DNA of 64,000 nt from Stichopus chloronotus. Lineage: Eukaryota > Echinodermata > Holothuroidea > Aspidochirotida > Stichopodidae. Where the stretch lies: NCBI GenBank assembly GCA_021234535.1, contig CM037839.1, positions 24,601,196 to 24,665,195 on the forward strand, in the 5' to 3' direction. Both the position numbers and the translations under genes were made by a program. The notes under the pieces were generated by a model. That model was given only the letters and a program-made list of their open reading frames with translations. It ran no database searches and was not told where the DNA came from. Shown piece by piece: positions 1-64,000 of this stretch (its first letter is position 1; every line of letters starts with the position of its first letter).

Positions 1-1600
1 ACTTATAAAACATGGCAAAAAATTTTGCTTTTAACATTAACCGGTTCATTGCACGTTGACAATACATCCTATAATGATGTTTTCCTTTCATTAACATATC
101 TTTATGATCATACCATAAAATTCGAATGTCTATAACAACCACGACGTGTTTATAGTTATCCACCCTGTCTACAGCACTTACGTTATTTCGGACACTTTGT
201 CTATCAATTACGATTTGTTTTTGCCAATTATTACCATCTTCTTGAAACGTAAAACGTTTTGCCACTCAAAATACCTTAAAAAGTAATTAAATTGTTCTAA
301 ATAAGCAGTGTCAACATCGTTTTTAATTAAACCCAGCAAATCAGGGTCATCATGCAAATTTGACGCGTGCACTTATCGGTTGGCCTTGCATCTGACATGA
401 ATGAAACAAGCAAGAATGGGAGCAAAGTACGTGTTTGGATGTGAATATATTGGGAAGTATAAGGGAATTAGCAATAAGATGATAAGAGAAAATCGTTGCG
501 AACATCCATTTTTAATAACTTACATGCTAAAATGATGTGGTTGAACGGTATTGAAAGCAGACAAAAAGTCAGCAAAGGTAATTCTAGAGGAGTAACCAAA
601 CGCTATATGCTCACGATGTGAGTGTAACTGAAATTTTCTAGATTGTATAAAACAGCATCTTCAGTGCTGGGCTTGGAGACGGGGTATGAAAACGGCACGG
701 ATCTAGATATTTGCCATCCGAAGGTTTCAGAAGCTAAACGCTTCACAGATGTTCATCTGTAAATGTCATTTCCAACAGGTCTCAAGTCATTTAAACACTA
801 AGAACAATTTTTTTCTTCAGGAATTAAAACAATGAACAAACAGATGACACAGTCTGGATACCAAAAGAGCTAAAATGGCAAATAGCCTATGTAAGCAGGT
901 TCATTGGCACAATTTATAAAAACAAATGGTTGCGGAACACAGCAATGATGAATTTAATTTTACAAATTTCATCACAAAACACTTTCACGAATGCAGTTAA
1001 AAATGGATGAAGACTTGTCTCAGATACAGAAGATGTGTGTCTGTATGTAGAAAGCTTGACTGTCAGTTTGAGACCATATACTACACTTTCCTCGGGGAAC
1101 TTTCTGATTTTATACAACTTACAGGTCATATTCCCAATCGAATTCTCACTAAGGAAATATGCAATCCGTGACATTGAGACAGGCCACCGGTTTATGCATT
1201 TGGAGTCGACGGCGAATTTAATCTTAAGCAGTGTCAGTTATTATCAACAATGTTTACTGTCCTTCCCGTGGAGATGTTGAGATCCTGGATATATGTTATA
1301 CCAATGTCAGGGAAGTAAACAATGCATCTCAATTTGGGAAATCACGATATGCTGCTTACGGCTTACTATTAATTATGTTGCACAATATCGTCTTTTAATT
1401 GGATATTTAATCTGATCTGTTTCGTTAAACTTTTGGTTTTGAGTATTTAGTTTCTTCATATGATTTATAACGCAGATTTCTGTGGTAACAATTAACTCTT
1501 GTTTAAAACGTGTAGTAAAAAAATTAAATCATTTGATTGATTGTACCTAGTATTTGGCAAGTTTGTTTTCAATTCCTCGCTGTCAGTTTATGGGACAACA
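1..1600. other. No gene seen
   Basis: AT-rich sequence with only short chance reading frames. I found no splice-flanked open exon, RNA gene or recognisable repeat on either strand. Confidence 0.5.
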
Positions 1601-1624
1601 CTTAATCATATGCATGCGTTATCG

Positions 1625-1797
1625 TCAGTACTTGAGGACTCGGACTCGAGACCGGACTCGAATTAGACACAGGTCTCGAGTCCCGATTTCCAAGAACTCG
1701 GACTCAGACTCGAAGTTCAAAGACTCGGACTTGCGGGACTCGGCCCTGTGGACTCGAGGACTTGGTCCGAGACCGGGCACGAGTCCTTTAAAACTTG
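1625..1797. repeat. Degenerate GGACTC short-unit array, copy 1
   Basis: A dense cluster of imperfect GGACTCGGACTCGA-like units. Most read in the plus direction, but reverse-oriented units (CGAGTCC, CGAGACC) occur near the middle and right end. A related array lies at about 5545-5665, so this is a dispersed short-unit repeat. The local open frames are Arg/Asp/Ser-rich by-products of the repeat and are not genes. Confidence 0.75.
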
Positions 1798-1809
1798 GAG
1801 CAATTTAAA

Positions 1810-2990
1810 CGAAAAAAAAAAAGAAAGCGAAAAAATAAAAATAGTATTTGCCGTACCACTGTGTACTTTCAGTTACGTATATTTTGTACATATAGAAGCT
1901 TTCACGCATAAATACCCCTCAGCGTCGAAGTGTGTCACATGCATAAGTAATTCTGGTCTATTAATACAATCTTTTTCGAATCGCCAATCATGTGGAAGGC
2001 TTCAACACATTATTACTTTGTGTGCTATTCACTAACAACAAGTAAGGCTACACTACAGCCTACAGGTACCTACACATCCTGGAATGTCATGCGCACTTCT
2101 AATCGGTGGCTAAGATTTGTGGTTAAAGCTAGAAATACTTTGCAGAAAAAACTTTACTTATCTCGCCGATTTACTTTATATTACACATAATACTAATCTT
2201 ACACTTTATATCTGTTCAAGTTTTGTTTGCCTTCGACAATATTTCTCATAGGCCTATGTTTTAAGAACTACAGCTACATTCATGTAGTAACATGCTCTGT
2301 ACATTCCATTACGATAGTATATTCCTTGCTTTAACGTGATATTTGAGGCAGAATTAAACTTGTTGCATTACCTACATAGGGTTTGCAATGAACCGTCTCG
2401 CACATAATCAGGCAAAGTATTCCCTAAACGACATAATGTCTATCGAAGTAAGTAGTCTTGTTTTTTTTTTATTTTGGAACAAGAAATAATTTCAAGACTG
2501 ATGTTTGGGTAGAAACAATATATTCAAATATCTTCATTGTGGATAGATCATTAGTGATGACCGTTAGTTAAAGGAGACGGTTTTAGGGTGGGGTTGAATC
2601 ACCAAATCAAATTCCATACGATCATTTTGGATCAAAGTGCCTAAGGGACCATGATAGTAGTGTTCGTTTCAAATGAAAATTTGCCTGTCGAATAACTTCC
2701 AATTTTATTCTGCTATTTTCTTTTTCTTGATTTGAGGAACTACACTGTAATTTCCCATGTATGATGTATCACTTACGTGTTAGAGGCTATAGATTCCCAT
2801 TAGATTTATCTGACTGTAAATAGTTTGCAGAATTAAGCAGCCCTTTATCACTGTGATCACTTCTCATTAAGCTAAGAAAAGTTCTGTTCATGGGATGTGT
2901 CTTAAACAATGATGTCTTCAAGAATGGTTTTCCGAGAATACATAGTTTATGCCATAAAAGGAAAAGAAAGTTTAACTGACAACCAGAGCC
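1810..2990. other. No gene seen
   Basis: AT-rich spacer with short A and T runs. It contains one TAGGCCTA octamer at 2249-2256. No coding exon or repeat family is recognised. Confidence 0.45.
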
Positions 2991-3039
2991 TTTGCAAACG
3001 GAGAGTTTGGGGGTGTGGGAGTGTCCAACCCTTCCCCAA

Positions 3040-3310
3040 TAATTATCCGAGCGACGATAGTCGAAAAATCGGAAGTACTAGCAGGAAGTTTGCATATCTC
3101 AATCTAGATAATTTTACCACATAAAAAGATCACAAATATCGTAACACATTGTAATTGGAAACTTTCTCAATAAATCTGAAAGACCATTTGAACTTCTCAT
3201 ATTTACGTCTAGGAGTGACGACAGTCTGAAAATCTGAAATGCCAGTTGAACTTTTTCATATCTCAATCTAGTACACTTTATGACTTCTGAAGAAGCCAAA
3301 AAATTGCACC
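3040..3310. repeat. Two diverged tandem monomers, period ~175 bp
   Basis: The string CATATCTCAATCTAG appears near 3093 and again near 3268. It is preceded each time by a similar block (GACGATAGTCGAAAAATC and GACGACAGTCTGAAAATC). The two blocks differ by scattered substitutions, so the duplication is old. Confidence 0.55.
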
Positions 3311-4023
3311 TGATTGCATCTAAGGTTACCAGGTAGGTGGGAAATATTTCAAAAAGGGGTTGGCTACACCTCCGGCTCCCTAACAACCCTCCATTTTTTT
3401 TTTAATTTTTAATTTTTTTTAAAGGTAAAAATAAATCGAAATCGTTAGAAAGTAAAAACTGTTGAATTAATTTTTCTGGAAATTGTCATAGCTTAACAAT
3501 TATAAATTAGAGCATTCCAAATTATTGCCATTTTCCACAGAATTATCGTTTCCTCTTTCATTGAGGAAATTGCAGAGACATGAGACCCCTATTCCATGGA
3601 TGGGTGCATACAGCCCAGGACACCGGGAAGGGCCATTGCCGGCTATCTTAGGGTTAGTAAAGCCAAACCTTTTCGGTTACTCTCCGCACCAACCAATGGT
3701 CGTGCTCCGCTTAGTCCTGCCCGCACAGTGCGTCCATAGGCGCTATTCTCCAAGAAATTCTCATGGCAGGTACAGTAGTAACCCCCAATAAATTAACACC
3801 ATTACACAGTAAATACTGCTCTGAGTTAGTAACTTGTTACACAGTCAGGTTCTCTGTAAGACAAGAAAAGAGGGGGCTCTTTTTTACTGGGTGAGCCTAG
3901 AAAAATGGGTCATGCTTTTTTGGGCACGAAAGGTTGGATTATTTAGAGTTACGTCTGCAATTTTCTTTTCCTTGAAACTGTAGATGAGAGAGAAAATTGG
4001 TGAAAAATACATCAGTTCACATT

Positions 4024-4090
4024 GGATTCAAACTCATAATTATAACACTTACTTAAGTAGTCTCTCCTAACCCACTGCGCCAGAAGTGCC
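4024..4090 (-). repeat. tRNA-like head of a SINE or tRNA pseudogene
   Basis: Read on the minus strand, a good RNA polymerase III A box (TGGCGCAGTGGG, 4082-4071) is followed by a B-box-like GAGTTTGAATCC (4035-4024). The spacing fits a tRNA with a long variable arm. The acceptor stem does not pair, so a functional tRNA is unlikely. A tRNA-derived SINE remnant is the simpler reading. The downstream body was not matched to another copy in the window. Confidence 0.5.
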
Positions 4091-4454
4091 CATGGAAGAT
4101 TGGGTTGTTCAAATTATTAAAACCATCTTCACCACTATAACATCTGCCGACTCGTCAAACCTGTGTTACTGTGGTATAACACAAAAATGTTAACGGTGAG
4201 AACTCATCAGGCCAGGGGAATTTGGTATACCCTCTCAGACGAGACCCCACCCCTGCTGAAAACCATGGACATGCGCCTCCTATGTTATATCAATGACGTA
4301 TAGGCCCACCGTCCTATCATTAGACGCTAACGTTGCCCTGATAATTTGTGCGTGCATTCCGACGAAAGTTGTTGTTTCCTTGTTATTTATTCATTTTTTT
4401 GTAACTGCGCTGAGGATTTCGAACCACTCTCCGTGACACGTTTGCCCGGAAATC

Positions 4455-5200
4455 CACGGCCAACTCATGGCTTAGCTCCGCTTAGATAATAATCGCGCTA
4501 CTTAATAGCAAACAAAGTTCGGGCAAAAAAAAGGCCTGCCCCAGATTTCTAGACGCCCGTACGCCTATGTGTTCAGTTCCCAAATATATGCTTAATACTC
4601 AAGGAACAAATGAAAGCGGATGGACCTCAGTATCATTCTTGTGTCACCTCAACCAATTTTACATATGTTATCATGTTTCGTACATTATGTGTTTCATTTT
4701 CACATAAATTAAGGAATTGCAGACATGATAACCTTATTTTAAGGCTGGTCACATGCAACCCTGGAAAACTAGGGAAACGCCGTTTACGGCTATCTAGGGA
4801 GCTTGTAAAACACAAAGTTTCTCATACGCTACTAGCCACAAAATGGTGGCGCTCCGCTTAGATATAAATCAGTTAGTAACAAAATTCGGGCAAAAACCTC
4901 TGTCAACAAATTTCTACGTGCCCATATGCCTTTGCATTGTGCCCTCAAATATTTGCCAAGTACTCAAAGAGAAAATGGAAGAGGTTGCGTAATTCATTCT
5001 GATTTTTCCACACCTCAACCCACCTGATATGTATTAACATTGTTCATGCATTGATTTTACTTTGACATGAGTTGAGGGCATGCAGACAACATATCCCTAT
5101 TTCAAGGCTGGGTACGTGCAGTTAAGTAGGATACACCAGGGAGTGTCGTTTTCTGCCATTTTTTTGTTGGAGGGGGGGGGGGGGAGTTGAGAAGCCAAAA
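4455..5200. repeat. Diverged tandem duplication, period ~367 bp
   Basis: Blocks recur in the same order: CTCCGCTTAGAT then TTCGGGCAAAAA (about 4518 and 4885), then an ATGCCT/ACGCCT block, then a CCTCAACC block, then AAGGCTGG. A partial earlier copy (GCTCCGCTTAGTCCTGC) lies near 3705. Long G and C runs near 5172 and 5270 follow the second copy. The copies are diverged and carry no gene. Confidence 0.6.
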
Positions 5201-5544
5201 TTTCATTTCCTCCACGCCTGCTAATGGTGGCGCCCAGCTTCGACAGTCTTGCCATTGTTCACACCCTCCTCCCCCCCCCCCCCGATATAGATATGTTTTC
5301 TTTCCGTTCAGCATTATATTCCCCTCTTGTAACGCCCAGGGCCCCTCCCTCTGTCTTCTTCCTTTAAAATTATGGATCAAAGCCAAAAAGGTATTCGTAG
5401 TGTCCCAAACTGTCGCAGTGGCGTCACCACCCAGTTAAAAATTTTTTTGACCGTTACACCCCTTAAACATATGACCTCTGCTGGGGTCCTGTTGGCAATT
5501 GTGTCATATTTCTTATATAAGGGAACGTGTCATATTTACACAGT

Positions 5545-5665
5545 GTCTCGAGGACTCTGACTGGGACTCGAACCCGACTTTCAAGGACTGGGACTCTGAC
5601 TCTTCCATCAAGGACCCGGACTCGAAAGGTAATGACTCGGACTCGGATTGGGTGGACTCGACTCC
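5545..5665 (+). repeat. Degenerate GGACTC short-unit array, copy 2
   Basis: Same unit family as the array near 1.7 kb (GGACTCGAACCCGAC, GGACCCGGACTCGAAAGG and similar), here mostly in one orientation. Reading frames through it are low-complexity products of the repeat. Confidence 0.7.
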
Positions 5666-6299
5666 AGCACTGGTTATCGTCTAGTGATTGGTCATCGATG
5701 AAATCTGTCAGTCATACACACGGAGCCATTCTGTAAGAGCTCCAAGCCATAACAAATAACTAATTCAAAGGGAACTGACCTATTGTGAGCAAAGCAATGA
5801 TGGAACTTACGATTTAAGATGTGAAATCGTTATCGTCCACGGTGTTCTATCTCTCAAACATGTAACTTTCGTGAAATTCACAGAAACTAGAAAGCACACG
5901 TCTCAGAGAGAAATGAATGGAGCAATGAAACTCAATCTAGTTGTGACTAACTTAATTTTTTACTATAATATTCATGGGGACATGCGTACTAGCCACGGAC
6001 CCCATCCCTCCTCCCCCTCCCTTTAGTTAGTAAATCATAGCTTCTCTTCTTCCCATGACAGTTGTCATAACAACCAACTAAACTAAACCTCTCGTGTTCT
6101 TGAGTATGATTCAGAGTCTAATTATACAGTTCTGTAACTGTAACTATACGGTAGGATAAAATAATGATATGAGAGCGAAATACTTTCGTGAGCCGGATTT
6201 AATCAGCGAAGGATTAAAATATAGACAAAGTGAAGCCAACACCGCGTTTGTTTTATACCCAAGATTTAATTATCTCAGAGTATGAACTTCTTGATTGTC

Positions 6300-6319
6300 T
6301 CACTGACAGGGGTGTTTAC
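6300..6319 (-). CDS. Gene B terminal coding exon (C-terminal Cys)
   Basis: A strong pyrimidine tract and acceptor (CTCCTTTTCATACAG) precede GTAAACACCCCTGTCAGTGA. In the required phase this gives G-K-H-P-C-Q-stop. It puts a Cys exactly 32 residues after the exon 3 Cys, the same distance as in gene A, whose terminal exon encodes G-D-D-C-stop. An ATTAAA polyadenylation variant on the minus strand lies near 6263-6268. Confidence 0.75.
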
Positions 6320-9300
6320 CTGTATGAAAAGGAGAAGAAAAGTGTGAGTAAAGTGTATTGGATATTGCACTCTTCCCGCTTTGCTGGAAAAGAAAAGTGG
6401 TATTATCTGGGTTCTGTTCACAATCATAAAAAGTCTTGCCCTCTTCCCAGTAGTTATCTGAACGATATGCTCATGTAAATCTCACCTTCCCACTTCACCC
6501 CCACCCCCATTCCTTGCAAAAAAAAAATGTATTCAATTGGCTGTCTGAATAGCGCATATACATTCATTATATTTTGCTCATGTTTGCTCTGTTTGTATTT
6601 CATTGTCAGAAGGAGGCACTGTCGTTTTTCGAAGTGACTGGGTTGTTAGAGTATGTATTAACGGATTCGGATATCCCGCAAATGACATACCTTCAAGTTG
6701 GACATCCCCTTCGAATTCTGGTCTGCTGCCACCGTTATGCAAATTACCTACGACCGTTACGTGAACGTCTTGACACTCACTTAAACTCTCAGTCCCTGCC
6801 GTGAATTCCACTGCCCAGTCAAAGTGGTCCCCGTGAGGGGCTGAGAATTGAAGAAATAAGCCATAGCAGCAAGGGAAAAGGGGTGCAAATTCAGGCAATA
6901 AACAGGAACAATTAGAGTTTGAAACAATTTTCTGCCAAAAGTTGAAAAAGAGAGACCCACGAATCAAGTAGCATTAAACTCAGTAATTTAAATAAATAAT
7001 AAAACTTGTTTAGCCAGTCTGACCGAGCAAAATATTTGTTTTTTCATTATTTCAGTTCTCATTTTGAAAGGAATTTAACTACCGCAGCAGTGAGTAGTCC
7101 AGTTGACTGCGAGAATTGAGAAAGATTTTGTAGTAAGAGCAAAAATCAGAACATCTCTTTAACTTGTTTGACAGTGTCTTTTATGTCTTTTAAACATCGC
7201 TTAATGAGAAGGAAATTTCAACGTTTTTTTTCCGAACGTTGTATAACTTGAAACTTTAAACGTCTATGAAACCATAACTCCACGATGAAACAAAGGCCGT
7301 TTGACAACAATGGCCAGTCCTTTTGGATTAATTTTTTTTTTGGTACTGATACTTTTATCCATAAAAATGTATATTATTGTATTATAGTATGATACCACAT
7401 ATTACTGTCATCAACCATGAAGTATAGCCTCATGCATCACACAGGTTCTTACATCAACACGTCTCCAGAACGGTAACTTGTTAGAATGAAATTCTAATGA
7501 AATGAATAAAATGACTCTTGTACTACTCTTGGATAACATGTAGATATGGAAGATAAGGAATACATAAAGAAAACAGCAACAGTGCTCTCAATCATCGACA
7601 TTTCTTCTCTGCTGTTTTCACTGTCTTTAGTTTTTGTTCTGTAAATCTACAAAAAAACTTTCAACAGTGTGGATGTAAAAATCTGCAGTGTCTACAGTTC
7701 CGAAATATCTCCAGGCAATGGAACGATTTCGTGCAATAACAGGAAGACCTTATCATGTGAAATTATACATTATTCATGGCAAACCTCGCGGTCGTTGTTT
7801 AAAACATGTTCAGGGTTTTTCTCTTGCGAAATACTTTAAAATAACTTCTGATTTTTTTTTTTTTCATCCAAAGTTCATTTCATTCTTTCGTGAACATCAT
7901 ACATGACATGTAACATGTAATTCTATTGTGTTACTTATCAATGTATTGGTTTACTGTTGAAGAAGATTAATACATTCTTTTCATATGCAAAATTCTCCCA
8001 GATGTTTCTCAGAAAATCAACAAAAAGTATAAGCAGTCGATCATAATCAATAAGTACCCCAAAATAAGCACATCTACATCGGATGGAGACGAAAACAAAA
8101 GAAAAAAAGACAAACAAAGAAAAAAACTAAGAGGAATTAAGGCAATAAGAAAGAGCATTACAACTTCGTCACGTCTCGTTATTCTTCGTGGAGAATAGCT
8201 GGATTTAGAGAGAATATGGTATACACAGGAACTAAGGCCAACAAAAGGATAAAAGGATAGCGAATAATGGTTAACTTAGTACAGAAATCAACGTTTGACA
8301 TAACACCAACACCGTAATAAATGAGGTCCTTTAAATGCATAACATTCTATCGATCTTAAAGCAGGATGTGCTGTTTGAAGGAAACAAATAGCCTTCATCA
8401 TTTATTCCCCATCATTCTCTTCCATTCGATAGCAATCTGGAAAATACCATCTACGATATGTTTCTTTCAGGAGAAATTCCATTCATTAGATTGTTAATTA
8501 CGGCAGAAAGAAGAGTGATTCATTTTTTTTTTTTCGGGTAAAAAGTTAGCGGAACCAGACCCTGTGGTAAATATGCGGCGCTTTCGCGCGAAGACGCCAG
8601 TACGAAAACGCATTGTTTCAGGAAATTAGGCTTTATTTGGACATAGAAACCACTGCACGGTAGTTTGTACAGCTTTTTACAACTATACAAAATATAGCCA
8701 GTCTTTTGGTGCACTTTTAGCAAGTGCAGGAAAACAGCACATCCTGCGTTAATACAATAGTTGTTCCAGATAGCTTGTTTACTATAATTTTTCGTGGGGA
8801 TGGTGAAATATAATGAATTTCAAGCCTGGAAAACTTGTTATAGAAAAATATTATCTGTGAATGTAATATTGACAGAGGTAAAACAACAGAGAAACAGAGG
8901 AACAAACGGAGTAGAATAATGGTAGAAGCAAATTTTTAAAAGAACATTATCCCAGGTAATATAACGTTTCACCCAAGGCATTTTAAGAAAATTAATGAAA
9001 CTTTTAACTGTAATTTTAAGTCCTGCTTTACCGTAATCATCGTCCTCCTTTAAATTTTTCTGGAATTTGGACCAGATGAAATTCAAGATGGTACTTTGAA
9101 CTTGATTAAATCACGAATCCCGTGGATCGGAGGGGGGGGGGGGAACTTGAAAGAGAAATACTAGTTGGAAGAAGGCAAAGGATATATCTACAATATTTCT
9201 TCCGATTGGGGTAAGGTTTCAGCTCTACCAAACATTTACATATATTTTAAGAGGAGATAACTTGTTAATTTTAGACGATATATGTCGTCACCATTATGAG

Positions 9301-12300
9301 TAAGACAAATTCCGAAGTTTAAAATCGGATATCAAGTTATAGTGATACTTAACTAAGGGACCAAGTGGAAAAAGATGGGAGTTTTTGAAGGTTCATTTTT
9401 AGACCAGAGGCGAAATCGTCAAAAGCAATGTCGAAGAAGAATAGATTTCAAGGAAATTACGGCCTCCGTTGAGAGAAAGAACTGTATCATCAGCGTAAAA
9501 ATAACTATAACATTCATCCAAGTCACACGCTTATCATGCTATCAGGACAGTGAGATTCATTTTGAGGGCGACATTCCTGAAATATATTCCCTAAAGTGAC
9601 GATACCTTGCTTTGCCATGATCAATTATTTTGAACATTGTATACAAACTCCATTTCATGAAGACCTGAAACATGCTTGAAATGAGTTATATGTTCACGTT
9701 AATGTAAAGTAAGTATATATACTTTCATGTGGACCTGTCTTGATATTTTGAAGGTTATCAGTTAATGAGCAGTTCTATACTGGTCTCAATCGTTACGCAT
9801 GAAGGGGGGGGGGGGGGGCGGGCATGCCACATCCCCCTCCAGTTCCTCTACAGTGATATATCACATTGCATATCCCATTTAACGAAAAATTGTAACATTA
9901 GGCACTGAGGCTGCTGGTACTTTGGTGTGAATAATCAGTTGTTTCTGAATAGGGGTTTGTGGGAGTAGGTGGTTCCTCAACCTAAGAGGACATTTACATT
10001 ATTTTGCTGTTTGCCTGTCTGTCTGTCTGTCTGTCTGTTTGTATTTTTCTGGGGGCGGGGGACAAACTACAAAATAGCAGTAAATCTTACCTCCGTGATC
10101 ATCACTTTCGGTCAAGTCTTTGCCGTTGCTGATTTGGATGGTGAAATCAACACTGGTAAAATTTTCCCCTCTGGGTGCTAAAGGTATAAAGTATTAGAAT
10201 TGATGACAGTAACATATTTAAGGGAGAGGACAGAGAGACATTTACAAATAATTGACATCATTCATTAAATTAAGAACTTCAAAAATACCTTCTGAAAATT
10301 TGTTATTTTTAATATAGTTGGCAAATTTGTTATTTTTTTTGAACTTGCAGTCAAGTCGACCTCGACCTCTTAAAATCGACAATTTGCTGTGACATTAAAT
10401 AAGCTGACGATCAAGTGGACTCACTGACTTAATATCGATAATTGTGTGAAGATTTTGAAGGATAAAATCAGCATAACAATGCATTTTATTATCATTATAA
10501 TCTCATCGCCCTATAGGGGCTGAGATGAGATATTGTAGTCATTTGGCTAGTGGAGCTATATATTCTACTGTGCACCCATGGGAGAACGGTTGCCATGGAA
10601 ACGCTTTGAGTGGATGAGTGGCCACACCCAAGGGGTAGAGTGACCACCATTTCATCCGGGTCCTGTTGGGTGGTTTAAACAAAAACGTGTAAGTGCCGAT
10701 GTGTGTGGGTGTGCCATTGTTTTCGGGTGGGATTGAGGACCGAAACAATAGGTTTTAGGTCCTCTGTAGAAAATTCAATAGATTTCTCCGGTCCTCTCAA
10801 GATAAACAATAGAGAGTCTATTTTTAAGGTTAGGGTTGAGGAGGAAAAAACAAAAGAAAGCACAATGAGGTCCTCGGAATGAATGGAACAAAGTTGTGTG
10901 TGTGCGTGTGTATTCATCCGCACCTGTCCAAATTATGGTTTTTCCAGAATACCTTGAAAAGTACATGAGTGATTTAGTCTAAATTTGGTAATGTAGTGCA
11001 TGATGCCAAAATGTCCAAGATGTATTGGTTGTATGATTAATTGAGTGAAATTTGCTGATTTTTTTAGGAAAAAAGCCAATTTTGCCCCCAAATTGGTATT
11101 TCCAGGATATCTTGAGAAGTATTTGACCATTTAATGCAAAATTTTGCAAGGACTTACCTGAGAATGTAATATTCAAGATAAATCACTTTTGTAGTAAAGA
11201 GAGTGAAATTCGATGATTTGCCATTTTTGCCACAAAATTTGTATTTCCAACATATCTTGAGTACTATTAGACCAATTAACTTAAAGCTTTGTAAGGATTC
11301 ACATGAGAACACATTGTTCGACGTATTATTGTTGTAATTGGTAAATTCAGTGAAATTTTAGTGCTGATTTTTTAGAAAACCAATTTTGCCTCAAAACTTG
11401 GATTTCCACCATACAGTATCTTGAGAGCTAATTGAGCATTGTAAATAATATAATAATACAATAATAACAATAAATATATAAAAGTTTGCATGGCCTTCCT
11501 ATGAACACAATAATGAAGATACAGTTTATCACTCTTATAGTAAATTGATGAAATTTGATGATTGCTTGGTAAAACAAGAGTAGAGCCGTCATCCTGGTCA
11601 ATAGACATCACCTTTTTAATTAAAGACAAAACAATTTTAGCCGAAATGGGCCCTGTGTATAATGTATTTGAACATTCTTGTCAATTATGAGAACGTTATT
11701 TTTTAGTCAAACAATAATTTTAGCAGAACTACACCTTGCATAGGTAAATAGGATACTAATGTGCAAATAACCCATAGAGGGATGCTTCTATATCATGCCC
11801 CTAACTCTAACCACTAAGCCTAACCTATATGGAGAAAGTTTAACCCAATGTTGTAATTGTCTTATGTATCATAATATGTACAGATACTTTTGAGTCGTTA
11901 TTGTTATCGTTACTGGAGCCTAAGTAGTGGCACCCGGCTATGCTTAAGCTTACTAGTACAGTACCTAGCAGCAGCTACGAATATTACCATTTTATGTTTG
12001 GTTCTTCTGCTTACGACCATTTTATATTTGAGGAATATTTGGCTCTAATTTAGAGTCAGCGCTCGGGACTAACAACAGGGAGCGTCCTGTTATTCCTGTA
12101 GGTCTCTGTGGTTGCGGTAAGCTATTACAAATCCCCCATGTGCAGCTTCTGTATTTAAGACTTTATTGATATCAATGAATGTTAATGATGAGATACGCAA
12201 ATCCCTGGATTGCCTTCTTGTTACTATAATTAGTCACGTTTCAGATCCAGTAGTTATGGTAACTGTCAAAAGGTTTGACTTGCTGCTGCTCACTTGTAGT

Positions 12301-13924
12301 GACCTTGTGAATACAAATAAGTGTGTAAAAAGTGTCTGGTCACGAATTTTCAAAATCTATATTGAATATTGCTCGTTGATGTTCATCTGTATGACATATG
12401 GGAATCCTCGTAGTTCGTCCATCTGTCATTAGTATGTAAAGGAAACTTGACAGGTTTAGGGAAATTTAATGAATTTCAGGAAACAACTCAATGTGACTCT
12501 TTACTGACCTGAATTAAGACAAAAGAAACCAAAATATGTGGAAGAAATTTGGACTATTCTATACGCAAATGAAATTAGTAAATATTATGTTTAGCTGACT
12601 ACAGATGATAAAATTCGTTGAATTGCTTGTCTTGTTTTTTCCATTATAAAGGCTTTAAAAAACTAAGATCATTCACACATGATCTTCTGTATAGATGAAC
12701 ATATAGACTTGTAACCCACGTTCAAAATCGGTGCTGCAAACTACGAAAGAATATCTTGCTATGACGTAACATTTTTCCATACCACAAAATTCTGAAAATA
12801 AAACTTCTTGGAAAATGTTTCCTCAGTAAAAATGCTTGCGTGCTCACCTCATCTCGACATGATAAACTTCAATCGTTCACTGAATTGATGTAAATGACTA
12901 ATCATCCGTTTTAATACAAGCGACATAATGTTTCTGCAGTGGTAGTATGTTCAAAGATGACACAGCCTCTCCCCTTCGGTATGTTTTGGTAATCAAAATA
13001 AGTAAAGTTACATAAGTTATATATAAATAAGTTAAATAAGTAACAACTCTTTTCGGAAACTGACTTTAGAATTCCAAAGAATTCGGTTGACCTCTGATAG
13101 AGTCCTTTCAGATATAACGTTTGGTTTATGAGTTGTAGCCATGCCGACTCTAGATAATACACCAAGGAAAATAAATGAGGTAAACACATTCATTTTCCTC
13201 TTCTCCTGAGTATATGAGAAGAGGAAAATGAATGTGTTTACCTCATTTATTTTCCTTGGTGTATTATCTAGAGTCGGCATGGCTACAACTCATAAACCAA
13301 AAGTTATATCTTTTCGGAAAAAGATGAACATGTATCAAAGTGTGACCTGAAAATTCCCCCAGCAATTCCCACCCAGACAATTCCCCCACAATTCTCCCTC
13401 TGGCAACCTCCTCTTGGACAATCCCCCCCCCCCCCCTCGATCAACCACTTGGACAATTCCTACCCAGACAATTCCCATCCTGGAGAATTCCCCTTGGACC
13501 ACCCCCTTTCCGACAATTTCTTTATGAAAAGACTTAGGGTTATGGGTGGGAGGGAATTGTCTGACTGGAAATTGTTCTAGTGGGGAATTGTCCGAGAGGG
13601 GATTTTCCAACAGTTAATTGTCCAGGGAAAGTTGTCCCGGAACCGTATCAAAGTAAACGTGTGATGGTTGTATAGGCCTACACTAGGAATGAGGATACTA
13701 ATTTGATTCTTTTTCAAGTTCGTTTTACATCATCATTAATAACTTATTGATCGATTGCGATCGATACCGTGAAATATCAGGATGACTTTTTTGTTGACGT
13801 CGATAGACCCTTCCACTGCGTCCTCGTGATGATGGTCGTCATCCTCGTCACTGCTATGTGAGCCACCATGGTGAGCATATACGCATGCTCCCAAAAGTAA
13901 GAACAAAAGGAGAATACACTTCAT
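6300..13924 (-). CDS. Gene B: small secreted two-cysteine protein with PHGDHxDW motif (4 coding exons)
   Basis: Assembled from exons 13924-13768, 10177-10091, 6840-6691 and 6319-6300, giving 414 coding bases and 137 aa. All three introns are GT-AG and phase 1. Residues 1-17 are a signal peptide (MKCILLLFLLLGACVYA), so the product should be secreted. The predicted mature chain starts HHGGSH and runs into an acidic/His stretch (26-35). It then has an APRGENF segment (53-59) with an NFT glycosylation sequon, PHGDHFDW (83-90), Cys104 and Cys136, with Gln137 last. Length, intron phases, motifs and the 32-residue Cys spacing match gene A at 37.2-42.1 kb. I do not recognise the family. The His-rich start suggests metal binding, and the two cysteines probably pair; both points are inference. 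No TATA box is obvious upstream. Confidence 0.85.
6691..6840 (-). CDS. Gene B coding exon 3 (PHGDHFDW motif)
   Basis: 150 bases. The acceptor is TTCTCAG at 6841-6842 and the donor GTATGT starts at 6690; both ends are phase 1. It encodes PHGDHFDWAV, ECQDVHVTVVG and PEFEG, matching PHGDHTDWIV, YCDDVSIVVEG and TEFNG of gene A exon 3. It holds the first mature cysteine. The frame runs open beyond both splice sites, which hides the exon inside a longer false ORF. Confidence 0.88.
9370..9600 (-). pseudogene. LINE reverse transcriptase fragment
   Basis: On the minus strand one frame reads YSYFYADDTVLSLNGG, with the YADD active-site box at 9497-9486. About 25 residues on, a shifted frame reads FDDFASGLKMNLQKL, the SGLK-N motif that follows YADD in LINE reverse transcriptases. 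At least one frameshift and an upstream stop break it. It lies in gene B intron 2 in the same orientation. It is too short to place in a clade. Confidence 0.6.
10012..10040 (+). repeat. (CTGT)n microsatellite
   Basis: About six CTGT units in gene B intron 2's close flank, followed by a T/G-rich stretch. Confidence 0.85.
10091..10177 (-). CDS. Gene B coding exon 2
   Basis: 87 bases between an acceptor TTTAG and a donor GGAG|GTAAGA, phase 1 at both ends. It encodes PRGENFTSVDFT near its start, aligning with PSNENFDKVRFT of gene A exon 2, and ends in an acidic ESDDH run that gene A lacks. Confidence 0.85.
10589..10602. promoter_or_regulatory. RFX X-box-like palindrome
   Basis: GTTGCCATGGAAAC is one base off the symmetrical X-box GTTRCCATGGYAAC bound by RFX factors. 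It lies in gene B intron 1. A single site can occur by chance, so any regulatory role is conjecture. Confidence 0.25.
10725..10925. repeat. Repeat with AGGTCCTC blocks and GT-rich tail
   Basis: GGTCCTCTG, GGTCCTCTCAAG and GAGGTCCTCGGA blocks with AATTCAATA recur near 50590-50660, again beside a CA/GT-rich run. This makes it a dispersed repeat end. The four overlapping short frames here are by-products. Confidence 0.5.
10928..11590. repeat. Tandem array, ~150-bp monomers (family C)
   Basis: The block 'TTTCCA...ATCTTGAG..GTA' recurs near 10940, 11097, 11241 and 11400, a spacing of about 144-159 bp. Other shared blocks are GAAATTTGCTGATTTTTTAG-like and CAATTTTGCC. The last monomer carries an AT-rich insertion near 11440-11480. 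No terminal hairpin was identified for this family. Confidence 0.7.
11640..12900. other. Gene B intron 1 sequence, no feature seen
   Basis: AT-rich intronic DNA. An 88-residue plus-strand frame at 12166-12432 is antisense to gene B. It has no recognisable motif or splice context, so I treat it as chance. Confidence 0.4.
13111..13310. repeat. Near-perfect palindrome: 95-bp arms, 10-bp loop
   Basis: Left arm 13111-13205 and right arm 13216-13310 are reverse complements with one mismatch (13120 against 13301). The spacer is CTGAGTATAT. The arms are AT-rich and show no transposon ends or target duplication. It lies in gene B intron 1, so a transcript would fold into a long hairpin. It may be a recent inverted duplication or an assembly or template-switch artefact. 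Confidence 0.92.
13335..13645. repeat. Foldback array of GACAATTCCC units
   Basis: The left half (13335-13510) is built of imperfect GGACAATTCCC units. The right half (13550-13640) is built of the reverse complement, GGGAATTGTCC. The centre lies near 13525. A C run interrupts the left half near 13427. This mirrored array of short degenerate units matches the plan of foldback elements. The 91-residue minus-strand frame is repeat-encoded. Confidence 0.7.
13768..13924 (-). CDS. Gene B coding exon 1 (signal peptide, His/Asp-rich segment)
   Basis: The ATG at 13924 opens a textbook signal peptide. The exon ends in ATATTTCAC-G before GTATCG at 13767, phase 1. The last residues (KKVILIF) align with gene A exon 1 (NSLRILF), which fixes the donor. 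The frame stays open past the donor, so a single-exon reading would give a false 82-residue protein. Confidence 0.82.
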
Positions 13925-14199
13925 TCTGTCTCGACTGGTGATGTACAACAATCTGTGAATATCAAGGACAAAAACAATTAACACAGGCCTAGTTATCGTT
14001 GAAGCATCTGCTCAAAGAAGTCATATGTGCCGTGTTTAGTGCGACTCCTAAAAACAAAACATTTCATTTTAATCACGTTTTGGCACGTTTACATATTCGC
14101 GCGTTTCTTCCTCAAGTGCATTGGCTTGCGAAGACAAAAGCTGAACTTTATGAAACTAGTAGACATTTGTCCCTAGATTATTGGCCAGTTTGTAATTAG

Positions 14200-14905
14200 T
14201 GATGAATGAGGATTGTTTGAAGACTATCTAAGAGTAGCGCCAGCAAAGTTTGGAACGGAACGTATCAGAAAAACATACATACCCCCAATCCCACAGACAC
14301 ACACACAGACCTAGATTACTGGAAATCGTCCTTCCCCGGCTCAGCAAGTAAGCTCTAGAAAGTGGTATTGTCAGTACTATCTTGGAGGAAATATTAATCT
14401 TACTTAGGGTGTCGAAAAAGTCTGATCATATTTGAACATTTCATGATGAATACTGTATTGTACTTTAATTTGAAGGCAGAAAATTGGCGACATCATCATG
14501 ATCATTTCCTGGATATCAAGGGCGGTAAAGTACTCAAACTTGCATTTTCTTAACACTTTTTTTCAATTTGTTTTTCTCATTCTTATCTTTTTCTATCTTT
14601 TTGATTATTTTTTCCTTTCTGTGGAAAGCTGAAAGGGTGCCAGTAATCCCCCTGAGTCGGTCAGGGTGGGGACTGCCCCCCCCCCTCAGGCTGACCATAC
14701 AAAGCTCCGCTACTGATTCATTGTGGGCTAAATGCAAAATGGTGCTTCATTTAAATGTTTCTGAATTGACCATGAATTCCTATGTTTCAGTTAAGTAACG
14801 ATTATTTTTGTTATATTTAAATACATACTTATCTATAGTTAAAGCATGAAGTGCGAATTTGTGTGTCACTGATAGTTGCTAATTATCCCATTTACCCCTC
14901 CTTAG
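14200..14905. other. No gene seen
   Basis: AT-rich spacer between gene B and the exon candidate at 14.9 kb, with short frames on both strands around 14534-14798 that I cannot support as coding. Confidence 0.4.
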
Positions 14906-15109
14906 AACAACCGCTGGTCTGCGCTCCTCAACCATTGTAGGTACCAGTTTTCGCAGCCGAAAACGATACTCTCCACGTCGCACTCTCGTAGAGATGACAG
15001 TGCAAAGGCTCTAGCTCGCTTTCACCGGCTGACGGGGCAAGTACAATTTAAACCCTTCCTGGATGACGAAATTTGTGAATGCTTCATCGTGGTTTCAAGA
15101 GGACAGCTT
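14906..15109 (+). CDS. Candidate internal coding exon, product unrecognised
   Basis: A 204-base block is open for 68 codons between an acceptor (CCCCTCCTTAG, ending at 14905) and a consensus donor CTT|GTAAGT at 15110, phase 0 at both ends. An in-frame stop overlaps the acceptor, as expected for an intron boundary. There is no ATG, so it would be internal. The peptide is not low-complexity and includes SRRDDSAKALARFHRLTG and FLDDEICECFIVVSRG. The frame stays open 18 more codons past the donor, so a 3' variant is possible. I found no convincing upstream exon; a possible downstream exon may begin near 15678. I do not recognise the family. Confidence 0.42.
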
Positions 15110-15501
15110 GTAAGTCACCTTACAACAGAACACGGCCCCGTTAGCAACGTTACTTCTCGGGGTTGATAGGATCTAAAGGAACATACTATGATTATTATCA
15201 TTCATTAAGCAGACCTACAGTCATCATGCACCTCCCGCATACAAGATACTAGGAATATTTTGCCATGTCCTGGTCAAGAAGATCTAATTCAAAAACATGG
15301 CAATAAACATTGATGCACAACGCTGCGTTCCTGACATGTAAGAATTATTTGAACATTTCAGTGTACTTATGTGTAGCTGCGTGAATTGATTAAGTGTCTT
15401 CTTTTCTCCTATATTCAAAATTCGAGGATAAAACCAGATGAAAGAACTTATTGTACTACTGAATAGTTTTTCATATTTTCTGACTAGATGAGACCACCCC
15501 C

Positions 15502-15560
15502 CTCCTCACACACACACACACACACCCTCACCCGCACACGCACACACACACACACACCTT
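15502..15560 (+). repeat. (CA)n microsatellite
   Basis: Interrupted CACACA runs with CCGCACACG interruptions. No repeat-family hairpin follows it. Confidence 0.85.
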
Positions 15561-17204
15561 CTGGTTAGTTTCCACAGAGAGCTGGGCCATTCACTTTGAT
15601 CACTTTGATCATTCACTATGATCAAAACTTAAAATATTATCTGCGGTGACAGCTAACAGTTGGTCTTTCTTATCAAGGCTATTGTCTTCACTTTCCTATA
15701 CCGTCCACACTGGGCAGCATCAGATTTGGAATGTTCCTGCCAGCAATGCAGATACGGACACCTGCTATCTATGACAGTGGTACCAGCAGTTATAACATAG
15801 ACACTGACCAGCCTAAGATACCCTGAGTGAAAGTGACTTCTCTAAAAGCACAACTGAGTGACCTGAATGCTTCATATCATCGCTCACGTATAACCTTTTA
15901 AAGCCCTGATTTTGTTCAATTTGGTTTATTCATTTATTTTGTTTTGTTGTATTACAATGGAATTTATTTACTGACAAAAATTCTTACTTAAATGGCAGCA
16001 TTAAGTCAATTTATAAAATTACATGGTTTGTATTTCGTTTCAGATTACAAAGCTTTATTTAATAACAATTTGTTTGTAATGACCTTTATTTCTGTCGGTG
16101 ATGTATCTCGACAGATTTTTACAATAAAAAGTTTAAGAGACAAGTTTCACGATCTTACCTTAGCAAATTTTCGATGATGGATTCAAATCTACCTCAGATG
16201 AAGTTTCATCAATATCTGGGTGAATTGGTGTCAACAGCCTTATATTTTGAAAACTGAAAGTATATCGGTTCAAGATTTGTTAAAAATATATGGTGACCTT
16301 ACGGAGTTCTTGGAGGGACGATAAGAATGAAAGCGAGTATTGCTTCCACTGCTGATGAGTTAGCTTCACTAAAGAAGAAGATTTGCAAGCATTTTAGTTC
16401 AGAAAACGTTCCTCATTACAAGTATCCATCTTCGAAAATCAAATTGTTTTGGAGAAGAGTCGGTGACCAGAAAAAAGTAGAAGAAATGTTTCTCTTTCCT
16501 TTGCAATGTTAGGTGTCAAGAGATAGTTAAGTTTTTTGGAAGGAAATCACGTTCAAGGGGGAAAAAGTTTCCTTTTCACATCATACACATAAAAAAGGCT
16601 ATTTAAAAATACCATATATCTATGATTAGAATACAGTAATCCAGTATATAAAGTGGAGGAGGGTTGCGAGAGACCTAAAATTACTGGTAGAGCAGGATTT
16701 TACACGATTCCATCGTTTTTACAGCTTTTCTCTTATTACACTTGACTGTTGAATTGCTTAAAGCAACATCCTCTGCTTTGGGGCAGCATTATTCAGCAAT
16801 GGCATCGTTTACTTCCGGGAAATGCACGCTACTTGAACGTAGTAAATACTTGATGAATTCACACAGTCAATGACGACGGTCTTAGGTCATAACTATGCAT
16901 TTTTCTTTTTGTTTCAATATTCAGAATTTAATGCGTTATTAGAAATCGGACTTAATAAGCGAACGCATAGCCATAAGCAGATCGAAATTACATAAGTCAC
17001 TCAAATATTTAAATGGTGCATGGCTGTATTTATAAAGTTGTTTAAAATTAAAGAAGCACCGTACGACACTGGCAGTACGTCACTGTCAAGCTGAACTATA
17101 CCCTCTACAACAATTCCTCGACTGGCCTAAGAGAGTTCGCTTACAGTAGCTTTAGAAATATGTGATCCTAAAGGTAGTTTATATCAAGTATTATAAGCAT
17201 AAAT

Positions 17205-17460
17205 CAGAAAGCCAAAAGGCTTTGTGATTCCTTGCTACATGGTTATATTACAACGAACATGAATTATTCACATGACAAGTATAAGATCAACTGCAGTTAT
17301 TTTTCTTGATACACCACCAGCCTTTAACCCAAAATGACCTTTATTTTGGTGACCTAAAATGACTGCGACATTTGACGTCCACCAAAAGCAATAGGGATCA
17401 CCTACCCAGGCCATGCAACCCACACATCAAGTACAGTATGAGTACGGTATGACATCAGTC
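17205..17460 (+). repeat. Family A repeat, left-end module
   Basis: It begins with the hairpin AAAGCC-AAAA-GGCTTT followed by GTGATTCCTTGC. It continues into ATTACAACGAACATGAAT, CATGACAAGTATAAGATC and a degenerate DR1 segment (AAAATGACCTTTATTTTGG, then CATTTGACGTCCACC). The stem differs at a paired position from the copy at 26915, which reads AAAGTC/GACTTT. The repeat abuts the truncated end of the gag pseudogene. Confidence 0.72.
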
Positions 17461-17464
17461 AACA

Positions 17465-17979
17465 TTATCTCTGAGCTCCAAGAAACACACAGTAATCAAT
17501 GCTGCTTCTAGTCTTGCCTGTTGTTAGTTGAATCAAATAACTCAACCTTACCTCATCTGAACTCAGCTTGTCTGCCATATTTACCTCAAAATTCTTCATA
17601 AACGACCAGAATGTTCTTGGGTCTCCATCGTATGGTGGAATTTCTGCCTTAGGTAATTCCAACGCTAATTTGAAACTCAATTTCCTCCTTTAACTTTTTC
17701 AATGCTTCCTCCCTCTCCTCAGTATAATGCTTTTGGCATTCCAACATCCAGCTTTCTGCTTGCTCAAATGCTTCATCAGACAACAGCCCAGCCAGATCAG
17801 CATGAACCTCTTCCATTGCCTCAAACTGGCGCTCTGCCTTTTGCAAATTTTCCTTTATCGACTCTGCGATAATTTCTTCCTTGTTACAAGTAGCTTTTAA
17901 CACACTCAAAGTCCTCGTAAGTTGACCCTAAGTTATGATTCCTCCTCAATATTTTTGCTTCCTCCATCTTTTCCGACAT
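17465..17979 (-). pseudogene. BEL/Pao retrotransposon Gag N-terminal fragment, frameshifted
   Basis: Three overlapping minus-strand frames line up as one decayed protein. It starts MSEKMEEAK at 17979. A coiled-coil segment follows (KENLQKAERQFEAMEEVHADL, SWMLECQKHYTEE). It ends in a DUF1759-type segment (LPKAEIPPYDGDP, LSYLIQLTTGKTR). Spacer helix, LPK-x-(I/L)PxYDGDP and L..LTG+AR are typical of BEL/Pao Gag. Single-base shifts fall near 17910 and 17680. The fragment stops at the boundary of a family A repeat, and no protease, RT or LTR is visible. It is inactive. Confidence 0.75.
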
Positions 17980-18570
17980 TGTGAAATATGATTGAAAGCA
18001 CTCCAATTTGATTGTTAAGAAACCTTGTTCTGCTACCAGCTGTTCCTCTGGATATTGATATTATCCAAATAAATGACAGAACAGATGGTTTTTTTCATTT
18101 TCTTCATTTTTTTCATAAACCCATTAACATTCCATTGCATGCTTTCTATCTGACCCCATGACCTCCCCATACCAAGACTATCTCTCTGGACAACTTGGAG
18201 GCTCTCACACTAGAAGTTACTCACTAAGTTACAAATGCAGTACTGTAGGGAGCAATCCCATTGAGTTAACTGTGTGCGAGAGAATCAACACCTGCCATTG
18301 CACAATGTAGCCCAATATGTATTTGTACGGTAGTTTATAATAACCACAATAATGGTGTTTAGGCTATTATTATTGTTTTATAGTAAAAAATTATCCCTTC
18401 CTCTCTATTGATAAGCATTTAATTTCACAGGGTCATGAACCTGTTAATAACAGACAACCTTATCAAGTTTAAAACAAATCTGACTCACGGATAAGGAACT
18501 ATGGCAGTTTTAAAAAAATTTATGTTTTACCCCATAACCCCATTAATATGCAAGATTTGGACACCAAAAA

Positions 18571-18929
18571 CAATAGGGATCATCTACTCAATATGGGCGA
18601 CCAACATGCCAAAAATGAAATTACTCAGAGTTACCCTTCTTGAGATAGAGTGTTTACGAGCAACCGTCACACACACACACATATACATATACACACACGA
18701 CATCAGGACTGCATAGATTCCCCTGCCTACGGCAAGGAATCAATAACAATAGGGATCATCTACTCAATATGGGCAACCTACATGCCAAAAATGAAATTAC
18801 TCAGAGTTACCCTTCTTGAGATAGAGTGTTTACGAGCAACCGTCACACACACACACACACACCCGCACCCTTACATACACACACACGACATCAGGACTGC
18901 ATAGATTCCCCTGCCTACGGCAAGGAATC
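18571..18929 (+). repeat. Duplicated family A right end with CA run and hairpin
   Basis: Two tandem copies start CAATAGGGATCATCTACTCA at 18571 and 18747 (176 bp apart). They are almost identical apart from the length of the CA run. Each ends in the hairpin GATTCC..TGCC-TAC-GGCAAGGAATC (ending 18741 and 18929). Only the right-end module is duplicated, and very recently. Confidence 0.85.
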
Positions 18930-18949
18930 AAAAAGACATGTGGGAAGAA

Positions 18950-21100
18950 GATGAAGCAAGCGTGTTTGTCCAACATTTCTGCAGCTTTCCAAAGACTTGT
19001 GAGAAGATGTCCATCTATAATTTACAGAAGCAATTATCCCATCGGAAACTAAACATAGGAAATGCGTGTTTGTCATCTCGTGAGAAAGATGGATAAAAAA
19101 TGAGAAAATGCAAACACTTTAATTCTCAAATACAAATGTTTGGAGAAAATTTAAAAAAATTTTGAAAGAAGAAAAAAAAAAATTTACAGATATTTGTGAG
19201 GTATAACTTGAAGTCTCATTTCATAATCCTTATAGATCGTTTTATCTTATATGGAGAAAGGAAAACCCAAGGTCGTGAAATTTAATACCTGGTGAAATCC
19301 AACCCAGGCAAGCAGCTATACTTTACACCGGAACATCACGCTAAAGCACACCGACTGGCTGGTTATATCCATATATCAATTACGCTTTGGTTGGCTTAAA
19401 GATTACCTTCAACTAAAAATAATTCGTTTCGGTATAATGAAACTTGAAACACCCAAATTGGTATATACATGAAAATGATAAGTAGATTAGGAGGTCTTTA
19501 TCAGTATTATCTAAGATATAATACCCCCCCCCCAAAAAAAAAAAAACAAGTTGAGTATCACAACCGAGGCTGAAGGGACTCCTGAATAGATGTTCCATAA
19601 AAAAAAAATCAGCTGATGCTTAATTGACATGTCCGTCCAGGGATAACGAAAATTTGCTGGTTTTAAGAGAATTTCTAATCTATCTCAACTGTTAACATAT
19701 TTCATGTATTCGATAGTCTAATAACTCTTGTTGTTATTACTGTCGAATAACCAATAATAATGAATAAAAACAAGCAGTTTATTTTACTGTACCTCGACAT
19801 CAAGTATTCCTTACCGCCTCTCCCTCTCCCCCTCCCTTAAAAAAATAAAAAGAAACACATAGGTCGGTAAGCTAGTTAATCTTGAGGTATATGTTAGCTG
19901 AGTTTCTATTGGTACAGGAGTAATGTTAGAGAGAATTCAATACCGCCCACGTTACCATGCACGTAATTGCGAACAATCTAGTAATTACGTCACTTACAGA
20001 AAAATATATGTTGCAATGTTGTTGGAAAAAAGCAACAATCAACTTCATGAATGCTCCTGATTTATCTTAAGTATCCAGAGGATAGTTTGAGAATGAAGAA
20101 GTTGAACGTGAGATGATGTATCCTCCCCCTAAACATCTTCCTTCCCAGAGTAAAATTCCCCAAGTATGGTTCTATCATTTAATACAAGGACGTTTTTAGA
20201 AGATGTTTTATTAATGTTCTCTCAAAATATAATACGATGGCATGTTATTTCCGGTACACTTAAAACATTCATTACCAATAGATTCATATTAATTTATGTC
20301 ATGTGCTTTAAATGAAAAAAATCTGTAGCTCTGCCATTTTGTATTTATTTCTATTTTTTTCATAGTTAACTTGCTATATATATATTTATCGATCAGTTTT
20401 AAGGGGATTGGCCAACGAAGGGAACTGGTACTTCATAACGTTTAGGAATCGTTTTCTCTCTTTATCGGTAACAAACCATTTCTCAATAGCATGTCCTGTC
20501 CGGCAAGTTGTGGATTTACCTATTTTAAAATGGCTTATTGAATGTTTGGAAATCTGTAACTGTCACCCAGTCACAACTACGTAGATATAACTTGTCTTTG
20601 TCTATAATCTTGACTGTCCAAAAGGGACAATGCAGTAGTTAAAGACATACTGTCCTTAATTTCCACAATATTTCCGGCCAAGTCTACAATATACTTAATC
20701 TACATTGTCATTTATGTCAAATTTCAAGGGCAATTTTACAAAAAAAAAAAAAACAGCAAGGACGTCTTGCTATGATTTGCCACTGTTACGTGCCATTTTG
20801 ATAATCCTTAGACAACTGAAAATATTTCTTTACCAGAGAAGTCTTTCTTCAAACAACAGCATCTTGGGTTAGGAACAAGATCTTGGTATAGAGTTTGAAA
20901 TGCCTGCAGTGAAAATTTATTCCAATTTTATTAAAAAAAAAAAAAAAAACCGGTAATTGTCAGTAAACATGCCTTTTAGTCAATTTTGAGTTCTATCACA
21001 ACAGTTTGTTTTAATTTCACTAATATTTTTCATAGTACTTTTTTCTGTCCATAGATTTGTTGAGTATATATCCATCCTTTTACTAATGCAATAGTTTATA
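18950..21100. other. No gene seen
   Basis: AT-rich spacer with A, T and C runs (for example a C run followed by an A run near 19530-19547). No supported exon or known repeat. Confidence 0.4.
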
Positions 21101-21105
21101 CTAAG

Positions 21106-21353
21106 CCCGGGTCACACTAGCGGGATTCAACACGCCATTCAATTTTCAACTAAAATTGCACAACTTGAATTGCCGTTTACATTAAATGAACGCTAAATAG
21201 GAACTTCGAAATCGATTTTTCTCTTTCAAGAAATCCAGGATTGAGAGACATTGTAACGATATTTTATCCTGACAACTTTTATGATCAACTCAATTTGCAT
21301 GTAATTTAGTTGAATGTTGAATTGCGCGTTGAACCGTGCTATTGTGACCCGGG
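21106..21353. mobile_element. 248-bp MITE with ~60-bp terminal inverted repeats
   Basis: The left end CCCGGGTCACACTAGCGG and the right end (reverse complement CCCGGGTCACAATAGCACGG) match. The similarity continues inward through CAACACGCCATTCAA against CAACGCGCAATTCAA and through TCAACTAAA. No internal coding sequence. No target duplication longer than 2-3 bp is clear, so the superfamily is not assigned. Confidence 0.8.
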
Positions 21354-22599
21354 TTCTACCCGCAGTAATAAGGAATAGTGTTTTGTTTATACACTGCGTA
21401 AGCCTATTGGTGGTTTAAACGTATTCTGGGACTAGAATGATAATACTCTATATGACTGTGTTTTGTGGTAAGGAACACTCCATGAAACTGAGGACGCTCT
21501 AACACTTTTCCGATTTGCAGAAAAGTGATGTTATAGCGACTGCTTCCCGCCTTCGTCTCGAAGTAGAATGCATATTCTAGTGCAGATTATTGTTAGTAAA
21601 TAAAATTGATATTGGCAATATTGGACATGTATACATATATATGATCTTGGACTTTCGATTTTAACTTGAGAATAATGCTATTTTCGATAATTGACACACC
21701 AGCTGGCAGATGGGCCATAACCAATCTTTCGCTGACACTGTCTAAATTTGTTTTGAGTTATCACTCATCTGAGGCCAGATAACAAACTTCTTTTTGACTG
21801 TCTGTCGTTTCCTGAGTAAGATTCTTGAGCAGTCTTGAAGTGGCTAAGGTTTACAGCGGAAAGATTCAAAGGAAACACATCTGTTGCTCCGAATGAATTA
21901 ATGAGGTTACTGTGCGTGACCGGGCTCAGGAAAGACTCGCAGACAAATCTACAAGTGTACGTGTCTTGTTATGGCCTCTCCTGCCCTTTTTTCTTATTTC
22001 CTTTTGACATCCATTAGGATGTACACTGACATGGGCCCGGAATGCTCCAACATGGAGGTGTAGTAAGGGGCTCGGCTGGTGTGCGGGGAGAACAAACGGT
22101 AGGCCTATTTTATGATGTTTTTTCTGAATTGACCAGTGGTAATGAGATGGGGGTAGGAATGCACGCGTCATTCTAGTAAAAGGCCCTACTCAACTTGAGA
22201 ACAGGTAACTTCAGCGGTATATATATTGATTTTCAAGTTCCTTCTCAGTTACGGATCCCAACAAAGTCCAGCCTCAATAAATAAAGGTCGCATCTGTTTT
22301 CCCTCATATTCCCGAGTGGGTCATGTGATCATACACGTGCATAGTCCTGGCTTTGTTTAGGTTCACAGAATGCCACCCGCGGAACCGGGGGCGCTGCTGG
22401 AATCAGTCCCTCACTTTTTGACCATGCATACTTCACAATCAATGAATGAATTGCCAACTTGTGGCACAAATAGAAAGTTTGAAGAAACAGTAATTTCTTA
22501 TGAAATCAATGAACTGCAGATGCAAAATAACTCCTCTCACCAAGCAAAAACCGATATGAAAACCTGAAGATTGAAAGTTTGTCACGCACCCAAAGATTT

Positions 22600-24340
22600 T
22601 GAGAGAAAATAAGGAAATGAAATTTCATTTTTCCCTGTCCCACACCCGAAAGAGACAGGAAAATGAAAAAAAAAATTTGTTCAGTATTAATATTCATGCC
22701 ATTTAATTCAGGTCTCAGCACCCCCGCTCCCCGCCGGCCCCTTCAACCTCCTCTTGTTCAAAGGATACTAATCACATAAATTTCAAGCCATGCCGAAACG
22801 CCTGTTTTCTTTGTACATTTAAAATATTTTTAAAATGAGGGGTGGCACATATTCATTATTGCTCATTTAATTTTCAGCATGCACACCGAAACTCCGTTCC
22901 TGTTCATAGTCGGAAGCAGTGTTGTTCGTTCGTTCTATGATTGATAGGTAACACAGCTAAATTTGTTTGTAGGGCTAAGGTTCGTGGTCGTCTGTTGTGT
23001 TGATTCCAAGATACGGTAATTACATTTTCTAATTTACAAATACCATGTTACTCTTAGTATTCAACAAATATAATACGATTTTATCTGTTTTCTGTGCGTT
23101 TTCCCCCAGAGAAGTCGCTTACCGTGTCTCTTAGATGATTTGTTTATATGATTTGAAAGATCTATACCACGTGTCAATTTGTTGCTGATACGCGTATTAA
23201 TTGCATGACGCTACTAAGGGGTGAACTTACTTCGAGACCTAGACGGCCTGCACTATAAGCTTAAGTCCCCCTCGACACAGGGTCGTAGCTATCAAGGGTC
23301 ATATCTTTAGGGTCGGAAAGAGTACTGTAACTGCATGTAACTTACCTTGAAAATAGGGATCTTATTTCTGCAATTTCTAAATTAATAGGAAAAACAAAAT
23401 TCTATGGAAAAAAGGAATAATTTGGATTGTTCGTATCTATAATATTTATGCTATCGTAATTTATAGAAAAGTTGATTCAACATCATTTACTTTCAAATGA
23501 TAACATTTCTTTTTCTACTATCTTACCCCGTTCTCCACGGCCCTGCTTTCACACTTGCCAAGTTGTGTGTTGCCAATTGGCATATACTCTTAAGAGTGTC
23601 AAAGTAACTGTCCCTTCAATGCTTGAACTTAACTGAACAGAATTATACACACACGTCATTACAAAATGTGGTCTCAATTAATGCCACACTGTAGAGAATC
23701 ATATACATATAGGACGGCGAAACATTAAAAAGAGGGGAACAAAAAAAAATAAACAAGAGTGCAAAGGCACTTTTTTTTTTTTTGGGGGGGGGGGGATTAA
23801 CCAGGCCCTTATGATGTAGATGTTGATTCCCATTTAGTTAAAGTACAGTAGTATTGCGTGTGTACCTTCTGTGCAGAAACAATGACAACAACAACTTGCA
23901 TATACCTGTTTATATACACTGAGTCTGTATTCAGCACAACCTGTGCTGCTACACTTGCCTTCATGTGTTTTCACTAAAAGGTCAATGACTTGACTTAGGA
24001 GCATCATGGGAGGCTAGTATGATTGGATTTTTGGTTTATCTTAACAAGAACTATCGATACAGCACAGAAAAGTCCCAAAGGCCAAATGAGGTCAAAAGGG
24101 GACAACTGAGGGTCATCATATGCATTTCACATTGACGAACAACATTTTCCATTACATCGGACCACCCACTACCAATTGTTTTGTTGGAGAGATATCAACA
24201 AAACATCACTTTCCGACCTTTTGACCCTTTCATATTAATGAGATTAATGTTACTGTAATTTCTCCACCTACCAATCTATCTTATCCTACAATTATGTCAC
24301 CATTTGAACAATGGACACCAAGTTACACCACCTCAAAAAG
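22600..24340. other. No gene seen
   Basis: Spacer with a T-run then G-run block at 23771-23795 and no supported exon. Weak family A-like sequence (CCAAATGAGGTCAAAAGG) begins near 24080. Confidence 0.4.
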
Positions 24341-24349
24341 ATTCACATT

Positions 24350-24584
24350 TTTGTCTGTGGTGATCCCAAATGACCTTTAACCTCCACAAAAACAAAAGGG
24401 CACATCTTATCAATATCATACGCGTATACACCAACTTTGAAAAACATTCACCACTCTCGGTTATTGAGTTATCGCGTAACATACCTCGCATTCTTATCCC
24501 TCACTCACACACACACACGCACGCATACGCACATACACCGAATCACCATCGCAAAGATTCCCTGCCCGCCTTCGGCAAGGAATC
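24350..24584 (+). repeat. Family A repeat, right end with hairpin
   Basis: A DR1-like AAATGACCTTTAACCTCCAC near 24368 is followed by a monomer body, a CA/CG-rich run (24507-24540) and the hairpin GATTCCCTGCC..GGCAAGGAATC at 24556-24584. AAAAATGA follows the hairpin, as at 50430. Confidence 0.75.
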
Positions 24585-24641
24585 AAAAATGACGTGAGTT
24601 CATGATACGTCAAGAAGCTACATTAAAGCAGGAAGCACACT

Positions 24642-24832
24642 GGCCAACCACCTATCCGACCATCAACCACTGTCCAACCACCTGTCCGACCATCAACCAC
24701 TGTCCAATCACCTGTCCGACCATCAACCACTGTCCAACCACCTGTCCGACCATCAACCACTGTCCAACCACCTGTCCGACCATCAACCACTGTCCAACCA
24801 CCTGTCCGACCATCAACCACTGTCCAATCACC
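24642..24832. repeat. 30-bp minisatellite, about 6.4 copies
   Basis: Exact 30-base periodicity, seen as two identical units per 60 bases from 24661. The units are nearly identical; the only change seen is C/T in CCAACCACC/CCAATCACC, plus one A/G in the first partial copy. Because 30 is a multiple of three, every frame is open and both strands give 75-90-residue repeat ORFs (TINHCPTTCP or a Trp/Val/Gly-rich reverse). These are probably not genes. Confidence 0.95.
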
Positions 24833-25409
24833 GATTTCAGCCGACGAGACCAAAGGTTCACGAGACCGACGTGAAACACCCGCGCTCGAAACTATAATGA
24901 ATCGTGGAGAGCCGTTTAGGCCAAACCACAGATGAAGTATCCCAGGTAGGGGTTAAGCATCTTCCTGGAGACCATTATATGACTTGTTACCTAACATTAT
25001 TGAAAACACCGTATGCACGGATGCTCAGTGATGATCGAGAAAACTGAAAAAAAAAAAAGAGAAAAAGATAACAGCGTGTATTTTCAGCTGAAAATGCATA
25101 AGATCGAGCATTTAACATTGCAAAATTTGTCCCGTGTAGAGGGGAAGGTAAAAAGTCCGGCACTTTATTATTACTTTACGTAGATCCAGTCGGTAACGGC
25201 GTTTTTCTTCATTCTTCTTTTAAACAGTTAAAAGTTAATTAGGCTTTATCGGACATTTTGCAATTGCCATAAATTGTTAAAGTTACCTTGTGAAGACAAG
25301 GCTCCTTTGCTATCAAACTGTAGATACCTTCTTTTATATATAAATACATAACAAAAAATTCGTACTACGAAAGCATATTAATGCCATCTATATAGGCCTA
25401 AATAGGTTC

Positions 25410-25700
25410 AACCTGCAATAACAGATTAACAGTATGTAAATACAGATTATTAATCTGTAATTACAGATTAATAATCTCTTAATACAGATTATTGATCTGT
25501 AATTACAGATAAAAATATTTATACAGATGGCACTACCATGCTTTTGCAAGTAATCTGTAAATACAGATTACTAATCTGTAATAACATTATTATTCTGTTT
25601 TTACAGATTAATAATCTGTAATAACAGATTATTAATCTGTAGTAAGAGATTAATAAGCTGTTATTTACAGATTAATGACTTACATATTAATGATCTGCAA
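25410..25700. repeat. Palindromic TAATCTGT/ACAGATTA array
   Basis: About 14 half-units ACAGATTA or TAATCTGT alternate in orientation, separated by A/T spacers. They form many small palindromes such as CAGATTATTAATCTG. A non-repeat patch (25527-25555) splits the array. AGATTA resembles a K50-homeodomain (Otx/Bicoid-type) core, but the strict palindromy fits a foldback repeat equally well. Confidence 0.85.
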
Positions 25701-26585
25701 GTAAAGGGGGTCACTTTGCGAATCAGTTACACCTTCCAGATTTGTAAAGTTTCCTTCACACACTAATGATGCATGACCTTGGATCCGTTGGAACACTGTC
25801 AGTAACTTTCAGCATTATGCAAGGTTCCCCCAAAAAGGAGATACATTTTGAAAATTTCACAAATTTCTCCATAGTGACATTCGACTTCGTAATGTTAACA
25901 ATTATTCTCATGTCCAAGGATCATTGTGTCCAAGTTTCAGCAAACTTTATTGAAAAAATGAGCGTTCTCGAACGATTTTAGACAGACATGGATGTATTAA
26001 TGGATGGATCAATGGATGGATAGATTGTTGTTCACTGGTTGGTCCAGTCGTATCACAATCGTTACTAGTTGTAAGAAACAAGAACAATTGCACATAGTGC
26101 AGAATAGTGCAAAGTGCGAAAACATTGACAATACATTTTCACCTCTACTGGGCTGAGCTAAACATAATAGTCACTACAATTCGGCCTAGGCTCAGTTCTA
26201 GGCTCAGTTCTAATAAAAATTTCCACTTACTTAGCGCAAGACAGCTGTAACATTAATACTGAAAACATTTGACTTACTTTCTGTCAACTTTCCCAGTTGT
26301 AGATCTGACTCATTTAATGGGAAGGACTTTGACATTCATATCTTAAGTTACCTTTGCATGGTGTGGGTATGAAGCCCAGATAGGCTCTAATGCTCAGGTT
26401 GGTGTAAGAAGTCTTTGTGTCCAGCTGATAGTGGCAACATTCAATTTTTCACTTCCATGCATGATGAAGGCAAACCTTAAGTCTTAACCAATGTTAATTG
26501 TGTGCCCATTTAAAAATTAGAGACATACAATTGCATTGACTAAAACATAGGTTTGAATACTGAAGTTGCATTCGGTAAGTTCGAT

Positions 26586-26807
26586 TCAACTCCTTTGATG
26601 GTGATGGCTTGCCCTAGACAGGCTCTTCTGCAAAATTCCATTCTGAGCCATTTTCATGAACGGATAAGACATACATTTTTTATTCAAGTATTGGTAAGAC
26701 TCGATCGCACTCCGTAACGTCGTCTTCTTCCACATAACCTGTGGCCACATTCTGTAGTAAGGATCAACTGGACCAAATAGTTCACTGCCTTGTGGGTGTT
26801 TTCCCAT
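26586..26807 (-). CDS. Possible 73-aa protein gene, unrecognised
   Basis: An ATG at 26807 in good context (GAAGATGG) opens 73 codons of varied composition rich in aromatics and Lys/Arg: ELFGPVDPYYRMWPQ, RSAIESYQYLNKK, ending ASHHHQRS then a stop. GATATATAG lies about 45 bases upstream on the same strand and could be a TATA box. TTTCAACTGAAG just before the ATG could instead be a splice acceptor, making this a terminal exon. No signal peptide, transmembrane segment or known domain is seen. The composition is more protein-like than nearby frames, but coding status is unproved. Confidence 0.35.
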   Translation of the reverse strand: MGKHPQGSELFGPVDPYYRMWPQVMWKKTTLRSAIESYQYLNKKCMSYPFMKMAQNGILQKSLSRASHHHQRS

Positions 26808-26911
26808 CTTCAGTTGAAAAATCCGGACCGGTAAAATTCAAACTCTATATATCTAGAAATGAAAACTATTAAATGCTCTAAATTCGAAAATTGTACATGA
26901 ACTTGAAAGAA

Positions 26912-27010
26912 AACAAGAAAGTCAAATGACTTTGTGATTCCTTGCCGATATCTCATTTTTCATCCACACACAATCACTTACAAACAAAAGTGACCCAGTG
27001 AAGAAGGGAA
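26912..27010 (+). repeat. Family A repeat, left-end hairpin
   Basis: AAAGTC-AAAT-GACTTT followed by GTGATTCCTTGCC. Compared with 17210 and 39696, the stem has changed on both sides (C:G to T:A) and stays paired. The monomer body after it is not recognisable. Confidence 0.6.
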
Positions 27011-27689
27011 GGGATCATATCAAATAATGAAAAAACAAAATGCAAGAATGACAGCCACATTCTGTATCACTAATGGGTTCGATTTTACCAAGTGCTCATA
27101 TGAACGAGTAACGGCATCCACTCAGCATTGATGACAATTGTGGTCATGCCGTCATGAAGGAGGTAATTCACAGTTGACAGAAAGTTCGTGACACCATATT
27201 GTAGTTACAAACCTGAGATTGTGGAAGTCAACAAAGGCAATCTGGAACAGTCTTGCCTCCCATGGGGAGTTAACTAAGACTACAACGACAAAGTACTTTG
27301 TAAATCTTGACGGGGAGTTACTAGCAACAGGGATATTCTATGAAGTCTTAGAAAAAGTGAAAAGAGCTATATTAAGTGGTAGTTTGGCATAGAAAATGGA
27401 CTTCAAATGTTCCACAAATTGAAAGAGAATGAGGCCTAAGTCTATCTAGCAGTGACCTCTGCTATGAAACAGATCTACATTTTGGCAAATTTCGATTGGA
27501 AATAAATTCATATGCTCACATTCAGGACATGTAATACTCTCGAAGTAGCACATGTTGGGCTTCTGAACCCAGGACAGATCTTTGGAATGATAGAATTTAT
27601 CATATTCATTTCATGTCACGTTGAAGTGATGTATGTATCAATTCAAAAGACAGACATCAGCTGCTCATCAAGTGCTAACAATGTTGACC

Positions 27690-28740
27690 CTTTGGAGTTC
27701 TACCTGAATTCAGTTGCTGAGATATCTTCCTTCATATGTTTTTATACTTTAAGCTCTGTAGACCTCGACCTTCACAAAAGATGACAGACATTATCTACTC
27801 ACTAGGTGCTACCAATGGTAAGTGTTTGAAGTTCCAGCAACATTTAGTTGCTGAGATATCTCCTGTAATATCTTTTCTTACTTTAAGCTCTGTAGACCTC
27901 GAATGACCTTTGACCTCCATGAAAATAATAGGCATCATGTACTCACAGTGAACTACCAACACACCAACTTTGAAGTTCAAGCACCGTAAAGTTTCCCTTC
28001 TCGATATACGGTGTTCACAACGTTTTCACACTATGTCTTCTATTGACGTAACATGACCGTTGACCTTCACAAAAGATGACAGACATTATCTACTCATTAG
28101 GTGCTACCAATGGTAAGTGTTTGAAGTTCCAGCAACATTTAGTTGCTGAGATATCTCCTGTAATATCTTTTCTTACTTTAAGCTCTGGAGACCTCGAATG
28201 ACCTTTGACCTCCATGAAAATAATAGGCATCATGTACTCACAGTGAACTACCAACACACCAACTTTGATCGAATGACCTTTGACAGCCATGAAAAACAAT
28301 AGGGGTCATCTACTTACCATGGACTACCAAGACACCAAGTTTGATAGTCGAACACCTTTCCTTTCTTGAGATACTGTGTTTACAAGGTTTTCAAATAATG
28401 TCTTTCAACAATGTCCTCTATTGACCTCACATGACCTTTGACCTCCACAAAAAAAGGAAGACATCATCTTCTCATCAGTTGCTACCATTATGGTAAGAGT
28501 TTGAAAGTTCCAACAACATTCGGTTGCTGCGATATCTATCTTGATAGGTTTTCGTACTCTGAGCGCTGGTGATCTCAAATGACCTCTGACGTCCATAAAA
28601 AAAAAAACAATAGCGATCACCTACTAACAATGGACTACCAACATACCAACTTTGAAGTTGGAGCACCGTTCCCTTCTTGAAATATCGTGTTTACAAGCCA
28701 AGGCGTCACATACCCGCACACACACGCTCACACCATGACC
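27690..28740 (+). repeat. Family A repeat array with a 295-bp tandem duplication
   Basis: Perfect TGACCTTTGACCT sites occur at 27904, 28199 and 28432, and degenerate ones near 28266 and 28579. A block of about 190 bases starting ATGACAGACATTATCTACTC at 27781 is repeated nearly unchanged at 28076, showing a recent duplication. The array ends in a CA run (28710-28730) and TTACCTTGCAAGAAATC, a decayed right hairpin. Short frames on both strands are shadows of the array. Confidence 0.85.
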
Positions 28741-29335
28741 ACGTGGCCCATTACCTTGCAAGAAATCACTAGAGAAGGCAACAAATTTGCGATCAATTCA
28801 GGTCGAGTATTCAGATCTATAAGTAGACATCTGCCCATTGAATATGCACATTAACAAAAGTATGTGCATTTGCTTATTGAATGCACAGATGTTTTCTTTC
28901 TATGACTTATGACTGAAAAAATGATATAGAAAACCATACAACACTTTGGCCAAATAGTCTATGCAACCTATAAAAGATTCCATTAAACATCTGTAAGGGG
29001 CATCCCGAAAGTTAGTAGGGAGTTCTTATTATCCTTGCAGTAAAGATATGGTAACAAACATGAATCACCATCAGGCAAGAATGTAATTGAGAAATAATTT
29101 CTGTAAAAGTTTGACCTGTTAAAATATTTATTTATATATAGATGCTCCCTCATAATTATCCTTCTTATAATATTTTCTTAATTTTAGCGATACCTTGAAA
29201 TTTGCAACCCAAAATGACCTTTAAGTTCAACAAAAATGATAGGGATGAGCTAGTGAATATTGAATTCACTTGCTGAGATCACCACCAAAGACAATAGGAA
29301 GCTTCTGCTCAGCAAGGGGCAATGGTTTTGTTTAA

Positions 29336-29641
29336 TCACTCCCTGTTTTTCAAAAGTTCCAACAACATCTGATTTTTTTGCAGCAGTTACTGTTGCAACA
29401 AATTCCACCTCTTCGCTCTGTCCATTTCATCTTGTCTCCTTCTTTCTTCATCGTGTCTCCATCTCTCTTCTTCTCGTTCCTCCCTTTCAAATCGTCTTAG
29501 ATCATCTTGTTTTTTCCTCTTGGCCTCTTCTCTTTTTAGCTGAAACTCACGTTGTCTCATTTCTCTGTCCATCTCTAGCTTCATCAGAAGAAACTCATTT
29601 TGCACTGCTTCCTGTGTATGTCCTCGTTTTAGATGAGCCAT
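29336..29641 (-). pseudogene. C-terminal coiled coil of a broken Myb/SANT-like protein
   Basis: The minus-strand frame reads MAHLKRGHTQEAVQNEF, then a long Arg/Glu/Lys helix (MDREMRQREFQLKREEAKRK and following), then RWNLLQQ, an in-frame stop, and LLQKNQMLLELLKN. A charged helix followed by LLQ..QMLLELLK is the usual C-terminus of transposon-associated Myb/SANT-like proteins. The matching N-terminal fragment lies 840 bases upstream on the same strand. The internal stop and gap argue for a pseudogene; a very short intron over the stop is the alternative. Confidence 0.5.
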
Positions 29642-30476
29642 CTTTCTTCACGTTTATTTCTACATTGAAAAAAATTACGAACAAGTACGATGCATTACAT
29701 TAATACTCAGTGAAAATATATATCTTTCGCTTGACTGCTACCTGTTATGTCTTAAAAATTTGGCATTTTTAGTTTCAATAAAATTGTAACCTTTGTAATC
29801 ACTCGGCGGTGTATGTGCATGAGTGTATGTGTGTGCATATGTGTGTTGGTGCTTCCTACCTTGTGAACACAATATCTCAGGAAAGGAAGCTTGGACAAAT
29901 CTCATATCTGGTTTGTAGGTGCACCACATTGAGTACAAGAAACCTATTCTTTTTGGAGGTCATTTGGGCGTGGTCAACAGGCGTCAAATTGTGGAAATGA
30001 ATACACGTGTGATCTCTACTACATCAAAACCATCTAAAGTGCTTTTTCTTAAAAAAAATAAAAAAATTCAAAGATGACGATATGTTTCATCATGCAGAAG
30101 AGAGTCTGGTAAATTTGAGAGAGGCTAATTACCTGATGTATTTTTTTTTTACAGTGTAGGCATATGCAGATGAAAGTGTAGTATTTTGGCTAAGATAACA
30201 CATAGCAGCCGATCTCATGTTCTTCTGATGATATATAGATGGTGTGAAGGCCCCCTCTCCCCTCAAACTAACGTGATTCCCTTATCCTTAATACCGTGGC
30301 CATGCATGATGAACGGCACTTCAGTTCACTTTAAAGTAAGATATTCGGAAAGGAGAGTATGGCTGAATTACATTGCGATATACCACCCCCCCCCCCCAAA
30401 AAAAAAAAAAAAACTCTTTTACTTGTAGCATGATTCACCAGGAAACGTCATAATGTAGGTATGTGATCAGAGGAAT

Positions 30477-30656
30477 TTACATGAAGTACCTTGTGCTTAT
30501 TTCAGCCCTTCTTCGCATTTCTGCAACATCTTGTTCCTTCTTTAGCTCCGTCTCATTCGTTTCTGTCTGCTGCCCCCTTTTTTGTGACTGGACGGGATTT
30601 ATCAGATCTACGTCTTCCCTGCAAAATGTAATATTCATCTCATCTGTCCAAACTCT
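30477..30656 (-). pseudogene. Myb/SANT-like DNA-binding domain fragment
   Basis: The minus-strand frame reads VWTDEMNITFCRED, then INPVQSQKRGQQ, then QDVAEMRRRAEIS and stops. W-T-x-x-M-x-x-x-FCRE-(x)n-NP-x-Q-x-K is the start of the Myb/SANT-like domain found in large transposon-associated families of cnidarians and invertebrate deuterostomes. The rest of the domain is deleted and the frame jumps to the AEMRRRA linker. Together with 29336-29641 it is probably one decayed gene. An acceptor-like TTCTTCTAATAG precedes it. Confidence 0.5.
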
Positions 30657-31099
30657 GGAACTATTAGAAGAAAATTAATTAAAAGAAAACTATTAGAAAC
30701 TATTAGAAAAAAAAGAAAATAGAAAGGGATTAAATTAATTAAAAGGTGTTCCAAGGCAAGTTTTTTGAAAGCAACACAGCAATACACAAACTTACATAAG
30801 GATTGCGATGCAATTTTGTTTGAACGAAAATGTTTGTTTGTGCTTAAAGTGAAAGTTATTGCAATCAAGTTACATGGAGCACGTTACACACGTCCTCAAA
30901 ATGAGGCCAAAAGAAACGTGTTAGACGTGATTGGGTGATTGATAAGGGGCAGCTTATCTAGTGCAGAGATTGTCTCCTCGTAGCAAATTCCATTCTGAGA
31001 GGTCAGATATCATAACATATTCCCTCATTATTGTTATCATATTTGTGTGATTCCAGCACGTAATTCAAAGGTTCCATTCACTGATCCATTTACGTTTCT

Positions 31100-31270
31100 T
31101 TTGTAATTCTAAAAATATTAATTACATCTTTGATGATGGAGGTTTTGCAAGGCTGTGTTGGCCGAGGAATCGGCACTGGCAGTGCTCCCAGGGCATTGCA
31201 CAACTGCTGGGGTGCCGGTACACGCCCACTGTTGCTGTGCTAATAAAGAGTATAAGTTATCACAAAAATG
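31100..31270. other. Unexplained GC-richer island in AT-rich DNA
   Basis: About 110 bases (31140-31250) are clearly GC-richer than their surroundings and open in more than one frame (for example GCVGRGIGTGSAPRALHNC on plus). An AATAAA follows on plus near 31243. It could be a terminal exon or a piece of a mobile element. I cannot decide strand or product. Confidence 0.25.
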
Positions 31271-31299
31271 TCAACAGTATGCGTCGGCAAACCCAATCC

Positions 31300-33370
31300 G
31301 AAATACTTTGATCTGGGAATAATTTAGGTACAATTATGGAATCAAGGCAGCAATTCAGAATCTTCTCTCATATTGAGCATCGACTCTGCCAATTAATATT
31401 GTCACTTTGCATCCAAGAATCAATAAAATTAATTTAACCTAAACTGTGCAAATAAAGTGAGGATAATAATGCATGATCAGGGGTTAATACAAGCGATACA
31501 TGGCAGGGGTGCAGAGTGAGGTCATCCAACAATAACATTTTAACTCCCAGCATTGATTAACCTTTCACATTCGCACACAGTGTGGACTCGGAGGATGAAA
31601 ATTTGTTTGGAGTAATATTATCCAATTTGACATTTTACCAATCCAGCAAAATGTTTCATGGAAATTTTGAGGAAAAATGAAAGATGAGAAAAACATGGAA
31701 TGCAATGAATGTGAGAGATAGCCTAAAACACGAAATGTGAAACCACGTATCAGACACAACCAGAAGTCAACATGATAGTCCATAAAACAAGATCAAATAA
31801 TCATTTTAATATCTTTCCCATATTTTTTTATACATGCAACCATCAGGATTTGGGGAGAACTGGTATTTATTTGAGCACGACTGGGGGGGGGGGGGGGGCG
31901 GCAACAGCCTAAACTATAGCCTAACGTTAGGCTATTTTAAAAAGGAAGTTAACAACTTTCACATACTATAACAAGTTTAAGGGTAAAGGAGGGCAAAGCC
32001 CCATAAGATGCCCATAACTTTATTAGATTCATGTGGAGTTTGAATGTCTCTAAGCTAGACTGTAAAGTTTTATAGGCCTGTATCAGACCTGTCAAGACCT
32101 GTCTGGTTTTACCTGGAGACTCCCGGCTTTTATACAGATCTCTACAGGTTTCCTACTCTCATCTCTCTGTTTTTCCACTTGCGACATTCCTGACAATAGC
32201 CAAAACAGTTAGCACAAGCCTTACTTTTTGAGCAATTGGCCACAGACTAACATATAGTGCATTGAAAAAAAAATCAGATTTTTGTCTACAAAATTTTTAG
32301 CTGTTATACGATAGATAAGTATAACACACCAACAGCAGGTTGCTTTGTAAATAATGCGTTAGTTTATGACGGGCTGTGCATACAGAAGGGCGTATTAATA
32401 AGGTAGCCATCGACTGCGCGGGCCAGTCGAACGTGCCTCTAGCCTAACATTCACACATTACAACTTTTGAAAGCTTAGTTTATGGCAGATTGAAATAGTC
32501 AAGCACGCCACCATATTGTTGTCATTTTTGACACTAAATCAACGAACGGCAGGTGCACTCGACGGGCACTTTGGGGGAAAGTTAAGTTTGTTTGGGTTGT
32601 CGTAAATAAGGTGGAATAATTTCACCTTTGGTGACAATTTTTTGTTGCAATGAATACATATTCATTTGAGACGATACTGATTTATAAGAAAACGTTCCAC
32701 GCTTTGTAGGTTTAACTGCCACAAAATTGGAATGATAAATTTCCTTAACAGCGCTGGTGTTCGACGGTCACCCCCATTATACATGCACCTGCAATGTACG
32801 TGAAAATAGCCCTTCATGGGCAACCTGTGCTGTGGATGCTGTGGGTGATTATTCTCTTCGTGACCCTTTTTTTTTTTTTTTTTTGAAAGTTACTTTTGTT
32901 TTTACTAATCTCCCGATTTTTGGGCTCTGGAAAATTTAAATCTCCCTATTTGTCTGTGAGACAGTTTGGAGGGTCTAATGTATATTACACATGCTACCAA
33001 GTGTTAGGCATAACGTTAGGCCTAATCAGGGAGTAAGGCCTAACGTTAATCAGTAACACTGAACACCCTTTTGAGTAAGATTGTGACTGGCCCTCGACTG
33101 AAAGGTGAAATGAAACAAATTATTTTGGGAAAACCCACTCCGTGGTAAAATACGACTTTCGTGCCAATGACAATGTTCCTTTTGTTGTTTATTAGGCCCT
33201 TTCTATTTATTGATATTTGCAGACGCGGATACTGAAAACTAGGCCAAGGCAGTTAGGCCTAACAAGGGTGTTGAGGTTGTGTTCGCTTGATCCATCTTCA
33301 GAAAATTGTGAGATCACACGTATACTGTACAGTGCTGTGCTGCTAACTGAGACATTTCATCACTTGTAGC
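31300..33370. other. No gene seen; TAGGCCTA/AACGTTAG-rich stretch
   Basis: No supported exon. The stretch has the palindrome CTAACGTTAG near 31920, similar AACGTTAGGC strings near 33010 and 33045, two TAGGCCTA octamers (33017, 33254), a G run near 31885 and a T run near 32866. Confidence 0.4.
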
Positions 33371-33394
33371 AGAGAAACTGTCCAGTGATCTGCG

Positions 33395-34368
33395 CATAAA
33401 ATGAACCAAAGGGCCGACATGGGATCCTGGACCCAAAAATCCTGAACATCTAAAAGGAACCACTTAGTGTATCAATATGACAAACCATCGACATTGTACA
33501 ATAGAAGGTAGAGAGGTAGGGTAGGGAGGTAGAGCATTTTGCAGAATTTCATAAAATGGGCCAAAGGGACCACATGGGACATTGTACCGAACATTCCTGA
33601 ACAACCTGAGGGCATCACTAATAGAGTATCATTATGAAAAACCATCAACATTCTATGAGGGAATCTGTAGGAGGAGAAGCATCTTGCAGAATTTCACAAA
33701 ATGAGCCAAAGGGCCCACATGGGACCTTGGACGCAAAATTCCTGAACACCCTGATGGTACCACCGTTGGAGTATCAGTGACAAACCATCAACATGGTGCA
33801 AGAAAATCGTGTAGAAGGAGAAGCGTTTTGCAGAATTTCATAAAATGGGTCGATGGGCCCATATGGGAGCTTGGACCTAAAATTCCTGGACACCCTGAAG
33901 GCACCACTGATGGAGTATCATTATGACAAACCATCAACCTTGTACACGGGAATCTGTAGGAGGAGGAGAATTTTGCAGAATTTCATAAAATGGGCCAAAG
34001 GGCCGACATGGGACCCTAGGCCCAAACTTCCTGAACACTTCACATGGTCCACCACAGAAGAAACATCGGGGGTAAGTTTCAAACAAATCCATGAAAGCAT
34101 GTAGGAGATGGAATATTTTACAGAATTTCATAAAATGGGCCAAAAGGCCCACAGGGGACCTTGAACCCCACGTTCCTGAATATCCCAAATGGTACACCAC
34201 CTAAGGAATATTGTGTGTAAGTTACAAATAAAAAAATACATCAAAGGAGGAGAAAAAGTAGAAGTAGGAGGGGATGCATTTTGAACAATTGTGGACAGAT
34301 GGATAGACAGAAGGATAGGAGTGACACCTCATGATCGCATAAGCTCACACCAGCATGCTGGTGTGAGC
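33395..34368 (+). repeat. Family B array: six ~145-bp monomers plus terminal palindrome
   Basis: The block TTTTGCAGAATTTCATAAAA then GGGCCAAAGGGCCCACATGG-like sequence recurs near 33541, 33688, 33832, 33974 and 34121, a spacing of 142-147 bp. A first partial unit starts near 33397. Each monomer continues with TTGGACCCAAAATTCCTGAA and GACAAACCATCAACATT-like blocks. The array runs into GATGGATAGACAGAAGG and ends in the perfect 26-bp palindrome at 34343-34368. Reading frames are repeat by-products. Confidence 0.9.
34343..34368. repeat. Perfect 26-bp palindrome closing the family B array
   Basis: GCTCACACCAGCA is followed directly by its exact reverse complement, with no loop. It sits where family A repeats carry their right hairpin, so it is probably the functional end of the element. 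Confidence 0.9.
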
Positions 34369-34629
34369 ATGTCTTAATACATTGTGAAAGCAAAATATGA
34401 TTAATGGTGACATATGCTATCTCACCTAAGATCTGACATCCGAAAATTTACTTTCTTTGTGTACTGAGGTAAGCAACGTGTATTTTTCACAGTACGGTGC
34501 AAAATACGTGGCGGTGTAACTGCATAAATTGCCGAATTTTGATGTGTGAGGGCTAACATTGGTCTAATTTCTCATTGAAATTGATACAAAATGGAGAAAA
34601 AAGTGCTGCACTGAAGAAAACGCCAGAAA

Positions 34630-34960
34630 AATGCCAAATGGTAGTTTGGCGTCTCCTCCAAATATGGTCCCGCCAAACTTCCCCCAAAACGCCAAATTCC
34701 CCTTTTTTTGACGGCAAAACCGCCAGACTGACAACGCTGTTGCTTGTGCTGCGCGAACGTGTGAAACTATTACACCTACCATACGAAGTCCTTCCCCCGG
34801 CACGTGACCCTCCGCCATTTTGTCCATTGGCCCGCTTCTGCCAGCTATTAGGATTCCGATATCTATGGTCACTAGGTGTCAGTGCGACGTCGCAGTTTGG
34901 GACGAACGGCAAAACTCGACTTGGCTAGTGGACGAGGAAGACGTGACGCATGCGCAGACA
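34630..34960. promoter_or_regulatory. CpG-rich, TATA-less, possibly bidirectional promoter
   Basis: This GC- and CpG-rich island holds a cluster of conserved animal promoter motifs. There is a CArG box CCAAATATGG (34658-34667) next to an E2F-like TCCCGCCAAA (34668-34677). An E-box CACGTGAC lies at 34801-34808, a YY1-like CCGCCATTTTG at 34812-34822 and an inverted CCAAT (ATTGG) at 34826-34830. A palindrome GCGACGTCGC spans 34884-34893 and an NRF1-like CGCATGCGCA spans 34947-34956. Several more TTTGGCG/CGCCAAA strings lie at 34640-34700. Candidate first exons lie on both sides. The ~100-residue overlapping frames on both strands come from the lack of AT-rich stops. Confidence 0.55.
34780..34818 (-). 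CDS. Possible first coding exon of a divergent minus-strand gene
   Basis: AAAATGGCGGAGGG combines a good start context with a YY1 site, a common arrangement in housekeeping genes. The frame reads MAEGHVPGEGLRM and reaches a donor GTAGGT at 34779, phase 0. Without the splice it stays open for about 70 more codons through the promoter island. No second exon was found, so this is tentative. Confidence 0.28.
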
Positions 34961-35066
34961 CTCAACATAGTCTCGAATCAGTCTACTATACGTCGACGAA
35001 CAAATCGAAAGCATCCTGTAAAGGATGGGTGTTCTGGCATAAGGCATACTTGTCTCCCATTCTGTA

Positions 35067-35210
35067 ATGACCTGTGCGTACCTCTTGCAGATAACCCTGG
35101 TGAATGGAGCGTATAAGCTTCCGTTGGCGTGTAAAGAGTTTTTAATCGGAGTAACACCAGACACAACTTCATTCGTAGAACACGTCGCCTTCCTGAGCAG
35201 TCTGGTAGTG
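35067..35210 (+). CDS. Candidate first coding exon downstream of the CpG promoter, unrecognised
   Basis: From an ATG at 35067 the frame is open for 48 codons (MTCAYLLQITLVNGAYKLPL ... FVEHVAFLSSLVV) up to a consensus donor GTG|GTAAGT at 35211, phase 0. A good acceptor (CCTCTTGCAG, ending 35090) lies in the same frame, so the true exon may be 35091-35210 with upstream 5' exons. It lies about 110 bases downstream of the NRF1-like site, where a first exon is expected. The peptide is mostly apolar with no clear signal peptide. I do not recognise it. Confidence 0.4.
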
Positions 35211-36560
35211 GTAAGTATCCTTTGGTTTTAATAGAACACACGTGGTTCGCTTCATTTTCTTATTCTTTAGGTTATTTTTCCTTTCTGTGATCGTTTCATG
35301 TATTGTTTTGTGGTCTCCATTCATATGTGCAATGCTTGTAAGTGGCGATAGCTTATACTGAAGAGCCTCTAGGGTCATTGCATTTAATCCTCCTTCTGAG
35401 GCTAAAAACAAGTGTTCATAGCTTGGCCAACTTTATCATTTGCATTTACGATTCTCATCATTTGTATTTGTTATACTCGCTTTGTCCACACGATATTTTA
35501 CTTCCCAATGGATACTTTTTAAGTTAAACGGAAATATTCGTTGTTTACAAAAACACATGACACAAAAAACACAGGAAGAAAATTTTCTTTTCAAGAAAGA
35601 AATACATTTTCACGGATAGAAATCCAGTTACTTGTTTCTCAAGAATAGTTTCTTCGTATAAGTTTCTTCAATACGTTAAAAAAAATTCAAATGATGCATC
35701 TTTGGTGACTCTTATGCATACTATTTTGAAGAGATGACGCTATTGCCGATTTTTGACGGTGAGACTGAAAGGTTTACCGTTTTAACGATGAACCAACTGT
35801 TTTCACTGTATATGCCGTTTTGTTTATATTTAAGTGCTTCCCTCTACATTGATAGTCAAATCAGAGATGAGGATTTTCTGAACACTCACATTAACCTCCA
35901 TCGGGACGATGATTCTCATGCAGTGCACTGATGATATAAGGAGACCCATGTCGGTCTAACTGAAATCGTGCTTCCGATATAGTTAGCAATATCTGTTGAT
36001 CATGTTTTGCCAGATCTACATAATTAACATAAACATACTCGTCATTCCATGTTGGAATCGACTGACCCCCCTCCCCCCGATAGTAGAAGACGCTTCCTCT
36101 ATCCTTTAAAGGGAAATAGGGCGTTTAGAATACACCAACATGACATACAAAAGAAAATAGCTTTATTCATTGTTAAACCATCCAGTCTCATCAATAAACA
36201 TCTATCATAGTTTCATCTTCTCAAAACATTATGCATGTAAAGAGTAATGGAACATGCACCATTTGAATTTTGAATAGTTTGGGTGAACAAATTAGCTTTG
36301 AGCAACAAGTGAGTGAATTTCTACCTGTGGGGAGCTTATTTCTTGAAAAGAAGGGTACTGTCCTTCCTTACTTTGAACAATCTATCATTCTACGTCCACA
36401 AACATTGGTTTCGAAAATATGGATGTTTTCTCTAAACCAAACACCCTATTTTCCTTTAATGCCACGAATACTACGTTTATTCAGGGTTAATTAAGTTATC
36501 AGAGTGTTACAAAGTACAAACTAGTCGAAGGTCATAATCATGCCCTCTTCTCTCTTTTAG

Positions 36561-36605
36561 AGAGAGATTGTGTATTCTCAACGTAGAAATGACCCCAGGA
36601 TTTAA
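36561..36605 (+). CDS. Possible terminal exon following 35067-35210
   Basis: A very strong acceptor (GCCCTCTTCTCTCTTTTAG) precedes a phase 0 frame of 14 codons (REIVYSQRRNDPRI) and a stop. Joined to the previous exon this would make a 62-residue protein. The pairing rests only on phase and acceptor strength; the exon is too short to judge by composition. Confidence 0.2.
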   Translation, partial: REIVYSQRRNDPRI

Positions 36606-36989
36606 CTGGTGACTATACATGTTGGCCAAGCTTGGTTTATTTTAAATTGATCAGCATTAATGGAGTGTGTCGTGATTGGTAAGAGTTAATCAATACGGTG
36701 TATGAGTTTCAATAATATGAAAACTGGCACTGGGAGAGGGAAAATAGCATCTGCGATACACTGAAAATGCAAAAATCCGTGATTCACCAAGGTGTATTTA
36801 GTAAATGCTGTACAACTGATTTGTCAGATAAGGTTCTCCTAAGTAAGAGACCATTTAGTCTTTTTCTGCTTTTTTAAGGGAGATCTGTACCCCATCTGTT
36901 AGTTAGTTGCATGTCCGTTCATTTTTAATCCTTCGAACCACTGACTTTTTGCACGGGGTTGTAATCAATACGTAAAAACAACTACTACT

Positions 36990-37151
36990 CTGTAAAAAAA
37001 AAAATGTCTGTAAATTTACAGAAAATAAAACAAAGAAATAAATAAGAATTACAGAAATTGTCTGGAAACTAATAACCAACCAGAACATTTCTGTATTCCT
37101 TTTGTATTTCTTTACTTTATTTTCTGTAAATTTACATTTCACAATATACAG
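36990..37151. mobile_element. Foldback MITE, ~80-bp arms, in the gene A promoter region
   Basis: Arms 36990-37070 and 37076-37151 are imperfect reverse complements with ends CTGTA/TACAG. The best-matching part is TGTAAATTTACAGAAAATAA against its complement near 37105-37135. It ends about 90 bases before the gene A start codon, so it lies in or beside the core promoter. No coding content. Confidence 0.78.
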
Positions 37152-37241
37152 TTTTATACGGTGTATGCTTTTACTTCATAAACAGATTGCAATTTACCCT
37201 CCGGTGTAAAGATACCAAGAGAGCATACAAACGACTAGAAG

Positions 37242-37377
37242 ATGTTGCGTTTAGCATTGTTTTTGGTGGCGGTCTACGCATACGTTCACAATGGAAACGC
37301 AGACACGCATAATCATGGCGAGCTTGTACACCTATACCTTAATGCTTCCGCCAATAGTCTAAGGATCCTCTTTGAAG
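37242..37377 (+). CDS. Gene A coding exon 1 (signal peptide)
   Basis: The ATG at 37242 follows AGAAG. The exon ends TTTGAAG|GTAAGAA, phase 1. It carries the signal peptide, the His-containing mature start and an N-glycosylation sequon. Confidence 0.88.
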
Positions 37378-40300
37378 GTAAGAATCAGAAAATTCTTTAA
37401 TTTTATTTGCACACACTAAGAGATAGACAGTATATGATAGAGTAGTTTCTTTTTCCTTTTCTTTTGTGGAGCCTAGCCCTAATTTCACTTGATATCACAG
37501 GCACATGTTTCAACGTTCCTCTCCTCGAGAGTACATAGATTGACCTTCAGTGCACCTCATAGAAATTATCATTTCCGTTCCGTATCTATTGGTCCACTGA
37601 TTTCGTTTTTATCAGGAGATAATATAGATATATATATCGGTATGACGTTGCCCCCATGCCATTTCCTTCACTATGCAAGTAGCGCCATTAGGATTTTAGA
37701 TCGGGGTACAGAAGAAATCGTTGCGGGCAGAAACTTTCGTGCTAATCGAGTGCAAAGCCCAAGCCCCTGAAAGTTCTGCCGTTTTAAGATGTCTCTGGGT
37801 AAAAAAGTAAGTCTCATGGACTTCCGAGAACTGAAAGGAAAATGAAGTATTGAATAGCAACTTAGCCGTTATTAAGCTTCAACCCGCAAGACAATAATTA
37901 ATTTTCCCAGAATCAGTGATGTGCGTTTTTCGAGTCAAATTAAAGCTGTTGTTACTCACTCATTGCAATGGAATAATCCCATTATTATATAAGCTTATTC
38001 TGGTAGGGAAAGTCCCATTCGTGGTACCAACTTACATGTCACACCAAGGGCAAACATATTTGTGACTGCATTCGAGACTATACTGGCAGTGTATTTCACA
38101 ACTCGTTTAGTGCCACCCCCCCCCCCCCTCCTTCAAAAAAAAAAATCCTTCACTTTCACTAACTTTTGTAAAGCATGATGGGGTACAACTAAATTGTAGC
38201 CTACATGTCTATGAGGATACTAAAACGAATGCATTTCCCTGTTTTTATCAGACTCTTCCCCCCCCCCCCCACCCTTATAATTTATCAGCAATCTTCCCAC
38301 AATCGTCTGCAGCTCACTCACCACGGAAAGGGAAATTTTATTGCGGGATCGGCAAAATGTACCACTTCAGGAAGAATCGTCGAAGACCATTCCGATCTGT
38401 GCAGATGAAAAGAGAATTTATTAAATATACTATCTACTTAATAATTTGTGGCAGACTTAAATATTGACCTTTTCATAAGTGGCGCAAAAACTGATTTATT
38501 AAATCATCTCACTTGCCTGATATTATTTACCCCTCTCATTTATTTCTAAACAGCCCCTTCGAATGAAAATTTCGACAAAGTCAGATTCACCGCGGGAAGT
38601 CTACAACAGACAGACTTATCTGGGGGTGAGTTCAATTGGTTGTGAGCCGATATATGCTATGTTAATATTCGTACTCTATTTTTTTTAATCTTCGCTAGGT
38701 TATATTTTGTACGTTCATTTTCGCATGATGAACACATTAACTCCACATTTACACTCCCAGTCCCCCCCCCCCCTCTCCCATAATTCATGTTTTACTTCTG
38801 ATGAAGGTGTAGCAGTTTCCTTGAATGTAGGTCCAACTTTCATGTCACTACCCAGAATCCTTAGATCGACATCATTAATTAATATCTCATGAACATCCCT
38901 CGAACATCCGGGCTCGTTTGAGCCATCAACATTTTTGTCGACGGTCCTGTGTAATTGACTGTAAAAGTGTTTGATAGGTCAATTGAATAATTTCAAATTA
39001 TTGGACCATGTAGAAACATGTTTTAGCAAAGAAAGTTCCCTGATTTGCTTTCTTTAAAAACCACGATCGTAGAAAGAGGTAAACTGCATAAGGCAACACA
39101 AGTAGTCTATTCTCGCATTGCTGTTTTAATATGCGATATTCTTAGTGTACATTTCTTAGTTAAAATGTCACTCATTTGTGTGTGTGGGTAAAGGAACGAC
39201 TGTGACTGGAACTGATAGGAAAAGATTGGTTCTAAGTTATAGCTGTTTATGTTACTACATCACAAACCAGCTGCTTGTAAACACATTTGTAATTTGGTAG
39301 CGCTGCGGTAACATTTTTACCGTCGTGCGACATTTTGGAGTATTGAGTGTATTCATCATTGAAAATGTTGAAGACAGCCACAAATTCCATCAAATTCCAT
39401 CAAAGATTGACTTTTTCACGAGCAAATTCCTTTCTCACACCTGCATCGGGAATAAACGTTGACTGGGCCTAAATATTCCACTTTGTGACGTCATGAGATG
39501 GACTCCTATACAATCATTTGTCTACTTAACCATATTTCAAGGACAGTTGGAAATTTTCTATGCTCGGAAGACTTTATTTTGGGAGCATATATTTTCTTCT
39601 TTAGAACATTGATATATATATATGTATATATATTTATATATATATTTCCATACACACAAAAATGGGCTTTGAATAGTTTCATAAGTATAAAGACCAGAAA
39701 GCCAGGGGGCTTTGTGATTCCCTGCCATATGTAGATATAATTGTAACAGACATGAGTCACCAACACGACAATTATAGTACTAGATTTTATTGAACGTTGC
39801 CACTAGTTACCCGAACATGGATGGCGTTCTTGCTGATTTCCCCGATCAAGGAGATAGACCACAAACTTTTGGATCCTTCTGATATGTCTGTATAGGTTTT
39901 CCGGGAGTGAGTTTCTTGTGATAAGGGATTGTTACATTACAGGCAATGCAGCCTTTACAAGTTTTCTATTATGGGTGTCACTACGACCTACTGTATGAAC
40001 GCATTTATACAGTACGTCCTGTAAATACATTAGCAGTTTCTGAAGAAAAAAATAGCCTAATAGCAGGCACTGTGAAATACATAAGACACCTAGTTAAGTT
40101 CTGAGCAATCTGTGTGAATTAATCTGCAATCGGAAGTCGTTATAAAACAGTAAAATGTGGTAATATCTGTGGCATGATGGTGTGACAAGTAGTTGATTTA
40201 GTTCATTGCAGTCGGACGACGACTCGACTTCCGAATAAACGTGTTTAGACAATTTACTCTATGTAGCAGTTTTCTGGTTGATATCTCCCTACCGGATCAG

Positions 40301-41797
40301 TCCCTACCGGACACGTTCAATCAGCTATACCGATTGAAACAGATGGCTCATTTTAGATGATAGCACAGAATTTCAAGGTGAAAAGGCACTTTAAGAGCGC
40401 CACCGATATCGATTATACTTACAATACTCATGAAGGAGACGATCAGATCAATCACTACACGGTGCAGGCGCCGTCGGGTGTAGGGAGGTGTTTCTTAAAG
40501 CCCCGCCACTCCACCACCCAGATTTACTAGAAGCATTCCACTCTGACGTAAAAATGATCCCTAATGATAACATACGAGACGTGTTTTTCACAGTGCTACT
40601 TTTGAAGACATTTATCCCCCCACTGTAAGAATGCCCAGCTGAGAACACTGGCCAGTTTAGCAATGTGAGCAAAGGGTCGAAATGGGGGAGGGAAAGAATC
40701 ATGGTTCCACCCGGATCGTGGTTTGTTTTCTACACGGACAGTCATCAAAATGAAGCCCCACCATTAGTTGGCCCATAACGTACCGAGAAAATTAAAAATA
40801 TTCCTCACAAATTGCAAGAAATGGCATTTCCCAGTCCCTTGTTAATTTCAGCTAGATTTTCATGAATTATTAACACAAGTTTCTGAGGAAATTTATCGCG
40901 ACACTTGCAACAAGAATGCATTGTGGTTTCGATGATCCGGTTATCAGCATTTTTTTGCTGAATCTGACATCGCATTATTATGTTTCAAAGGTCACCTATG
41001 CTTTCTATGAAGTATGAGATCTTTACAAGCTTCCTTTCATGAGATCATGATTACAAGGTTTTCACAAGGCTTTTCCTTTGCCCTCCATTGAAGAACAAAT
41101 GGATCTTGTACTCAATGAGATACACCTTCATCTTAATGGGAGGTCTGCCCAAGTTTTCTCTTCTTGAGATATCGTGTTTAGAATGTTTTCACAATTTGAC
41201 AAATGTTGACCCCGAATGATCTTTGACCTCTACCAAAATCAAAAACATTCGATTTCTTTGGCTCAATGTTGTTCACCTATGTACTAAATATGACATCTGC
41301 CCAAACTTTTTTTAACAGGGTTTTCACAATTTGACCCCTGTTGACCCCAAATGACCTTTGACCTCCACCACAAACAATAGGGTTCTTCTGCTCAATGTAG
41401 TACACCTGAATACCAAATATGGGATCTGTCCAAGCTTCCATTCTTGACATATTGTTTACAAGGTAAGGCGTGACGGACATACATAAACACACACACACAC
41501 ACCCGCATCATCCCGCATGCACACACATAGGCATGATTAGAAAGATTACGATTATCATCGAAACCAAAAATCAAAGTATGGATTCGTTTTGATTGGTTAC
41601 CTCCACTTCTTTCCTTTTTAGATCCTCACGGTGATCACACTGATTGGATTGTGTGGATTCACTCCAACAGCTTTCAATATTGTGATGATGTCAGCATCGT
41701 GGTCGAAGGGTATTTTTCTTCTACAGGAACAATAAGGACAGAGTTTAACGGCCAAAAGGAAATTCCGGGTGAGAGACTGAAACTTAACCTATCATCC

Positions 41798-41829
<32 letters not shown>

Positions 41830-42072
41830 TATTTAGTATTATTTACAGGGTTTCTTTGTCTAAAACAGTGTTATTTGTAGTGTTTTATTCTTGACTAACC
41901 TGGTGTTGCTTAATTTCGAATCCTAGTTTTATGTACAGCGTTTTCTTTATGTCTTACCTAGCGTTATTCATAGTGTTTCGTTTATGTTTAAGCTGGTTTT
42001 ATTTACAATGATCTTTTAAACGCTAACTACAGCATTATTTGTGTCTCTTTATGCCCAGGAGATGATTGCTAA
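37242..42072 (+). CDS. Gene A: small secreted two-cysteine protein with PHGDHxDW motif (4 coding exons)
   Basis: Exons 37242-37377, 38554-38625, 41622-41768 and 42059-42072 give 369 coding bases and 122 aa. All introns are GT-AG and phase 1. Residues 1-20 form a signal peptide (MLRLALFLVAVYAYVHNGNA). The predicted mature N-terminus is DTHNHG, an X-X-His start of the copper/nickel-binding ATCUN type. An NAS sequon (34-36), APSNENF (46-52), PHGDHTDW (71-78), Cys90 and the last residue Cys122 follow. The Cys spacing of 32, motifs, phases and exon lengths match gene B. TTTTATAC near 37152 may serve as a TATA box, and AATAAA at 42234-42239 fits as the polyadenylation signal. I do not recognise the family. 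Secretion is well supported; metal binding and a disulfide are inference. Confidence 0.88.
38554..38625 (+). CDS. Gene A coding exon 2
   Basis: 72 bases between TTTCTAAACAG and GGGG|GTGAGT, phase 1 at both ends. It encodes PSNENFDKVRFTAGS and ends DLSG. It is too short for an ORF search and is supported by its match to gene B exon 2. Confidence 0.87.
39660..39790 (+). repeat. Family A left-end module in gene A intron 2
   Basis: AAGCC-AGGG-GGCTT hairpin, GTGATTCCCTGCC, then TTGTAACAGACATGAGTCAC. A TA-rich run (39610-39650) precedes it. Confidence 0.65.
40980..41540 (+). repeat. Family A array in gene A intron 2, with DR1 sites and CA tail
   Basis: About three monomers. GATCTTTACAAGCTTCC-, GTCTGCCCAAGTTTTC-, CATCTGCCCAAACTTT- and GATCTGTCCAAGCTTCC-type blocks lie at roughly 41030, 41143, 41292 and 41426. 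A perfect DR1 lies at 41352-41364, with TTGACC five bases upstream giving three half-sites. A degenerate DR1 lies near 41217. The array ends in a CA run at 41488-41503. The last copy stops about 80 bases before exon 3. Confidence 0.85.
41622..41768 (+). CDS. Gene A coding exon 3 (PHGDHTDW motif)
   Basis: 147 bases between TTCCTTTTTAG and CCGG|GTGAGA, phase 1 at both ends. It encodes PHGDHTDWIVWI, QYCDDVSIVVEG and RTEFNGQKEIP, including the first cysteine. Confidence 0.9.
41795..41830 (+). repeat. (TA)n(TG)n microsatellite in gene A intron 3
   Basis: An alternating TA run followed by a TG run, just inside the 3' intron of gene A. Confidence 0.85.
42059..42072 (+). CDS. Gene A terminal coding exon (C-terminal Cys)
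   Basis: After the acceptor ATGCCCAG at 42058, the required phase gives G-D-D-C-stop, making Cys the last residue. It parallels the G-K-H-P-C-Q-stop exon of gene B. Confidence 0.78.
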
Positions 42073-42114
42073 ACCACGATTTTTCGATTTCGTCGTACCT
42101 GAAGTAAATACCCA

Positions 42115-42182
42115 TCACACCAATGACACCACCAATGACACCACCAATGACACCAACAATGACACCAACAATGACACCAACG
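42115..42182 (+). repeat. 12-bp minisatellite in the gene A 3' UTR
   Basis: About five copies of ACCAATGACACC or ACCAACAATGAC-type units directly after the stop codon. They encode a Met-Thr-Pro repeat that I regard as untranslated. Confidence 0.9.
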
Positions 42183-42233
42183 ATTTTTGTTCACTTATTC
42201 ATTGAACGAAATGTCCGATGTCAGCTAGCGTCC

Positions 42234-42239
42234 AATAAA
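42234..42239 (+). terminator. Polyadenylation signal of gene A
   Basis: AATAAA 162 bases after the stop codon, the first canonical signal downstream. Confidence 0.5.
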
Positions 42240-42779
42240 ACCAGCTTCAGAGCGGAATATCGTGGCATCCGGTTTCAATACCCAGCTCAAACTGATGCCT
42301 TGCAAACTGATGAAGGAAATTTCCATTATGCAACTACCACCAGGCTTGTAATTAGTAGACTAAGAGAGGGTATTCGTAGACCCGTGCTAACGCGAAGGGA
42401 GGGGCGGGCATGAGTGGCGATAAACGCAACTTTTCTTGCTTTCAGACTAAGTCATTATGTTTCCTGTCAACCGTTTCTATGTAAAAATTAAGTGGTAGTG
42501 GTGGGAACTGAGTCCCATAAGTGCTCACAAATAAAGAGGTCTGCGCTGGCCATTTATTTCTTTTCGTAATTTTTGGTATTCACTTTAATTCCTTGTGAAA
42601 TTAGTCGTCGCTCAACCATTAAAAGCAGGCGAAGAGCCTGATGAGGATAGCGGCATTCATTAGCCCTTTCTCCCCTCACATTTCATCTCTACCGACCCTG
42701 TTCTGACCAGTTGAGTTACATATTCCTGAACGAGCCACTACCATATTAGTAACGTGACACAATTTCAACATAGTACCAT

Positions 42780-42945
42780 ACAATCTTTTGCATAAGAGGA
42801 ATTTTGCGAGATTTCATAAAATGGTCCATATCGCTCATTTGGACCTTGGACACCAAAACAGACACACATGCACAAACACACCCACACATACACACACACG
42901 CCAACCTGACTGCACAGGTTCCTTTGCTGACGCAGTGAACCAAAA
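42780..42945 (+). repeat. Family B repeat, right end with CA run and hairpin
   Basis: TTTTGCGAGATTTCATAAAA and TTGGACCTTGGACACC match the family B monomer. A CA-rich run and GGTTC-CTTTGCTGACGCAGT-GAACC follow, an imperfect hairpin also found near 52950. This ending differs from the 34343 palindrome, so family B may have two types of right end. Confidence 0.7.
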
Positions 42946-43254
42946 GGGACAGGATGTTGATACAATGCAGCAAAGTGTCATTTTAATTTGACATAGAAAA
43001 ATCATTTGAAAAGATTCGCACAAAGTTTGTTAAACATAATAACAGATCAGTGTATTTGTGTTGGGCGATATATCGAAAATTATCGTGATATTTTCCGGAG
43101 ACAATACGATAGTAAGGTTTGCCAAATTACAATAATTGTCAGTGTCAAACGATGTAAACTCAACAATAAAAACCTGAATGCAGAAATGCATTGTAGTTTC
43201 GATGGTCCGATCACGAGCATTTTTCTGAATCTGATATAATAGCATTAGTGTGTG

Positions 43255-43755
43255 TCACATAAAGGTACGTATCCTTTATATGAAATGTGAGATCTGTGCA
43301 GGCTTCCTTTCTTGAGATCGTGTCTACAAAGTTTTCACAATTTTACCCTTGTTGACATCGAATGACCCTTGACCTTCATTAAAGACCAACTGGTTCTTGT
43401 GCTCAATGAGATACAACTACATACTGGATATGACATCTGTCCAAGCTTCCTCTCTTGAGATATGGTGTTTACAAGAATTCCACGACGTGGCCCTGTTAAC
43501 CCAAATGACCGTTGACCTTCACCAAAGAAAATGGAATTCTTGTATACTCAGATATACTTACAATCTAATTGGGAGATCTGCCCAAGATTTCCTTTTTGAG
43601 ATATCGTACTAACAATATTTTCACAATTTGACTCCCGTTAATCTCAAATGACCTTTGACCTCCACCACAATTAAGAGCGATCCTGTTGATACACTTACAT
43701 ACCAATTATGAGATTTGCCCAGGCTTCCCTTATTGAGATATATGTTTACAAGTAA
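43255..43755 (+). repeat. Family A array, four monomers
   Basis: GATCTGTGCAGGCTTCC, CATCTGTCCAAGCTTCC, GATCTGCCCAAGATTTCC and GATTTGCCCAGGCTTCCC recur at about 43289, 43433, 43574 and 43712 (138-144 bp). A perfect DR1 lies at 43649-43661, with degenerate ones near 43368 and 43504. There is no clear CA tail or hairpin, so the right end is lost. Confidence 0.85.
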
Positions 43756-43759
43756 GCTG

Positions 43760-45590
43760 CGTCGATAGGAGCAAAAACATATCGATATACCGGCTGCACC
43801 ATATCTGGAAATACTGGTATACCCGGCATTTTCGTGGAATCACCTAATATATTCGCTAAATGAGAAGTTAAATGAGAAGTCTTAAGTTTAAAAAAAAAAA
43901 AAAAATAAATGTCTTTACTTATGTGGTTCATGTGCTTAATCTGCCTTTGAGTAAATGTCATATTAACGTTCATCCCCACCCCCCATTTTACTCGCTGCAA
44001 CGTCTACTGTATGTTAAATTGTTAACCACTCACAGTCCTCTCGAGTGAGAAAAGTTGTTACAGCGACAAAAAGTGCTGACGTTAAATGGCTGTATCACGG
44101 CTTAAGTTAATTTTACCACGGCATCTTTAATAATGATTATTTTTATATGTCACCATCATCAAAAGTCAGGATATATCCACTTTATCAGTACTCTGTCATC
44201 GATTAAGATCTTTGTACATTCTGCAACAACCCTGAAAAAGTATGCATTTGTTTTCTTTTTATGGCAATAGTGAATAATCCAGATCCATGTGACAATATGC
44301 AACCATCAAGTTGAACTAATTAATTGGTCAGTGCCAAACACATGGGGGAGGGGCAGGATGGAAGATATTAGGACGTTTAAAGGGGAAATCAGGCTTTGAC
44401 TGAGAAAATTCAACTTCAACAGTTTATTTTTCTTTCTAAACTGATTGTTCACCGAAATATACAAACGTTGGGGATGTGTTTGAAGGTAGAAGAAACAGTA
44501 ATTATTGAGTAACTTATTGTTGAATGAGAACTCTTAGTATTTATCGGGTACAAAAAATAAGACAAGACAGCCTCCTCTATACGATAACCAATCACAGCGC
44601 TAAGACTGAGATGACGTTATGTGAATAAACATAACCGTATGTTTTCGGTTCCCATGCTGTTCGTGCATTGCGCAATACTAAGTAAACAAGAGTTTAGTGA
44701 TAGTTGATGATACATACAGCACACAGTAGGCTATGTATGAAACTGTTCAGCCACACCTCCTCATACCTTTGAAAAGGCGGTAGAATTGAATATTCATATT
44801 TGATTCGTTACAGACTCTCGGAATGCTTCAACGATTTTTTGCGAATTTGACTCGTTTCTCGAAATTGCCTACATGTTTTGAGATAATCTTGATCATGTTT
44901 GTTAGTTATTACTCATTATGCGATACGGGTGGGAAATTGTAGTGAAATTAATTGTGAAAATGAACCCTGATTTCCCCTTTAAAGTAGAACATTAAGGAGT
45001 GCCGGTGAATTCTTTTACCCATTCCCTGTGACTATGACTATGAGCAAACATTTGATTGAGCTTTGTCTCAACTGCATTGGTTTACAGTTATGAAATTGCT
45101 TTGGTTTGTCGTAACACAGTTATATGTGGTTAAATATTCACCACACTTTTTTCAAGTTGAATGTACAAACTTTTAGAGTAAAATACGGTATGCCATCGTG
45201 TTCCTGATGATCGAATATAAGCTTAGCAATATAGTAGACAGCATGTAGCACATTTGCAGCAGGTTGGGCAAGAAAGTAATCGAAAATCCCAGTCTAGTCT
45301 GTTCCTCTACTGTAAGTGTATAATGGACAACAGTTAGTAATACATGTGTTGGCTAGGCTCTGTCTCAGTATGTACGTTTATTTGTTAGGCTACAGCAGAA
45401 GTCCCAAGTCACTCTGGACCAAAATATCTCCTAAGAGGAAACCTTCGAATCAAAGTGTGCAAAAATATTGCTGATTGTTAGTTTTGGGTCCTTTGCACAT
45501 GTCATGTAAATGTTTTTGGCATTCTTGACCGATTTTGAGGTATTTTTTGATACTTTCGAAGTTGGATCCTGCTTTCCCGAACAGGTGATA
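43760..45590. other. No gene seen
   Basis: AT-rich spacer with an A run near 43893 and no supported exon, RNA gene or repeat family. Confidence 0.4.
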
Positions 45591-45597
45591 GTAGCTA

Positions 45598-45650
45598 CAG
45601 TACAAAGTGTATGAAGTGTACAAAGTGTATGAAGTGTACAAAGTGTGAGC
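45598..45650. repeat. 18-bp tandem repeat, about 2.7 copies
   Basis: Units of GTACAAAGTGTATGAAGT. They give Thr/Leu/His/Cys-repeat frames on the minus strand that are not genes. Confidence 0.85.
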
Positions 45651-46184
45651 AGAACACTGAGCAGATGCACAACGTATAGGTGGATGGGCTTAAAAATTTA
45701 GGTGAAAAAGCCTTATTAAGCTAATTTTTCCCCTTAGTTTTTTATCACTGAGGTTTCATTTTGGTGGGAATTTCGGGGAAAATGTTACTTTATATATTTT
45801 TTTTTGCCAACACGCATGTTTTCTAACTTGTAGCAACAACATGAAAACATGCATGCACTTGACTCTTCAGTCTTTTCATTGTTCTCATGTACCTTATATG
45901 GTGGCAAGTACGGCCATATCGGCCTTTCAACTGTTTATCTAGGTAGGTGTATGGTATTTGCGGATATTCCTCGTTCTCTCACCTGGTTTTTTTTTACTAA
46001 TATTGTTACTTATTTTAATGTTCCATTGTCGTCAACTTCTTTTTTTCCCTTTTCACTAAAATGATAATTTGTGGTTTGATGTGCCCTGCAAGGTGTCCAG
46101 CTTTTGTGTCACACAACCCGAAGCACGTGGCTTGGAATTTTACGGAACCCCCAGTCACGGACTATTCCAATGACATACTTCTAA

Positions 46185-46520
46185 ATGGCGTGCATATACT
46201 TTTTTCATTTGACACCAAATAACCTTTGAGCTGCACCCCAAAGCAATACGCTTCTTGCTCCTAAATGGCACACCAACATACCAAACATGAAATCTGTAAA
46301 ACTTTCCCTTCTTGAGATTTCGTTTTTACAAGGTTACGACGCCTTGGACCATGTTGACCCCAAATTAACTTTTCCACCCAAAACAATCCGCTCCTTGTAC
46401 TTTATGAAGTACAGCCACATACCAACAAAATACGGGATATGGACAAACGTCGCTTCTTGAGATATCGTGTTCACAAGCAGGTGTCACAAACATGCGTACA
46501 AACACACACATACGCACGCA
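46185..46520 (+). repeat. Family A array, two diverged monomers with CA tail
   Basis: DR1-like AAATAACCTTTGAGCTGC and AAATTAACTTTTCCACCC, then GAAATCTGTAAAACTTTCCC and TTCTTGAGATATCGTGTTCAC. A CA-rich run (46499-46530) follows. No intact hairpin follows. Confidence 0.72.
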
Positions 46521-47175
46521 GGTACATACATGATAACAAAGTTACGATTTTGAAATGTGGTTACAAAATCCCAACCACCTGACTATGAGTTTCAAGTTGT
46601 TCTGTGTGTCGTGTCATGTGAGGTTTTATCGGGGAAGGTGGTGCAAGTCAAATTCTAAGATGACTAGACTTTGCATGGGCATCTTGTCTGCAAGAGTTGT
46701 TCGACATTTGTAAGGGTTCGGAAAAATGTCTATGCATGGGAGAACTAGAGTAGGCCTACTATTAATCTTGCCACATTGAAATGTCCAAGACAGGTAACTA
46801 GTCCACACGAAAAAAAGTAGAAATATAATTCCTATTCAACTAAGGCACGATGAACTGCGGGTTAAAATAATCAAGCAAACAAATAAAAATCATGTGAATC
46901 GGTAAACGGTGTGTTATTTTTTTCACAAATCGCTCTCGAATCTTTCGAAGAAGAAAAAAGAACATCACATTTTCGGAGTGAGCTGAGTGGTTTTCATGGT
47001 AAAGTTCAATACCGTAGCATTTTGAACGATCAAACAACCTTCCTTCGTTTGAATGAATGTGTTTTTTTTTCCACATTACAAAACCTTAACAAAAAAGGTA
47101 AGAACTAAAGGTTCAAACAGATTCACATTGCAATGTACAAGTTTCATTAGAAGGGAGTTCAATTAAGTAGAGTTT

Positions 47176-47219
47176 GAAGGGGGAATTCCAGGCAACGAAT
47201 TGCCTGGAATTCCCCCTTC
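47176..47219. repeat. Perfect hairpin, 20-bp arms, 4-base loop
   Basis: GAAGGGGGAATTCCAGGCAA, loop CGAA, then the exact reverse complement. It is isolated, with no recognisable element around it, although AGTTTGAAG and CTTCAAAC form a second, looser pair outside. Confidence 0.9.
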
Positions 47220-47482
47220 TTCTTTATTTAAGTCCACTTCAAACCATTTCTATCCATATTCTTGACGTTTTGAAGTCAACCTATCATGAGCAACATGGCA
47301 TATTCAAACTTCCCCAACAGAGTTTCTAATGTATACGAAGGGCGCGGCCATTATGATGTAATTGACCATGATCTCTGAATTCTGTGTACAAATTTTTCAT
47401 AAAAGTATTAGAAAGAGGATTAATCCCTTGAATAGTAAATAACCAGAGGCTTCACGTAAGCGGAAGGGGTCATTACCGAGAA

Positions 47483-48075
47483 ATGGCTCACAAGAACATG
47501 CATACATTTTGTATAAAAAATGCAATCACTGATTTTCGGTATCAATCTGGAAAAATGTTTGTTAATTTTATTGATTTGGCTGATGCAGTTGGTAGTATTA
47601 ACCACGATTTTATTATCTATTCATTAAAACTGTATGGCTACCGGGTTGCAGTGGCTAATTTGATACAGAATATTCATACTGATTCATATTTTAAAGTCGA
47701 ATCGGAAAACTGGTTTACTCATTTCACACAAAGACAAAGAGTTATAATTCAGGGATGCCATCTGTCAGTGACTGTGTTTGATCAAGGGTGTCGATATTTG
47801 GTTAAGATGGCTAACCGGTGATAACAATGCCATCTCTGTCCCAAACCCTGTCCAAGGATTATGTCGATGATATTGTGCTGTGTAGTACTGATTCTTAAGC
47901 AGCGTTACAAAATGAAATCTTTAATTTTTCATGGCAAAACTTCCTAATGTTGGGAAATTTAAAGTCAGAGCTGTGTTGCTTGAGTCTCAACATCGCAGAA
48001 TTCAGGACTATGAAGTCTATTATTGAAAGGCACTTGGGCTTTGAAAAGTCTTGGACCATATGCAGCTTTTTTCAG
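47483..48075 (+). pseudogene. Broken LINE reverse transcriptase
   Basis: The main frame (to 47820) reads AITDFRYQSGKMFVNFID, INHDFIIYSLKLYGY and VIIQGCHLSVTVFDQG. These correspond to the RT palm (F+D...AF..V.H) and QG.PLS motifs; the usual Pro after QGC is His. A shifted frame carries YVDD at 47860-47871, then a stop, and continues with NFLMLGNLKSEL. At least two frameshifts and a stop rule out activity. No endonuclease, 5' end or tail is visible. Confidence 0.8.
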
Positions 48076-48334
48076 TGAGAAAAGCACCGAATGGAGGGTT
48101 TCCAGTGGGCGGATGGGTTAACAATTTTTAGAAGCAATGTAAAAATCCCCTCGAATAAGATTCTCGCTGGGGCATAGTAAATTTCATCCAATATTTCTTC
48201 ACCTTTTTAGATCAGGTTTGGAAATCTACACTCTCTTAAAATAGTTTAGTTTGTTAGTTTAGTTTAAGGACACTACAATGTGGGGAGGGATGGGTAAAAT
48301 GTGTTAGTGTTCCCTTCTTTCAAACCAGTATGAA

Positions 48335-48790
48335 ACCAGAAAGTAAAAGGACCTTGTGATTCCTTGCTAATATTTATGAAAAACAAAGAATAACTAACAT
48401 ACCAATTTAGAAGTTCAAAAAAGGTTTAGTGACTCCTTGCCTCATGATATATATTGTAACAAACATGAATCGCCCACATGACAAGCATGAGATCCCACAC
48501 AGTTATCCTACTTGAGATACCATCTTAGTGAGGTCAAAACCTTTTCAAATCTCGTGACCCAAAATGACATTTCACCCCACTTAAAACAATAGGGATCACC
48601 TACCCTATATGGCCATCAACATGCTAAATATGAACAATTCACAAGCTAAGTATGAGATCCCTCACATTTATCACCCTTAAAATATCATGTCTAAAAGGTT
48701 TTGACCTTTTGCCACCCCAAATAACCTTTGACCTCCACAAACATGAGAAAACTCCCAAACGGATATGATGCTGCAGGGGAACAAATTGTA
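48335..48790 (+). repeat. Family A left end and two to three monomers
   Basis: GACCTTGTGATTCCTTGC (48350) and a second TTTAGTGACTCCTTGCC (48425) show two left ends in tandem. Then come TTGTAACAAACATGAATC, CATGACAAGCATGAGATCCC, ACAATAGGGATCACCTACCC and a DR1-like ATAACCTTTGACCTCCAC near 48722. The right end is missing. Confidence 0.78.
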
Positions 48791-48799
48791 TTTTGTCGT

Positions 48800-50030
48800 G
48801 TCTAATAACTTGATAAAAAAGGTAAACATGTTTATTTAATCAAAATTACAGCAATTTATTTTGTCGAGTTACGGCTATTGGTGGCAGCTCTTTCGTATTT
48901 AATTTTTTGGCGTGATGCCCTTTCCCAATGGCTATGATGTCCTTGAAAATTAACAAAACCTGATAACCCTATTAAACCAGAATCTAGCAAGACTTGTAAC
49001 TTTGCCTTCAGTCTACTTAAAGACAAAACACACAGTACAAGTCTCCCTGGTTTGATACACAGTAGTCATTAGTTTAAATTGCTTGCTTTGAATTCCTAAA
49101 CTACTTTAAGCCTTGCTCAGAGGGCTAAACAGAGACACTGCTTACACAGTAAATGGTTAAGTCCATTGAGCACCCGGCTCAACAGACTGTATGACTTATT
49201 CTGGACATTGTGGTTTCTACTGGCAGTCAGCTGTGATAAATTATGTCAGATAACAGTGACCAATTTAAACAGAGGTGGGTCAGTTACAATTTGATTCATT
49301 CAATTAAGCAATCAAAGTTTAGGCACGCTCAAGGGTATTTGATACAAATGATCAGTAATTTAGTTCTCTTTATGAAACTAATAACCCGTGGAATATTTAA
49401 TTAATCACTTCCAATTTACAATTTATGCATGCTCACATGTCCTTATGAGGACAGTGGCATAAGGTTTGCCAAATAATAATCTTTGATACCAAATTTAATG
49501 TTGTCTTCATGTTTTCTTTAAGATTATCGAAAAGACAATGTTGGTATGTCCTCAAAAGAAGTTCTTGTGCATCCAAAAAAAAAAACAACAGGAAACGATA
49601 CTAGGTATATTTTTTGTTTTCACAATATATTCTGAAACGTAAACATGCATTTCATTTTCATTAATATATGCCAGAAGCCAAAAAAGCAGCACACCTCTCT
49701 GTTATCACCAGGCAACTCCCTACCCTGGTATTACAGTATTTCTCGACTAAGCAGTGCGGCCAACTTCAAGTGCTGCAAGCCAAATGATAATATGTTACTG
49801 CCAAAACTATTTGGCCCACTATTAAAAACTGTAGGCCAACCAATAAGAACTGTAGGCCAAGCGATCCTAAATTATGCCAATACTACCTACTTTCATTTCT
49901 AACAATTTGATGTAAAATAACCTCAAACTAACTTTCATCTCTACAAAAATGCGTAGGAACCATCAAATCAACAAGAGGATTCTACATTACAAGTATAAAA
50001 TTCACTGGAAGGACCGTTCTTTAAATATTG
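48800..50030. other. No gene seen
   Basis: AT-rich spacer. An 85-residue plus-strand frame at 49645-49902 lacks motifs and splice context and I do not call it. Confidence 0.4.
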
Positions 50031-50034
50031 TATA

Positions 50035-50430
50035 TTCAAGTTTTTCACATTTTAACCTCCCATGACCCCGAATGACCTTTCACCTCTGCCAAAAACAGGG
50101 ATCATCTCCTCGATATGGGCAATCCACATGCTAACTATGAGATCTCTCACATTTATCGTTTTGGAGATATCGTGTTTAGAAGCAATTTTCAAGGTATTTA
50201 CCTTTTGACCTCTGGTGACCCCAAATGACCTTTGAACTCCACCAAAAACAATAGGGATCATCTACTCAATAAGGGCAATCTACATGCCAAGTATGAGATC
50301 ACTCAGAGTTACGCTTCTTGAGATATCGTGTTTACAAGCAGGCGTCACACACGCACATACATACACACACCCTTACACACACACGACATCACCATCCCAT
50401 AGATTCCTTGCCTGCCTTCGGCAAGGAATC
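50035..50430 (+). repeat. Family A repeat, most complete right end
   Basis: Two monomers with DR1-like TGACCTTTCACCT (50071) and TGACCTTTGAACT (50226). ACAATAGGGATCATCTACTC, TTCTTGAGATATCGTGTTTA and CAAGCAGGCGTCACAC follow. The CA run and the clean hairpin GATTCCTTGCC..GGCAAGGAATC at 50402-50430 close it. Best copy for building a consensus. Confidence 0.88.
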
Positions 50431-50439
50431 AAAAATGAT

Positions 50440-50800
50440 AAGGATCATCTACTCACAATGGACAACCTATTACCAATACACTAAGTCTGAAGTCCCAGTA
50501 ACGTTTCCTTCTGGAGGGGCGGTGCTTACAAGGTTTCTACACAATGACCTGTGACACTATTATGACACTCCCTATATTGTTGTTTTTCTGAGGACTTGAA
50601 AATTCAATAAAATACTCTCCGAGGACCTGATATTCTTTTGTTCAGGTCCTCGGAACGCACTACAATACAAAGGCACGCTCACACACGCACATACACACCC
50701 GGACACATATCCATGAGTACACACTATGTACACTACACCCTGCGTAGATAACCTCACTACATAGGTTACTTTGCTGACTCAAGCAACCAACTGAGAGCAG
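50440..50800 (+). repeat. Repeat pieces with AGGTCCTCGGA block and CA run
   Basis: A family A-like monomer piece (50440-50545) runs into the AGGTCCTCGGA repeat seen at 10.7-10.9 kb. A CA-rich run and TAGGTTACTTTGCTGACTCA follow, related to the family B right hairpin. Confidence 0.6.
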
Positions 50801-51760
50801 CAAAGCCGCTGAATCTCAATACTTCCCATTTACTCATTTAATAGTCCTTTATAAGGATGTCGTGAATATGTCAGGAACAGTTAAATTGTGATTTCAGAGA
50901 TTTACAACGACAATCTGAGAAGTTTGAATCCAGTCGATGAATCTGGTGTTGGCAAAATATTAGCTTTCTGTCACTTGGTTCATTTGCATGTCATTCATTG
51001 TTAACAAGGTAGCAAAGTAAATGTATTCATTTATGTCAATAAAACAGTTGTTTTGCGGTTTGTCTCGCTTTCTTTGAAAACGTGAATGGCTTAACACCTG
51101 GGATCAAAGCATTGTTCTGAGCGAGCTAACTGTGTAAGGATTTGTTGATACAAATGATATCACTGGGTGAATGCTATTTAACTGGAATCGCCTAATAAAA
51201 TTTATGAAATACGTTTGAGCTAACTGAACAGCTTATCGTCGCGGCGATAGGTCTTAAAGTATTAGCATTAAACTAAACGCACGCCTGGCATCTGACAATC
51301 TTCTTGTGTACCTCCTCTTTCATAGCTTTCTTGACATTTCTCTCTTGAAGTTGCGAATGCACACAATTGAATTCAAAACTTCAATAGTACTCTGCCCTTC
51401 ACTGTTACACATCTTCAATCACATGAAATCGACTAAGGAGAAGCTTAAACGACTACTGCCCAAGACCCACCAATCCAAGCAAAGGGTTGAAACATCGAAA
51501 ATTTATGCAAGTACCTTGTGCAAAACTATGGGAGGCGATCTACATTTTCCAGGTTTCAGGCCCTTTTTGGTCGGTACTTTGCAAAAAGACTTAAGACTTC
51601 CTATACGTATTTTCTTCTCACCTTAACTAGTAGCATCTTTTGCTCACATGATGGAGAAGTTTGATACACATCGAAATGGATTATTAAGACAATGTTATCA
51701 TTTAAAAATAATATCAGAATGTCCAGGTTGCTATTGTAGTCTCTATACCTGTAATGTATT
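50800..51760. other. No gene called
   Basis: Mostly AT-rich. The plus frame 51306-51626 (106 codons; contains STKEKLKRLLPKTHQSKQR) has no recognisable domain, splice support or start context that would justify a gene call. Confidence 0.35.
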
Positions 51761-51779
51761 GATATAACAAGGGCAATGA

Positions 51780-52117
51780 TATAACAACCAGCCAAGGGCG
51801 TTGTGGTTCCTTGCACAGATGGAGAGTATATAATGTAAATTATAAAGTAAAAGTAGCATATTGTTTTGTACGATAGCCCATATGGACCATTCCTGACCAT
51901 AAACTCTCACTTTTGTAACATAAAATCTGCAGAGGAAGAAACATATTTCATGCTTTTATAAAATGGCCCATTTCAGACATTGGACCCCAAATATGACAAA
52001 CATGCGCCCACATGGAACCACTTCCATAGCACTAATGTGATCAACTATCAACTGTGTTACATACAATCTGTAAGAGATGAAGTACTTTGCACGATTTCAC
52101 AACAGCCAAGGGCACTA
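51780..52117 (+). repeat. Family B repeat, two left ends and monomer
   Basis: CAGCCAAGGGCGTTGTGGTT then CCTTGC at 51788 is a left-end module. ATTTCATGCTTTTATAAAAT, TTGGACCCCAAATATG and TGATCAACTATCAAC-like monomer sequence follow. A second left end, CAGCCAAGGGCAC at 52104, is split by the MITE at 52118-52336 and resumes as TGATTCCTTG. Confidence 0.7.
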
Positions 52118-52336
52118 CACTCACAAAAACGTAAAGTAAAATAAGAACTCCATATCTTTTTGGTAAAATTTTACACACAGTTAATGTAAGTCTTACATTA
52201 TGATATAACAATTTTACTAAAATGTAGTAAAATTTACCAAAATTATGTAAAATTTACAAATACTGCTTACATTAATTTTACATAAAATTTATGGAGTTCT
52301 TATTTTACATTATTTAAGTAAATAATTCTCTGAGTG
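52118..52336. mobile_element. Tc1/mariner-like MITE nested in a family B left end
   Basis: Terminal inverted repeats CACTCA..AAAGTAAAATAAGAACTCCA and the matching TGGAGTTCTTATTTTAC..TGAGTG are flanked by TA at 52116-52117 and 52337-52338, the target duplication of Tc1/mariner elements. Removing it restores a GGGCAC-TA-TGATTCCTTG junction like the intact left end at 51788. The interior is rich in TTTTAC/GTAAAA and has no coding content. Confidence 0.82.
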
Positions 52337-52559
52337 TATGATTCCTTGTACTTGAAATATACACACTGTGAAATGATATACCTGAGTTCATAAATATCAA
52401 AAAAGCCCCATTTCAAGTAATGCAATGAATTGAAGATGTCGATTCCTGCAATATACAGCAATATCCCATTCACTTTACAAAGCGCAATTAGCTGCGAATC
52501 TTTCATTTAAAAACCTAAATGAGGGCTTCTGCAAATTACAATAAGGCTTATCATAACTA

Positions 52560-52985
52560 TACCCCTTTAAACCTATAAGCATCCATAGCATAACAAGGTT
52601 TCCGACTTCTGCCCCCCGTTCCCCCAGATGACCTTTGGCCTCTACCCAAATTTATAGGGCACACCTTCTCAATATGGAAACCCTACATACCAAGTGTGAC
52701 TTCCATCTGTCTTCCCTTATTGAGTTACAGCGAACCCAAGCAAAACAAACTTTTGCACCCCCCCCCCTTCCATTTCCCCCAGATGACCTTTGACCACCAG
52801 CAAAAACAATAGGGAAACCTTCTAAATATGGCGAACCTACATACCAAGTTAAACTTTCTTCTGACTTTCCCTTTTCCCTATTGCGTTAGAGCGTACCCGG
52901 TTAAGCAAGTGTAACACACGCACACACACACGCCAACCTGACTGCATGGGTTCCTTTGCTGACTCGAGGAACAAAAAACCTGGTT
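52560..52985 (+). repeat. Family A-type monomers with family B-type right end
   Basis: CCAGATGACCTTTGGCCTC (52624) and CCAGATGACCTTTGACCACC (52780), then AACAATAGGGAAACCTTC, AACCTACATACCAAGT and a CA run (52917-52935). The end is GGTTCCTTTGCTGACTCGAG then GAAC. The mix suggests recombination between families or a subfamily. Confidence 0.72.
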
Positions 52986-52989
52986 TCTA

Positions 52990-53130
52990 GGTTCAAAACG
53001 GTTCCCTTCAAATACGATAGGCTTTTGTATTCAATGTGGTAGACCAGTACATCAGCATAACAAATATGGGATCATGTGGTGGAAGCTTCCTTAATGAGAT
53101 ATTATGTTTACAAGGTTTTCATCATTTCAA
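52990..53130 (+). repeat. Degenerate family A monomer
   Basis: ACGATAGGCTTTTGTATTCA, AACAAATATGGGATC, AAGCTTCCTTAATGAGATAT and TTTACAAGGTTTTCATC follow the family A order without a clear DR1. Confidence 0.55.
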
Positions 53131-53689
53131 AGCTGTTGAACGTTAATGAGTTTGGCACTAACTAACAAGACCCCGATGGACTCTATGGTTCCTGCGTGGA
53201 TATTATTTTAACTGTATGTTAGTCCGTCAGTCTTAAGCAAGGGTAATCCACAATTTATCACATCCCTTAAGTTTGGACCCCATTTTGTTCTCAACAATGC
53301 TGATCCGCCAAACGTACTCCACTGTCATAGTCATTAGATGAACTAGAATGCATGCAATGTCCTTAATCAAATTACTGAAAACGAAATGCTGACTATGGCC
53401 AACAAAGGGGGAATGTTAATGCCCATCAATTGGAACCTGTCTTCCCTCTGTGACATTAATTTTCAAACAGGGAGTTAATGTCTAAATATCGAGCTGGCTG
53501 CCCAGCGCTCTCTGACCTGAATGACCCCAGAGATGGAACATGATTGATAGAGCACAGGTGGTTTGCTTATTGCAAGCATAACCAATACCCCGAATATTGA
53601 TTTAAGATACCTTCGTTGTCAGACGAATTACCCATTTTAAGAGTCGAAGAACACCCTTTCAGCCTGAACAGCATCATACTTCTTCCAAA

Positions 53690-54110
53690 CATCAGCCAAG
53701 TTTCCTTTCAAAATACATTGCCCTTTACAAGGTTTTCTCAACTTGACCCCTGCTGACTGTTGACCTCTACGATAAGTACTCTTGGGCGCAGTGTGGTACA
53801 TCCACGTACTTCGTATGAGGGCTGTTCACCGAAACATGATTTATGTACTCAATACGGTACATGTAAATGCTAAAAACGAGACTTATTCCAGCTTTCGCTC
53901 TTGAAACATTGTGTTCACCATGTTTTCACAATTTGAGCCCACGCACGTTGACATCAAATGACCTTTGACGCCACCAAAAGCAGTAGGTTACTTTTGCTCA
54001 ATAAGGTACATTTACATACCACATACGTAATTGTGTCTAAGTTTGCCTTTGGAGATACTGAGTTTGCCAAGTTTTCACTGTTTGGAATTTGGACACACCT
54101 GATATTTGTT
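53690..54110 (+). repeat. Diverged family A array
   Basis: About three decayed monomers. TGACCTTTGACGCC lies at 53960, with TTTACAAGGTTTTCTCAAC, TTGCTCAATAAGGTAC and ATGTTTTCACAATTTGA blocks. The 98-100-residue frames on both strands at 53954-54260 overlap this repeat and are not called. Confidence 0.68.
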
Positions 54111-54289
54111 AGGTACGTGTACCTTAATACGTACGAAAAGCCTAAGGCAAAGGTCATTTGGGGTCCTGCATTCCCTGGCCGGGCCTCATTTACCAGACGT
54201 GGTCCATGCACTAGTGCATTTTGGCTGGAACCGAAAATATTTTGTTCCAATCTAATTTGACTATAGACAACAAGGCCCTTCCCAGTACA

Positions 54290-55660
54290 GTTTATAGATC
54301 GTTACCCAGCATTACATGAAGACATGCCAATTGCAATGTTCGAAAGATGTATCGTTGACGTTGTACTTCATCGAGGCTGTAAAATAAACGAAGATACCAA
54401 TTGCAATGATCTCACCAGTAGTACGGTAACTTATCAAAGTGAATCCACATTTCCGCAGAGAAGGTAAACCGACAGTTGTTATCGGTAAACTGACTCCGAT
54501 GTGGTTAACCTTGTGCCCTTGATATCCCGGTATCCACCTCAATGCGTGGGAATATTTCCGCTCTTCCAGTCTCCCACCGACAGAGACACACGCACAAAAA
54601 CAGAAATATAATTGTCTTAGCTATCTACACTGTCACGGGAGTCTTGATTATGATTACTATTGTCTTTATTATAAAATTTCAAAGAAATTTTTTACCAAGA
54701 ACGATCCTTTTGACCTCTTGCATATTCTTCACAATGCTTTGCCGGGAATTTCGCCGCATTGTGGCGTTTCTGGAACTGGATGATGGATCTTTTTTTACAG
54801 CCCTCGAGCGGCAGACCGTCTTATGTGCCCGACCTTGTGACACTCACGTACTTTTCCCTCCACTCTTACACACCATGGCGTCCCTTCCATTTGACATTGC
54901 ACAGGGTACAGTCGTGTATAGGAGGTAATTAGCTTTTATAAAAACAACTTCACAAGGGAGGATAGACAATCCCTAGTTGGGATTGTTGCCATTTCGTCAG
55001 CAAAGATTTATATCAGGTCATGTTCTCGAATGTTAAGTCAGCCTTGGAGAAAGGTTGGCCTTATCCACTTTAGAATGAAGTCCTGAAACTACCAGTGATC
55101 ATCTCTTAAGAGATTCTCTTAAAAAGTTCCCAAAGTCACAACATGCACTAATTAGGGTTTTTTGAGTCTAACTTTGAAACTAGAAAAAAGATATTCATGG
55201 TGCTCACCTTATTTTTGGCAGTGCAGAAACGGTGACTCACTGTGATAACTCAAGTTCGTGGAAGAAAATGTTCCCTCAATTACTCCTTTTTAAGTTTAAC
55301 CCTGGCTGATATGATCCGGTCCCGTTAGACTGTGTGGGCCACACAAGTTCCTGTGTATAATTTGCACATACACCAAACACTCTGACTGAGACGAAAGCGT
55401 CTCTTTGGCGATAAACGTTTGTTGCTAGTGACTAAAATGAGTCCCACAGATCAGCAAAAATGTCGTTCGTTTTCTCACAAGTTTCAGCAAACTGCCATTG
55501 CAATGTAAAAGTAGCGTTCAAACAGTTTTTGTCCTAATAAGAAAGTTTTATTAAAGCCCAAGAGAAACCAAATATACGATGATATGAAAAAGAAACCAGG
55601 AACTGCCTACGCTGTCGATCGAGAACGGTCAGTCACTATCTGGCATTTCAACGACACAAC
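54290..55660 (+). repeat. Diverged ~1.4-kb duplication, copy 1
   Basis: It aligns in order with 61590-63010. Shared blocks include ATTTCCGCAGAGAA, GGGAATATTTCCGCTCTT, CCGACCTTGTGACAC, GGAGAAAGGTTG, CCAAAGTCACAACATGCAC and GACGGTGACTCACTGTGATA-like sequence. GAAGAAAATGTTCC and GCTGTCGATCG-GAACGGTCA follow. This copy has a 128-codon frame with one hydrophobic segment, but the frame is broken throughout the other copy. No transposase or RT motif was recognised. Confidence 0.8.
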
Positions 55661-55959
55661 AGCAGTAAATTTCGGCACCAGCGTTTACCCAATTTTTGCA
55701 CACGGTGTTTTGCACACGGTGATGTTTTCTTCATTTCAGAATATCGCTTGTTAGAGAAAAGAGATACGTGCAAGCAAGAATTCACTGTGATTTTTTTCAT
55801 CCATGGCGTATGGCATTTGTTCTGAAACTGTCAAAAAGTTGAATAAGTAGAACTAAATGCAACATGTCAACAATCATGGAAGACAACTGCCAAATGGACC
55901 CTAGAAAAATCAGTGTTTTTGTTCTTGTATGCATGAGTACAGTCCTTACGAAAGAAAAC

Positions 55960-56420
55960 AAACATATTTAAACAGTTATACCTGGCTGGTTTAGATTGTA
56001 CATGAGGCATAATGTTGCCGTTTGTATATATATTGATAAATTTGACTATGATAAGATCCCTCGATCAAATGCTGATATCAGAGCAAGGGTAGATTCAGCC
56101 ACACCAGGAGCAAGGGATCTCCCGTCCCCTTGCTACTCAGGTAAGGGAAGAACTTACACAAACACTCTTGGAGTCCTCTTCTAGTAGATTTTCAGCAGAT
56201 TGGATGTTTTGAAAGGTTGGTACCCTGATAGCAGAATTTGGTCGGCCCGACGAAGGACCTCCGACGGCCACTCCGTCAGCCCGCCGGAAAAATGCACCTT
56301 GGCTGGACTGCGGTCCATTGATAGCGACGATGCTGATTGGTTAAGAAACAGTGACGCATCACGTAAGATTTTGTTCAGCCAGTGGACCCGGTGAACCTCT
56401 GTCGGCTGCTCGGCAACCGG
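55960..56420. other. GC-richer stretch with two short exon-like frames, not called
   Basis: The plus frame 55996-56139 ends at a possible donor CTCAG|GTAAGG. The plus frame 56190-56356 (WYPDSRIWSARRRTSDGHS) follows ATTTTCAG and ends near CAC|GTAAGA. The gap between them is only about 50 bases, too short for a normal intron, and neither peptide is recognised. Confidence 0.25.
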
Positions 56421-56999
56421 CCGCCCGTCAGATATTGCTGGCTAGGCATATTTTGCGGATTTGCAAAATTAGAGAAACTAAAATGAAGATGTATATAAAA
56501 AAAGGGTGAATTTTAGGCATGGAAGATTACACAGGCAGATACCCCGAGATTCCCCTAGGGCCCTTGTTTTCTAACCGAGAGGGAAGATTGCCAATAGCAC
56601 CCCTTGGAGGTGTAAGCAGCGAACACTTCACAGATGGGGGTACTGGGAGTACTTGAGTACATTTTGGGGTATAATTAGGGTTATGAGTTGCATCTTTGTA
56701 TAACAGTGGGCAAAGCGGTAGCCAGCAACTTTGGGAATCGCTGTTCCTCGTGCTACTACAAAGGCAATGAATTAAAAGGTACGTACAAGCTTTCAAGGCC
56801 ATTATCTTCCGATTTGGTAGTCCATGACCAATTATTGGTTGGACTCATTGCTTCCTGAGTAGTTCGGTAAGTATACGTAATAATAATACGGTAAGTATAA
56901 GTGATAGTTAAGATATACTTGAAGCCATTAGCTGTCCCCTCTTTGTTCATCCGACCTTCACCCAACCGGAATCGTGCTTTAACCTTGCCAGTACTTTTA

Positions 57000-58190
57000 C
57001 AGTAACCTTGTAATGACCAGAAAGCAAAGAGTGACTTTTTAACCTTTTTACTATAGTCATAGTGTCTAACATATATTGATTCACATCAAACATTCCTTGA
57101 AAAGAAATGTTTTACACACTACTGGGTATTTCAAAACATAACATAGTGAAACTTTCTCAAATATAATAAGAAATTATACAATAATGTTTCTACAACTGCT
57201 ATATAGCATTAACCAGAACAAGTGATCAGAATGAATGAGTTCACGATCTCAGGCTGGTTCTGAAGTGAATTCACAAATAATTTGTCTGTAGGCCTATACT
57301 TACAAAGTCACTTGGAGAAATCATCCATTATAAAAAAGTATAGGCGACGTACAGGCACATAAGTTAGCTCAAAACAAACTTAATCAAGCTTAATCCAGTT
57401 GTATGTTGTAGTTTACGTTCCAATGTTGTGGAGCATTTCCCAATCTCTTAGACACACGTAATGACTCATGTGATCGTTATCAACTTTTACTGGGTTTTTT
57501 CTGCTTATTTTATGGGGTAACGATGGTAACGTCATGAATGTTTCAGTTTATTACCTGTGTGTGCACGACAATTAAGTCATCAGAACCTGATGAACAACCT
57601 ATATGTAAAAAGTGAGTTAGCTGCCTTTCTTGCAAGTGATTCCTATCATGCCGTTACTCGTACATTAAAATGGGATTCACTTCAACCTCACTATTCTTTT
57701 GTTCTACTGAGGTTCAACTTGTTGCAAATTTTCATCGCCTTAGGTCAGTTTTATCACCTCATGCTGTGATAATCCACATGGTCAATTAAACATCGTTCTC
57801 CTAAATTTCAGGTGTGTCAATCCAATGTCTAGGCTTTCTTGAGTTGCCTGGCAAGGGATATTAAGTGTCATGTCCATAGATAATACATGTGTAATTGTGC
57901 ATGAAAGAGGGTCTGTTGAACACCTTAGCACGGTTGTAACGTCATGATCACGCATAGCTATACCCTTTCCTTTGATGCACCTTCACGGTACTCATGATAT
58001 GTGGAATCTTTCGAACAATCTTTCGATCTCGGCTTCGTTCCTCAGTCCCCAGACACCAGCTGGGTTAAGTTCTTGTTAGGATTTACAGTGTACTATCTGA
58101 CTTTGACGTACCGTAGGCCTACCACCTTTAAATTTCCTTATAGTTACAAAAGTCACCTAAGAATTTTATAGGCCTAATAACTGGAAGAAT
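57000..58190. other. No gene seen
   Basis: AT-rich spacer with three TAGGCCTA octamers (57289, 58114, 58169). No supported exon. Confidence 0.4.
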
Positions 58191-58204
58191 TGAACGTGCA
58201 GGCA

Positions 58205-58422
58205 AGTACATCCAATTACGTGTTATCTTCGCTAATAGTTTGGATATTAGTTTTGATATTTCTTCCACTTCTAGCATAATCTTGGACGATATGTCTGATG
58301 ATTTTCCTATTTTTACTCTTCATGACTTAGATGTTATTGAGACGGACACTCCGAGTATACTGTCTACAAGGGGGACATTAACTACTCAACTTAGAAACCC
58401 TCCACTCAACAATTCACAATGA
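58205..58422 (+). pseudogene. LINE endonuclease C-terminal scrap
   Basis: The plus frame reads VIFANSLDISFD, then SSIILDDMSDDFPIFTLHD. This matches the end of the LINE apurinic endonuclease, where IF.NSL....S.I...DISDHFPIF is conserved. The catalytic-region His of SDHFPI is Asp here. Sequence upstream and downstream does not continue the protein, so it is a truncated relic. Confidence 0.58.
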
Positions 58423-58499
58423 AAGTTGGTTAAATGTGTTTACAACACAATTAATATTTATTAAGTTTTTGAATTTTCAATCATCCCTTCAATATTTGT

Positions 58500-59660
58500 C
58501 TACCCTTTGTAGCTCATACTGAAAGAGGTACGCAAATGATTGGATGACACCAGCTACACTGAAATCTTGTCACATGCAAAACTTTTTATATAAGAGATAG
58601 CTTCGTAGCCGCACAATTTAAATGATAAACTGTTTTGTAATCGTCTCATTTCTGTGATTAGACATGCATACAAGTATGGTTACTGGCTATGGAACGCCAA
58701 AAGGATTACACTATATGATGATGTAAAAATATATGATGATTTAACTGATGATAAAATATACGATAAATAGTGGCCCACGTCAAAAGAGAAGAAAGCACAT
58801 GGTTCCAATAAGAGGGGGTGTACCGTATTTATTATTTTTCTAATTATCTGAAGTTATCATGGTATACTTGTAACAACGTCTAGATATAAATCTTCAAAAA
58901 ATATGAACCCAAGGCATCGTTTTGTTAGACTTTCGGTAATATGACACAACACATGATGTCTGTCAATCCTGGATGTTTGCCTCTGCATTGAAGTAAAATT
59001 TCCATCGTTGCTCACTTAGCCCCAACCACCAAAGTCATTGCAGGAGATTTGGTAGCGCTTATTCAAGATGTTAGGGTATAAGCACGACAAACTCCAGAGA
59101 CAACAATAGGATATGTACCTTGTGTTAATTGCGCAAGTACGTATATACGTAGATGAAAAACAGAGGACTCTTATGTAACTCTTTGTTTCACCCCCATTGC
59201 CGACTCAATTACCATTAATGTTGTCGTAATTGTGACAAAACAGTGAAGCTAATTGCTTTTGATTGAGCTTTTATTTGTTGTATCTATCATTAATATTTGT
59301 AAATTCTATATGTGGCCTGAAGAATTTACCCTTCGTAGGTGTATACTAAATACTTCAGATCTACATACGTTACACTGGCATTGTAAAAACACATATTCCC
59401 AAATACCTGTTGATAAGAAAGTAGACCTAAGTTGCCAAGAGGAAGATCAAAGGGAAATGCCGGAGTCCCGCCCCAAATGCTCTTTAATGAATGAACATTA
59501 CTTGAATATTAACATTCCTAATCGTATGCATTCACCAAATGAAGGGAAGATAAAATAGAAATTAGGAAATTATGACAACATGGATTCCAATGGAGTCGGC
59601 AGTTGAGCTGAAACACCGAGTACGTGCAGGGAAATTTCTATAAAGAACGTTCTGGTAGAT
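58500..59660. other. No gene called
   Basis: AT-rich. The 101-codon frame at 59253-59558 is open, but no domain, splice context or signal peptide supports it. Confidence 0.35.
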
Positions 59661-59666
59661 TTCACG

Positions 59667-60475
59667 TTTACGTCTCTATGTTTCGACATCTCAATGTTCC
59701 GACATCTCTATGTTCCGACAAATCGGCACCAAAGTACATTTTTGTCGGAACATAGAGACGTCGGAATATAGAGACTTCATTTACGTATCTGTATTTCGAC
59801 ATCTCTACATACCGACAACTCTACTTTCCGACTTCTCTATGTCCCGACATCTCTATGCTTCGACAAATGATTTACTTTGGCGCCCATGAAGAGTGTACTT
59901 TGGCGCCGCCCAAACATTGTACTTCGGCGCCGTTAAAATAAACATTGGCGCAAATGAAAAGGGTACTTCTGCACCGATCCAAATAATGTATTATGGCGCT
60001 GACCAAAGTGTACTTTGGAAACGATTCATACGTACTTTGGTGCCGGAAAAGAATGTACTTTGACGCCTTGAAAGTGTACTTTGACGCCGGAAACAACGTG
60101 TACTTTGGCGTCGATAGAAAATGTACTTTGGTGCCGCCCCAATATTGTACTTCGGCGCCGTTCAAATGAACATTGGCGCCAACCGCAATACTTAGGACCA
60201 ACCACAATAGTGTGGATTTTATAGGAGAAAAAACGTCTTTCTCGACGTCGATGTACATTTTTGTCGGCCGCAAAGTACTTTTCCGGCCCCCAGGTACGTT
60301 TTCTCGGCGCCAATGTACACTTTCTTCGGCGCCAAAGTAAACTTTTGTCGGAATATAGAGACGTCGAAACATAGAGATGTCGAAATATTGAAACGTCGAA
60401 CTATAGGGTTGTCGGAACATGGAGACGTCGGAATACAGGGCTGTCGAAACATAGTGATGTCGGAACATATATGTC
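59667..60475. repeat. Large foldback element made of two short-unit arrays
   Basis: The outer left (59667-59870) is mostly CGACATCTCTATGTTC-type units, with one inverted block at 59720-59775. The outer right (60348-60475) is the reverse complement, GTCGGAACATAGAGAT. Inside, 59871-60180 holds about 14 units of GTACTTTGGCGCCG spaced 16-30 bases apart, and 60250-60345 holds the same unit reversed (GGCGCCAAAGTA). The symmetry axis is near 60195. The layout recalls sea-urchin TU and Drosophila FB elements, whose inverted repeats are built of short tandem units. The long minus-strand frame across it is repeat-encoded. Confidence 0.88.
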
Positions 60476-60759
60476 CCCAGATTGCTCGAACTATTCACGC
60501 ACATTCCAGGCGAGACTTCCCTGCCAGTAGATGTAAACATATGGGTGGTCAGAATCCGGCAATTTGTTAACAATACTCTTCTTCAACATAGACCTATAGA
60601 GTTTTATTTATTACGACATACAGGCCTACTTAGGTGCCCAATAAACGCAATGTACCTATCAACGTTGTCGCTGGAGATCTGTCGCCAGAGTGGCCTTCAA
60701 CATTTTCAATAAGCCCTAGCAAATCTGTGTTACAAGCATTTCACATTGTAAAGTAAAAT

Positions 60760-61185
60760 ACCATAGTGGTAATTTGAGACAATTTCAACTTAATACCATA
60801 CAATCTATAGGAGACAGAGAAAGTTTTTTTTTTGCATGATTTCTTAAAATGGCCCATTTAGACTTTGGACCCGAAATCCTGAACACCATGTAGGCACCTC
60901 TACTGTGATGCATCCATATACCAAGTGTAAACTTTGTCCAAATATTTTAACCTGAGATATCGTGTTAAAAAGCTTTTCAAAGTGTTGCCCCCAGTGCCTC
61001 CAGATTATTTTTGACCTGCACCAAAAACAACTTTAGGGCACACCTTCTCAGTACATACCGAGTTTGACTTTCACCCAACTTTCCCCTATTGAGGTGAACT
61101 GCCGGGCAAGTACAATATTCAGTGCAAATACATATTATACTTGCTGGAGGCCATTTTTTTAACACCATGTAAACACGGAATCTCA
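60760..61185 (+). repeat. Mixed family B and family A remnants
   Basis: TTTTGCATGATTTCTTAAAA and ACTTTGGACCCGAAATCC match the family B monomer. CCAAATATTTTAACCTGAG then ATATCGTG, TGACCTGCACCAAAAACAAC and ACACCTTCTCAGTACATACC match family A. No terminal hairpin was found. Confidence 0.65.
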
Positions 61186-61464
61186 AGACAGGGAGCTCTT
61201 GGAGGCTGTCAGGAATCTTTAGTGTGTAAGTGTGCGTACTGAGTTTTGATATACCTGCAAGTCATCAGCTTAACAGCAATTGTTGTTGTACGATATAAAG
61301 TAGTTGTTACATTGCAATGGTGGCACAAAAAAAATTACCTTAACCTTTCAAAGACCACGCATGTTGCACATCTTTACCTTATACAATTTGTAAGATTCAT
61401 AATATTCATTATTGAATAATCAAAACGGCAATGCATTTTCGTATTCTGGTAATTTCACGGAGCC

Positions 61465-61492
61465 CAGAATGTGTGTGTGTGTGGGGGGGGGG
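61465..61492 (+). repeat. (TG)n followed by a G run
   Basis: Simple repeat GTGTGTGTGTGTG then GGGGGGGGG. Confidence 0.9.
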
Positions 61493-61589
61493 GACAGTGT
61501 GAAAGTTTAACTTCCGAAGATTTGAGTGCTAACTTTACTTTCTCTACGAGGGCGCCCCTGCCAGATTATTTTGTTCCCATGTAGTTAGA

Positions 61590-63010
61590 TATTGACAGCA
61601 ATCGAGACCGTACCCAGTATATTTTAGAATGGTTATCCGGCATTGCAGAGAGATCTTCCATGTGCGGAACGCTTTGTAATGTAACCCAAGATAGTGTACC
61701 AATGATCTCACCAGCATAACTAACTTCTCAAAGTTAATGAAAGTCGCATTTCCGCAGAGAATATGATTATCAGACAATTGTTATCAGTAAACTGACCCCG
61801 CGGCTGTTGTTGACCTACAGTGCCCTCGCTGTCACGATATCCGCCACATCAATGCATGGGAATATTTCCGCTCTTTGATTCTCGCACAGACACACGTACG
61901 AATAATTGAAACACGACCGTCTATTGCTATCTTTACTTGGAAAGTCACACTAATCTTGAAAATTATATAATCTCTAGCAATTGTTCTCGAGGACCGATCC
62001 CTTTGACCTTTTCCATGTACTATCACAATGGTTAGTTTAGAATTTCGTCACATTCCATCCTGGTTGTGGCGTCTCTCGGACTGGATCATGGATCTTTCCT
62101 TTTTTTTCTTTCTTTTTTTTTTCTTTTTTGTTGTCCCGACAGACCGCCGAATGTATCCGACCTTGTGACACCCACGTACCAACCCCACCTGTCGTCCCCT
62201 CCATTGTCTTTGCAGTTTGTAATGTATTCCATGTGAGATTAGTGGCTCTTCGTACCATGGTGTGGCTTGAATTTGGTACCGGTGCAGATACCGTAAAAGG
62301 AGTGTAATTGGCTGTGATGACACAAGAAATACTGCGCAATCCCTGCATGCCCCATGATTGTCGCCGTGTCGTCAGCGAAGGATTGGTTACTGGTCAAATT
62401 CTCAAATATTAAGTCAACGGTGGAGAAAGGTTGACCTTAACCACGTTAAATGGAGTCCCGATTGTACAAACGATCATTACTTAATGATTCGCTTAAGAAG
62501 TTGCCAAAGTCACAACATCCACTCATTAAGATTTTTCAGTCTAACTGTGAAATTAGAGAAAAAAAAAAGATTCATGATGCTCACGGTATTTTTTTTTTTT
62601 TTTTTTTGCGCAGTGCAGAGACGGTGACTCACTGTGATAACTAATGATCGTAGAAGAAAATGTTCCTTCATTATTACTTTAGCTCTGGGTAAGAGGATCC
62701 GTAAAATTAAAGTTTCAGTCGCACAATTTCTTTTGTAATTAGCACCCAGCGACTACTAATCAAGGCAAAGTTTCTTTGACTATAAAGCTTGCTGCTATAG
62801 ACTAGAATGCGTCACAGAGATCAGAAAGAATTTCGGTTGTTTGTAAAAAGTTTCGGCAACCTGCCGTTGCAAATGCAGCGTTCACACAGTTTCTATCTTG
62901 GGGAGTGCCTTTTAAAACTCCGAGAAATCGCTATGTTATGATAAGAGACGTCGGGGAAAGGGTGCTGTCGATCGTGAACAGTCATAGCCTACACTGTCTG
63001 GCATTACAGC
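61590..63010 (+). repeat. Diverged ~1.4-kb duplication, copy 2
   Basis: Second copy of 54290-55660, same orientation, 7.3 kb away. It has gained T runs (62098-62130 and 62590-62606). The frame open in copy 1 has many stops here, which suggests neither copy codes for that protein. Confidence 0.8.
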
Positions 63011-63019
63011 CAGTGTTGC

Positions 63020-63560
63020 TACTTAGTGAAAACAATAAAAACCAAGATTTTAGTTTTTAAAAAAACCCAAGATAGCCAAAAAAAAAAAAACCCAGATCAC
63101 ATGAAATGAAGCAGCGGTACAAATTTCAACCAACCTAGTACAAGTAAATATAGGCTAGTAATAATTTTTAGACGACTTTATTGTGGATGTTTTACATTAA
63201 AATTTTATTCCTCTTCTAACACATGTACATGTATAAATGAGTGATCATCGGGCAAAATGTAGGCCCTAAAGCGCTGAGCGTATCGTTAACTTTGTAAACG
63301 TTAATCGTTAATCTGTGACTCCCCAGCCCGGGCATAAGTAGCATGATTAAGGCCTAGTTATTCCAGATCTTGCCCTTTTTGCGATGATTTTTCTCACTTT
63401 GGTCCAATGAAATGATATACACTAACACAGAAAGAATTAATTTTTCTCAGAGAAAAGTAGATGAACACGAAGGTGCTTGTCAGGGCTCTGCCATTCATCA
63501 GCTATATTTGTAGCTTGTAATTTTAAAGACTAGGTTATAGTCTGTCTAGACCGACTGAAT
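63020..63560. other. No gene seen
   Basis: Short A runs near 63055-63090 and AT-rich spacer; nothing supported. Confidence 0.4.
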
Positions 63561-63569
63561 TTGTCACGC

Positions 63570-63645
63570 AGAACGGCATTAAACCTGCCGTTCTTCACGT
63601 CATCTTCTCTGTAAAGTTCATTAATCGAAGCCCCTAGCTTCGATT
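63570..63645. repeat. Two adjacent stem-loops
   Basis: AGAACGGCA/TGCCGTTCT (63570-63578 and 63586-63594, 7-base loop) and AATCGAAGC/GCTTCGATT (63623-63631 and 63637-63645, 5-base loop). Both have perfect 9-bp stems. They might be part of a structured RNA or of a repeat end; neither is identified. Confidence 0.5.
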
Positions 63646-64000
63646 CCTGGATTTACTAAGCTCGTCGTGTGAATTTTTTTCTCATTTTCACCTGCGTTGG
63701 TGCCCACGAATAGTTGCGTTATACGTTCCTGAGCACACAAGTATAATGGCATATTCAACAGGAAGGTGAACAGTGACGCAGACATTTCTGTTGTTTCATT
63801 AAGTGCTAATCGCCATTTCAGCCTGCTTGCAAGACCCTTTGAATTTTATCCTAGAGTGTAACACCGTACCCTTTCGAAATATTACCGACTTTCACTCAGG
63901 GAAGGGATTTGATTGATTGCTTCAAGTCGTTTCCACCTACCCAGCATTCTGTTCATTGTAGCTTCAAATTGGTACTGACAGTGACATATGTGGGTAGCGC

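Follow-up and report, generated by a model that had tools for sequence, protein, structure and literature searches.

Do two small genes on opposite strands of this locus belong to one family of secreted proteins, how large is that family, and what might its products do? The initial annotation of the window, that is, of the whole 64,000-nucleotide stretch of DNA analysed here (C11:24601196-24665195), had proposed a pair of paralogues about 23 kb apart, encoding secreted proteins of 122 and 137 residues, and had not recognised the family. In this paper we describe the gene models, a third paralogue from beyond the window and a relative from public data, and we weigh the functions that such proteins may have.

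Structure of genes A and B

Both gene models were recovered. Gene A lies on the minus strand (13924-6300) and encodes a product of 137 aa, and gene B lies on the plus strand (37242-42072) and encodes a product of 122 aa; the gap between them, from 13924 to 37242, is 23.3 kb. The four-exon structure reported for each also stands, with exon lengths of 157/87/150/20 nt in A and 136/72/147/14 nt in B and with all six introns GT-AG and in phase 1. Positions are those of the window:

13768..13924, minus strand: gene A exon 1, 157 nt, with a predicted signal peptide, a segment rich in histidine and acidic residues (HHGGSHSSDEDDDHHHED) and the first predicted strand; donor gtatcg
10091..10177, minus strand: gene A exon 2, 87 nt, APRGENFTSVDFT; GT-AG, phase 1
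6691..6840, minus strand: gene A exon 3, 150 nt; PHGDHFDW and cysteine 104; leave-one-out E 7.3e-6
6300..6319, minus strand: gene A exon 4, 20 nt; final cysteine 136 and stop
37242..37377, plus strand: gene B exon 1, 136 nt, with a predicted signal peptide and a segment rich in histidine; donor gtaaga
38554..38625, plus strand: gene B exon 2, 72 nt, APSNENFDKVRFT; leave-one-out E 1.8e-4
41622..41768, plus strand: gene B exon 3, 147 nt; PHGDHTDW and cysteine 90; leave-one-out E 1.8e-12
42059..42072, plus strand: gene B exon 4, 14 nt; GDDC, then the stop; gene C matches it in length and ending
42234..42239, plus strand: AATAAA 161 nt past the stop, which may be the polyadenylation signal of gene B; motif match only

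A second acceptor of fitting length exists for the last exon of gene A (exon 6270-6289) and gives an end without a cysteine. The acceptor that gives the GKHPCQ end was preferred because B, gene C and the public-data relative P0001, both described below, likewise end in a cysteine.

The motifs AP-x-x-ENF, PHGDH-x-DW, C-x-DV and EF-x-G, to which the initial annotation had drawn attention, are common to A and B. Each protein has two late cysteines, at residues 104 and 136 in A and at 90 and 122 in B. Their spacing of exactly 32 residues, as first reported, is found in both proteins and in P0001, but it is 30 in C and is no family rule.

A third paralogue and the extent of the cluster

A search for more copies, which had been suggested for the wider locus, added gene C, a plus-strand paralogue that starts 36 kb downstream of gene B, outside the window. 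Its exons, with GT-AG introns all in phase 1, are:

C11:24679391-24679529, plus strand: gene C exon 1, 139 nt
C11:24683077-24683148, plus strand: gene C exon 2, 72 nt
C11:24689473-24689607, plus strand: gene C exon 3, 135 nt
C11:24691088-24691101, plus strand: gene C exon 4, 14 nt

The product has 119 aa, is 41% identical to B and 31% identical to A, and ends GDDC as B does. The paralogy first proposed is upheld, and the "pair" becomes at least three genes, in the order A (minus), B (plus), C (plus) over ~84 kb.

The genome (719 Mb, 267 contigs) was searched with exon 3 of gene B at E <= 10, and three matches were obtained from four scored candidates: B itself (1.3e-30), A (0.006) and a new site (0.02) lying 24 kb outside the window. 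The search scores the best candidates only, so the genome-wide copy number is to be read as at least three. When the whole of gene B was the query, at E <= 0.001, its own exons were the sole matches. Profiles of exons 1, 2 and 3, built from A, B and C themselves together with P0001, were run over 262 kb and found only A, B and C at E < 0.01, the next segments scoring 0.24 or more.

The cluster is flanked on one side by an SPTLC1 fragment (L016), in which 36 residues match serine palmitoyltransferase 1 (PDB match, E 4.6e-9), and on the other by an AEBP2-like zinc-finger ORF (L011; match E 8.7e-38). Both are possible synteny anchors, and on their account the genome is taken to be that of an animal.

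A relative in public data

An alignment of A, B and C was searched against 5.8 billion predicted proteins, and one protein among 540 candidates was found at E <= 10. This protein, P0001, has 122 aa (E 3.6e-42), is 80% identical to C and occurs on two contigs, the longest of 1477 nt; in it all four exon segments are joined in a single frame. Since the coding span of gene C is 11.7 kb and the P0001 contig is at most 1477 nt, P0001 is most simply the spliced transcript of a relative, and on this reading it would give transcript-like support for the four-exon splicing. To take it as an intronless copy would be the less simple reading. Against the same 5.8 billion proteins, A alone gave 12 candidates with none at E <= 10, and P0001 alone gave 10 and matched only itself; this search depends on words of five residues in common and can miss distant relatives.

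Evidence for a gene family

Proteins A and B are 31% identical with a BLASTP E of 2e-17, and pairwise identity among the three paralogues is 31-41%. Each exon was also sought with leave-one-out profiles among 12,124 six-frame segments of the 262 kb. For exon 3 the E values were 7.3e-6 (A), 1.8e-12 (B) and 1.5e-5 (C); these values, with the BLASTP result, bear out the early statement that the agreement between A and B lies beyond chance. For exon 2 they were 0.87 (A, where an unrelated segment reached 0.57), 1.8e-4 (B) and 1.2e-3 (C), and for exon 1 they were 1.3 (A), 0.1 (B) and 0.021 (C), the best unrelated segment scoring 0.24 in the test for A and 0.096 in that for B. In four of the nine tests (exon 1 in each gene, and exon 2 in A) the true exon was beaten by an unrelated segment. 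Exon 3 is thus proven on its own in all three genes and exon 2 in B and C. Alone, exon 1 falls short of significance in A and B, as does exon 2 in A; these exons and exon 1 of C rest on splice sites, phase, place and recurrence in three genes.

The exons could in principle be chance matches or decayed pseudogenes, and what speaks for this is that three exons (exon 1 in A and in B, exon 2 in A) lack significance singly, with unrelated segments scoring equal or better. We consider it very improbable in view of the BLASTP match between A and B, the existence of gene C as a third copy, the joining of all four segments in P0001 and the absence of stops and frame breaks from all three genes. Identity by codon position (0.49/0.63/0.32 for A-B, 0.54/0.63/0.47 for B-C and 0.43/0.54/0.30 for A-C) is biased in addition, in a pattern that would be expected for selection at the protein level. 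We put the probability that A, B and C form a paralogous four-exon gene family at about 0.95.

An internal duplication of exons 2 and 3 was considered and not adopted. Exon 3 of A is similar to the exon 2 segments of A, B and C (0, 0 and 0.004 of 500 shuffles as good) but not to that of P0001 (0.316 of 500), and exon 3 of B, C and P0001 has no resemblance to the exon 2 segments (shuffle fractions 0.07 to 0.95). In a joint test of exon 2/3 likeness on the three paralogues the fraction was 0.031 of 1000.

Novelty

Neither the Pfam scans of A, B, C and P0001 nor the NCBIfam scans of the three paralogues yielded a family past its cut-off, the best sub-threshold E values being 0.087 and 0.03, respectively (Guanylate_cyc 0.087, SFTA2 0.098, PRK14748.1 0.03). 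A PDB sequence search gave nothing below E 0.7 (best 0.74, 1.2 and 1). Pattern searches of bacterial and archaeal contigs and of viral contigs gave 43 matches each, and none was confirmed in either set. Open-licence papers searched for the motif words yielded no relevant paper, the one match being, by its listing, unrelated inorganic chemistry, and among the matches listed nothing in the open-licence literature names the family. The first impression of an unrecognised family accordingly holds as a provisional statement: the family is undescribed within Pfam, NCBIfam, the PDB, 5.8 billion predicted proteins and open-licence papers, a scope to which animal proteomes do not belong. Orthologues annotated "uncharacterized" are likely to exist elsewhere.

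Conserved residues, secretion and fold

The alignment of A, B, C and P0001 has 23 invariant columns, although C and P0001 are closely related and the count is nearer to one over three independent sequences. Six of these columns are His or Asp (H16, D66, H72, D74, H75 and D92 in gene B numbering); cysteines C90 and C122, in the same numbering, are invariant in 4/4 sequences, and so is the tryptophan. Histidine makes up 6 of the 18 residues after the hydrophobic start in A, 4 of 15 in B, 4 of 13 in C and 5 of 13 in P0001 (binomial 3.5e-6, 4.3e-4, 2.3e-4 and 1.1e-5, for an assumed background of 2.5% and stretches picked by eye after inspection). Isoelectric points, computed from residue 18 onward, are 4.3-4.7.

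A, B and C are predicted to be secreted. The call is rule-based and not that of a trained predictor: a hydrophobic start and cleavage sites allowed by the -3/-1 rule support the secretion first claimed, as a prediction. Cleavage is permitted right before the conserved histidine in A (HHGGSH) and in C and P0001 (HHGNCE), and the rule allows further starts, five in A, four in C and three in P0001. In gene B the three allowed starts are YVHNGN, DTHNHG and HNHGEL, each with a histidine at position 3; no allowed site puts the aligned His16 first, and one makes His 23 residue 1. An X-X-His start is a known copper/nickel motif. We infer that the signal peptide may be cleaved at or near the first conserved histidine.

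The structure prediction that had been recommended gave a beta-rich AlphaFold model with a pLDDT of only 53, in which the signal peptide is drawn as a strand, so that the model is unable to show a metal site. Among the matches listed for this model, many are Ig-like domains by title, and CopC and LPMO chains are absent, which excludes neither. The fold of the family may be a small beta sandwich closed by a disulphide, which would join the two invariant cysteines.

Repeats and other features of the region

Comparison of the genes by blastn over 2 kb of upstream and 1.5 kb of downstream sequence gave no cross-gene match at E <= 1e-3, and the idea of a shared promoter or 3' end for the cluster was dropped on that account. 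The following features were also observed in the window:

24638-24832: tandem repeat of a 30-bp unit in 6.5 copies, with 96% matches
27708-28345, 41185-41377 and 50035-50340: degenerate repeats that share a TGACCTTTGACCTCC-like core, one pair of them in intron 2 of gene B
33395-34232: tandem array of a ~145 bp repeat, with five 69-nt cores that share 72-81% identity with the first
37009-37136: inverted repeat ~105 bp upstream of the gene B start codon, its 57-nt arms 86% complementary and separated by a 14-nt gap; may be a small transposable-element remnant
47432-47818, plus strand: reverse transcriptase-like fragment (RVT_1, E 4.5e-5, under the curated cut-off)
59673-60469: closely packed tandem repeats of 16 to 32 bp, some in one orientation and some in the other

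Two near-identical minus-strand ORFs ~6.7 kb apart (L026:5326-6204 and L024:2253-3032) carry a tandem 11-residue repeat, KLQLIKDVYHK, in differing copy number, and look like a recent local duplication.

Discussion

What these proteins do can be approached through the histidines that stay fixed in them. Histidine- and acid-rich tails are found also in proteins without metal binding in vivo. Excerpts of PMC12537917 state that an N-terminal histidine chelates metal regardless of fold, that LPMOs, CopC and methane monooxygenase have variants of the histidine brace, that LPMOs have an Ig-like fold and CopC a brace variant, and that an aspartate can join the site. As the likeliest reading, though with less than even confidence, we tentatively propose that the family consists of secreted metal-ion binders, Ig-like or beta-sandwich in fold, with a site made of the N-terminal histidine and the HGDH loop. 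Signal cleavage would expose the N-terminal amine and the histidine side chain in A, C and P0001, and the mature product of gene B would instead start with a histidine at position 3. The exposed amine and histidine would chelate a transition-metal ion (copper, zinc or nickel), and the invariant H-x-D-H loop would complete the site begun by the histidine-rich mature N-terminus. The mature proteins would then act extracellularly as metal carriers, scavengers or metal-dependent effectors. Several points count against this reading: no metalloprotein profile matched (Pfam for A, B, C and P0001; NCBIfam for A, B and C), the metal-response element TGCRCNC is absent from the 1 kb upstream of each of the three genes, the model is weak, B has no allowed site that puts its aligned His16 first, and in A, C and P0001 other starts are allowed too. 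A fuller version, which we regard as unlikely, would make these animal-only secreted metalloproteins in which the cleavage-freed N-terminal histidine chelate and the HGDH loop form a copper or zinc site on a small beta sandwich closed by a disulphide, independent of LPMOs and CopC and encoded by three diverged genes between SPTLC1 and AEBP2.

The histidines may instead have nothing to do with metal. Small acidic secreted beta proteins of body fluid, mucus or extracellular matrix, restricted to a lineage and structural or defensive in role, could use them for pH-dependent assembly or surface charge; the isoelectric points given above, the strong divergence of the paralogues around a fixed anatomy and the lack of any enzyme profile above cut-off in Pfam all fit. 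We hold this to be somewhat unlikely, given that HGDH is invariant in 4/4 sequences amid diverging surroundings, beyond what charge alone requires. The same core weighs against secreted signals or pheromone-like proteins in which each paralogue is a different ligand: small, predicted secreted, clustered and divergent paralogues would suit such a role, yet an invariant HGDHxxW is not expected in a peptide ligand, and none of the features tested is specific to such ligands, which leaves it distinctly improbable. An Ig-fold binder, for instance a cysteine-protease inhibitor of the chagasin type with the loops including HGDH as its binding edge, would agree with the family in a length of ~110 residues and, should the model hold, in an Ig-like beta sandwich. 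Pfam scans, however, gave no chagasin/ICP profile match, the two invariant cysteines and HGDH are extra, and the loop motifs known from that group were not seen here; we think this quite unlikely.

To the proposed metal binders the nearest known systems are the histidine-brace proteins, among them LPMOs, CopC and the signal-strapped bacterial metalloproteins treated in excerpts of PMC12537917. The predicted signal peptide, the cleavage allowed before a histidine in A, C and P0001, and a small predicted beta protein with conserved Asp and His are alike; in contrast, no profile of LPMOs, CopC or their relatives matched the present family in the Pfam and NCBIfam scans, and in B the aligned histidine is not preceded by a fitting cleavage site. 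Orpin of sea cucumbers, according to excerpts of PMC9501386, is likewise a small secreted protein with several copies (164 aa, often multicopy, reported only in echinoderms and an acorn worm) and has a pair of EF-hands. Pfam scans found no EF-hand in A, B or C at E <= 10 or in P0001 at E <= 1, and identity with Orpin was dropped for this reason. We know of no histidine-brace protein that has the histidine-rich tail, the HGDHxxW loop or the C-terminal cysteine seen here.

Among the many unnamed secreted proteins of animals, this locus supplies a coherent gene family whose anatomy is fixed, whose signature is sharp and whose predicted metal site can be tested. If metal binding is shown, the family would provide an animal example of chemistry based on an N-terminal histidine, beyond the named families; if it is not, the three genes would form a clean set in which to study the divergence of secreted proteins.
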